This document shows positions 1 through 64,000 of a stretch of DNA of 64,000 nucleotides, one piece after another. The DNA is from Chondrilla cf. caribensis. Taxonomy: Eukaryota; Porifera; Demospongiae; Chondrillida; Chondrillidae. Below the pieces are notes generated by a model. It did not search any database and was not told where the DNA came from. It saw only the letters and a program-made list of their open reading frames with translations. Position numbers and translations under genes: made by a program. How positions within the stretch are numbered: the stretch's first letter is position 1; each line of letters begins with the position of its first letter. The DNA is taken from the NCBI GenBank assembly GCA_964020155.1, contig OZ026567.1, positions 497,382 to 561,381 of the forward strand. Reading direction: 5' to 3'.

Positions 1-6
1 CTTATG

Positions 7-150
7 GGAGGTATGTACGTACTTGTTGGTGAGAACCCAGTTCCTCAGTATATGAAGAGTCATGTATTATTCATGTGTAAGTTGACTCACTCCCCACTTG
101 AATCTGGACCCTCAGTCACACATGGTCCTATGAATCCATCCATCTGTATA
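7..150 (+). repeat. Duplicated upstream block (U), copy 1
   Basis: A roughly 140-bp block that recurs almost unchanged at about 7679-7810, 21213-21355, 48437-48575, 57470-57605 and 58291-58430. Diverged copies lie near 23280-23420 and 59850-59990. It sits upstream of each ubiquitin-GTPase-Death gene and marks the duplicated unit. The short open frames in it are not conserved as protein, so I treat it as intergenic duplicated DNA. Confidence 0.8.
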
Positions 151-239
151 TTGAGTGAACGCTTGTTATACGTCGTGTTCATGGACGCAGTCTCGAGTAA
201 ACCCTTCGAAATCCTCATCATCCAAGGTGAAGTCAAAAT

Positions 240-931
240 CTAGATTCACCGGGTGAGATCTCGTCGTCATTGTCCCCCAGAAGATGCAGAATCGACCGTG
301 CTTTTTATGGGTTGACTTGTGATAAACTAGTTACTACAGGGCCTCTATAGAGCAAAACATCTTTAGATATAATATAATACTTCTTAGTCAGCTGCTGCTG
401 CGAACGCTATGGCATTTTTCCTTGAAAGATTCAAATTCGAAAACGACGGTGCTTTTTAGGGCATTTATTCTTGTAATAAACTAGTTATTACATAGCTTCG
501 ATATGGTGTAACGTATTTACTGACCTCACCCCTCGGTCAGTAAATATATTACGTCCTAGAAGCCATGTGGTAACTAGTACTTTTTAGGTACAGTGTCCTT
601 ACATATCAATTTTAGTCTGCAGGTCCTTCAAGTTGATAACCTGTGTTTACCATCCCATCTCTCAGCTATTGCTGTGGTCCTCTTGACTGTGTACCTCAAC
701 TACAAGTGAAGATCTGTTAGGTAACAGCTGGTTTGAAGCTGCTGTGAAGAAGTTGTCATCATCCACCCACACCACAGGAAGGATCTAGAAGTACATTATA
801 CTGTATTAGTTTGTTACATTTTGCACTTACTTCGTTCATACACTGACCCGGTTCATATTGAAGGACACAGATCAAGTGTGTTGTACAACTGTCAGACTGG
901 TGATTTCTGATTTCAGCTAGACATCGGACTT
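240..931. other. Non-coding upstream region of gene 1
   Basis: No convincing gene. Positions 600-780 match the corresponding segments upstream of genes 2 (8650-8825), 3 (41380-41555) and 4 (50180-50350), including a pyrimidine-rich stretch ending in ctgcag that could be a 3' splice site of a 5'UTR exon. A further acceptor-like attttcag lies just before the start codon of gene 1. Positions 240-600 are specific to this copy; it lacks the long minisatellite present in the other copies. Confidence 0.5.
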
Positions 932-961
932 GTGATATCCATTTTCAGTGATCAAGTGAAT

Positions 962-3900
962 ATGAAGAGACAGAATCTGTCCAGCAATTTCGATCAAATT
1001 GGATGTTCTTACTCTCACAAGAAGAGGGAGCGCAAAAGAATACAAATCCAATCCAATCGTCATTTCTTCCTCACAAGAATGTTCCAATCTCATAACATCA
1101 GCTTCTTCTTTGTCAGTTCCCTCCTTTGTCTACTGCTGTGTTCCTCACCACCCAGTGACACATGGAGTCTCCAGGACCTTGCCATATTTGTAGTGGTATT
1201 ATTCACCAGTGATACAGAACTGGTGTTGAGTGGCATTCTCTACAAAGCCATTCAGGGAATGGTACACTTGATGGGATGTTGTACTACAGTTATTTCAAGA
1301 TCATTCAAATCATTGACATGTAATAATGAACCTTCTGTAGTTGTCTTTCTCCTTGAAGATAAGGTATGGCGTTGGTGTTGGTATTACATTTATGCTGAAT
1401 TAAAAAGTCGAATGATTACATTGATTGAGATTGTCATTGAGCATCTCAAATTGAGGGACAAGACAACTGCTTCTATTGTTGAGGTAAATGACAAAAGCCA
1501 TGTCAAGTTTAATGAGAAAGTTATCCCACTTCCCTTCAAACAAGTGGGTTGTACATTAAGAGCTTGCAAAATGCCTGGTGTAACCAGTCACCACTTGGTA
1601 CTTCCTCTCCGTGGTGGTATGCAAATCTTTGTGAAGACCCTGACTGGCAAGACAATCACTCTTGAAGTGGAGCCAAGTGACACAGTTTACAATGTGAAGG
1701 CCAAGATTCAAGACAAGGAAGGCATCCCACCAGATCAGCAGCGTTTCATCTTTGCCGGCAAACAACTGGAAGACAGTCGTTCTCTCAGATGCTACAATGT
1801 TCGAAAACAATCCACTCTCCACTTGGTACTTCGTCTCTGTGGTGGTATGCAAATCTTTGTGAAGACCCTGAGTGGCAAGACTATCACACTTGAAGTGGAG
1901 CCAAGTGACACAGTTGACAATGTGAAGGCCAAGATTCAAGACAAGGAAGGCACCCCACCAGATCGGCAGCGACTTATCTTCGCTGGCAAACAACTGGAAG
2001 ATGATTGTACTATTGGACTCTACAATATAGTTCATTCAAGTACTCTCCACATGTATCACCGTCCTGCCCCACATATAGAAATCTCTGTGGAAACACTAAC
2101 AGGCAGAACAATTCCCCTCACAGTTGATGATTGTAGCACTATTGGTAATCTCAAAAGTAAGATTGAGGAAAGCATTGGTGTCCCAATAGACCAACAGTGT
2201 CTTCTTTTTGCAGACAAACAACTGGAAGACAGACGTACCCTATGGTACTACAAAATACAGGATAAATCCATTCTTCACTTGCTGCAACCATTTCTAGAAA
2301 GTATTCCAATCTCTGTGCAGTTCCCAACAGGTGAGACAATGTTTTTCGAATGTGAACCAAGTGACAGTGTTGCCAACCTCAAACACATCATTCAAGGACA
2401 AACAGAAATTCCACAAGAACAGCAGATCCTTACATTTGCTGGAGAACAACTGGAGGACACATGTACTCTATCGCACTATGACATTTGTAGTTCTTCCACT
2501 CTCCACCTTGGGCTGCGTTTTCTCGAAACCGTACAGGTGTTTGTGAAAATCCCGTCTGGTGAGACAATCTCTCTTGACATGAACCTTAGTGATACTGTTC
2601 ACAAAGTGAAGACCAAGCTTCAGGATATAACAGGTATACCTTTAATCACTCAGCATCTCGTCAACGTAGCAAATGAAGAGCTGAAAGATTTTTATACTCT
2701 GAGAGATTACAACATCGAGAGTAATTCCACTCTCAGCTTAGTGTATGCTGATTCCATGCAATACTACAGCGATCAATATCAAAGAGCTATGAAGGAGAAT
2801 CCAGTAGTGACACTGAGGATAGCAAAGGCCATCACCACAGGACCTCCTCGTGTGGGGAAGACCTGGTTGAAGAGTCTTCTGTTGGGACAACCTCCTCCAG
2901 AAAAGAGCCTCAGTACCCCAATCCTCGACAAAGCAGTTACCATTTCTGTACCAGACCCAATCCAGAGTGAGGGTCAGTACCACAGTGATCGTGTGCTCCT
3001 GACATCCTCCTCCAGTGGATGGAGTGTGGTAGATGATGTGACTAATTTGAAGTCACTTTTGAGTGTTGTGCAATCTGAATTGAGTACAAATCAAATCACA
3101 GATCAACCGCCTGCCCAAGAAACTACTGGTCCACCACGTATTGAGCCAGCCACTGGTACACCACCTACCCAACAAATTCTGAGTAATCCTAAACAATCAA
3201 AACAGAAAAGACCAGGAATTTTTAGCTACTTGACAGTGTTTTTTAATCCAAGTAAATCACCTGCTGAGCAAGCTATTGATCCACCACCTACTCAGCAAAC
3301 ATTTTCCAATCATTTTGCTATTGACGATGATGTGAAGGGGGGAATGTTGGTACCAAAGGTTACTGGACAAGTGTATGATTTCAATACAGTGGGTGAAATG
3401 GTCCAAGAAGCACTCAATAAACTTGACAATTCTGTAAAAGGTGTCAACCTACAAGATGAAAGATTACTGCAGTTCATTGACACTGGAGGTCAGCTCTCCT
3501 TCCACGATATCCTTCCTCTCTTCCTAACAACACCAGCTGTTTACCTTCAAGTCTTCAACATGTCACAACCTCTGGACTCACATCCCACTGATGCCATGAG
3601 ACTAGAGTCAGGACAGGTATCCTCGGAGGAGTCTCCTTTCACTAATAAGGAACTCCTGATTAGATCTCTCACAAGTATTCATTCTCTGTCAGACAGACCT
3701 CTGAATATCCCAGAATTCGATATTGTAGACACTCTACACAAATCACCCACTCAAGTCCTTGTTATTGGTACTCACAAGGACAAAGTACCACTGTCTGAGC
3801 TCCCAGAGACCATTGGCTGTGTCAGTAAAGCCATTGGAGATGCTATTAAGGACAAACCCTTTGAACGAGATGTGATCATCCATCCAGAGAGCGGCCACTA

Positions 3901-6136
3901 CTTCCATCCAGTCAACAATGCACTGTACAGTCAAGAAGTGGAGGAGAGGTCAGATGCTAACCAGCTAGTTGACTTCATCAGAGATAAAGTAGCTGCAAAC
4001 TGTGAGCGTACAAAGTGTGATGTCCCTATCACCTGGTTACTGTGTCAGACCGTTCTAAGTATACACTCGAACAAGCCTTTTCTCCCATTCAAAGATTTTC
4101 TTTCACTTTGCTTAAAATATCGTTTCGTGAAGACGTCCTCTGAATGTGCTGCCATGGTTCACTTCTTTCACACCTTGGGTCTGTTCTTCCACCATCACAC
4201 TGGACTCCCCGGAGAAGTGGACCACTTGACACCGGGTAGAGATGACTCCAACAGCACCTGTTTGGTCTTCACTGACCCCTCCTACCTGTGTCGCAACATC
4301 ACCAAGCTTTACACTGTTCAGTTTGAGAAGCACCCCAGTGGGAGGAAGAGAGAGTTGAAGGAGAAAGGCATCCTTACTCTTGACACATTGCAGGAAGTGG
4401 GAGTTGATGAAGAGCTCAATGGAGAGTGGCTCATTGGTCTAATGTCCACTCTTGGGATCATAGCAGCTGTTCCTGGAAGTGGTACAACTATAAAGGACCA
4501 AACAGAGTACTTCATGCCCTCAGCATTGCTTCCAAGTGAAGAGAGACACTCTTTTCAGAGGAAAAATTTATCTAAAGTGATGGCTATTTCCTTCAAGGAC
4601 AGGAACTACATTCCTTGTGGAGTGTTCCCAGCAGCAGTCACTTATCTCTTGTCAGCACCACAATGGTCCATCCTCACAGAGTGGTCCTCACGAACCACAA
4701 TGTACTTTGAGGTTGGAGGAGCAGACTATGTCAAACTGACAGACACCAACTCCTTCATCAAAATGGAGGTCTCCAGTGATGATGTCCTGTCTCCATCAAG
4801 CTACCGTTCCTATCGCGACACTGTATTCACAGCTGTGGAACGGTCGTACTCCAGACTGTACAAAGTGGAGGATACCACAGGGATCCTTGTTGTAGGGATG
4901 GTGTGTCCTCTAGAGGAACACAACTATAATAGAAAGCACTTTGCCAGCCTTATAGTCACTAAGGACAGTGGTACCTGCCTTTTAAGGTGTTCCAGATCCT
5001 TGGAGAATATTCGTATGGAACCTTTACAGATGTTTTCAAGATTATCTCACAAGGTACAAAGTAGTCTAATGTAGCCAGACTTTATTCCTCCATTTTCATT
5101 CTACTATTCAGTTGAATACACATTGGGGAATACCTTACCTTTCAGTGATATACAATACTCCCACTGTTTGACTGTTTGAAGTATAGTTAATAATGTTTTC
5201 CCTTGTACTTCTGTAGGCTGTTATCTCTGAGCAGCACACTTCACCAGAGGTCTCCAAAGTGAGATTGAGTGAGTATTACTTTGAACTATTCGAGTGTTGC
5301 TTTATTTTTCATTTATTTGATGTATATTCCCTCGGTAGAGTGGCTGATGGGACAATTCACTGACACTGTACGTGACATCCTGAAAGATGGCACCCATGGG
5401 GAAGTTGACATGGTTCATAAGCTACTGCTGAAACAGGTAGAGGAGATGACAGAGTTGGAAAGAGAAGCTGGTGTATGTCTTCGCAACCTTCAAGACCAAC
5501 GTAGTCGTGAAGTATTGAATCAAGTGGAAGAGAAATCTTGGAAAGGTTGGTATTTGTATAAAAGTTTTACAACCATTATTTTCTCCGTGTACTCCTGGAC
5601 CAGGTGTATAATAGTTGTATATAGTTTTTGTCCTCTCGTATATAGACCTTTTACGAATGAGTGTGCAGAGTAGTTCCTCCACTGCTTGTGGTAGTCCTCT
5701 CCATCACACCACTGTACATTCATAGGAGTTTTTCATATTACCCAATAAGCAATGGAGTACATTTCCTCATTGCTCAATATCATGTACATGACCTGGGATA
5801 GTCTGATGATTGTTATTCTGTTATTATTTTGTAGACATGACACCATCCGACTGTTCCTTCCCTTTCATCTTGGAGAAAGTCCCTGTTTGGTCTCCCCTTG
5901 CAATAAGTCTTGGTGTGCCTTTCGACAAAGTGAAGTCCTTACAAGCTCAGCCTGACCCCATCATGGGTGCCTTTGAGGCTCTCAAACTGTGGCAATCCGA
6001 GCATCCAACTATAGCCAGAGGATGTCCCCCAACCTGGGAGTTCTTGTTGAAAGCTGTGAACGACTGTGCTTCTCCTCGTGTCAGCAACGAGATAGCTGAA
6101 AGGGTAACCATAGAGGGGACATGGTCTATTCAGTGA
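962..6136 (+). CDS. Gene 1: ubiquitin array - Roc-COR GTPase - Death domain protein
   Basis: Four coding exons are inferred from GT-AG borders that keep frame: 962-5053, 5217-5268, 5339-5545 and 5835-6136 (about 1550 aa). The start is the ATG after a conserved acceptor-like attttcag. Domains: an N-terminal segment with a hydrophobic stretch; a degenerate ubiquitin tail ending near residue 219; two ubiquitins (220-371); three diverged ubiquitin-like units (372-600); a GTPase with P-loop GPPRVGKT (~627), DTGGQ (~840) and THKDK (~937); a COR region with a winged-helix-like stretch ending YFMPSALLP; a helical exon; and a C-terminal Death domain of about 95 aa. P-loop, DxxGQ and THxDK are ROCO hallmarks, and DAPK1 is a known Roc-COR-Death protein. 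The ubiquitin fusion is unusual. A Pro/Gln-rich insert separates G1 from G3. The role is inferred to be death or immune signalling. If the first intron is not spliced, the stop is at 5072-5074. Confidence 0.8.
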
Positions 6137-6760
6137 ACATACAGGTATGGTATATGACATACATGCAGTGTTCAGTGTGTGAACCAGGTGACCAACCTGT
6201 GTACATGTGTGTATACAGGTGGTGGTATCCCACTAGGAGGTAGCTACTGTACTAATCTCTCCTGTTGTGATGGAATCGTACTGAGTCATTCCTTCACTGG
6301 TACAAGTATCTCAATGTACTTGTAGTGAGGATTGTGTGTTATCGGTGCTTCCTGAGGTATTGAGCAATGTGGGCCTCAACCACTGAACGTTATGTAGTCA
6401 ACAATCTCCACAGTTGTCCTGTTTCTAGTTTGTCTGATACAATCGACCTCTTCACCACAACACACTTGAGATGTCTGTAGAACAGTCCCTCAGTTAACAG
6501 TACATCTTGTGGACACAGATACACTCACACACATACACACAGTAATGGTAGTGGTTCCAGTGTCAGTGGTGACCCTAGACATGAGAGTGAGTAACCGAGG
6601 GTGAGGTTGTGAGAGGTCTGACTGTATCAGACTGTAGAGCTGTGATATACGGGGGTGGAGGTGGGATGTGTTAACGATGTTCATGAGATGTCATTATATT
6701 CCATCTGTTTATTGTATTGTTTCATTTGATATCCCTCTTCTACAGGACTGGTAACATCCT
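6137..6760 (+). other. Conserved 3'UTR region of gene 1
   Basis: Directly after the Death-domain stop, a donor-like cag/gtatgg and an acceptor-like tatacag (about 6219) frame a small intron. The following roughly 115 bp and the stretch to about 6760 are nearly identical after genes 2, 3 and 4 and the GTPase-less unit. The exon-like part reads open to a TAG near 6326 in every copy, but it lies downstream of the stop, so I read it as 3'UTR or an alternative terminal exon. Confidence 0.5.
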
Positions 6761-7300
6761 ACCACTTCGAGGAATTTGAAAGTTGCATTTTATATTTTTC
6801 GGACATAGCAGTGCATGTGTGTGTGTGTGTGTGTGCAATGTGGTAATTATTGTAGTGCGTGAGGTTCTACAGTACGTGTGCGCGTTATTGGTCGTTATTT
6901 CCCGTTGAGGAGTACGAACAACAAAAGCCTGTACTGGTCGAAGATAACATTACGGAGCTGCTAGTGGTCTATTGAGTAGTCGGAAAGTTTAAGTTCGATT
7001 TATTCGATATATTCTTTGTATAAGAAAGTCTCCGTCGAGGTAAGTAGCTTGTATCTGTGATTGATCGTTGAAGCCATTAATTTTATTGGCCGATTCAGTA
7101 TGACTCAAGATTGGGTGTGTGATATTAATTATTGTCATTTATGTAACAGAACTAGAACAACTTGCTGCTGCTGCTTCATTTCTTAATAATACAGCCGGAA
7201 ATTAAAGCTTATAAGATCGAATTTTTAAATATTCTCCGTATAGCTACGGCAGTGGATCTTCGACATTCGATGAGGTAAGTAACTTGTGTGATTACTCCCG
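6760..7300 (+). promoter_or_regulatory. Promoter/first-exon block D, copy 1 (5' of gene 2)
   Basis: The block contains a conserved core, gtgcgcgttattggtcgtt (about 6878-6896, with an inverted CCAAT motif), followed by a segment ending in a consensus donor GAG/GTAAGT at 7039/7040 and a second one near 7272. The same order recurs at about 14255 (interrupted), 23870, 47580, 56350, 57660 and 60410 (interrupted). Conservation of the donors through divergence suggests non-coding first exons of the downstream gene. No transcript evidence is available. Confidence 0.45.
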
Positions 7301-7678
7301 TCGTACCGTTGAAACATAGATCATCTCATCGGGCTTGTATGACTGGGGTGATACACATGTCAATGACCGCGGTCTAGGCGCTGCAGATGATCCCGTATCA
7401 CTCATGTGTCAGGACTACTGAGAACAGCTAGTTGTAGAGTATAACTAGCATTTATAGTGTCACGACAGTACTAGCTACATAGGAACACAGTGTAACCTTT
7501 TACTTGAGTCAGAGTGAGAATATCGATTGTATATTGTATGACTGGGGTTATGTATTGAGGAACCATTCACTGTAACAGAGTGGTGTTTATCAGAGGTATG
7601 TATGTACTTAAGCGTGCATCACTGGATATTACCATCAGCCTTTGCACAGGCCATGTGCAATTAGCCTTTCTCCCATCA

Positions 7679-8340
7679 TGTATGTACTTGTTGGTGAGAA
7701 CCCAGTTCCTCAGTATATGAAGAGTCATGTATTATTCATGTGTAAGTTGACTCACTCCCCACTTGAATCTGGACCCTCGGTCACACATGGTTCTATGAAT
7801 CCATCTGTGAATATTGAGCACTGCATATTGCTGCTGGTATCCACTCATGATTACTGAGGAGTGGATATGTATAAGTTATACAATAAGAACGGAAGGTTTA
7901 GGGATTTACTCACCTGAGTAATGGCTTCTTCCATTAGAAGAAACCATAACAATTGCTTTTTTCATTCGATTGGCAAGTTTCCTCGTTCGTTCGGTAAATA
8001 CAATTACTGAGGAGTGGATATGTCCAGTTTGCTTGTATATGATCAATTCTACTGTTGATGTGGTCAGATCATTACTTGTATGTATCTCTACCTATAGCTG
8101 TTGCTGTGTACCTTCTGTGGTTGTATACCTGAACTTTGAACCTGTCAAAACCAAGTGGTAACTGACTGGAACAGTTGGTGAAGAAACCATTGACTGACTC
8201 AAAGTATGTTATTGGAGTAACCCCATAAGCACAATAGTCTGTAGCAGGTCCAACATAGCATACAGTATGTGTGTGACATGTTTGTTGTGGAATAAAGTGG
8301 ACCCTCTCTATAAAGACCACCCTACATGTGCAGATAGGGA
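7679..8340. repeat. Duplicated intergenic blocks U and B upstream of gene 2
   Basis: U block at 7679-7810, then a second conserved block (B, 8055-8205) that recurs at 21463-21600, 25447-25590, 40397-40535, 48671-48815 and 58530-58675. B leads into the minisatellite. Short ORFs here change frame between copies and are not supported as genes. Confidence 0.7.
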
Positions 8341-8364
8341 AAGTGGTCCCAGTAGACAGGCAGT

Positions 8365-8532
8365 TTCTGTTGGTGGTCCCTGTAGGTGGTCCCTGTAGGT
8401 GGTCCCTGTTGGCGGTCCCTGTAGGCGGTCCTTGTAGTTGGTCCCTGTAGGCGGTCCTTGTAGGTGGTCCCTGTAGGTGGTCCCTGTAGAAAGGCGGTTC
8501 TGTAGGTGGTTAGGGTTAGGGTCCCTATAGGC
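8365..8532. repeat. 13-bp minisatellite, copy 1
   Basis: Tandem units of about 13 bp on the theme ggtccctgtaggt/c, about 11 units with variants. Related arrays are at 25790-25945, 40705-41075 and 48985-49885. A short ttagggttaggg run sits at its right end. Confidence 0.85.
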
Positions 8533-8961
8533 AATTGTAGTATGTTAGATAGCACAATACATCAGTAAGCCATGTATAATACGGAGTTTGTACCATGTAT
8601 GATGTATCATATATTATACAGTACTGTGTACTATTGTGATACAGTACATCAATTTTAGTTCTCAGGTCCTTCAAGTTGATAACCTTTGTGTACCATTCCA
8701 TCTCTGTTGCTGTGGTCCTCTTGACTGTGTACCTCAACTACAAGTGAAGATCTGTTAGGTAACAGCTGGTTTGAAGCTGCTGTGAAGAAGCTGTCATCAT
8801 CCATCCACACCACAGGAAGGATCTACATAATAAGTACATTATACTGTATTAGCACGTCTGTTACGTTTTGCGTTTACTGTGTTCGTACGCTGACTTAATT
8901 GGTTCAAATCAAAGGACACAGATCAACCGTGTTGTACAGCTGCCAGACTGGTGATTTCTGA

Positions 8962-13615
<4,654 letters not shown>

Positions 13616-14254
13616 ACAGGTATAGTCCATGTTAGTATTGCGTACAGTGTTCAGTGTGTGAACCAGGTGACCAACCTGTGTACATGTGTGTATACAGGTG
13701 GTGGGACCCCACTAGGAGGTAGCTACTGTACTAATCTCTCCTGTTGTGATGGAATCGTACTGAGTCATTCCTTCACTGGTACAAGTATCTCAATGTACTT
13801 GTAGTGAGGATTGTGTGTTATCGGTGCTTCCTGAGGTATTGAGCAATGTGGGCCTCAACCACTGAACACTATGTAGTCAACAATCTCCACAGTTGTCCTG
13901 TTTCTAGTTTGTCTGGTACAATCTACCTCTTCACCACAACACACTTGAGACGTCTGTAGAACAGTCCCTCACATAACAGTACATCTTGTGGACACAGATA
14001 CACTCACACACACACACAGTAATGTTAGTGGTTCCAGTGTCAGTGGTGACCCTAGACATGAGAGTGAGGAACCAAGGGTGAGGTTGTGAGAGGTCTGACT
14101 GTATCAGACTGTAGAGCTGTGATATACGGGGGTGGAGGTGGGATGTGTTAACGATATTCATGAGGTGTCATTATATTCCAGCTGTTTATTGCTTTGTTTC
14201 ATTTGATATCCCTCTTCTACAGGACTGGTAACATCCTACCACTTCGAGGAATTT
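13616..14254 (+). other. Conserved 3'UTR region of gene 2
   Basis: Same arrangement as after gene 1: a short intron-like segment with acceptor tatacag near 13698, an exon-like stretch to the TAG near 13803, then a conserved tail running to block D at about 14255. No independent gene is visible. Confidence 0.5.
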
Positions 14255-14378
14255 GAAAGTTGAACGTATATTTTTCGGACATAGCAGTGCATGTGTGTGT
14301 GCAATGTGGTAATTATTGTAGTGCGTGAGGTTCTACAGTACACGTGCGCGTTAATGGTCGTTGCTTCCCGTGAAGGAG
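14255..14378 (+). promoter_or_regulatory. Block D copy 2, left half (interrupted by transposon)
   Basis: This is the left half of a promoter/first-exon block, continued at 20317-20700 on the other side of the transposon. Removing 14379-20316 plus one target duplication restores the order seen at 56350-56590. The insertion falls a few bases downstream of the conserved gcgcgtta core. Confidence 0.6.
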
Positions 14379-14451
14379 TAGTCTGACGTAGCCCAGACCC
14401 TTCCGGCCTCCATTTTATTACGGCGCGGAAAGGGTCTGGTACATTTCCTAT
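14379..14451 (+). repeat. Left terminal inverted repeat (73 bp)
   Basis: Base-for-base reverse complement of 20244-20316. The next bases (acctgg on the left; gtg on the complementary right) differ, which fixes the inner edge. Confidence 0.95.
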
Positions 14452-14623
14452 ACCTGGCTTGTTCCGCCCACGTTCTCGGTAAGGTGTGAAGATCATAACT
14501 TAACACCCACAAAGCGTTACTATCAAACGTGTGATGATTATATACTTAACACATAACAATAATTGAAGGAACGTGTTGGGTATAATCGGCCTGCTAAGCG
14601 CAACGCACGAAATCGGCGATACT

Positions 14624-17600
14624 ATGGAAAAGAATCCCGGTAACTGTCGCATTTGTTCCAAGCCAACAGCGAGCGCCTCTGAGAGAAGGAAGAGACTGGC
14701 ACTCTTGGGTGATTCTGCAGAATCTGTGAGGCAGATCATCAAGTCATTCCTCCAGGAGAGTCTATTTACCCGAGGTTTAATTTCCAGTGAACCACGATTT
14801 TGCGAAGGTGACTTCATATGCAACGCCTGTATCACAGTGCTGAATAATTATGAAAAAGTTAGAAAACAACACAGAGAGCTCGAAGAAATTGTAAGGAGCA
14901 AATTACAAGCGGCATTTCCTGCTGTAGTGCAGCCTCTTTTTGAGCCACAATGCTCACCTATCGTATCAGCTTCTCCTCTGGGTAGAAGGCGCTCACGACC
15001 AGCACCTGCAGTCACGTCAACCCCTAAGCGCCTCCGATATCATTCTGGTGATGCAGAAATTTCAAGTGACATGGAACCCCGTGACAATCCTACACGTGTA
15101 AAGGTACAGCAAATTATACGAACTGTATATTATGTGTATGCTATTACGTATATGTACATATTAAGGCATATATATATATATATATCCCATGCATGCATTT
15201 TTTCATACAAAATGTAATTATTAATGTATCAAGTCTATAGCAAATTGAATGTTATACCGCATGCATGCAAATTGAATGTTATACTGCATGCATAATAAAA
15301 TGGAGGATTATTTAAACTAGTGGACTGCATTTTACAGCATTTATGCTTGTATTTGCAGGTTCTCATTTTATATCCTTCTCGTCCAATGTACTGCACACCG
15401 GCCTTTCATGACAGAGACATTATCAAAGCTGTAGCAAGAAAGAATTACAGTGCAGCAGTAAAACATGTTATGTCACACCATCAGATGAGAGGACTAATTG
15501 CTGCTCAAATCGGTCAAAAACTTCGAACTGAATTGAAGGTAGCAACGCGTGTTAGCAGCTCTTGCATCCTCAATGAGAACGATGCCACCAGCTTGAAGTC
15601 TTTCACTTGGGAAGGTCTCAGAAGTGATTTGACTCAACATTGTAGCCAGCTGCTACATTTGCTGGAGTTGTGCATTCCTAAGAAGAAACGGAGTGAAGCC
15701 AGTGGTGCCCTATCTTTGATCATTGCAATGCTTGCAAAGATCACAAACCAGAGGGCCAGGTTTGTACAAACGGTGCTAAGCCTGATATTGTTGTCAGGAC
15801 ACACCACAAATCAGGTACATACATGCATGACTGCATTTGAACTTGTTTATGCATTCCTGTCATGAATTGATTCCCTTATATGTAGACACAGTTGGCGTTG
15901 CGCCCCCTGATGCTCACTGTGCATCCAAACACATTGTATCATACTGAAGATCTGCTTCAGGCCCTCTGTGATAAAGATATTACAAGCAGGAGAGATGTTA
16001 TGGCTGATATATTAAGAAGAGATGTCTTAAATGTTGGTTGCATGCACAAATAAAACATGCATAGCTATATATATATAATGTGTATGTAAAATATGTATAA
16101 TTACATTAACTGTTTCACACGTCTATAATGCAGAGACCAGAAATGGCACAAATGCTAGGAAGTAGCAAGGAACAGTCAATTTTGATGACTACTTCAGATG
16201 GGGATGGCACTGTCATCAGTTGCAGCATGGAATCTGATCTGTCGGAATTTGACGGTGGAGATTCATTTCTGCAAAGTTTCCTAGATGTATACAGCTCTGC
16301 AGATGATTCAGAAGATGATGGCAATGATCATGAGGTAGAACAGCAATCCCCTGAAACACCTGAAATGTCTTATCTATCCTTTGTCGAATTGGAGCGCAGT
16401 GCAGACAAAGAAGTCCATGGTGATAGCCAACAGCAACCGAGTTCTGCTTCTACTGCCATAAGCATGCAACCATGGAATGGCTATTGCATATATGGGGACA
16501 ACATCGACAAAAATCTCCATCCACGTCATCAAACCGTGTCACGACAAACTAAATCCCTGCACTTATTTCATTCTTTTGCACAATTTGATCGTGTGAATCT
16601 CTTAGGAGTTTCAGACACTCCACCACTTTCATCAGTGGTTGAGCCCGAGCTATTGATGCCCTCTTTGTCTGATCTAGAATCAGTGAAGTCTCGGTTTGCA
16701 GTCATGATATCCCGGTATGTTGGTATAAAATTTATTACTTTTAATATTATGCAGTGCATGTTATTGATGGAATGGCTCTTATTATCATACATACTATATT
16801 ATTTTCCGAAAGAATTCTTGTCAACTGTGTACCACAGTTTGATAAGCACAGAAAAGCCATTGTGTGGCACATAGAACATGAAAAGCATGAAGAAATGAGT
16901 GCAAAATCAGTGATTGTAAGTCAGACTCTGCTTAATACATTATGTCAAACAAACAAGTACGTGCATATGTAAATGTGTGTGTGTACACCCTCTAGGCCTG
17001 TCGAAGTATATATTCTACCCTGAATATGTATATTATGCATGTAGGTCCCCCTTGGCGTAATTAATCGAAATGAGAATGTCACCTGGGAGATGGCTGACAT
17101 CATGGCCCGATTGCATTCATTAGTGCCCAAATTTGAAATGAAATCAGGTGAAGTGGAATGTCAGGTGAGTTACATAATCATAATGCATGCCGGTATATGT
17201 ATAGCTAATTCCTTATTGCTACTATAGACCATGATTGCATGTGGATTGCTGAATATTAATATAATATTTACATCGCAAACAGGTGTTCTCCAAAGTTCTT
17301 TTTGGAGGGGATCTCTTGACAGCTGAGAGAGCAAGGGGTGCGCAAAGGTGTCGAAGAAATGAACTTCTTCCTGAAGACCAACTGAAAGGTCTTGTCCCAG
17401 CAGCTGCAGATTGGCATGCTAAGCAGTGTCTTTTGCAGGTATTGTTCACTATTGTTTTCATTTTACCATGCAGTTTTGCTACATACTGTATCTATAATTA
17501 ATTAATAGTGCATTTGGAAGAGGCTGTATGATACAACCTCCAGTATGGACAAGGGCACCCTGTTTCAATTGAGAAATTTGCTCAATCGGACCCAGGTGAC

Positions 17601-18668
17601 TAAGGAGGTTAAAGCGAACGTTTCTGCTGCAGAAGACCTGCTCGAGATTGTCACCCAGGGACATGTTCTTGCTGCTGCTATGACTTTCAAGGAAGTTACC
17701 CAACTGGAGAAGCTGTCTTTGAGTGAGACCGAAACAATCACCTCCTTGAGTCAAGACATTGTCAATGCTTTTCTGGCACCTACATTCTTTGGAGATGGAA
17801 CTCTACCAAATGACAGAGTCGCGTTATATGCCAGAGAAGTAATGCTAATGGGTTTGATTTGGTACAGTTTAAGAGATGCCATTCGTGAAGGAGATGGACC
17901 TGCTGTGATGAGCTACTGGAAAGTAATGACCATGATGTTCAGACTTACGAACCATAGAAAGTATGTACTAGGTATACAATATGTACATTGTGTACGTAAT
18001 AATATTATGTAGTTGTTTGTGAAAACGTCCAACATGTTCTATTTTGACTTCCGTGACACGCAGATATGCATTTGAAGGGATTAACCTGGCCATGCAGCTC
18101 CACTATACCTTATCTGAAAGACTGCAGAAGCAGTTAATCTGGGGAAGATTCGTCAATACCAAGGGAAGAAAAGGTTGCAACATCCCTTGTGATTTGTACA
18201 TGGAGCACTTAAATCGGTATATATATATGTATATTTGTAGTGTTTATGAACCTGAATATGTACATTCATGGTTTGATTCAGCTTTTAAATTATCATTAGT
18301 CTACTATAAAATCTGTACATACATACAGCTACCTAAAGGACTTCATCCATGGACAGTTAGCCACCCAAGCAGAGTCCTCAATAGTGCGCCGTGCTAAGAG
18401 CATTGGATTTTTGATGGACTTGCATCAGAAGTTTGATGAGGGACTGACAAAGTCTAAACCCTTGCCTGGCCATCACACAAAACCCAAGACAACAGAAGAC
18501 ATCAAACTTGTGATAAAGGAGCTGATGTCACAGGAAATATTCAATGTTAAGGATGCCCGACAGCACAGTAAATTTTCAAACTTTACACCACTCCTCCACA
18601 AAGTAAACAGAGACAAAATTGTCAAATGGATACACGAAACATGTCAACACATACTACACGATCAATAG
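14624..18668 (+). CDS. DUF6589-like transposase (ten exons)
   Basis: Ten exons join in frame to 995 aa: 14624-15103, 15359-15814, 15886-16032, 16134-16714, 16813-16915, 17045-17164, 17283-17438, 17509-17960, 18064-18216 and 18329-18668, all with GT-AG borders and matching phases. The N-terminus has paired cysteines C8-x2-C11 and C66-x2-C69, resembling a ZAD/treble-clef zinc finger for DNA binding. A Ser/Asp/Glu-rich acidic stretch follows in exon 4, then GYCIYGDNIDKN and RQTKSLHLFHSFA. Exon 7 holds LFGGDLLTAERARGAQR and DWHAKQ. I recognise these as conserved blocks of the family annotated DUF6589 in animals and fungi, considered transposase-derived. The aspartates in GDNID and GGDLLT are candidate catalytic residues (inference). 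No stop or frameshift is seen. The exon 3/4 border is the least certain. Confidence 0.8.
15104..15358 (+). other. Transposase intron 1, with AT repeat and palindromes
   Basis: GT-AG intron containing a (ta)n run at about 15171-15184 and repeated gcatgcat elements (an inverted, partly duplicated tract at 15247-15292). No gene content. Confidence 0.6.
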
Positions 18669-20148
18669 AGAAATTTGCTTTTGTACTCAGACTCACTACA
18701 TCTACTGCATTGACACACATTTGCACATACATCACAGCATGAACACAAGGGAATGTTACTATTTACATTGTCACCTTTTAAAAACTTCTTGTAAATGTAA
18801 AGTCTTCTGCACTCTGTTGTATTTCGCACGTATGATTTCATTTCTTCACTAGCATGTCGGTTATTCTTTGCTACTAAAATCGCTTTGGATGCATCTCTGT
18901 TCCTTCCAGCTCGGCCAATTTCTTGAGCATAATCTTCAATATCATTCGAAGGACCGATATGAATGACTTGCTTGATGTCTGGAATGTCAAGTCCCATTCC
19001 AAAGGCAATGGTAGCAAACACAACTCTTAAAAACGATGAATCCTTTTTAAAGGCGTTAATAATCTGTTCTTTCATTGCTGTGGTGGAAGCCCGAGTATAA
19101 ATTTCTCCAAAACGATTGCCTGGGATTGATGGTGCTCCACTAGGGTAGACAAAGGCCTCTTTCAAGAAATGTTTCAGGTAGGTGTACATAGTTCCGCAGT
19201 CCTCACATCTGTAAAACAACACAACACATACATCAGCATGCATGTATGCTGCATAGAGGAATTATGTCCATGCCTTACTTTCTGCAAAAAACCAATGTCT
19301 TGGGAAAAGTACTAGGACCACTTTTATGGGAAGATAGATAAACTCTCGCAATGTCCTGAACTACCTCAATCACCTCTTTCTTCTCAACTACGCTGAGGAA
19401 TATGTTAGGTCTTTCAGGGCTGGATGCAATAACTACAGGATTGGTCATATGGAGCGTGGATATGGCAGCATCGTAAACAGCTTTGCTTGCTGTTGCTGTC
19501 AATGCAAGGACATGTGTGTCTCTTGGTATGATGCTTCTGAGTTCACCAAGACGAAGGTAATCGAAACGAAAAGTCTCTCCCCTACATTGACAAAGTTCGA
19601 ATTCACCGATGAAAGCGCTCAAGGATGTAAGTGACCAAGATCCCAAAAAATACTCACCACTTCTTTATGCAGTGCGCTTCGTCAACCACAAAGGCAATCA
19701 AGTTACTTTGAAAAGGTTCTGACATGAGTACTTCCCGAACTCCCATTCCATGAAAGAGGTTTTCTGGAGTCAGAAACACGAGTTGGTGTTCACCTTCCTT
19801 AACGCGTTGCAAGGCACGGACATCATGCTGAATATCACCTAGAAATTCGGCACTAATATCCCGTGGAAGAAATCGTGCCTTCTGGTCAATCATGAGAGAG
19901 GCTAATGGCGTTACAACTAGCGCAATCGACGTTGGTCTTGTGTATCCTTTAAGGCGATCGAACACGGCCGGTAACAGTCCATAAATAAGCGATTTGCCAA
20001 AACCAGTCGGCAGTGACACAAAGACATCCTTTCCGGAGACAAAACGTTCAATGGCTGAGAACTGTTCTTCTTTCAAGAACTGATATCCGTGATCATTCGC
20101 AACTTCGCCGATTAAATCTCTAGTTACAACCGCTAGAGCAGCTGCCAT
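18662..20148 (-). CDS. RecQ-type superfamily 2 DNA helicase of the transposon
   Basis: Three exons on the minus strand, 20148-19658, 19581-19279 and 19208-18662, join in frame to 446 aa. Motif I is LPTGFGKS (~47-54), motif II is VVDEAHCIKKW (~153-163), motif III is LALTATAS, then TLVFCRK, then motifs V and VI with GMGLDIPDIKQVIH and EIGRAGRNRD. A cysteine cluster (CSCCDVCANVC) near the C-terminus resembles a shortened RecQ zinc-binding subdomain. No HRDC domain is seen, and the protein is shorter than cellular RecQ. The ATG at 20148 is chosen because upstream in-frame codons lack an ATG. Known role of the family: ATP-dependent 3'-5' DNA unwinding. Here it probably assists transposition (inference). 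Its stop lies inside the end of the convergent transposase gene. Confidence 0.88.
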
Positions 20149-20243
20149 CGTCGTCACATTGATTATAACAACAAGCGGTGAAATCAAAGCGTCACATTAA
20201 TAATTCACTCCCCCAAGGTTCCAGGGGTATTGAACATCGTCAC

Positions 20244-20316
20244 ATAGGAAATGTACCAGACCCTTTCCGCGCCGTAATAAAATGGAGGCCGGAAGGGTCT
20301 GGGCTACGTCAGACTA
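20244..20316 (-). repeat. Right terminal inverted repeat (73 bp)
   Basis: Exact reverse complement of 14379-14451. It is followed immediately by the second copy of gtgaaggag. Confidence 0.95.
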
Positions 20317-20856
20317 GTGAAGGAGTATACGAAGATGAACAAAACTCTGTACTGCAGCTGGTCGAGGATAACTTTCTGAAGCTGCTAGTGGTCTATAGAG
20401 TAGTCGGAAAGTTTGAGTTCGATTTCTTGATATAGTTTTTGTATATATACGGAAGTCTTCGTCGAGGTAAGTAGCTTGTATCTGTGTGATTGGTCGTTGA
20501 AACCATTCAGCTGTGCAGCGTCGACGTCAAGCTCAAGATTGCAAGGTGTGTAATATTGATATTGATTTTATCGTTTCTGTGACAGAACTAGAACAACTAG
20601 CTGCTGCTTCATTACTTACTATACAGTCGGTAAGCTTATAAGGTCGAATTTTGGATATTCCCCGTATACGGCAGTGCAGACATCTTCGAAATTCGTTGAC
20701 GTAACGAATGAAATGAAATGAAAAATTCGTTGACGTAACGTGTGTGTGTGTGTGTGTGTGTATGTGTGTGTGTGTGTGTGCACGTGTGTGTGTGTGTGTT
20801 CGAAATTTGATGATGTAACGTGTGTGTGTGTGTGTGTGTTCGAAATTTGATGATGT

Positions 20857-20927
<71 letters not shown>

Positions 20928-21210
20928 TTACTCACTTTGTACCGTTGAAACATAGACCATATCATCTGATACACATGTCAATGACCGCGGTCTAGGCGCT
21001 GCAGATGATCGCGTATCGCTCATGTGTCAGGACTACTGAGAACAGCTAGCTGTAGAGTATAACTAGCATTTATAGTGTCGCGACAGTACTACATAGGAAC
21101 ATAGTGTAACCTTTTAGTTGAGTCAGAGTCATAATATCGATTGTATATTGTGTGAGTGGGTAATGTATTGTGGAACCATTCACTGTAACGGAGTCGTGTG
21201 TATTTTTTGG
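20317..21210 (+). promoter_or_regulatory. Block D copy 2, right half, with expanded TG tracts
   Basis: Continues the interrupted block: first donor GTAAGT at about 20467, then the second segment. Here the usual exon end (ttcgaaattcgatgag/gtaagt) is replaced by three iterations of a unit ttcgaaattTgatgatgtaacg followed by (tg)n (20740-20927), with no GTAAGT donor. A 16-bp atgaa-type insert with an 18-bp duplication lies at 20689-20740. Confidence 0.5.
20740..20927. repeat. (TG)n microsatellite interleaved with a 22-bp unit
   Basis: Long TG runs separated by two copies of cgaaatttgatgatgtaacg. The block at 57048-57180 has the same structure with shorter runs, so it predates the segmental duplication. 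Confidence 0.9.
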
Positions 21211-21212
21211 AG

Positions 21213-22148
21213 GTACGTAAGTACTAGTTGGTAAGAACCCAGTTCCTCAGTATATGAAGAGTCATGTATTATTCATGTGTAAATTGACTCACTCCCCACT
21301 TGAATCTGAACCCTCAGTCACACATGGTCCTATGAATCCATCCATCTGTGTATAATAGATGAGCACTGCATATTGCTGCTGGTGTCCACTCATGATTACC
21401 GAGGAGTGTATATGTCTACTATATACCTGTAATATTGATTTTGTTGATCAATATAATACTGTTGATGTGGTCAGGTCATCACTTGTATGTATCTCTACCT
21501 ATAGCTGTTGCTGTGTACCTTCTGTGGTTGTATACCTGAACTTTGAACCTGTCAGAACCAAGTGGTAACTGACTGGAACAGTTGGTGAAGAAACCATTGA
21601 TTGACTCAAAGTATGTTATTGGAGTAACACCACAACAGTACATCTTGTGGACACAGATACACACAGTAATTGTAGTGGTTCTCGAGAACTATAAAAATAT
21701 ATGAATTTGAGAAGCAGAAGCGGGTTACGAAGTTGGTAATGGTTTAACGATCAAGAACGACAGACAGGGAAGACAAGAAGGATCTGAGGAAGATATCCTC
21801 ATCTGTAGTGAAGAAGGCCATATCCGACATCAACAATATTATTGATTCACCCACACTTGAATTTACTGTTCTTGAGGTAGTGCATGGTATATTAAATAGT
21901 ATCCATCTGTTCACAACAGCATTATGTACATACATGATTATGAGATATTATATTTCTATGGAGTGGCTATGTGCAATTAGAGCAGCATTATATCATTATG
22001 GGATGCTTTACAAAATGTTAAGGGAGTATTCACCCGTAACTGTGTACTACAGGATATCATGTTAATAGGATAGTGATATTAGCTGTGCATAATTGAACAA
22101 TGTAAACATTGCCTTTCTGGGAAGTGTGAAGTGTGTAGTGTGCTGATA
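21213..22148. repeat. Duplicated intergenic segment (pairs with 57460-59130)
   Basis: U block (21213-21355), B block (21463-21600), then a stretch at 21740-22145 whose counterpart is 58800-59145. A fragment around 21770-21890 reads as a lysine/isoleucine-rich open frame in both copies, but the frame is not kept through to a stop, so no gene is called. Confidence 0.6.
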
Positions 22149-22349
22149 CCGTATAGCGGGAAAGTTTCGCGGGACAAAACTTTCGCGAATCGCTCAATTT
22201 CGCAGATTTCGTGAAAAAAAGGTTTGCGTTTTTAACGCCCATTGCGTTAATTGATTGTCAGACGACTACGTCATTGAGTGTTCACGAATAAAACTTTCGC
22301 GAATGCCAGTTTCTTCGCGAAATTCGCGAAACTTTCCCGCTATACGGTA
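22147..22349. mobile_element. 199-bp TA-flanked MITE
   Basis: Terminal inverted repeats of 23 bp (ccgtatagcgggaaagtttc... at 22149; its complement ends at 22347) are flanked by TA on both sides. The paralogous segment at about 59130 (gtgctgatgcctagctt) lacks the insert, confirming both ends. The interior carries repeated aaaactttcgcgaat motifs and no coding capacity. The TA target suggests mobilisation by a Tc1/mariner- or Harbinger-type transposase. Confidence 0.85.
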
Positions 22350-22820
22350 TCTAGCTTATAAACAGTTAATGAGTATAGTTGCAACGAAACATTTCCAAAG
22401 CAGGAGTTTCTGCAATTACAACTCCTGGATCAATTGTTTGCCATTGGTGGATATTACAGCCAAAATATGCAGGCACCTTCCCTGTTCTATGGACATGACT
22501 TGGCATGCCAAGCTGTGTTGTGTTCTTCCAGTGTTATTGTTCCAAAGAATGTACTAAGCACTAACATTTGTTGTGATCAGTGGGATGATAACTGGTCACC
22601 TATAGACAAGATAACGATGTTGTCAACTTATGCATTCCTCAGCTGCTCTCTCATGCCTAGAACACACCTACATCTACTGTACAACAAATCACCACCTGTA
22701 ACATAACGTAACATGAACAAATATGAATGCACGTATGTGTAAACACCCACACACCTACAAAGAAATACACACATGTACAGTAATCATATAATAATAATTA
22801 TTATTATATACTTATACACA
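22350..22820. repeat. Duplicated segment matching 59145-59640
   Basis: Collinear with 59145-59640 at high identity, with small indels. Open frames such as 22434-22706 are broken in the other copy, so I see no gene. Confidence 0.6.
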
Positions 22821-22892
22821 CACTAGATGGTACAGTTGATGTGTTGGAATGTGGATTTGGGTTGTGAAGAAGTTTGTGTGTATGAGAGAAGT

Positions 22893-23059
<167 letters not shown>

Positions 23060-23279
23060 CCTATAGTACATAGTAGGTCCAGTCAGTAATTGTTACCTAG
23101 AACACCCATCTAGCTAGAGCATAATTAGCAACAGACTATAGAGTCATGGTAGTACTAGTATATAATATTTAGTCATAGCAAGATATATAGTGTATAATAT
23201 TGTATGAGTATGGCAATGAATTGTGAAACCATGTACTGTAACACAGCAGCTAGTATACATATTAGTGGTAGATATACTA

Positions 23280-23760
23280 TACGGCTAGTTTGGGAGAACC
23301 CAGTTCCTCGGTATATAAGGAGTCATGTAATACTGATGGGTAAGTATGACTCATGCACTGACCACTTGAATCTTGATCGATCCACAATATACAGTACCCA
23401 TGCAGTCCTATGAAACCATCTATCTGCACACTGAACACTGCTGGAATCCACTCATGGTTACTAAGGAGTACATGTCCAGTTTGCCTGCAAACATGCGTAT
23501 ATTCTGAGATGCCATTAAATTTTATTTTAACAGTTTCAACATTAACTTTCATTCTTAAGTATGCAAAAAACAAATTTGGGGAGATTATATTACAAACACA
23601 ACACAAGCAACATTTGTACAAGATCAGAAGATCACAAGGATTATATGTTGGATGCACATTAACGTGGTTCATGAACAGGATGCTATTCAGATAACTAGCA
23701 CCTCCATGGAATTCATATGAGACATGTGTCAACATAATCATCACTTCCCTCAGTTTAATC
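23280..23760. repeat. Diverged U-type block pairing with 59850-60310
   Basis: Recognisable as a diverged copy of the U block followed by sequence shared with 59990-60300. The minus-strand frame at 23277-23768 is partly preserved at 59989-60309 but carries a 20-odd-base length difference. I do not call a gene. Confidence 0.55.
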
Positions 23761-23869
23761 TGATTCATAGGGATATTTGCCAGCCTGAGGGTTAATACCC
23801 TAAGATTTGAGATTAACAGCCCTAGGTATGTTTACTGTTGAAAACTGATTAATATTATGATACAGCTGA

Positions 23870-24420
23870 ATATTCCGCCACTTTGATGATTTCGAATTTT
23901 CGATTCTGCGTATGTCCAGACCTTGTGGGAACTATTGTAGTGGGTGAGATTCTCCAGTATACGTGCGCGTTATTAGTCGTTGTTTCCTGTGAAGGAGTGC
24001 GCGCAAGATAAACATAAGAGGCTGTACGGGTCGAGGATAGCATTCTGAAGCTGCTACTGATTCATTGAATAGTCGAGTAGCTTATGGTCGATTTCTTGAT
24101 ACTCTCTGTATATAATATACGGAAGTCTTCGTCAAGGTAAGTAGTTTGAATCTGTGTGGTTCCACGTTGAAACCATTCAGTGTAGCTAGGCTTCAGTATA
24201 AGTCAAGATTATTTTTTTTCGTTAATGTAAGAGAACCAGAACACCTAGCTGCTGCTTCATTCAATAAACAGTCGAAAAGCTAATATTTTATTTTTTGAAT
24301 ACTCCGGTCCCAATTTACGGAGGTCGAGCGATCTAAGATATTCGGTGCATGAGGTAAGTAGCTTGTTTGTGATACTTGTACGCTGTTGAAACCATATATA
24401 TAGGTCATCTCGTCGCATCG
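23870..24420 (+). promoter_or_regulatory. Block D copy 3
   Basis: Shares gtgcgcgtta core (about 23962), AAG/GTAAGT near 24137 and a second GAG/GTAAGT near 24353 with the other D blocks, at lower identity. This copy points into the GTPase-less unit. Confidence 0.45.
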
Positions 24421-25440
24421 CTTACGCAGATAATATGACACGCAAGATCGTCGGGGTTACTTTGTGGTTTTTAGCTATGTAAACTATTGAAGGACCTAAT
24501 TACTAATAATTAGTAGTCACGAGCAGTTCACATGATGATCACGCGCATAACAGTCACAGCAGTATTTGCGAAATGCGCCATTAAAAAACTAATATTTATC
24601 TTATGAATTTGGCCAATATGTAGATATAGGATAGGGAGTTGTCTTGAGGATGAACGTTGGGCATATTACCATGAAACTATTATATTATGTCTGGCCAAAC
24701 TTGAATATGTTTTTTGACAATGATGTAAATTAAATGATTAACTCGTGACATGTGTGTGAGCTTATTGCAATTAAGCAATATTTTAGCTAATGTAGTTTCT
24801 TTTTACATTTTGCTGAGTTGTATGAAAGATAGAAAGACAACACAACAGACAAGATGTAGCTACAAGGTCAACCTAAATTCACTAGAACAGTTAATACCTT
24901 TCACCATTGTTTGTTTGAGATATCATGATGATTGCTTGTATATGGGTTTCTACTCACTCGAACATGTCCAGTGACATTTTGACAATGGACTATAATATGG
25001 ACTGCTCTATATAAGTGAACATGTCTGATGACATTGTTAACAACTGGGTATGACCTGGACTGTCTTTGTCTATCTTTATAATCCTAGAAATATTACATTT
25101 GCATTCAATGACATACAACTTAGCAAAATTACAACATAAGCCAATTTCATATGGTTTGTTGTAGCTTGTAATTACTTGATCAGCGAAGTAAAGCAGCTGC
25201 ACTTTTCAAAATTATAGTACAAGTGTGTGTGACAGCTAGGTTGGATGCATTAATTTGTGCTTCAAAATTACTTGTGGCAAAATAGGCAAATTTAAATGAG
25301 CAAAATTTGAGTGGCCATTTTTGATAGCTCAAACCAACATGTACACCTATGTTCATTATACACTTGACCACATCAAAGGAAATGCCCCCACATCATGGTA
25401 CAAGTCCAGTTTACCTGAATTATTATGCATGTAGATCCAT
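24420..25440. other. Unassigned intergenic stretch
   Basis: AT-rich and without repeated blocks or a credible gene. The ORF at 24750-24974 has no recognisable motif and no exon signals. Confidence 0.5.
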
Positions 25441-25446
25441 TATACT

Positions 25447-25945
25447 GTTGATGTGGTCAGTAGCATTACTTGTATGTATCTCTACCTATAGCTGTTGCTG
25501 TGTACCTTCTGTGATTGTATGCCTGAACTTTGAACCTGTGGAAACCAAGTGGTAACTGACTGGAACAGTTGGTGAAGAAACCATTGATTGTCTTGAAGTA
25601 TGTAAATTACAGCAACACCATATGAAAAATAGGCTGTAGCAGGTCCAACATGATATGCTGTATGTGTGTGACATGTCACTTATATGTAGCGTGGAACCTG
25701 TCTATTAAGATCATCAAATGACTAGGAATAGGATAGCATCTGTAGACAGGTACTCCCTGTAGAGGGATGATCCTGTGTGTGGCCCTTGTAGAGTTGGTCC
25801 CTGTAGGTGGTCCCTGTGGGCAGTCCCTGTGGGCAGTCCCTGTGGGCAATCCCTGTAGGTGGTCCCTGTAGGCGGTCCCTGTAGGTGGTCCCTGTAGGTG
25901 GTCCCTGTAGGCAGTCCCTGTAGGTGGTCCCTGTTGGTCGTCTCT
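25447..25945. repeat. B block plus 13-bp minisatellite
   Basis: B block at 25447-25590, then about 12 minisatellite units (25790-25945) with local ggcagtccctgtg variants. Same order as upstream of genes 2, 3 and 4. Confidence 0.75.
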
Positions 25946-26366
25946 ACAGTAGTTGTACCAAATTTAAGCTCATGTATTTCTTTCTGAATGGAATATTCTA
26001 TATTTCACATGCACTGACTTGTCAGACAGTACATGTTGGTATTCAACTTGGTATATAGTCACTGTTGCTGGACTACTTGCTATGTACTTCAAGTTACAGT
26101 GATGTCCTTGAAATCTACAAAGGAAGAATCCATTGCTACAACCCTCGCTTGTCTTGTTAGATAGTACACTACATGCCATGAACACTAAATTTGTATATAC
26201 GGTCACATTTATTGTCTATATTATGTGCACTATTGGGACACAGTGTGCATTATTTATTTTATTTTGTGCAGGTCCGTCCAGTTGATAAGATAACCTGTGT
26301 GTACCATCCCATCTCTCAGTTATTGCTGTGGCCCTCTTGTACCTCAACTACAAGTGAACTCTCCAC

Positions 26367-27329
26367 TTGGTACTCCGTCTCCGTGGTGATATGCAAATCT
26401 TTGTGAAGACCCTGCAGCTGCCTGGCAAGGCAATCGTTCTTGAAGTGGAGCCAAGTGACACAGTTGACAGCATGAAGGCCAAGATTCAAGACAAGGAAGG
26501 CATCCCACCAGATCAGCAGCGTCTCGTCTTTGCTGGCAAACAACTGGAAGACGATCATACTCTTGGAGACTACAACATTGGAAAAGAGTCCACTCTCCAT
26601 TTGGTACTTCGTCTCCGTCGTGGTATGCAAATCTTTGTGAAGACCCTGACTGGCAAGACGATCACTCTTGAAGTGGAGCCAAGTGACACAGTTAACAATG
26701 TGAAGGCCGAGATTCAAGACAAGGAAGGCATCCCACCAGATCAGCAGCGTCTCATCTTCGCTGGCAAACAACTGGAAGACGGTCATACTCTTGGAGACTA
26801 CAAGATTCAAAAAGAGTCCACTCTCCATTTGGTACTTCGTCTCTTTCATGGTATGCAAATCTTTGTGAAGACCCTGACTGGCAAGACGATCACTCTTGAA
26901 GTGGAGCCAAGTGACACAGTTAACAATGTGAAGGCCGAGATTCAAGACAAGGAAGGCATCCCACCAGATCAGCAGCGTCTTATCTTCGCTGGCCACCAAC
27001 TGAAAGACAGTCGTACTCTTGGAGACTACAACATTCAAAGAGAGTCCACTCTCCATTTGGTACTTCGTCTCTGTGGTGATATGCAAATCTTTGTGAAGAC
27101 CCTGACTGGCAAGACAGTCACTCTTAAAGTGGAGCCAAGTGACACAGTTGACAGTGTGAAGGCCAAGATTCGAGACAAGGAAGACATCCCACCAGATCAG
27201 CAGCGTCTTATCTTCGCTGGCCGCCAACTGGAAGACGGTCGTACTCTTGGAGACTACAACATTCAAAAAGAGTCCACTCTCCATTTGGTCCTTCGTTTCC
27301 GTGGTGATATGCAAGACAATCACTCTTGA
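26367..27329 (+). CDS. Ubiquitin array of the GTPase-less fifth unit
   Basis: Four full ubiquitin repeats, with the start of a fifth, in one open frame (320 aa), each about 76 aa and close to canonical ubiquitin ([20 protein letters not shown] type). None of the unit junctions is Gly-Gly: the ends read RLRGD, RLRRG, RLFHG, RLCGD and RFRGD. The first unit has a 2-residue insertion (KTLQLPGKA). The fifth is cut by a 26-bp deletion between gcaa repeats after 27312, which shifts frame and gives a stop. Upstream, the usual N-terminal segment is missing: 5'-block sequence (ctcaactacaagtga) joins directly to the ubiquitin linker at about 26354. It may be a separate short gene or the 5' end of a unit whose Death exon is at 29737. 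Confidence 0.6.
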
Positions 27330-28390
27330 AGTGGAGCAAAGTGACACAGTTGACAATGTGAAGGCCAAGATTCAAGACAAGTGTAGTGTAGTGTACCATG
27401 TGTGCCATGTTTGAGTCTTATGTTGTAAATGTCCTGCATGATCTAACTATTAGACAATGCGATATTATTGTAGTTAATTGGTGTATAGCTATATATGTCT
27501 AGCCGGTGTGTATGCATGTGGCGCCTCCCGCCTTTAGTCTTAGTCCTTTTGTATGCTTCTAGTCTTATACTTAATTTGTATTCTAAGAATTATATATTCT
27601 AGCAATTTAATGAGTAGACCAGTTGTTTGTTCTGACAAACAGTGAACAGTGTATATATGCGCTATATGTGAACCACTAGATGGATATTAGAGTAGTGACG
27701 TCGACGAGGATTAGGATTTTTGTCTCGTTTATTTTGTTGTTCTCTTTTGGATCGACCATTTTACCATTGTGAATGGCATCTCCTATGTGGATTGGATTGT
27801 TATCCAAGTTCTCCTCACAGACCGAGTCCTTTGCATCCTACGTGGAGCGAGTCAAGCTGTATGGAACACAATCTTCAAAGATTACCCCTTGAGCTCTTGG
27901 TTGTTGCTGGAAATGGCCCTAGCCTCATGATTATAATATTATAAAGGCAACACAATAATACTGGTATAGCTGTGTTGACCTACAACCATTATCAAGATTT
28001 ACGACAGAGCTAAGGAAATGTTTACAGTATGTTGTATATTTGGAACAGTAGATAATATATTATGTATATAGGGCTGGACTTATAGCAGCAATTGTACTGC
28101 ATGCATTCTCTTTTGCTTCCTTGGCATTATCAAAGTGTTGCTAAGACAATGCTATATTCAGATAGAACCGGATGTCATATAACACTCGTCTCTGTTGCTT
28201 TAACAGAATCTGGCTAAAGGCGTCCCCTGAATAAATAAGCTGCCCAAAATACAAAATCATCAAATAATTATTGACTGTGCTAGCCAGCATCTACTCAGTG
28301 TATGCATGCCAACACACACCCATGTGTCCTACCCTTGAAATGGATACTGCATGTATCTGACTGAAAGCGAATTACTGCAGTTCTCATTTA
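27330..28390. other. Region where the Roc-COR exon would be expected
   Basis: A ubiquitin fragment continues, out of frame, to about 27382, then the sequence is unrelated to the GTPase exons. No P-loop, DTGGQ or COR sequence is visible in any frame. Positions 27700-27950 carry a short Cys/His-containing frame without motifs. Confidence 0.6.
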
Positions 28391-28397
28391 CCTGTAG

Positions 28398-30032
28398 AGG
28401 AACAGTATACTGGTGCCGAGGAGAATATGCCTAAAGGTCACACTCGTGTGAAAGTCGATATGCTATCAAGGCCCAAACAGGACCTGGTGAAGTTCAAGAA
28501 TCAACTTGGTGTAATACTAGCCAATCCTCCTGAGAGACCATGGAAGGGTGAGTGGTGATAAGGGTCCAGGCATGCATTAGATTTTAACACAGTTCCAAAG
28601 AAACTCTGTATCTGCATCAATAGATGATATGGACAAAATTTACCATCTTCAACTTAATATTTGCATAGTATTCTCTTTGCATAATTCTGTATTCTAACTA
28701 TGGTTTGATATATTATGAGGGGGCCATTTTTTCCACATCATCCCTGTACGTACATATAGAGTGCTATCTCACTCTATAATACTGTACGTATAGACTTTAT
28801 ATCCATAACAGCTACAAAAACACACTAAGTTAAATATAAAGGCAGCATAACAATACCACAGCACAATCGTGTTGTCATTGATCTATTTATCAGTACTATA
28901 CATATTTCGACATAGCTACAGGCATCTGTGTGTACACAGATGTATATGGGTCCATTTAACGTGTTAGTCAGTATACTATAGCTGATTCTGTTCAGCATGT
29001 TTGCCGGCACACAATCATGCTCTTATCCTGTATGTTGACATTTTGTCTGACAATACTAAATTACTGCAGTTCTCATTTACCTGTAGTGGACCAGTGTACT
29101 GGTGCCAAGGAGGACATGCCCAAAGATCACACTCGTGTGAAAGGTGACATGCTTTCTACACCCAAACAGGACCTGGTGAAGTTCAAGAGTCAACTTGGTG
29201 TAAAACTGAATAATCCTCCCAAGAGATCATGGAAAGGTGAGTGGCCGTAAGGATTCAGACATGTATTACAATCCAAGCGGGCTCATGCTCAGTACACTAG
29301 TCAACATATGCTCAGCGCACTTGCCAATATACATGCATCCATGCCTCTTATCCTAATCAAACTGCATGTATGGCTGTTGGCCACTCTGCATGGAATGGAT
29401 TTGAGGCTTGCAGACTGTGGCATGCAAGGGATTCCCTCCACCTTCATATTGCTGGTTGTATATAGATAATAAGCAATTTGGTTAGTGAGCTTAGCGATGA
29501 GATGAACTTTACCAATGGGTGCTTGGTGGAAAGGCTAATGGTAGCAGGCCAGACTAGACATGTATAGGCTCGGAGAGGTGTAAGTGGTTTTGAAGAACCT
29601 CTCCACTGGCTCCCTATGGCCTCTCAAGTGCATCACTTCACACAGTATAATAGTAACTAACCATACTTTCTATGATATTGTATACACATATGAACTATGA
29701 TGGGGTCAGAATATGATTATTCTCTTGTTTTTGTAGACAAGACACCATCTGAATGCGCATTTTCTTATATCTTGGAGAAAGTCCCCAATTGGCCTGATCT
29801 TGTAATAGCCCTTGGGGTACCTATTGATAAAATCAAATTCCTATTGAAAAATTCCAGCATTGGTGGCTATGAAGCTCTCAAACTGTGGCAGTCTAAGCAT
29901 AAGACTATAACCAAAGGATACCCCCCAACCTGGGAGTTCTTGTTGAAAGCTATTAATGACTATATTAGTCCTCGTGTCAGCAATGAGATAGCCGAAAGAG
30001 CAACTTTAGAGGAGGCATGGTCTATTCAGTGA
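28398..30032 (+). CDS. Duplicated helical exons and Death-domain exon of the fifth unit
   Basis: Two 150-bp exon-like copies (28398-28547 and 29087-29236), each with a tgtag acceptor, GGTGAG donor and phase 1 borders, are related to the helical exon 3 of gene 4 (a YTG...DML pattern). A Death-domain exon follows at 29737-30032, phase 1, 98 codons, ending WSIQ like the other genes. All three are open and splice-compatible, although a direct join of both helical exons would be a duplication not seen elsewhere. The first exons could come from the ubiquitin array at 26367 or be lost. A Death domain usually mediates homotypic interaction; here the partner is unknown. Confidence 0.6.
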
Positions 30033-30690
30033 ACAGGTATAGTCCATTAGTAATACTGTACAGTGTTCAGTGTGTGAACCAGGTGACCAACCTGTGTACA
30101 TGTGTGTATACAGGTGGTGGTATCCCACTAGGAGGTAGCTACTGTACTGATCTCTCCTGTTGTGATGGAATCGTACTGAGTCATTCCTTCTCTGGTACAA
30201 GTATCTCAATGTACTTGTAGTGAGGATTGTGTGTTATCGGTGCTTCCTGAGGTATTGAGCAATGTGGGCCTCAACCACTGAACACTATGTACTCAACAAT
30301 CTCCACAGTTGTCCTGTTTCTAGTTTATCTGGTACAATGGACCTCTTCACCACAACACACTTCAGTTGTCTGTAGAACAGTCCCTCACATAACAGTACAT
30401 CTTGTGGACACAGATACGCTCACAGTGACACACACACACAGTAATGGTAGTGGTTCCAGTGTCAGTGGTGACCCTAGACATGAGAGTGAGGAACCGAGGG
30501 TGAGGTTGTGAGAGGTCCGACTGTATCGGACTGTAGAGCTGTGATATGCGGGGGTGGAGGTGGGATGTGTTAACGATATTCATGAGATGTCATTATATTC
30601 CAGCTGTTTATTGTATTGGTTCATTTTGATATTTCTCTTCTACAGAACTGGTAACCTCCCACCATTTCGTTGATTATAATTTGAACGTTG
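30033..30690 (+). other. Conserved 3'UTR region of the fifth unit
   Basis: Same 3' block as after genes 1-4, with acceptor tatacag near 30113 and the exon-like stretch ending TAG near 30218. This shows that the GTPase-less unit came from the same duplication. Confidence 0.55.
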
Positions 30691-30800
30691 AACATTCTAT
30701 TTTTCTACGACATAGCAGTGCATGTGTGTGTTGTAATCATAATTGTAGTGCGTGAGATTCTCCAATACATGTGCGCGTTATTGGTCGTTATTTCCCGTTA

Positions 30801-31412
30801 ATGAGTATGAGCAAAATGGTTTCCAGTTCGAGGATAATAATTTCTTCAAGATTTCCTCGATCCTCCAAGAGAGTCTTCGTTATAGGTAGAGTTGGTCGAA
30901 GTATAACTACCTCTGGAGAGAGTTCGGGTGCCTCGAAATTAGGATTAGGGAGAACTGCCGCTTTCACTGCTGGAGTACGTGTGTATAATATAATACATGT
31001 CTGGATCTATGGTCTACACTAGTACTGCTGCGTATATATATTCATGTATTTATATCATTAATTATGCTACGAAGTATACGTATAAATGCACCTTATGTGT
31101 ATGATAGCATACATGACTGCATAGTCTTGACTCAAATGTCTCATTCTGTATACGTAGAATTGCTATCTGCAGGTGCTGGTCCCACGAACAGCAACCCACT
31201 ATAATCTGGTTTATATACATACTCATGTACTGTATGCACCAGGATATAACTCCAATAGCACTAGCTACATTCTGCCCCTGTACCCCCTTCAGGTGTGTGT
31301 TGTGAGCTTCAGTGCTAGTTTCATATATCACTACAACAAGTTGAAGAGAGAGAGGGTTCGATTCAGAGACCCTCAGAACTGGGGACAGCAGGACCATCGG
31401 GGACATGGGATG
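30801..31412 (+). CDS. Small predicted single-pass membrane protein
   Basis: Two phase-0 exons, 30801-30974 and 31293-31412, joined by GTACGT...CAG borders, give about 98 aa or more. The N-terminal part is rich in Ser, Arg and Ile without acidic residues, like a mitochondrial targeting peptide. The junction makes a hydrophobic segment (AAFTAG then VCVVSFSASFIY), followed by a basic, Arg/Lys-rich tail with FRDPQNWGQQ. I do not recognise the family. The ATG lies inside a diverged copy of promoter block D, directly after its gcgcgttattggtcgtt core, so it may use that promoter. The 3' end is uncertain: the second exon either continues or splices after 31412. Confidence 0.45.
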
Positions 31413-31519
31413 GTGGGTAGCGTGGTGGAGAAAGAGAGTAGTCAAAATGTGTTGCATCATGCTATTCTAGTATTGCATCATACTATTTTGGATTGTATCA
31501 TAATATCATTCTAATGTTA

Positions 31520-32050
31520 CATACATATTGGTTGCTCTGAGCTACTTTCCTGTTCTGTCAATTTTATGCAACTCATCCCTATATCATTTTTCATTTTTAA
31601 CACATATTCACAATTTTCATACTATTCTAGTTAATGTTCGGTATGTCACAGCAAGCCTTCTATGCCACTCACGCAGTCCTTTATTGCTTTGATTTTTGTC
31701 CTGCCATGCCATAGACTTTGTCTTGTGAATTAGGACCATGCAGACTTTGCCAGGGAAGTGAGCACTTGGTGACTGTTTGGCACCTCACATGATCCCTGAG
31801 TACTCTGATTTGAACAATAATGTGTTTCTCACTCTGCACAATATCATGTAATCATGCAGTCTAGCAGCTTGGATTACATGCACACACTACATACAGGACT
31901 TGGTGTACACGTGTTGAACTGCATACCTGTGGATTTTATGGCTATACCAAGAGATAATATATAGAATAGTGTATGTAGTGTACATGCCATGCACAATGAT
32001 ATTTACATGTATATACACAATGTTGACATGCAACCACTTGACTTGTTCAA
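31520..32050. other. No gene seen
   Basis: Unique AT-rich sequence between the small membrane-protein gene and the domain-X pseudogene. I found no repeated block and no supported coding exon. Confidence 0.5.
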
Positions 32051-32057
32051 ATTTCTT

Positions 32058-32602
32058 CCTTATATCAGAGGTTTCCCCTTGTGTCATGCACACAACAGAT
32101 GTTGTTATTCCCATCCATGAGCCAACCATCCCAGATTTGGTGGATCATCTACGCACAGTTGATTTTGAGCTAAATACCAGAATTTTCAAGTTCCTCAATG
32201 AGATCTACAAGCCACTGCAACTATTTTGTGAAGAGTACATTGGCTCATTAATTTCCGATGACCCCTTATTATCCACCGTCACTGCCTGATGATTGCCAAT
32301 TGATGTGCCTAGAGATAAGAGGATACTGGACTCCTCTCAACATCCAGCTCCTTGGAAAGATAATTGAATTGATTGGAGATTCAGAGCTACCTTGTAAAAT
32401 TAGGAGTAGACAAGGATTCAAGGAAGGATGTGTGGTTCTCTACTTCTTGTCAAGATCAGTCTGACCTCAGCTCATAAGATGCTGTCTGCTCTCCCAACAC
32501 ATCTGTCTGAGCTCCGTTCCATGGGAGTCCTCATCATTGGAGTGGTTGAACAGTGGGAGGTGGATGTTGTCAAGGAGAAAGCAACATTCAATGTGACAAG
32601 GG
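32058..32602 (+). pseudogene. Broken copy of domain X
   Basis: Read across three frames, this matches the domain-X exon at 34312-35018: EPTIPDLVDHL versus [11 protein letters not shown], then [18 protein letters not shown] and SMGVL...QWEVD. There are frame changes near 32275 and 32455 and an internal loss of about 65 residues. The copy therefore cannot encode the full domain. It ends in a long (TG)n tract at the position of the donor. Confidence 0.75.
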
Positions 32603-32603
32603 T

Positions 32604-32719
<116 letters not shown>

Positions 32720-32937
32720 CACGCCACATCACGTGTGTGTGTTTGTATATGTTTGTGTGTGACACTGTGTACATGTACATGTGTATGTTTATAACGTGTA
32801 CATATGTGTGTTTGTGCATGAGTGTGAGTGAGAGTGTGCATGTGTGTGTCTTTGTGTACACACACACATGCATGCTACATAGTGTATTATGTAGACTGAA
32901 CACCATTCTCTGGGTGACCCACTCTAATGTTGTAGGC

Positions 32938-33153
32938 CTCCCTGGACTCAGTGGTGGTGAGGAAATCTATGTGAAGATGGTGGTCGGGTCAAGGGAGACT
33001 GTTTATAATGTCAATAGCAAGATTAGGGACAAAGAGGGAATTCCCCCAGAACAGCAACACCTCACCTTCAATGGTAGAGAACTAGAAGAAGAGTGCGCTT
33101 TGGGAGACTACAACATCCTCAAGGATTCCACACTGTATATGAAGCCTCCATGA
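32938..33153 (+). CDS. Ubiquitin-like terminal exon
   Basis: One ubiquitin-like unit of about 65 aa (YVKMVVGSRETVYNVNSKI..., DKEGIPPEQQ, TLYMKPP then stop) after a gttgtag acceptor. It keeps the GIPPxQQ core but has no C-terminal Gly-Gly, so it cannot be conjugated. It is probably the last exon of the disrupted domain-X gene upstream, showing that X plus ubiquitin was already joined there. The exon phase does not match the predicted upstream donor, so the gene model is incomplete. Confidence 0.55.
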   Translation, partial: LPGLSGGEEIYVKMVVGSRETVYNVNSKIRDKEGIPPEQQHLTFNGRELEEECALGDYNILKDSTLYMKPP

Positions 33154-33163
33154 GCTGTAGTGG

Positions 33164-33296
33164 ATTGAAATGTTTCAGTTCACTTCAAGTCCATGGACTT
33201 AAAGTGAACTGAAACATTTCAATTTTTACAATCAAGCTGAAGTGAAAATGAAATTCAAGTTCTAGATAATGGCATTTTCACTTCAGCTTGATTGTA
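33164..33296. repeat. Twin palindromes after the ubiquitin-like stop
   Basis: Palindrome 1 spans 33164-33223 with 22-bp perfect arms (33164-33185 and 33202-33223), and its centre aagtccatggactt is also self-complementary. Palindrome 2 has arms 33228-33250 and 33273-33295 (23 bp, perfect) with a 22-bp loop. Both start within 75 bp of the stop at 33153. Confidence 0.95.
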
Positions 33297-33695
33297 CCTG
33301 AAGAAGCCCAAGCAGACGAAAGGTTGTACATTGAAGATTTATTTATGTTGAAATCGTGACATGTGTTTTCAGTCCAAATAGAAGAAATCATATCGACTTC
33401 CAATCCGGGCTGTTGTTGGAGTATCTATGGTCTAATGAAACGAGAGTAGTTTCCGGTTACGCCCACTCAATTACTTCCGGCCATTAATCGATTAATCATT
33501 GGTGAAATGAGAGTAGTTTTCAGTTACCCCACTCATTGACAATTACTTCCGGCGATTAATCGATTATTAATCATTGGGTTAATATGCCTCTCGCGTTTGA
33601 ACACGACTGACGTGCCATACTGGAGAATAGAACTCCACATACAAGACTACTCGTATAAGCTATAAAGTATTACGTGTACTTCTGTCGTCGAAATA

Positions 33696-36600
33696 ATGGA
33701 CCCGAATCGTCAAGACGCTTTGGTGAAGTTGGAAAGTGACCTAAGAGTGAACCTCTCCTTAGTTGGTGTTGTTCCTCTGTTAGAGAAGACCGAAGACGGA
33801 CGCGGAGGCTTTATGACCCGTGAAGAGAGAATGGCGGTGGAAGCAATTCCACAGGAGGACGATCCTCGAAGAGTGAGCAAGATTATCGACACCTTGAGAA
33901 AGAAGGACAACGATGCTTTCGATAGATTTTGTGAAATTTTAAGACAAAGCGGAAACAAAGTTTGGGAGAAAAGAATCAGAGAATATGAGGAAAGGGCAGC
34001 TGTACGAAGATCTGAAAAACACTTCGATGAAGGTACCAAATGTACTTGATTTATGAATTGATTCGTTTATTGTATACGTTACAAATTAGTATTATTCACA
34101 ACTTTTTTTGTTGTGATATCAAAATATTATAACAGTATGCACTGTATGGACTACTACAAAAACAGGCTCATACTTGTCGATGATATGATTAGCAACTATT
34201 ATGTTTGTATTGTCTGCATTGTGCCTATAAGTAGTTTGACTTGACCAACAGTGAGGGAGTGGAATAATTAGTGATCTATTATTATGCCTTATACTACTCC
34301 TTATTCTATAGGAAAGGTTAGAACCGCTAGAGTGTACGTTGATGAGCCACAGATGCCAGATCTGGAAGACCATCTACGCAAGATGGACCACGAACTGTGT
34401 ACATGTATTTTACAACTACAACCGGAGAAGTATATTTCCCTTAAACTATCCTGTGAAGACTATATTGGATCTTTAAAACACAGCATGCGCAAGCCCTTTA
34501 AGTACCAGCCCTACCCTCTTCCCAATAACAGGCAAAAAATGTGGAGGGAGATTAGGGAGTTTTGGAACCAACTGGATGTACGCTTTCCTGCAACTATCAT
34601 TGATCTCATTGAAGAGTCTAGTCAGAAAAGTCAGCTGTCGATCCTCCTCAAAGAGTATCATAATCTCATCGCAAAGTTTTCAGGGAACACTCTTGAAGAA
34701 TTCCACAAAGAAAATATAGGTCTCTCCAATGGTCCTCACCTCACTGTGAAAGTAAAGGACAATCCGACCTTGAAAATGATACTTGACCTGGAGGACTACT
34801 TGGTGAAGTTGGGAGTGGAGAAAAGCCTTTTTAAGGGATTCACTCATGGGTGTGTGGTCCTGTATTTCCTGATCAGTCCAGCCTCAGTCAAGCTGTTGCC
34901 TTTCACTTTATCAACGTATTTTCCAGAGCTGGTTTCAATGGGAGTCCTCACCATCACAGTACCTGGTCAGTGGGAGGTGGACATTGCCACTAGAAAGATT
35001 ACACTGAATATGGCTAAGGTACGTGCATCTGGGACGATTGATCGATACATATTCGTTTCAGATCTGATTATTGTCAATAGTGCAAACAAATCAATTAATC
35101 ACAGGAAGTAATTAGGTGAGTAGAACAGGAAGTCAGCCCCATCTTATTACCCAGAACCTTCACTCCATGGGTTCAATTTTGTACTTCAAGTGTACCTGAA
35201 ATGTGAAGGACTCTAAAGACTCCACATCACGTCTATTGGATGACTACTCAGTCTAATAAAATGGTGGTGGTTTCCAGTTACACCCACTTAATTACTTCCA
35301 GTGATTAATTGATCAATCTATCATTTACTATACTCTGATAATTGATTTGAAAATTATAGCCAATTCCCAGCCATAGCAAACCTGTCATGATTATTGACAA
35401 CCACATGTTACATCATGCATGTCACAATATGTATGTCTAAGCAGTTATATACCAAATATCTGTTTGATATGTGTACATAGTTGACCCTTATTGTGTTATG
35501 TGAGGCCAGGTGTTATGAAGCAGTTAGACTAGTACAACTATAATTAAATGTTGCTGTCAATGCAAAATTACAGTAGCTGCATATAAGCCTACATCTAATA
35601 GTACTACGTATACATGTATACTTTTATGTACTTGGTCTAACGATCACATTGGATGACAAAGATGTGCTATCTTGCGACCATTCAGGATGAACTAAATGAG
35701 GAAACTCCTTTGCTTTTTGAAGAATTGTCAATACTCCAGCAGTCTACTGTACAAAATCCTCAGGTATGTAGTTATAGAGTTATGTAGTTGAGCTACTCAA
35801 GTCCTCCCTATTGTTAGGTCATTTTTTTGGAATCAGTTAATACATTGTAAAAATGGTGGTCATGCAGTTTGTAGTACATGAATGTGTGTAGGTACCACAG
35901 GAGTTGATGCAGGATTAGAAGCTGAGGGAAAGTGACTGAGTATATATAGAGGCTCAATAGTTATCAGTAGTTCACTGTTTTATCCAAGATTAAACTAATT
36001 AAGTCTCAAAACCTTGATGTGGTCACTAGTATGACTCTGGAGATGAGATAGATGAAATGGAAATATGGGAGAAGGAAATGTTTAGGAAGGAATCTCTTTC
36101 CAACTCTCTCCACATTCTCTGGGTTCTGTATGAGCCCATACATGTGCAGTTTGTATATAAAGATATGTATGTACATGCGTTGTATGTAGTAATGTATGTA
36201 TATGTACATTGCTGCATGTTGACCCAGTCAACTAGCAAGTTGAATTTTTCTCAGTTAATCACTTTTTGTGGAGTATACATACTTTTCATAGAATTGTGTT
36301 TGTAGTTTTATACCTGTATAACCATGTATATACATGCATGGTTCTGGACTACATGAAAGTGCACTCCTTAGGACAAGTGTTGCTGATGTAGTGAGATCTT
36401 AAGAGTGGTTTGGTGTTGTCCGTCATATTGTATTGCTGACATATTTTCTTTCTGCAAACTGAATCACAGGGTAGGGACATCCCCCCCAAGCAGTGGACCA
36501 GGTCTTGTTGTTGAGAGCCGTACTGGACAGGACCAGGTAGAAGAGATATGGAATAACTCCCTGATAGCTATCTCACCCAAAGACGATGATTTGCTCCATA

Positions 36601-38462
36601 TTGATGAATCTGATCCCAAAGTATTGATTGGAAGTGAACACGCAGTCAAGACAGTGGACAGTGGAGTAAGTGAGTAGCAGTGTATTGTTGTTCAATTTTC
36701 TAGACCTTTGTATTCTCACGTACACCTGCTGGGGCTGTAGCAGATATACAGACACTTCAGCTTCATTGTTCATGAGGGTGAAACATACCACATATGCACA
36801 TATGTATATAGCCTTGTACCTAAACAGCCTGTGGCTGTTTACGATGTGGTGGTAGAGAAGGACGGCCTGGTACACAATATGTGCAGATATGCATGGGAAA
36901 CTGTCAGTTTACTGAATATCTGTATTCCTATGCATCGTGGTATTTGTAACTGTAAATTAAATCAGTATCATCTGTTTAAATGCTTCATAGGTCATCTACC
37001 TGAGACTTCTGGAGGGAGATATTTACCATTCCACCCTTTGGGCCTAGGTCTCCGTGGTGGTATACAAATCTTTGTGGAGACCCTGACTGGCAAGAGAATC
37101 ACTCTTGAAGTGGAGCCAAGTGACACAATTGACAATGTGAAGGCCAAGATTCAAGACAAGGAAGGCATCCCACCAGATCAGCAGCGTCTCATCTTCACTG
37201 GCAAAGATCTGGAAGACGGTCGTACTCTCGAAGACTACAACATTCAAAAAGAATCCACTTTCCACTTGGTACTTCGTCTCCGTGGTGGCATGCAAATCTT
37301 TGTGAAGACCCTGACTGGCAAGACAATCACTCTTGAAGTGGAGCCAAGTGACACAGTTAACAATGTGAAGGCCAAGATTCAAGACAAGGAAGGCATCCCA
37401 CCAGATCAGCAGCGTCTTATCTTCGCTGGCAAACAATTGAAAGACGGTCGTACTCTTGGAGATTACAATGTTCAAAATGAGTCCACTCTCCATTTGGCAC
37501 TCCGTTTCCACTCTGGTATGCAAATCTTTGTGCTGACCCTGACTGACAAGAGAATCACTCTTGAAGTGGAGCCAAGTGACACAGTTGACAATGTGAAGGC
37601 CAAGATTCAAGACAAGGAAGGCATCCCACCAGATCAGCAGCGTCTCATCTTTGCTGGCGGGTTACTGGAAGACGGTCGTACTCTTGAAGATTACAATGTT
37701 CAAAATGAGTCCACTCTCCATTTGGCACTCCGTTTCCACTCTGGTATGCAAATCTTTGTGAAGACCCAGACTGGCAAGAGAATCACTCTTGAAGTGGAGC
37801 CAAGTGACACAGTTGACAATGTGAAGGCCAAGATTCAAGACAAGGAATGCATTTCACCAGACCAGCAGCGTCTCATCTTTGCTGGCCAACACCTTGAAGA
37901 CGGTCGTACTCTTGTACACTACAACATTCAAAAAGGTTCAACTCTCAACTTGGTATGCCATCTCCGTGGTACACCCCTAGGTGATTGTATTCTAGTCTTT
38001 GTGAAGGTCGGGAAACACAAGACTGTTGCTACTGAAGTGGAGCCAAGTGACACAGTGGATGATGTGAAGACCAAGATTCAAGACAAGCAAGGCATCCCAC
38101 CAGATCAGCAGTGCATTTTTTTCAAAGACAATGAACTGGAAGGTGGTCGTACCGTAGATAGCTACGGCATTAGTGAACAATCCACTCTCCACCTGGTGCC
38201 TCTCCGTAGCAGGACTGTTTCTGTTAGAGTGAGTCGCGATGAAGTTGTCCGAATCCCAATCAATTTTCAAATTGATACCGTTGCTGATATCAGAAGACGG
38301 GTGGAGGAGGAAAAAGGAGTTCTACCACAGCAGTTCTTCTTATATGGTGAACCACTCCCAGAGAAAGACGACGAGACACTACTTGAGTATGCCCATGTAC
38401 CCAACTTGACTCTCCAGACTTACCAAGAACAAGGAACTCAGTCCAAGTGTTCAATGATGTAG
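33696..38462 (+). CDS. CARD - domain X - polyubiquitin - CaaX protein (gene model partly inferred)
   Basis: Exon 33696-34032 encodes a CARD-like helical bundle of about 100 aa ([47 protein letters not shown]). Exon 34312-35018, phase-matched, encodes domain X, an uncharacterised 235-aa helical domain. Further candidate exons are 35686-35763 (phase 0) and about 36475-36669 (phase 1 donor AA/GTGAGT). The large last exon 36991-38462 encodes four near-canonical ubiquitins (starting about 37062, 37291, 37519 and 37747), two diverged ubiquitin-like units and a tail QSKCSMM, a CaaX box. The phase between the third and fourth exon does not match, so one exon is missing or the locus is two genes. Junctions RLRGG, RLRGG, RFHSG and RFHSG show progressive loss of Gly-Gly. 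Function is unknown; death-fold signalling at membranes is inferred. Confidence 0.6.
34312..35018 (+). other. Domain X exon (uncharacterised helical domain)
   Basis: A 235-codon exon, phase 1 in and phase 0 out. Visible features: [19 protein letters not shown] at the start, SCEDYIGSL, a charged middle, then [29 protein letters not shown] and [18 protein letters not shown] cannot name the family. The degraded paralog at 32058 shows it is a repeated module in this cluster, always near ubiquitin. Confidence 0.6.
35110..35680. other. Intronic or intergenic, nothing assigned
   Basis: Unique AT-rich sequence between the domain-X exon and the next candidate exon. A segment near 35255-35320 (aaaatggtggtggtttccagttac) resembles 33440-33560, a short dispersed repeat. 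Confidence 0.4.
36991..38462 (+). other. Polyubiquitin exon with C-terminal CaaX box
   Basis: A 490-codon exon after the acceptor cttcatag. It holds four ubiquitin units and two diverged ubiquitin-like units (about 37985-38210 and 38215-38415). The second diverged unit has Arg/Glu-rich helix residues ([11 protein letters not shown]). The protein ends CSMM; X = Met is typically farnesylated in CaaX proteins. Plant/animal MUB/UBL3 proteins are single ubiquitin-fold proteins with a CaaX end; a tandem version is not one I know. Confidence 0.8.
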
Positions 38463-40250
38463 CAGTGAATTCACACTAGATTACTAGTGACATTATGTAT
38501 TTTGTTGTTTATCTAGCTATATTTAATTTCAGTTTGTTGTATTTTTATCATTTATTTTGTTTCATGGTCACACTTCCTTCTGTAATATGTGCAGTGGTGT
38601 AATTCACGTGATGGCATATTACGTCATCTCAATATGGGCAATCATGCAAAGATACATAGTCTGGCGATCCAGACCTAAACTATTCGCTAGGGGCGATTAA
38701 TTTGCGATCCAAGGAACAAGAATGGTCACGTGATTTGACATAATCGAGCATCAACGCGACATAACGCGTATCTCAAGATAGTGGGAGTATTTAACTGAAT
38801 TTCAGGGCGTGGCTCTTTAGCTCTTAAATTCAGCTTATGAGCCTTTCTGTTCCTCCTGGCATCTCAAAAAGTATACTTCAGATCTAGCTTCATTGAGCAG
38901 TTGTTAAGGACGCGAATTGTTGTAATATCATCCATTGAAGCCTTCTCGCTGAGGTAGGTAGATAGGCTATTGATGCACATGTCGATGATATACATTATCG
39001 TTTTTGTCAGTGAAATATTCGATATAACAGCATGCATTATAACCCCGGTCCTTTACTTGAGCCCTTAATTCGTCCATTTTATAACCGTTACGGTACCAGA
39101 TGCAGTTGCATTCGGATGTACCGTAGACTAGGTTATACGTGATTCGACCGCCTCTCTTCAGTTACTTGTTCTTTCTCTCACGTTTTATGGTTTAATCGAT
39201 TCTTGAACCGTCCAAATGTAGTTCCAAGACTGTAATCTATACGTATGGCCGAATTGTTTCGCGAGCCAAGCTGCAAGATACTACAAGATACTAATCTTGA
39301 AGTAAGCTGTCGGTCTCTATCTCCTAGATATATACCTAACCCAACCGTCTCTAATAGGAGCGCGATCCGATCGTCCCTTTCCAGTGAAATTCTAGCCGTC
39401 CTCGATCTATCAATGTGGAATTTCGTTTCGTTGATAGCTTGGTTTGAAGAAAGGGATTAATTCGATATCGATACATTCGAATTCGATGGTATGTTTCCAA
39501 TTTCAAGTTAATGTGAGCACATGAACTGGACCTACTTGTTACAGAGAACTTATACACGTGAGGAGTGAATATTAATGAGGTGTACGAGTGAATTGTACAC
39601 TCGACCATATCTAAGAAAACGCCCACGCATCATTGTTCAACGACTGTATGATGGTAACTGTAATTACGCAGTATTATAATTAATAAGGTAATGTGAGATA
39701 ATTCCGGTCACTTATGATAACCCACAATACACAGCAAGCAAGTAGTTGATTTCACTGTCAGTTATGCTGTTGTAGCTAAGGACTGCTTACCTGTGGATCA
39801 CCGTAGTTGTCCTCACAGGCTTATCATTTGAAATAGAGAATATTGCTTAATTTCAAGTTACCAGAAATATGTCATGAATACAATTACCCCATTTACCTTC
39901 AAGTTGTGCTATTGCTGTTTTTATGAGTATTCAAAGTACATTCATGCTGGTGATAACCTATACGTACCAGCTAGGAGCGCTTTGATGCTATTAATAATCC
40001 GCTAGTACAGGTAGTGTTCAATATACACTAATCAATCAGAGACCATGTGTGAGTAAGGGTCGGGGTTCAAAGGGTGAGAGTAACCCATCCAATTGGCTGC
40101 ATAGCACCTCTGTATACAATGGAACTAATTATATAATGGTAATTATTGTGTTGATCAAATGATCTTAATTTAGAGTTTGTGTATTTTCTATACTTTGTAT
40201 GTCTACCGATGGGTATTATAGCTGTTGCCTTGATCCTCTTTCAAACACTC
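38463..40250. other. Mostly unassigned; possible non-coding first exon near 38.95 kb
   Basis: Around 38880-38960 the sequence ends in a donor-like GAG/GTAGGTAG, which could be the 5' exon of gene 3. The ORF at 39245-39460 has no motif. No recognised repeat block occurs until about 40250, where a partial U block starts. Confidence 0.35.
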
Positions 40251-41075
40251 AACCCTCAGTTACACATGGTCCTATGAAACCATCCATCTGTGTATATTGA
40301 GCACTGCATATTGCTGCTGGTATCCACTCATGATTACTGAGGAGTGTATATGTCCGATTTGCTTGACAATGTATTATTGTGATGGTCAATTATACTGTTG
40401 AGGTGGTCAGAGCATTACTTGTATGTATCTCTACCTATAGCTGTTGCTGTGTACCTTCTGTGGTTGTATACCTGAACTTTGAACCTGTCAAAACCAAGTG
40501 GTAACTGACTGGAACAGTTGGTGAAGAAACCACTGATTGACTCAAAGTATGTTATTGGAGTAACCCCATAAGCACAATAGTCTGTAGCAGGTCCAACATA
40601 GCATACAGTATGTGTGTGACATGTTTGTTGTGTAATAAAGTGGACCCTCTCTATAAAGACCACCCTACATGTCCAGATATAGGGAAAGTGGTCCCAGTAG
40701 AGAGGCAGTTTCTGTCAGTGGTCCCTGTAAGTGGTCCCTATAGGCGATTCCTGTAGGCAGTCCCTGTAGGCGGTCCCTGTAGGCGGTCCCTGTATGCGGT
40801 CCCTGTAGGCAGTCCCTGTAGGCAGTCCCTGTAGGCGGTCCCTGTAGGCGGTCCCTGTAGGTGGTCCCTGTAGGCGGTCCCTGTAGGTGATGCCTGTAGG
40901 CAGTCCCTGTAGGTGGTCCCTGTAGGTGGTCCCTGTACGTGGTTGTAGGTGGTCCCTGTAGGCAGTCCCTGTAAGTGGCCCCTATAGGTGGTCCCTGTAG
41001 GCAGTCCCTGTAAGTGGCCCCTGTAGGTGGTCCCTTTAGGTGGTCCCTGTACAAAGGTGGTTCTTGTAGTAGTTG
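40250..41075. repeat. Partial U block, B block and 13-bp minisatellite
   Basis: Partial U at 40250-40300, B at 40397-40535 and the minisatellite at 40705-41075 with about 27 units. The minus-strand open frames across the array result from a 13-bp unit free of stops, not from a gene. Confidence 0.85.
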
Positions 41076-41736
41076 TGTACATAATATGTATAATACATTT
41101 CTTTCTGAATGGAGTATTCTGTCCCTCACGTGTACTGTCTGTACATGTACTGTGTTTGTATGTAGGTAGCCACTGCTGCCTGACTCCTGGCTGTGTACCT
41201 CAAAGTGCAGTGACTTCATTGGAACCTACAAAGGAAGAATCTATTCCCAACAACCCTTGTGTTCAAAGTATGTTAGATAGCACACTACATAAGTATGCCA
41301 TGGAGAATACAGAATATGTATACTGTCACATTCATGTGTCGTGTGTGCAGTAAACTATTAGGATACAGTGTCATATCAATTTCAGTCTGCAGGTCCTTCA
41401 AGTTGATAACCTGTGTGTACCATTCCATCTCTCAGCTATTGCTGTGGTCCTCTTGACTGTGTACCTCAACTACAAGTGAAGATCTGTTAGGTAACAGCTG
41501 GTTTGAAGCTGCTGTGAAGAAGCTGTCATCATCCATCCACACCACAGGAAGGATCCACATAATAAGTACATTATACTGTATTAGCACGTCTGTTACGGTT
41601 TGCGTTTATTGCGTTCGTGCGCTGACTCGGTTAAAATAGAAGGACACAGATCGACCGTGTTGTACAACTGTCAGACTGATGATTTCTGATTTCAGACGTC
41701 AGACTTGCAATATCCATTTTCAGTGATCAAGTGAAT

Positions 41737-44700
41737 ATGAATCTGTCCAGCAATTTCGATCAAATTGGATGTTCTTACTCTCACAAGAAGAGGGAGCGCA
41801 AAAGAATACTAACCCAATCCAATCGTTATTTCTTCCTCACGAGAATGTTCCAATCTCATAACATTAGCTTCTTCTTTGTCAGTTCCCTCCTTTGTCTACT
41901 GCTGTGTTCCTCACCACCCAGTGACACATGGAGTCTCCAGGACCTTGCCATATTTGTAGTGGTATTGTTCACCAGTGATACAGAACTGGTGTTGAGTGGC
42001 ATTCTCTACAAAGCCATTCAGGGGATGGTACACTTGATGGGATGTTGGATAAATTTAAAATCACTCAAATCAATGACATGTAACAGGAAACCTTGTGCAA
42101 TTGTCTTTCTGTTGAAAGATAAGTTATTGTGCTTATTTTGGTATTACATCTATGCTAAATTAAAAAGTCGAATGATTTCATTGATTAAGATTTTCATTAA
42201 GCATCTCAAATTGAGGGACAGGAGAACTGCTTCTATTGTTGAGTTAAATGACGTAAGCCATGTCGAATCTGATGAGAAAGATATCCCACTTCCCTTCAGA
42301 CAAGTGGGTTGTACATTAAGAGTTAGCAAAATGCCTAGTGTAGCCAGTCACCACTTGGTACTTTGTCACTGTGATGGTATGCAAATCTTTGTGAAGACCT
42401 TAACTGGCAAGACTATCACTCTTGAAGTGGAGCCAAGTGACACAGTTGACAATGTGAAGGTCAAGATTCAGGACAAGGAAGGCATCCCACCAGATCAGCA
42501 GCGTCTTATCTTCGCCGGCAAACAACTGGAAGATGGTTGTACTCTCAGAGAAACCAACATTCAAAAAGAATCAACCCTTCACTTGGTACTTCGTCTCCAT
42601 GGTGGTATGAAAATCTTTATAATAACCTTGAGTGGCAATACAATCACTCTTGAAGTGGAGCCATTGGACACAGTTCACAATGTGAAGACCAAGATTCAAG
42701 ACAAGGAAGGTATCCCACCAGATCGACAACGTCTTCTCTTTGATGGCAAAGAACTGGAAGATTGTCGTAGTCTTGGAGACTACAACATAGGTCACAGAGA
42801 GGAGACTCTCAACTTATTACACCGTCCTGCCCCACATATAGAAATCTCTGTGGAAACACTCACAGGCAGAACAATTTCCCTCACAGTTGATAATTGTAAC
42901 ACTATTGGTAACCTCAAAAGTAAGATTGAGGAAAAGATTGGTGTCCCAATAGACCAACAGTATCTTCTTTTTGCAGACCAACAACTGGAAGACAGACATA
43001 CCCTATGGTACTACAAAATACAGGATAAATCCATTCTTCACTTGCTGCAACCATTTCTAGAAAGTATTCCAATCTTTGTGCAGTTCCCAACGGGCGAGAC
43101 AATGTGTTTCGAATGTGAAACAAGTGACAGTGTTGCCAACCTCAAACACGTCATTGAAGGACGAACAGAAATTCCACAAAAACATCAGATCCTTACCTTT
43201 GCTGGTGAACAGCTGGAGGACACATGTACTCTATCACACTACGACATTTGTAGTTCTTCCACTCTCCACCTTGGGCTGCGTTTTCTTGAAACTGTACAGG
43301 TGTTTGTGAAAGTCCCGTCTGGTGAGACAATCTCTCTTGACATGAACCTTAGTGACACTGTTCACAAAGTGAAGACCAAGCTTCAGGATATAACGAATAT
43401 ACCATTAATGACCCAGCATCTCGTCAACGTAGCTAATGAAGATCTGAAAGATTTTTATACGCTGAGAGATTACCACATTGGGAGTAATTCCACTCTCAGC
43501 TTAGTGTATGCTGATTCCATGCAATACTACAACGATCAATATCAAAGAGCTATGAAGGAGAATCCAGTGGTGACACTGAAGATAGCAAAGGCCATCACCA
43601 CAGGACCTCCTCATGTGGGGAAGACCTGGTTGAAGAGTCTTCTGTTGGGACAACCTCCTCCAGAAAAGAGCCTCAGTACCCCAATCCTTGACAAAGCAGT
43701 TACCATTTCTGTACCAGACCCAATACAGAGTGAGGTTCAGTACCATAGTGATCGTGTGCTCCTGACATCCTCCTCCAGTGGATGGTGTGTGGTAGATGAT
43801 GCGACTAATTTGAAGTCACTTTTGAGTATTGTGCGAACTGAATTGAGTACAAGTCAAATTGCTGATCGACCACCTACCCAAGAAACTACTGGTCCACCAC
43901 CTACTCAGCAAACCACTGGTCCACCACCTACCCAGCACACTACTGGTCCACCACCTACGCAGCAAACCCCTGGTCCACCACGTACTCAGCAAACATTTTC
44001 CAACTGTTTTGCTATTGACGATGATGTGAAAGGGGGAATGTTGGTACCAAGGGTTACTGGACAAGTGTATGATTTCAATAGAGTGGGTGAAATGGTCCAA
44101 GAAGCACTCAATAAACTCGACGACTCAGTAAAAGGTGTCAACCTACAAGGTAAGAGATTACTGCAGTTCATTGACACTGGAGGTCAGCTTGCCTTCCACG
44201 ATATCCTTCCTCTCTTCCTAACAACACCAGCTGTTTACCTTCAAGTCTTCAACATGTCACAACCTCTGGACTCACATCCCACTGATGCCGTTAGACTGGA
44301 GTCAGGACAGGTATCCTCGGAGGAGTCTCCTTTCACTAATAAAGAGCTCCTCATCAGATCTCTCACAAGTATTCATTCTCTGTCAGACAGACCTCTGAAT
44401 ATCCCAGAATTCGGTATTGTAGACACTCTACACAAATCACCCACTCAAGTCCTTGTTATCGGTACTCACAAGGACAAAGTACCACTGTATGAGCTCCCAG
44501 AGACCATTGGCTGTGTCAGTAAATCCATTGGAGATGCTATCAAGGACAAACCCTTTGAACAAGATGTGATCATCCATCCAGAGAGCGGCCACTACTTCCA
44601 TCCAGTCAACAATGCACTGTACAGTCAAGAAGTGGAGGAGAGGTCAGATGCTAACCAGCTAGTTGACTTCATCAGAGATGAAGTAGCTGCAAACTGTGAG

Positions 44701-46883
44701 CGTACAAAGTGTGATGTCCCTATCACCTGGTTACTGTGTCAGACTGTTCTCAGTATACACTCGAAGGAACCTTTTCTCCCATTCAAGGATTTTCTTACAC
44801 TTTGCTTAAACTATCATTTCGTGAAGACATCCTCTGAATGTGCTGCTATGGTTCACTTCTTTCACACCTTGGGTCTGTTCTTCCACCATCACACTGGACT
44901 CCCCGGAGAAGTGGACCACTTGACACCAGGTAGGGACGACTCCAATAGCACCTGTTTGGTCTTCACTGACCCCTCCTACCTGTGTCGCAACATCACCAAG
45001 CTTTACACTGTTCAGTTTGAGAAGCACCCCAGTGGTAGGAAGAGAGAGTTGAAGGAGAAAGGCATCCTTACTCTTGACACATTGAAGGAAGTAGGAGTTG
45101 ATCAAGAGCTCAATGGAGAGTGGCTCATTGGTCTAATGTCCACTCTTGGGATCATAGCAGCTGTTCCTGGAAGAAGAAAGGACCAGATAGAATACTTCAT
45201 GCCTTCAGCACTGCTTCCAAGAAAAGGAATACAAGTTCCTGAGAGGAAAGACGTATCTAAAATGATGGCTATTTCCTTCAAGGACAGGAACTACATTCCA
45301 TGTGGAGTGTTCCCAACAGCAGTCACTTATCTCTTGTCAGAGCCAAAATGGTCCATCCTCACAGAGTGGTCCTCACGAACCACAATGTACTTTGAGGTTG
45401 GAGGAGCAGACTACGTCAAACTAACCGACACCAACTCCTTCATCAAAATGGAGGTCTCCAGTGATGATGTTCTGTCTCCATCAAGCTACCGTTCCTATCG
45501 CGACACTGTATTCACAGCTGTGGACCAGTCGTACTCCAGACTGTACAAAGTGGAGGATATCACAGGGATCCTTGTTGTGGGGATGGTGTGTCCTCTAGAG
45601 GAGCACAACTATAATGGAAAGCATTTTGCCAGGCTTATAGTCACTAAGGACAGTGGTACCTGCCTTTTAAGGTGTTCCAGATCCTTTGAGAATATTCGTA
45701 TGGAACCTTTACAGATGTTTTCAAGATTATCTCACAAGGTACAAAGTAGTCTAATGTAGCCAGACTTTATTCCTCCATTTTCATTCTACTATTCAATTGA
45801 ATACACATTGGGGAATACCTTACCTTTCAGTGATATACAATACTCCCACTGTTTGACTGTTTGAAGTATAGTTAATAATGTTTTCCCTTGTACTTCTGTA
45901 GGCTGTTATCTCTGAGCAGCACACTTCACCAGAGGTCTCAAAAGTGAGATTGAGTGAGTATTACTTTGAGACTATTTGAGTGTTGCTTTATATTTCATTT
46001 ATTTGGTATGTTTTCCCTCGGTAGAGTGGTTGATGGGACAATTCACTGACACTGTACGTGACATCCTGAAAGATGGCACCCATGAGGAAGTTGACATGGT
46101 TCATAAGCTACTGCTGAAGCAGGGGGAGGAGATGACAGAGTTGGGAAGAGAATCTGATGTACGTCTTCGCAAGCTTCAAGACCAACATAGTTGTGAAGTA
46201 TCGCATCAATCAGATGAGAAATCTTGGAAAGGTTGGAACTGTATATTGCAAAATTTTCATGACCACTAATTTGTGCAATTTTGCGATTTGTAAACATTCA
46301 TAAACATTTCTGTTGTGAGTATTTTCTCCATATTATATGTATAGGTTACGTATGTACTGAGAGGAGTAGACATGCGATTTACCTGCTTTGCAAGCCATAT
46401 ATGTCATTGCACAATGCGTTGTTTTCATGACCATATACATGGGATTGTATGGTGTATTGTATGCATCACACGTCTGATAGCTGGGGTTGATATTATACTC
46501 ATCCACCTAGGTACACAGTGGTTGTGAGTATATTATAATGAAATATACATCAAGATGCAACGTAAGATGTTTAACATTTTGTATTTCTAGAAAAGACCCC
46601 TTCTGAAGCTTCGTTCTCCTTCATTTTGGATAAAGTACCTGTTTGGCAGAAGTTGGCTATCAGTCTCGGAGTACCTATTGATCAAGTGGAGGCACTACAA
46701 GCTGATCCCATCATGGGTGGATTTAAGGCTCTCAAACTGTGGCAGTCTGGACACTATACTTCAAATGGATGTCCTCCAACTTGGGACTTCTTACTGAAGA
46801 CTGTACATAAATGTCTTGGTTCTCGTGTCAGCGATGAGATAGCCGAGATTGTAGCTGTAGAGGAGACATGGTCTATTCCATGA
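41737..46883 (+). CDS. Gene 3: ubiquitin array - Roc-COR GTPase - Death domain protein
   Basis: Exons 41737-45738, 45902-45953, 46025-46231 and 46591-46883, all in phase (about 1517 aa). The layout is that of gene 1: N-terminal segment, ubiquitin-like tail, two ubiquitins (from residue 215; the second is diverged, [12 protein letters not shown]), three ubiquitin-like units, Roc-COR, helical exon and Death domain ending WSIP. The P-loop reads GPPHVGKT (Arg to His, ~623), with DTGGQ (~813) and THKDK retained. Between them lies a tandem 27-bp coding repeat (TTGPPPTQQ type, 43885-44000, about 4-5 units), longer than in gene 1 and absent from gene 2. The start lacks nine bases present in genes 1, 2 and 4, in frame. 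Close in sequence to gene 1, so probably a recent duplicate. Confidence 0.8.
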
Positions 46884-47560
46884 ACAGGTGTGGTCCATGT
46901 TAGTATCACATACAGTGTTCAGTGTGTGAACCAGGTGACCAACCTGTGCACATGCATGTGTGTATACAGGTGGTGGTATCCCACTAGGAGGTAGCTACTG
47001 TACTAATCTCTCCTGTTGTGATGGAATTGTACTGAGTCATTCCTTCACTGGTACAAGTATTTCAATGTACTTGTAGTGAGGATTGTGTGTTATCGGTGTT
47101 TCCTGAGGTATTGAGCAATGTGGGCCTCAACCACTGAACGCTATGTACTCAACAATCTCCACAATTGTCCTGTTTCTAGTTTATCTGGTACAATGGACCT
47201 CTTCACCACAACACACTTGAGACGTCTGTAGAACAGTCCCTCACTTAACAGTACATCTTGTGGACACAGATACACTCACACACACACACACAGTAATGGT
47301 AGTGGTTCCAGTGTCAGTGGTGACCCTAGACATGAGAGTGAGGAACTGAGGGTGAGGTTGTGAGAGGTCCGACTGTATCAGACTGTAGAGCTGTGATATA
47401 CGGGGGTGGAGGTGGGATGTGTTAACGATATTCATGAGATGTCATTATATTCCATCTGTTTATTGTATTGTTTCATTTGATATCCCTCTTCTACAGGACT
47501 GGTAACATCCTACCACTTCGAGGAATTTGAAAGCTGAACTTATATACTTTTATATTATAT
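46884..47560 (+). other. Conserved 3'UTR region of gene 3
   Basis: Same 3' block as the other units, acceptor tatacag near 46970, exon-like stretch ending TAG near 47075. The substitutions here are mostly silent in the short open frame, which is why alternative coding use is not excluded. Confidence 0.5.
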
Positions 47561-47579
47561 ATATACTTATATTTTTTCG

Positions 47580-48060
47580 GACATAGCAGTGCATGTGTGT
47601 GTACACGTGCACTGTGGTAATTATTGTAGTGCGTGAGGTTCTAAAGTATGTGTGCGCGTTATTGGTCGTTATTTCCCGTTGAGGAGTACTATCAACTAGA
47701 AGCCTGTACTGGTCGAGGATAACATTCTGAAGCTGCTAGTGGTCTATTGAGTAGTCGGAAAGTTTGAGTTCGATTTATTCGATATATTCTTTGTATACGA
47801 AAGTCTTCGTCGAGGTAAGTAGCTTGTATATGTGATTGATCGTTGAAGCCATTCAGCTGCAGTGCACGATTCAACATTGCATTAATTGGGTGTGTAATGT
47901 CAATTTTTATCGTTTATGTAACAGAACTAGAACACCTAGCTGCTGCAGCTTCATTTCTCAATATTACAGTCGGAAATTAAAGCTCATAAGATCGAATTTT
48001 GGATATTCCCCGTAAACGGCAGTGGATCTTCGAAAATCGACGAGGTAAGTAGCTTTTGTG
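47580..48060 (+). promoter_or_regulatory. Block D copy 5 (5' of gene 4)
   Basis: Core gtgcgcgttattggtcgtt at about 47651, donor GAG/GTAAGT near 47814, second donor GAG/GTAAGT near 48042. Same order as the other D blocks. Confidence 0.45.
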
Positions 48061-48234
48061 TGTGTGATTACGCCCGTCGTACCTTTGAAACATAGGTCAT
48101 CTCATCGGGCTTGTATGCCTATGACTGGGGTGATACACATGTCAATGACCACGGTCTAGGCGCGGCAGATGATCCCGTATCGCTCATGTGTCAGGATTAC
48201 TGAGAACAGCTATAGCGCTAGCTGTAGAGTATAG

Positions 48235-48297
48235 CTAGCATCATAGACACTCTAAAGTACGTGACGGTTACGTAGTTTAGAGTGTCTATGCTAGCAT
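48235..48297. mobile_element. 49-bp foldback micro-insertion
   Basis: The insert 48242-48290 starts catagacactctaaa and ends with its reverse complement; its arms are 15 bp. It is flanked by a direct repeat ctagcat (48235-48241 and 48291-48297; 7 bp, or 8 with the shared g). Paralogous copies (about 7445, 21058 and 58133) read straight through ctagcattt without it. Confidence 0.85.
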
Positions 48298-48436
48298 TTA
48301 TAGTGTCACGACAGTACTACATAGGAACACAGTGTAACCTTTTAGTTGAGTCAGAGTGAGAATATCGATTGTATGTTGTACGACTGGGGTAATGTATTGT
48401 GGAACCATTCACTGTAACGGAGTGGTGCTTATCGGA

Positions 48437-48940
48437 GGTATGTACATACTTGTTGGTAAGAAGCCAGTTCCTCGGTATATAAAGATTCATGTATTATTCA
48501 TGTGTAAGTTGACTCACTCCCCACTTGAATCTGGACCCTCAGTCACACATGGTCCTATGAATCCATCCATCTGTGATTATTGAGCACTGTATATTGCTCC
48601 TGGTATCCACTCATTACTGAGGAGTGTATATGCATCCGGTTTGCTTGTATTATTGTGAAAGTCAATTATACTGTTGATGTGGTCAGATCATTGCTTGTAT
48701 GTATCTCTACCTATAGCTGTTGCTGTGTACCTTCTGTGGTTGTATGCCTGAACTTTGAACCTGTCAAAACCAAGTGGTAACTGACTGGAACAGTTGGTGA
48801 AGAAACCATTGATTGACTCAAAGTATGATATTGCAGTAACCCCATAAGCACAATAGTCTGTAGCAGGTCCAACATAACATACAGTATGTGTGTGGCATGT
48901 TTGTTGTGGAATAAAGTGGACCTTCTCTATAAAGACCACC
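48437..48940. repeat. U and B blocks upstream of gene 4
   Basis: U at 48437-48575, B at 48671-48815, leading into the largest minisatellite array of the window. Confidence 0.75.
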
Positions 48941-48984
48941 CTACATGTCCAGATAGGGAAAGTGGTCCCAGTAGACAGGCAGTA

Positions 48985-49885
48985 TCTGTCAGTGGTCCCT
49001 GTAGGTGGTCCCTGTAAGTGGTCCCTGTAGGTGGTCCCTGTAGGCGGTCCCTATAGGCGGTCCCTGTGTGCAGTCCCTGTAAGTGGTCCCTATAGGTTAG
49101 GTTAGGTTAGGTTAGGTAAGCTTATTTATTCTGGGGAGGCCTTTAGCCAATGGCTACTACACTAGGCACCCAGTAGGCGGTCCCTGTAGACAGTCCCTGT
49201 AGGTGGTCCTGTAGGTGGTCCCTGTAGGTGGTCCCTGTAGACAGTCCCTTTAAGTTGTCCCTATAGGCGGTCCCTGTAGGCGGTCCCTGTAGGTGGTCCC
49301 TGTAGACAGTCCCTTTAAGTGGTCCCTATAGGTGGTCCCTGTAGGCGGTCCCTATAGGTGGTCCCTGTAGGTGGTCCCTGTAGGCGGTCCCTGTAGGCAG
49401 TCCCTGTAGGTGGTCCCTGTAGGTGGTCCCTGTACGTGGTTGTAGGTGGTCCCTGTAGGCAGTCCCTGTAAGTGGCCCCTATAGATGGTCCCTGTAGGCA
49501 GTCCTTGTAGGTGGTCCCTGTAGGTGGTCCCTGTAGGTGGTCCCTGTAGGTGGTTTCTGTAGGTGGTCCCTGTAGACAGTCCCTTTAAGTGGTCCCTATA
49601 GGTGGTCCCTGTACGCGGTCCCTGTAGACAGTCCCTGTAGGTGGTCCTATAGGTGGTCCCTGTAGGCGGTCCCTGTAGGCAGTCCCTGTAGGTGGTCCCT
49701 GTAGGCGGTCCCTGTAGGTGGTCCCTGTAGGTGGTCCCTGTACGTGGTTGTAGGTGGTCCCTGTAGGCAGTCCCTGTAAGTGGCCCCTATAGGTGGTCCC
49801 TGTAGGCAGTCCCTGTAGGCAGTCCTTGTGGGTGGTGCCTGTAGGTGGTCCCTTTAGGTGGTCCCTGTACAAAGGTGGTTCTTGT
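48985..49885. repeat. 13-bp minisatellite, longest array, with inserted tail
   Basis: About 60 units of ggtccctgtaggt/c with higher-order variants (repeated gacagtccctttaagt blocks near 49230, 49300 and 49570). The array is interrupted at 49097-49173 by an unrelated 77-bp sequence with a (ggtta)n edge. Confidence 0.9.
49093..49177 (-). mobile_element. 5'-truncated non-LTR-like tail
   Basis: 77 bp inserted in the minisatellite. Read on the minus strand it is a short body (tagccattggctaaaggc) followed by a (ctaac)n tail, as in 5'-truncated CR1/L2-like insertions. TAGG flanks both sides, a possible 4-bp target duplication. Confidence 0.5.
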
Positions 49886-52800
49886 AGTAGTTGTGTACAT
49901 AATATGTATAATACATTTCTTTCTGAATGGAGTATTCTGTCCCTCATCATCTGTCTGTACATGTAGGTAGCCACTGCTGCCTGACTCCTGGCTGTGTACC
50001 TCAAAGTGCAGTGACATCATTGAAACCTATAAAGGAAGAATCCATTCCCAACAACCCTTGTGTTCAAAGTATGTTAGATAGCACACTACATCAGTATGCC
50101 ATGGAGAATACAGAATATGTATACTGTCACATTTATGTGTCATGTGTGTGCAGTACACTATTAGGATCATATTAATTTCATTCTGCAGGTCCTTCAAGTT
50201 GATAACCTGTGTGTACCATTCCATCTCTCAGCTATTGCTGTGGTCCTCTTGACTCTGTACCTCAACTACAAGTGAAGATCTGTTAGGTAACAGCTGGTTT
50301 GAAGCTGCTGCGAAGAAGCTGTCATCATCCATCCACACCACAGGAAGGATCTACATAATAAGTACATTATACTGTATTAGCACGTCTGTTCCGTTTTGCG
50401 TTTATTGTGTTCGTGCGCTGACTCGGTTAAAATAGAAGGACACAGATTGACTGTGTTGTACAGCTTTCAGACTGGTGATTTCTGATTTCAGACATCAGAC
50501 TTGCAATATCCATTTTCAGGGATCAAGTGAATATGAAGAGACAGAATCTGTCCAGCAATTTCGATCAAATTGGATGTTCTTACTCTCACAAGAAGAGAGA
50601 GCGAAAAAGAATACAAATCCAATCCAATCGTCATTTCTTCCTCACAAGAATGTTCCAATCTCATAACATTGGCTTCTTCTTTGTCAGTTCCCTCCTTTGT
50701 CTATATACTGCTGTGTTCCTCACCACCCAGTGACACATGGAGTCTCCAGGACCTTGCCATATTTGTAGTGGTATTATTCACCAGTGATACAGAACTGGTG
50801 TTGAGTGGCATTCTCTACAAAGCCATTCAAGAAGGGGTACAATTGACGGGATGTATTACAGTTATTTCAAGATCACTCAAATCAATGATATGTAATAATA
50901 AGCCTTCTGTAGTTGTCTTTCTGCTGGAAGATAAAGTATGGTGCTGGTGTTGGTATTACATTTATGCTGAGTTAAAGAGTCGAATGATTTCATTGATTGA
51001 GATTTTCATTGAGCATCTCAAATTGAGGGACAAGACAACTGGTTCTATTGTTGAGGTAAATGACGTATGCCATGTCAAGTCTGGAGATAAGAAAGTTATC
51101 CCACTTCCCTTCAAACAAGTGGGTTGTACATTAAGAGCTTGCAAAATGCCTAATGTAGCCAGTCACCACTGGGTACTTCGTCTCCGTGGTGGTATGCAAA
51201 TCTTTGTGAAGACCCTGACTGGCAAGACTATCACTCTTGAAGTGGAACCAAGTGACACAGTTGACAATGTGAAGGTCAAGATTCAAGACAGGGAAGGCAT
51301 CCCACCAGATCAGCAGTGTCTTATCTTTGCTGGGAAACAACTGGAAGATTGTTGTACTCTCAGAGAAACCAACATTGAAAACGAATCCACTCACCACTTG
51401 GTACTTCGTCTCTGTGGTGGTATGAAAATCTTTGTGAAGACCCTGACTGGCAAGACTATCACTCTTGAAGTGGAGCCAAGTGACACAGTTGACAACGTGA
51501 AGGCCAAGATTCAGGACAAGGAAGGCAGCCCACCAGATCAGCAACTTCTCATCTTCGCTGGCAAACAATGGGAAGACGGCCATACTCTCAAAGACTACAA
51601 CCTTCAAATGGAGTCCCCTATCTATTTGGTACTTCGTATTCGTACTTATATTATGCAGATCTTTGTGAAGACCCCGACTGGAAAGACGATCATCCTTGAA
51701 GTGAAGCCAAGTGACACAGTTGACAATGCATGTGAAGGCCAAGATTCAAGACAAGAAAGGTATCCCACCAGATCAGCAGTGTCTTATCTTTGCTGGCCAC
51801 CTACTGGAAGATGGTTGTACTCTTGGAGAGTACAACATTGGAAAAGAATCCACCCTTGACCTAGTAAGCACCAAGGAATTCTTTACTTATCAATATCAGG
51901 AGGCGCTGAAGAAGAATCAAGTAGTTAGCTTACGGATAGCAAAGACCATCACCACAGGACCTCCTCGTGTGGGGAAGACCTGGTTGAAGAGTCTTCTGTT
52001 GGGACAACCTCCTCCAGAAAAGAGCCTCAGTACCCCAATTGTCGACAAAGCAGTTACCATTTCTGTACCGGATCCAATCCAGAGTGAGGTTCAGTACCAC
52101 AGTGATCGTGTGCTCCTGACGTCCTCCTCCAGTGGATGGAGTGTGGTAGATGATGTGACTAATTTGAAGTCACTTTTGAGTGTTGTACAGCCTAAAATGA
52201 GTACAAATCAAATCTCCAACCCACAATCCACCCAGCCAACCACCAACCACCCACTTGCCCAGCAAAGTACTGTCCAGCTACCTATCCAAGAAACTACTAC
52301 CAAATTGTCCACTCCATCTAAAAAGAAAATAATAGGATTTTATAGTTGGTTAAAGTCACGTTTTCATCGAAGAACAGTAGGTGAGATGAATAGAGTACAT
52401 GATATGGATGAAGTACATGATATGGATGAAGTGCATGATATAGATGAAGTGAGTGAAATGGTCCATGGAGCACTCAGCAAACTCGATGACTCAGTGGAAG
52501 GTGTCAACCTACAAGATGAGAGATTGCTGCAGTTCATTGACACTGGAGGTCAGCTCTCCTTCCACGATATCCTTCCTCTCTTCCTAACAACACCAGCTGT
52601 TTACCTTCAAGTCTTCAACATGTCACAACCTCTGGACTCACATCCCACTGATGCCATGAGACTGGAGTCAGGACAGGTATCCTCGGAGGAGTCTCCTTTC
52701 ACTAATAAGGAGCTCCTCATCAGATCTCTCACGAGTATTTATTCTTTGTCAGACAGACCTCTGAATATCCCAGATTTCGGTATTGTAGACACTCTACACA

Positions 52801-54284
52801 AATCACCCACTCGCGTCCTTGTTATCGGTACTCACAAGGACAAAGTACCACTGTCTGAGCTCACAGAGACCATTGACTGTATCAGTAAATCCATTAGAGA
52901 TGCTATCAAGGGCAAACTCTTTGAACAAGATGTGATCATCCATCCAGAGAGTGGCCACTACTTCCATCCAGTCAACAACGCACTGTACAGTCAAGAAGTG
53001 GACGAGAGGTCAGATGCTAACCAGCTAGTTGACTTCATCAGAGATAAAGTAGCCAAATGCTGTGAACGTACAAAGTGTGATGTCCCTATCACCTGGTTAC
53101 TGTGTCAGACCGTTCTCAGTATGTACTTGAGCAAACCTTTTCTCCCATTCAAGGATTTCCTCACACTTTGCCTGAAGCATCGTTATGTGACGACGTCCTC
53201 TGAATGTGCTGCCATGGTTCACTTCTTTCACACCTTGGGTCTGTTCTTCCACCATCACACTGGACTCCCTGGGGAAGTGGACCACTCAACATCAAGTGGG
53301 GGTGACTCCAATAGCACCTGTTTGGTCTTCACTGACCCCTCCTACCTGTGTCGCAACATCACCAAGCTTTACACTGTTCAGTTTGAGAAGCACCCCAGTG
53401 GTAGGAAGAGAGAGTTGAAGGAGAAAGGCATCCTTACTCTTGACACATTGCGGGAAGTAGGAATTGACCAAGAGCTCAATGGAGAGTGGCTCATTGGTCT
53501 AATGTCCACTCTTGGGATCATAGCAGCTGTTCCTGGAAGAAGAAAAGGCCAAATAGAATACTTCATGCCTTCGGCGTTGCTTCCAAGAGAAGAGATACAA
53601 GTTCCTCAGAGGAAAGAAGTATCTAAAGTGATGGCTATTTCCTTCATTGACAAGGACAGGAACTACATTCCTTGTGGAGTGTTCCCAGCAGCAGTCACTT
53701 ATCTCTTGTCAGCACCAAAGTGGTCCATCCTCACAGAGTGGTCCTCACGAACCACAATGTACTTTGAGGTTGGAGGAGCAGACTATGTCAAACTGACAGA
53801 TACCAACTCCTTCATCAAAATGGAGGTCTCCAGTGATGATGTCCTGTCTCCATCGAGCTACCGTTCCTATCGTGACACTGTATTCACAGCTGTGGAACAG
53901 TCATACTCCAGACTGTACAAAGTAGAGGATACCACAGGGATCCTTGTTGTGGGGATGGTGTGTCCTCTAGAGGAACACCGTGATAGAGGGAGCCATTTTG
54001 CTCGGATGACTGTCGATGAAGTCAACAGCACCTGCTTTGTAAGGTGTTCTGGAATTTCCAAAGTATTGCCCAAGAAGTCTGTAGAGATGTTTTCCAGATT
54101 ATCCCACAAGGTGTGTGTACCTATCATGTGCATACATATATTCATGCACTGCACGGGATTTGGTTTTCCTACAGTATATCTTACATTATTGACTACTGTC
54201 ATTCCACACAAAGCATTAAATTTCAAAGTAGGAGTTCCATGCTCTCTGTTTGATATCGATATACGACATAGCCTGCATACATAA

Positions 54285-54465
54285 GATGTGTGTAAAATAT
54301 TATAATATTATATTGTAAATTATAATACACATACTATTAATAGTGTACTGTGGGCTTTCATTAAATTGATATCATTTTACGTGGCCATTAATTTTATGTG
54401 CATTTGTATTTGTATATGCATGCTTTGAATATGTAACATGTGTAAATTTCCATATGTACCTGTAG
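54285..54465 (+). other. Intron 1 of gene 4
   Basis: The intron starts after 54110 (AAG/GTGTGTG) and ends at tgtag 54465. It is AT-rich and not similar to the corresponding intron of genes 1-3. Confidence 0.5.
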
Positions 54466-54806
54466 GCTATTGTCTCAGAACAACACACTGTGAAAGGAGA
54501 AGAGAGACTCAGTGAGTTGATAGGCTAGTCCTCACTTTGTGCTACTAGTAAGAGACTTCCACAGTGTGCTACGTACATTGTGTGATTTGGCGTACTCTCA
54601 TTTCCCTGTAGAGGAACTAGTGGGACAGTACACTGGTGTTGTGGAGGACATACTCAGGGACGGCACTCAGGTTGAAGTGGACATGCTCTCCAAGTTACTG
54701 CCTGAACAGGTGAAGGTATTCAGTGATTTGGAGAAGAGAACTAAGAAAATACTCCAGAGGCAATGTGGTGGACAACTGAGGAATCCCAGAGAGAGATCAT
54801 GGAGAG

Positions 54807-55395
54807 GTGAATGACCATAGTCCAGGCATGTGCAGGCTCCAGACTAGAGATTTGAAGGGCTTTAATCATGGAACCTTTCTATTTCAACCTTGTGCCGTCC
54901 TCATAATATATACACTCACTGCATTCAACTGGTTGTCTTATGCTACCTGACACCTTCAATGTAATGCACATGAACCAGTGTGTGGCCAGTGTATCACTCT
55001 GTTCTATTGTAAACACTGTCGTTGTTTTTTGTTGGCTTTGACGTAGTATTGACAAATAGGTCAACTTCAACCATTTCACCAGTTCCACTGGAAACCTGCA
55101 TACACATGTGCAAATAGTTGGTACCTGACCATCCTTCTGACCATCCTTCTCCACCCCCACATAATTAAGTCAGATGGATGGAGTAACCATTGTGTATGAA
55201 GCTAGGTATGTAAGTATAGGCTCTGAGTGTGCAGAATAGTTCCTCTACTGGTTGTGTACGGTCCTCTCAATCACACCACTCTACATTCATAGGAGGTTTT
55301 GATATTACCCAATAAGCAATGGAATACATCTCATTGCTCAATATTATGTACATGACCTGGGATAGTCTGATGATCGTTATTCTGTTATTTTGTAG
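54807..55395. other. Intron 3 of gene 4
   Basis: Left half unique; 55220-55395 matches the intron before the Death exon of gene 1 (5660-5834), showing that genes 1 and 4 share this part. Confidence 0.55.
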
Positions 55396-55697
55396 ACAAG
55401 ACACCAGCTGACTGTTCCTTCCCTTTCATCTTGGAGAAAGTTCCTGTTTGGTCTCCCCTTGCAATAAGTCTTGGTGTGCCTTTCGACAAAGTGAAGTCCC
55501 TACAAGCTCAACCTGATCCGATCATGGGTGCCTTTGAGGCTCTCAAACTGTGGCAATCCGAGCATCCAACTATAACCAGAGGATGTCCCCCAACCTGGGA
55601 GTTCTTGTTGAAAGCTGTAAACGACTGTGCTTCTCCTCGTGTCAGCAATGAGATAGCTGAAAGGGTAGCTGTAGAGGAGACATGGTCTATTCAGTGA

Positions 55698-56340
55698 ACA
55701 TACAGGTATGGTATATGACATACATGCAGTGTTCAGTGTGTTAACCAGGTGACCAACCTGTGTACATGTGTGTATACAGGTGGTGGTATCCCACTAGGAG
55801 GTAGCTACTGTACTAATCTCTCCTGTTGTGATGGAATCGTACTGAGTCATTCCTTCACTGGTACAAGTATCTCAATGTACTTGTAGTGAGGATTGTGTGT
55901 TATCGGTGCTTCCTGAGGTATTGAGCAATGTGAGCCTCAACCACTGAACGTTATGTACTCAACAATCTCCACAGTTGTCCTGTTTCTAGTTTGTCTGGTA
56001 CAATCGACCTCTTCACCACAACACACTTGAGACGTCTATAGAACAGTCCCTCACTTAACAGTACATCTTGTGGACACAGATACACTCGCACACACATAGT
56101 AATGGTAGTGGTTCCAGTGTCAGTGGTGACCCTAGACATGAGAGTGAGGAACCGAGGGTGAGGTTGTGAGAGGTCCGACTGTATCAGACTGTAGAGCTGT
56201 GATATACGGGGGTGGAGGTGGGATGTGTTAATGATATTCATGAGATGTCATTATATTCCATCTGTTTATTGCATTGTTTCATTTGATATCCCTCTTCTAC
56301 AGGACTGGTAACATCCTACCATTTCGAGGAATTTGAAAGT
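55698..56340 (+). other. Conserved 3'UTR region of gene 4
   Basis: As in the other units: acceptor tatacag near 55780 and exon-like stretch to the TAG near 55886, then the conserved tail. Confidence 0.5.
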
Positions 56341-56597
56341 TGAACTTTTGAATATTTTTCGGACATAGCAGTGCATGTGTGTGTGTGCAATGTGGTAATT
56401 ATTGTAGTGCGTGAGATTCTTCAGTACACGTGCGCGTTAATGGTCGTTATTTCCCGTGAAGGAGTATAAGAAGATGAACAAAACTCTGTACTGGTCGAGG
56501 ATAACTTTCTGAAGCTGCTAGTGGTCTATTGAGTAGTCGGAAAGTTCGAATTCGATTTCTTGATATAGTTTTTGTATACGTAAGTCTTCGTCGAGGT

Positions 56598-56828
56598 AAG
56601 TATAGGTAATTTTTGAATTTATTTAATTTGTTTTGAATTTTATCTATATATCTAAATAGCTATATTAACTAATTTAATTATTTTATTATTATTTATTGCC
56701 TTCTGTTTTACTGTAGGTGTATTATGCTAGCTTTTAATTTTATCATGGCAACCCTGTAAAATAGCCTGCATTGGCTAAGTGGTCCCATTTCTTTATAATT
56801 CAATGAAATATGAAATGAAATGAAAGTA
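56598..56828 (+). mobile_element. 221-bp retroposon-like insertion with (ATGAA)n tail
   Basis: The insert 56603-56823 is flanked by aagta on both sides and is absent from the collinear site near 20470. Its 3' end, tagcctgcattggctaagtg followed by (atgaa)n, looks like the 3' terminus of a CR1-like non-LTR element or a derived SINE. No ORF. Confidence 0.65.
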
Positions 56829-57044
56829 GCTTGTATCTGTGTGATTGGTCGTTGAAACCATTCAGCCGTGCAGCGTCGTTGCAGGGGTGTGTAATATTGA
56901 TATTGATTTTATCGTTTCTGTAACACAACTAGAACAACTAGCTGCTGCTTCATTACTTACTATACAGTCGGTAAGCTTATAAGGTCGAATTTTTGGATAT
57001 TCCCCGTATACGGCAGTGCAGACCTCTTCGAAATTCGTTGACGT

Positions 57045-57047
<3 letters not shown>

Positions 57048-57083
<36 letters not shown>

Positions 57084-57180
57084 ATGTGTGTGTGTGTGTT
57101 CGAAATTTGATGATGTAACGTGTGTGTGTGTGTGTATGTTCGAAATTTGATGATGTAACGTGTGTGTGTGTGTGCATGCG
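57048..57180. repeat. (TG)n tracts with 22-bp unit, second copy
   Basis: Same composition as 20740-20927 but shorter. Confidence 0.9.
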
Positions 57181-57469
57181 TGATTACTCACGCCGTACCG
57201 TTGAAACATAGACCATCTCATCTGATACACATGTCAATGACCGCGGTCTAGGCGCTGCAGATGATCCCGTATCGCTCATGTATCAGGACTACTGAGAACA
57301 GCTAGCTGTAGAGTATAACTAGCATTTATAGAGTCACGACAGTACTACATAGGAACATAGTGTAACCTTTTAGTTGAGTCAGAGTGATAATATCAATTGT
57401 ATATTGTGTGAGTGGGTAATGTATTGTGGAACCATTCACTGTAACGGAGTCGTGTGTATTTTTTGGAGG

Positions 57470-58430
57470 TACATAAGTACCAGTTGATAAGAACCCAGTT
57501 CCTCAGTATATGAAGAGTCATGTATTATTCATGTGTAAGTTGACTCACTCCCCACTTGAATCTGGACCCTCGGTCACACATGGTCCTATAAAACCATCCA
57601 TCTGTGTATATTGAGCACTCCATATTGCTGCTGGTATCAACTCATGATTACTGAGGAGTGTATTGAGTAGTCGGAAAGTTTGAGTTCGATTTATTCCATA
57701 TTATATTCATTGTATACACAAGTCTTTGTCGAGGTAAGTAGCTTGTATCTGTGATTGATCGTTGAAGCCATTCAACTGCAGGGCACGATCCAGTATGACT
57801 CAAGATTTGGTGTGTAATGTTAATTTTTATCGTTTAAGTAACAGATCTAGAACAACGAACTGCTGCTGCTTCATTTCTTAATAATACAGTCGGAAATAAA
57901 GCTTTGAATTTTTGGACATTCCCCATATACGGCAGTGGATCTTTGAAATTCGATGAGGTAAGTAACTTGTGTGTGTGATTACTCCCGTCGTATTGTTGAA
58001 ACATAGATCATCTCATCGTGCTTGTATGACTGGGTGATACACATGTCAGTGACCGCGGTCTAGGAGCTGCAGATGATCCCGTATCGCTCATGTGTCAGGA
58101 CTACTGAGAACAGCTATAGCTGTAGAGTATAACTAGCATTTATAGTGTCACGACAGTACTACATAGGAACACAGTGTAACCTTTTAGTTGAGTCAGAGTG
58201 AGAATATCTATTGTATATTGTACGACTGGGGTAATGTGTTATGGAACCATTCACTGTAACACATTGCTTATCTTGAATGCTTATCGGAGGTATGTACATA
58301 CTTGTTGGTGAGAACCCAGTTCCTCAGTATATGAAGAGTCATGTATTATTGATGTGTAAGTTGACTCACTCCCCACTTGAATCTGGACCCTCAGTCACAC
58401 ATGGTCCTATAAAACCATCCATCTGTGAAT
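57470..58430. repeat. Two U blocks and a partial D block (extra intra-duplication)
   Basis: U block at 57470-57605, then D sequence from 57660 (GAG/GTAAGT near 57733 and near 57957), then a second U block at 58291-58430. Compared with 21213-21400, about 0.8 kb has been added here by an internal duplication. Confidence 0.65.
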
Positions 58431-58529
58431 ATTGAGCACTGCATATTGCTGCTGGTATCCACTCATGATTACTGAGGAGTGTATATGTCCACTCTATACC
58501 TGTAATATTAATATTGTTGATCAATATAT

Positions 58530-59640
58530 TACTGTTGATGTGGTCACAGCATTACTTGTATGTATCTCTACCTATAGCTGTTGCAGTGTACCTTCTGTGG
58601 TTGTATACCTGAACTTTGAACCTGTCAGAACCAAGTGGTAACTGACTGGAACAGTTGGTGAAGAAACCATTGATTGACTCAAAGTATGTTATTGGAGTAA
58701 CACCACAACAGTACATCTTGTAGACACAGATACACACAGTGATTGTAGTGGTTCTCGAGAACTATAAGAATATAAATTTGAGGAACAGCTAGAAGAGGGT
58801 TACAAAGTTGGTAATGGTTTAACGATCAAGAACGACAGACAGGGATCACAAGAAGGATCTGAGGAAGATATCCTCATCTGTAGTGAAGATGGCCATATCC
58901 CGCACCAATAATATTATTGATTCACCCATACTTGAATTTACTGTTCTTGAGGTAGTGCATGGTAAATTTAATAGCTAGTATCCATCTGTTCACAACAGCA
59001 TTATGTACATACATGATTATGAGCTAATATATTTCTATGGAGTGGCTATGTGCAATTAGAACAGCATTATATCATTATGGGATGCTTTACAAAATCTTAA
59101 GGGAGGATTCAGAAGTGTGAAGTGTGTAGTGTGCTGATGCCTAGCTTATAAACAGTTAATGAGTATAGTTAATGAGTATAGTCGCAACGAAACATTTCCA
59201 AAGCAGGAGTTTCTGCAATTACAACTCCTGGATCAATTGTTTACCATTGGTGGATATTACATCCAGTATACACGCACCTTCCCTATTCTATGAACATGAC
59301 TAGGTATGCCAAGCTGTGTTGTGTTCTTCCAGTGTTATTACTCCAAAGAATGTACTAAGCACTAGCATTTGTTGTGATCAGTGGGATGATAACTAGTCAT
59401 CTATAAACAAGATAACGATGTTGTCAACTTACATTCCTCAGCTGTTCTCTCATGCCTAGAACACACCTACATCTATTGTACAACTAACCACCACCTGTAA
59501 CATAACGTAATACGAACAAATATGCATGCATGTATGTATGAATATCCACATACCCACATACCCACACACCCACAAGGAAACACACACATGTACAGTAATC
59601 ATATAATAATAATTCTTATTCTATACATATATACATATAC
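58530..59640. repeat. B block and segment paralogous to 21463-22820
   Basis: Collinear copy without the MITE of 22149-22347. Small indels break the open frames of the other copy. Confidence 0.65.
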
Positions 59641-59675
59641 ACACGGGGAAAATCCTGTTTTCATCGAGTAGGAAA

Positions 59676-59759
59676 CACTATTGAAACATTAATATTGTTG
59701 AAAGGCTTTTTCACAAAAGTTGCATTGAAACAGGGCCTTTCAACAATGTTTCAATAGTG
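59676..59759. repeat. Imperfect hairpin insertion
   Basis: Arms 59676-59706 and 59735-59759 match (cactattgaaacatt...gttgaaaggc), except for six extra bases (aatatt) in the left arm. The collinear locus near 22820 lacks this and has a microsatellite instead. Confidence 0.8.
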
Positions 59760-60409
59760 AATGAAACTGGTACTTTCCTCCTGTGACTATAGATGGTAAC
59801 ACAGCAGCTAGTAAGTATATTATATTAGTGGTAGATACTATGGCTTGCTAGTGAGAACCCAGTTCCTCTGTATATAAGAGTCATGTAATACTGATGGGTA
59901 AGTATGACTCATGCACTGACCACTTGAATCTTGATTGATCCTCAATAAGTATTACATGCAGTACCCAGTCCTATGAAACCATCTATATCTACATACTGAA
60001 CACTGCTGGAATCCACTCATGGTTACTAAGGAGTACATGTCCAGTTTGCCTGCAAACATGCATATATTCTGAGATGCCAATATTAACTTTCATTCTTGAG
60101 TATGCAAAAAACAAATTTGGGGAGATTATATTACAAACACAAAACAAGCAACATTTGTACAAGATCAGAAGATCACAGGGATTACATGTTGGATGCACGT
60201 TAACTTGGTTCATGAACAGGATGCTATTCAGATAACTAGCACCTCCATGGAATTCATATGAGACATGTGTCAACATAATCATCACTTCTCTCAGTTTAAT
60301 CTGATTCATGGGGAATATCTGCCAGGGTTAATACAGTAACCCTAAGATTTGAGATATTATGCTGGTATGTTTACTGTTACTGCCACTTCAATGATTTTGA
60401 AAGTTGAAC

Positions 60410-60503
60410 TTTATATGTTTTGGACATAGCAGTGCATGTGTGTGCGTGCGTGCGTGTGTGTGTGCAATGTGGTAATTATTGTAGTGTGTGAGATTCTCCA
60501 ATA
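60410..60503 (+). promoter_or_regulatory. Block D copy 8, left part (interrupted)
   Basis: Shares the gacatagcagtgcatgtgtg...ttattgtagtg part with other D blocks; continues at 62247-62700. Confidence 0.5.
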
Positions 60504-62248
60504 GAGCGTGTGCATTTGCCGGCTTCGCGAGACCCAAAAACCGGAAATCGGCCATTTTGGTGCACAACCTGTAGAATTCTTCAATGGCGTCCAGCGCGAA
60601 GTTGTCCCTTTACGGCGAAATAGTATACTCCCTGATGCGAAAATTCGGTACCTGCAGTACCTACAACTATTTTCTGGTAGTGATCGTTTTTCTCGTTATT
60701 GTTTGAGAACCAAGCAGGCGTTCTTCCACCCGTTGATGCAAGTGAAATCTTGTCCTACTTGGTTCTTCCATCGATACTCCATACAACACAGCGTAGTATA
60801 AAGTATTTATGATTCTTCAGATGATTTATCTCAGCTTTCGGGTCAACTGTAGAATACGATCACGGTTGACACCCGTGTCTTAAAGTAACAGTTGTGGTTT
60901 GGTTTTAGGGTTAGGGTTGGTTTTAATTATGGTTTAGTTTATTAAGCGCCCGGTACTTTGATCGTATTTTACAGTTGATCCCAGCTTTCAAGTACATTTA
61001 TTAGGTGGGGCATTTTCCCACGATAGAATCACCTGAAATCCTATGAAGTGTCACCAATGACAGGGCATAGCAATTTGAAGTACAACCTCTTTCTACTTGG
61101 TTCTAATATTGCATTCCAACACATCAAGTGTGTCACAATACAATACCGCAAGCACCGCAAGGGTTCGGTTTGTATTATCTATGGTAGAACAAGAGGGACA
61201 ACAACCACAGCTCCGCCAAACTGTTCAGTTATGAAATACTGGGATATTCTGTTATGCCTGTGAGATTGCTTACAATCTGGGGTAAGGTGTAAGTTAATTT
61301 TTGAGTGTGTGGGGGGGGGGACATGACATCGAAGCCCGGCTTCGATGTCTATGGTCAAAAAAGTCCACTAATACATCATCACCCCTATTACTGTGGTACT
61401 GAGGATAAATTTGTAACACAAAACATGACAATGTAAAATCAGCTCTATTCCCATCCTTCGTAATGGAGAATACTCTTATCATTGAGCTATTAATATTGTT
61501 GCCATGTTCACAAGGGTGCAGTCTGTCCTGCATGAATCGCTGATTATTCAATGACCATTACAAATAACCAATTTACTGGGTATTACAATAATCAAAGATC
61601 ATTAGGAACTGAACAAGCCAACATTGTCCTATAATAATATTTTATTTATAATAATTCATTTTTAAATTACTACAATCAGGTTACATACGCACCACACTAG
61701 TTCAAGATGGTTACAAAGAACAAGTACAGGTTGATGTGCACCTTCATGGACACATCACTCCTGATGGTCTTATGCACTAATACAAGTCGTGCCTTTGCTT
61801 TGGATTCTTTCCCTTTTCTCCCTTAGCGAAAAGCATATCAAATGAAACTCTTTGTTCACTATTCGAGCGATTTCAGCAGGTTTTTCACCGCATTCCGCTA
61901 CTACGGCTACTAGTTCATCCATTTCCACCAGAGATAGGCTTTTTCAATGTATTTCACTTGGGTTGGTGGTGGAGGGCTTTACAATACGACCAACAAGTTC
62001 TTCGTATTGGCCTATCTGATTGTAGTTACCGTCTTGCTCCGAGTGGCAAATCCAGTTATGCGGAAGTCCGATCCTTTCATTCTGCAGGAATACGATAAAA
62101 CGAAACGTCCTTGCCCCTGTCTGATTTCTTTGAGCATCCGAATACAATGCAAATCCTCGTGAAGCTAAAAATATCAATGACCACTGTAATGTTGGTTGTG
62201 CACCAAAATGGCCGCCAATGCTAAGCCACGCCCAATGCACACGCTCTA
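60502..62248. mobile_element. 1.74-kb TA-flanked DNA element
   Basis: Starts gagcgtgtgcatt at 60504 and ends with the reverse complement (aatgcacacgctc) at 62246, inside TA duplications. Subterminal inverted repeats (cggccattttggtgcacaac) continue the similarity with spacer differences. The site is continuous in other D blocks (for example near 23960). The interior has short frames on both strands (60508-60801 plus; 61944-62240 minus), a g10 tract at 61310 and a small hairpin at 61325-61349. No transposase is recognisable, so it is probably a non-autonomous derivative. Confidence 0.75.
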
Positions 62249-62803
62249 TACGTGTGCGCGTTAATAGTCGTTATTCCCCGTTAAGGAGTACGAACAATTG
62301 CAAAAAGTTTGCGTAGGTAGGTTATTGAGCGCGTCTGTGGTCGAGGTTAACATTCTGAAGCTGCTATATAGTGGTCTATTGAGTAGTCCAGAATCTTAAA
62401 TTCGATTTTTTTTTTTGATATATTCTTTGTATACACAAGTCTCCGTCGAGGTACGTAAGTAGCTTGTATCTGTGATTGATTAGTGAAGCCATTCAGTCGA
62501 TATTAGCCGATTCAGTACGACTCAAGATTGAGTGTGTGATATTAATATTTATCGTTTATATAACTAAGTTAACTACCTTCGAATTCTGCTTTATTTCATA
62601 CACAGTCGGAAAGCTTAAGATCGAATCTTTGGATATTCCCCGTGAACGGCAGTGGATCTTCGAAATTCGATGAGGTAAGTATCTTGCGTGTGTGATTACT
62701 CCCGTCGTACCGTTGAAACATAGATCATCTCATCGTGCTTGTATGACTGGGGTGATACACATGTCAATGACCGCGGTCCAGGCGCTGCAGATGATTCCGT
62801 ATC
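62249..62803 (+). promoter_or_regulatory. Block D copy 8, right part, and end of the duplicated array
   Basis: The gtgcgcgttaatagtcg core, a first donor region disturbed by an insertion (gag/gtacgtaagt, about 62451) and a second GAG/GTAAGT near 62675. Similarity to the other units stops at about 62803, where cgtatc is followed by unique sequence. Confidence 0.5.
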
Positions 62804-62847
62804 AATAGTACAATTAGCATAGTTAGGGTTACCAATGAAAAAAATCG

Positions 62848-63057
62848 ATGATCATAGAATTAGTTCTAATTTGCATCGTAGGTGCTACATTGCTAGCTGC
62901 ATTCAGTGGTGTACACCGTTTAATGATGCGACGTTCCTTCGTCGAATTATTCACAATAAACTACCACTATCGCCTTTTCGACGGCCATATTTTTAAAGCA
63001 CAATTCAACGAAAGGATGAATAAGTTTGAAACTCTGCACATAAGAAGAGCATCATAG
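62848..63057 (+). CDS. Short hydrophobic ORF, unrecognised
   Basis: 69 codons starting MIIELVLICIVGATLLAAF, a strong signal-anchor-like segment, then a basic tail. It begins about 45 bp after the array ends. No splice signals, homologous copy or family recognised; it may be chance. Confidence 0.2.
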   Translation: MIIELVLICIVGATLLAAFSGVHRLMMRRSFVELFTINYHYRLFDGHIFKAQFNERMNKFETLHIRRAS

Positions 63058-63620
63058 TGGCTACATAACCTGGAGGTAACCGTTCGAAAGGATTAAGATT
63101 ATTTGAAATGGTGGCTTAATATTCCGACCGCAATCGACGGAAGACCACACAATTGTTAACACAGCATCGCAATGGAAGTACACGCGACATTGCTCCTAAA
63201 TGTGCAAGATAGGGCATCGATGGTCTACTTGGAGGCAGAGCATGACAAACCTGCAAGGTCTCTAACCATGTGAACGGACGACATTTATGGAAAAAGACAT
63301 GTAGATTAAGGGAACAAGAACGGGAAGGGTAAACCTCGCATACCTTCGAAATGTTTGAGATGGAAAAGTTGTTGTCAGTTATTAATTCAAGAATTTAAAC
63401 TGATACTACAATCAACGCCAATCATTTTGGGGTGGAATGGCAGACATTTTAGGTTACGTAGTCGGTTAACACGTGATTTGATTTTGCGCTAAATGTAAAC
63501 CGGTAAACTTGAATAGCTATAGAATTCCGACAAAAGGTACGCTCGTCTTTATTCTATATATCTAAACCGACGATTATTCAGTGTGTAGTGTTAACAATGC
63601 GAGCATTAATGTACAGATAA
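63058..63620. other. No gene seen
   Basis: Unique sequence beyond the array without repeated blocks or supported exons. Confidence 0.4.
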
Positions 63621-63624
63621 TACC

Positions 63625-63846
63625 ATGTTTGACATCTCTGCCTGGAGAGCAGCCATTGGTTCCTGGTATTTCGTGCATTCAGTAAAGCACAGTTGTTTTC
63701 ACAACTATCAAGGCTCAGTTCTGGAATACAGTTTGGTGCTTGTCTGCATTTTGAGTCTACTGCTGATTGGGGGAATAGAGAGCAATCCCGGCCCTGTTTT
63801 ACGTAGTATATGTTACCATTATATCATATTATCATCATTATGGTAG
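63625..63846 (+). CDS. Fragment with 2A-like motif, probably a non-LTR retrotransposon 5' end
   Basis: A 73-codon frame containing a hydrophobic stretch followed by LLLIGGIESNPGP. The C-terminal NPGP and preceding IES match the 2A-like ribosome-skipping consensus D(V/I)ExNPGP, except for Gly in place of Asp. A hydrophobic run plus ExNPGP is common at the N-terminus of animal non-LTR retrotransposon polyproteins. The frame stops 18 residues later, and no reverse transcriptase follows within the window. Confidence 0.4.
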   Translation: MFDISAWRAAIGSWYFVHSVKHSCFHNYQGSVLEYSLVLVCILSLLLIGGIESNPGPVLRSICYHYIILSSLW

Positions 63847-64000
63847 TTACCTTGACTCATACAAGTCCTCATACGCATTGCTTGGCTAAAATCCCACCTG
63901 TGCATACTGGATTGCGAAATAACATGACAAATTCAAAATGGCTGGCGTAAACCTCCGCATATTAATCGTTCGTCTGCCTTCGCATTTAATCATCACTTGT

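Follow-up and report, generated by a model that had tools for sequence, protein, structure and literature searches.

What kind of protein arises where head-to-tail ubiquitin (Ub) is encoded in front of a ROCO-type GTPase, and what might the ubiquitin do there? The window, the whole stretch of 64,000 nucleotides analysed here, contains four units, each with a Ub array, a Roc-COR part and, 3' of them, a Death-type exon, in the module order that the earlier note had proposed. According to the open-frame listing, the Ub array and the Roc-COR part of genes 1, 2 and 3 lie in one stop-to-stop open frame each, and not on separate exons as had been thought. Behind each of these frames come introns with GT-AG borders, and the last exon is of Death type. 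Genes 1–3 are open, whereas unit 4 (50537-54284) carries two frameshifts, one in the N-terminal part and one in the third Ub.

911-5074, + strand: gene 1 open frame, 1387 aa, no interruption
962..5053, + strand: gene 1 exon 1, predicted start codon; N-terminal part, Ub/Ub-like units, Roc-COR; donor at 5054
1097..1240, + strand: gene 1, pair of hydrophobic segments within the N-terminal part, membrane association predicted
about 1619-2743, + strand: gene 1, five Ub/Ub-like units (unit table, Pfam)
about 2813-5047, + strand: gene 1 Roc-COR
5217..5268, + strand: gene 1 exon 2, GT-AG borders, matches P0024
5339..5545, + strand: gene 1 exon 3, predicted coiled helix, GT-AG borders, matches P0024
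5835..6133, + strand: gene 1 exon 4, Death-type domain
8962-12447, + strand: gene 2 open frame, 1161 aa, no interruption
9010..12426, + strand: gene 2 exon 1, predicted start codon; N-terminal part, Ub units, Roc-COR
about 9658-10332, + strand: gene 2, three Ub units
about 10399-12420, + strand: gene 2 Roc-COR
12628..12679, + strand: gene 2 exon 2, GT-AG borders
12751..12957, + strand: gene 2 exon 3, GT-AG borders
13323..13612, + strand: gene 2 exon 4, Death-type domain
41683-45759, + strand: gene 3 open frame, 1358 aa, no interruption
41737..45738, + strand: gene 3 exon 1, predicted start codon; N-terminal part, Ub/Ub-like units, Roc-COR
about 42379-43506, + strand: gene 3, five Ub/Ub-like units
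about 43579-45732, + strand: gene 3 Roc-COR
45902..45953, + strand: gene 3 exon 2, GT-AG borders
46025..46231, + strand: gene 3 exon 3, GT-AG borders
46591..46880, + strand: gene 3 exon 4, Death-type domain
50537..51859, + strand: gene 4 front part, frameshifted N-terminal part, Ub units until the frameshift in the third
51705..54284, + strand: gene 4 rear part, remainder of the third Ub, Roc-COR
55396..55694, + strand: gene 4 Death-type exon

The family is larger than the four units of the window: the genome holds ten Ub-Roc-COR genes, nine on the contig of the window (C22) and one on another contig, and the open frame is uninterrupted in eight of the ten (1161-1595 codons). Among the nine C22 copies, four DNA-matched copies share identical GT-AG borders, and the introns are in frame in four. 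Exons 2 and 3 are full in 4/9 copies and partial in copies 4, 5 and 8, and were not found in copies 6 and 9. For unit 4, the last exon was found and exon 3 was matched in part; its frameshift in the third Ub also occurs in a near-identical copy outside the window. In the spliced-looking homologue P0024, a fragment that lacks the front and carries no ubiquitin, COR runs on into the coiled exon and the Death domain in the way predicted for genes 1–3. A hydrophobic N-terminal segment reached a Kyte-Doolittle value of at least 1.6 in all nine copies examined (copy 4 left out), and pN/pS was 0.31 across the block's initial 40 columns; the segment likely holds the protein at the membrane in the Chondrilla lineage. 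Rfam gave no match in the window.

HMM searches recovered the ubiquitin repeats strongly (Pfam E values of 1e-105, 1e-92 and 2e-97 for genes 1, 2 and 3), although several units of genes 1 and 3 are named Ub-like because they are just ~43-51% identical to ubiquitin. In contrast, Roc, COR and Death all remained under the Pfam cut-offs in the window genes. Pfam and NCBIfam alone, with results below cut-off or empty, were accordingly dropped as proof of these three modules. For Roc, each of the four units has the motifs GPPRVGKT, DTGGQ and GTHKDK, the first as the variant GPPHVGKT in gene 3. By pattern counts, G1, G3 and TH[KI]D were found in 78/79, 76/79 and 65/79 of the relatives, and in 10/10, 10/10 and 9/10 of the genomic genes; we take the TH-D type of G4 to be the Roc G4 motif. 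For COR, Pfam COR-A gave E values of 1.5e-3 to 6e-6, under the cut-off, and none at 0.01 in unit 4, and hhalign gave 98% to three distant proteins that themselves lie just under the COR-A cut-off.

For the Death exon, Pfam Death gave a sub-cut-off score in three of six exons and no match in the other three, and in the Death alignment it matched 8/23 members, at best with E 0.039. Downstream of the nearest Ub-free ROCO gene (L025), Pfam Death scored above the cut-off, and the Death exon of the family aligned to that domain at 97% in hhalign (E 2e-11). This match and P0024 indicate, by homology, that a C-terminal Death domain is probably present in the family. With the GTPase part as query, PDB sequence searches returned no ROCO match, and a PDB profile that included Ub gave ubiquitin-type chains as the 60 best of 528 matches. 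With the Death exon, a first PDB profile search gave no Death match; a second ranked the CRADD Death domain (E 0.78) after an endolysin that is unrelated (E 0.49).

Protein searches seeded with the GTPase part yielded 82 and 93 matches in two runs, of which 78/82 and 92/93 carry Pfam ubiquitin (PF00240), and relatives are spread over many other contigs. The repeat ahead of the GTPase is always ubiquitin-like, even in lineages that are ~40% identical over the GTPase part. A tree with 41 rows groups all 33 Ub-ROCO rows, including the fragment P0024, together (98/94) and apart from 8 Ub-free rows (P0123 was left out). The nearest Ub-free row is the genome's own C3 gene (C3:5104736, the L025 gene above), at 93/92, a fork under the starred level in a midpoint-rooted tree with long-branch warnings. 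We infer that the Ub array joined a ROCO-Death ancestor once, before three lineages split, and the fusion appears older than the lineage split. Judged from sequence, a one-frame fusion of a Ub array and Roc-COR, with a Death exon predicted to be spliced on, almost certainly constitutes a multi-copy family, although an intron within the open frame at the Ub-Roc joint is conceivable. A literature search found no description of a Ub array-Roc-COR-Death family, in line with the earlier note, which knew of none beginning with head-to-tail ubiquitin. The genome also holds about 49 further ROCO genes and gives 101 Death matches. It has cathepsin-like genes, too, that carry Ser at the position expected for the catalytic Cys, as in sponge silicateins, which suits a sponge without proving one.

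Values of dN/dS near 1 across all copies, which the earlier note had named as counting against a functional family, were not observed. In pairwise comparisons of genes 1, 2 and 3, dN/dS was low for COR (0.29-0.43) and the Death exon (0.20-0.32), whereas it was higher for Roc (0.53-0.84) and the N-terminal part (0.81-1.14). Over the copies as a whole, COR remained under 0.5 in 36/36 pairs. A pseudogene cluster or annotation artefact, to which the frameshifts in unit 4 and its sister copy and a Ub array and Death exon lacking a GTPase would point, is barely credible in view of these COR values, the eight open copies and the related proteins on many further contigs.

All 22 tested fused units were closest at the DNA level to one C22 polyubiquitin gene, ~185 kb beyond the cluster, with a dS of 0.12-0.58 (median 0.22), compared with 1.05 between the two host polyubiquitin loci; the unit DNA tree was built without the two Ub-only arrays of the window. 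In addition, the consensus of the near-canonical fused units is the host's own ubiquitin. The low dS to the C22 gene despite an apparently ancient fusion, together with third-position identity, suggests that the array has been recurrently homogenised with host ubiquitin. Since homogenisation would keep units alike regardless of function, likeness to host ubiquitin alone is no proof that the array serves as bait.

By its unit ends, the array seems not to be a ubiquitin precursor. Host polyubiquitin genes have LRLRGG at 9/9 unit ends, whereas Gly-Gly is kept in 0/86 last units of the family, that is, in none at the joint before the GTPase. It is therefore very improbable that the genes encode a polyprotein whose joints are cut by host deubiquitinases into free ubiquitin and a Ub-tagged GTPase. 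Such cutting would find Gly-Gly in 109/711 internal units and LRGG in 58/797 units, but the tail is gone from most internal units, and the freed units would not equal host ubiquitin.

The simple in-built linear-ubiquitin scaffold envisaged in the earlier note fared poorly on residue counts. In its developed form, a look-alike of a Met1-linked chain that cannot be edited would recruit NEMO-like readers to a Death platform, as the head-to-tail order, the exact 76-residue spacing (21/31 host joints, 198/557 joints in lineage C) and one sub-cut-off CC2-LZ match in the genome (E 1.4e-4) might suggest. However, the eight residues required for NEMO-type recognition are all kept in just 37/711 adjacent unit pairs, and conservation of the Ile44 patch does not exceed that of other exposed positions (p 0.63-0.84 in random draws). 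On these two results the scaffold was given up as first choice, and we regard it as improbable. Genome searches for OTULIN and TRADD-N are not read as absence, since their controls gave no match either; TRADD-N itself gave none.

The array might instead be a neutral or structural spacer, a stable Ub fold multiplied by unequal crossing-over and conversion that sets the distance between N-terminal part and GTPase and has no Ub-specific function. Conservation by lineage fits this reading, in that the core is kept at 78-92% whereas exposed positions drift, both those of the Ile44 patch (48-72%) and the rest (55-75%), as does a number of detected units that varies from 1 to 19 per protein; homogenisation would account for the host likeness without selection. 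Nevertheless, dN/dS between the first Ub units of copies was 0.15-0.47 in 20/21 pairs (0.72 in one), which implies some constraint on the array, and a repeat that stays ubiquitin-like across such divergent lineages also speaks against a mere spacer, leaving it rather unlikely.

The best explanation, to which we assign a probability of roughly 45%, is that the proteins are intracellular danger sensors that carry permanently attached copies of ubiquitin as bait. The mechanism itself, in which built-in ubiquitin would serve as a decoy attached to a ROCO-Death switch, is tentative. A ROCO-Death ancestor would have gained the array a single time, before the three lineages split; time and again the array would then be copied anew from the DNA of host ubiquitin, or homogenised with it, and so track current ubiquitin as its older units degenerate. 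Ligases, deubiquitinases and further activities directed at Ub, those of invaders for example, would engage the bait and release the Roc-COR switch, probably via altered dimerisation. The Death domains would then come together and draw in adaptors for cell death or inflammation. Against this explanation stand the second unit in gene 1 and that in gene 3, with dN/dS of 0.62 and 0.77 versus host ubiquitin, the lack of preference for the Ile44 patch, the frameshifts in 2/10 copies, the full exons 2 and 3 in just four C22 copies, and the weak or absent Pfam support for Roc, COR and Death. We infer an immune role from domain company alone.

Pieces of a second gene kind, putatively joined, are interspersed among the Ub-ROCO genes, as are a Ub array and a Death-type exon that lack a GTPase.

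26391..27381, + strand: Ub array not followed by a GTPase, open frame 26358-27329
29737..30029, + strand: Death-type exon not preceded by a GTPase, behind the Ub array 26391-27381
33666..38459, + strand: second gene kind, CARD-like and Ub pieces, joining putative
33666-34046, + strand: second gene kind, CARD-like frame
34275-35018, + strand: second gene kind, conserved unnamed domain
37062-38459, + strand: second gene kind, C-terminal Ub array, ends CSMM

A PDB search with the unnamed domain found nothing significant. An expanded immune repertoire is consistent with these CARD-Ub pieces and with the ROCO and Death numbers. In a wider and rather unlikely version of the bait reading, the genes would form a family of decoy immune receptors whose bait is kept up to date by conversion from the polyubiquitin gene on the same chromosome arm. 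With Gly-Gly lost, the bait would be permanent, and interference with it would trip the ROCO-Death switch; the CARD-Ub siblings share the locus, and the whole cluster may guard ubiquitin.

Known systems resemble the family in part. The available text of the ROCO classification (PMC6337361) lists LRR, ankyrin, kinase and Death partners of Roc-COR. Its DAPK1-type proteins (group 3) likewise have Roc-COR followed by a C-terminal Death domain in a cell-death setting, but a search confined to the fusion frames gave no kinase or ankyrin match at E 0.01, and a Ub array precedes Roc. MFHAS1/LRR-ROCO proteins (group 1, PMC6337361) and the brown-algal LRR-ROCO candidate immune receptors (PMC11378527), as far as their available texts go, share multi-copy genes with a variable number of repeats before Roc-COR, whereas the repeats here are ubiquitin, with no LRR match in the fusion frames at E 0.01, and a Death domain stands behind. 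The word "ubiquitin" is absent from the available main text of both papers. The Ub-free sister genes (L025, P0123) share the Roc-COR clade and the Death exon but have a frame without ubiquitin. Polyubiquitin genes share head-to-tail units, often with 76-residue spacing, and, for one host locus, DNA kinship; the family differs in its degenerate tails, large C-terminal extension and diverging units. In the available text of PMC8195603, metazoan TRADD-N-polyubiquitin proteins place polyubiquitin on a death-signalling module, and AP-GTPase (ROC)-COR conflict systems use ROC-COR as an invader-sensing switch; polyubiquitin is joined there to TRADD-N, and here to ROC-COR-Death.

If the bait reading is true, the family would represent a gene-encoded junction of ubiquitin and death-fold signalling, with a Ub array fixed to a GTPase and a Death domain. 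It raises two testable questions: whether a host protein may carry ubiquitin as a decoy for Ub-directed attack, and whether gene conversion may keep such a decoy matched to real ubiquitin.

The four units and the GTPase motifs described in the earlier note are real, as judged from reading frames and domain matches in the window (C22:497382-561381 of the 137-Mb, 37-contig assembly).

911-5074: gene 1, stop-to-stop frame of 1387 codons; five ubiquitin (Ub)/Ub-like units, then Roc-COR
8962-12447: gene 2, stop-to-stop frame of 1161 codons; three Ub/Ub-like units, then Roc-COR
41683-45759: gene 3, stop-to-stop frame of 1358 codons; five Ub/Ub-like units, then Roc-COR
50537-51859 and 51705-54284: unit 4, two frames, broken by a frameshift inside the third Ub

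Unit 4 has a further frameshift in the N-terminal part, the segment ahead of the Ub array. Exons 2 (52 bases) and 3 (207 bases) are bordered by GT-AG in genes 1, 2, and 3, and likewise in copy 7, outside the window; in copies 4, 5, and 8 the match is limited to part of exon 3, and neither exon was found in copies 6 and 9. The last exon, with an AG acceptor and a stop at the same place, lies behind all nine C22 copies.

P0024, which belongs to lineage B and is a JGI protein from a 2.6-kb contig, runs in a single frame from Roc through COR and the coiled exon to the Death domain. The spliced models of genes 1, 2, 3, and 7 align to it, with small gaps, over each of the three exon joints, and P0024 has the look of a spliced product. 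Because P0024 lacks its front, where the array would stand, the predicted Ub-Roc link rests on the unbroken frames, in which the last Ub is a short distance from the P-loop (29–36 residues in lineage B and most of lineage A, 42–60 in three lineage A proteins, and 41–56 in lineage C).

For the last exon, Pfam Death matched three of the six Death exons below the cut-off (E 0.04–0.2) and gave no match in the other three; in a wider alignment it matched 8 of 23 members, with E up to 1, and PDB profile searches with the Death exon returned nothing significant. The assignment as a Death domain is nevertheless supported, because the exon downstream of the nearest Ub-free host ROCO gene, on C3, passes the Pfam cut-off (E 1.9e-6), the family Death profile matches that exon (hhalign probability 97%, E 2e-11), and P0123, a Ub-free relative of the C3 gene, carries Roc-COR and an over-cut-off Death domain in a single protein. 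The nearest PDB chain to P0123 is the LRDD/PIDD Death domain (E 0.01).

In a survey of 86 proteins (797 units detected, with related and duplicate proteins counted separately), Gly-Gly was absent from every last unit, which adjoins Roc, and was kept in 109 of 711 internal units; LRGG occurred in 58 of the 797. The host's two true polyubiquitin genes have LRLRGG at 9/9 unit ends. With Gly-Gly gone from all 86 last units and from most internal ones, ordinary processing would not be expected to cut the array from the GTPase.

Nine Ub-fused genes lie on C22, at 498–636 kb, and a tenth on C9; eight of them have no interruption (1161–1595 codons). Copies 4 and 5 have the third-Ub frameshift in common and a dS of 0.004 in both Roc and COR (0.165 in the Death exon), and are therefore recent duplicates. 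A Roc-COR query matched 70 stretches of the host genome, 13 of them in Ub-fused genes (all ten), with main stretches at least 71% identical to the query. The remaining 57 represent, by our count, about 49 ROCO-like genes (25–39% identity over main stretches) on C1, C2, C3, C5, C8, C12, C14, and C19, many of them clustered, and a Ub search of the genome, with a limited candidate set scored, found no match beside them. These matches point to a large ROCO expansion in the host genome, where Death matches number 101. Three cathepsin-like host genes (L031, L032, and L034) have Ser at the expected catalytic Cys position, as sponge silicateins do.

With the GTPase part of gene 3 as query, 82 proteins were found, 78 with Pfam ubiquitin (the others being P0024 and P0080–P0082); with that of a distant relative, 92 of 93 had it, P0123 being the exception. 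Among the matches are genes of the host itself: P0002 and P0015 are recorded as proteins of the window, and P0016 is identical to the C9 copy in the region from which the tree was built. Lineages were defined by identity to gene 3 (A, 61–95%; B, 58–67%; C, 39–48%), and P0079, a short protein at 48%, was placed in A. In a midpoint-rooted tree of 41 rows from the G3 motif on, for which the program gave a long-branch warning, all 33 Ub-ROCO rows form one group (98/94); among the eight Ub-free rows, the host C3 gene lies closest to it (93/92). The simplest reading is that the array was gained once, before the lineages split.

Host ubiquitin differs from human ubiquitin at three positions (Val23, Asp24, and Gly57). 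These occur in 22, 18, and 13, respectively, of 22 near-canonical host fused units, whose consensus is host ubiquitin itself; the signatures in lineages B and C are different. DNA was compared for 22 of the 39 units in eight intact host copies, hand-picked, ungapped, and mostly near-canonical. All 22 lay closest to the C22:820 kb polyubiquitin gene (dS 0.12–0.58, median 0.22), which is some 185 kb past the last family copy, and third-position identity agreed in 22/22 (0.61–0.90 versus 0.47–0.66); the host's two polyubiquitin genes are a median dS of 1.05 apart. Because the fusion is old yet the array DNA is young, these results imply that the array DNA was repeatedly homogenised with, or re-acquired from, host ubiquitin, the direction and mechanism being inferred.

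The earlier note's view of the family as probably functional is partly supported by dN/dS among the copies, with medians of 0.25 for the Death exon, 0.32 for COR, 0.52 for Roc, and 0.79 for the N-terminal part. Values below 0.5 were found in 50 of 55 Death exon pairs (11 exons, the solitary one included), 36/36 COR pairs, 13/36 pairs for Roc with its variable insert, and 0/36 N-terminal pairs; copy 9 is absent from the Roc and COR sets (a pattern miss) and copy 4 from the N-terminal set. The hydrophobic start of the N-terminal part is constrained (pN/pS 0.31), and the remainder climbs from 0.59 to 0.99. All nine copies examined have two hydrophobic segments there; the four lineage B proteins examined each have a single membrane-like one. 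For the first Ub units of seven copies, dN/dS was 0.15–0.47 in 20 of the 21 pairs, the remaining pair giving 0.72; single fused units gave 0.03–0.77 against host ubiquitin.

Scattered among these genes is a second, predicted gene type, in which a CARD-like frame is followed by an unnamed conserved domain and then by a Ub array. It occurs at least four times on C22 (484, 489, 531, and 595 kb), counted outside the stretches at about 470-475 and 492-497 kb, with two more places lacking a CARD match, and 4/6 of its arrays close with a UBL bearing C-terminal CSMM or CSVM. The CSMM end is a possible prenylation box. Other features of the window are listed with it.

33666-38459: putative CARD-Ub gene with the unnamed domain; Pfam CARD E 9e-5, just below the cut-off; C-terminal Ub array ending CSMM
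32113-33150: decayed-looking, fragmented copy of the unnamed domain; one Ub-like unit behind it, following an extended TG repeat
26391-30029: a Ub array, then a Death exon, without an intervening GTPase; either a copy that has decayed or a gene of a shorter type
14567-18668: frames with a DUF6589 match (E 1.4e-14) and a zf-AD-like match below the cut-off (E 1.9e-4)
18662-20196, minus strand: RecQ-type helicase over several frames (DEAD, Helicase_C, RecQ_Zn_bind)

A single 13-base unit, CCCTGTAGGTGGT and its rotations, makes up four minisatellites (8367-8489, 25795-25942, 40720-41051, and 49169-49869), each of which ends 0.4–0.7 kb upstream of a Ub-array frame; they may promote recombination among arrays.

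Conflict systems include switches of the ROC-COR type and TRADD-N proteins joined to polyubiquitin (PMC8195603); the consulted text of that paper has no Ub array-ROC-COR-Death architecture. ROCO proteins fall into three groups (PMC6337361) and animal ROCO domain combinations are reported to number up to forty (PMC11378527); the word ubiquitin appears in the main text of neither paper. A literature search, with most subscription journals and bioRxiv preprints outside its reach, found no description of the architecture. We rate as new the ubiquitin array on ROCO-Death, ROCO-Death itself being already known.

Three readings of the array compete. With residue sets for the core, the Ile44 patch, exposed positions, and eight residues of NEMO-type recognition, core positions were 78–92% kept, by lineage, and the Ile44 patch 48–72%, not above other exposed positions (p 0.63–0.84); all eight NEMO-type residues were kept in 37 of 711 adjacent unit pairs. 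A scaffold of linear ubiquitin would account for the head-to-tail order, but is the poorest fit of the three to these residue data. The drift of the Ub surfaces is accounted for if the array is a spacer, for which no ubiquitin function is needed.

Family knowledge would give the ROCO part the role of a switch and the Death domain that of a platform. On these, the array may act as a bait, the reading that we favour over spacer and scaffold at a probability of roughly 0.4, and which would account for its permanence, copy number, variable length, and resemblance to current host ubiquitin.
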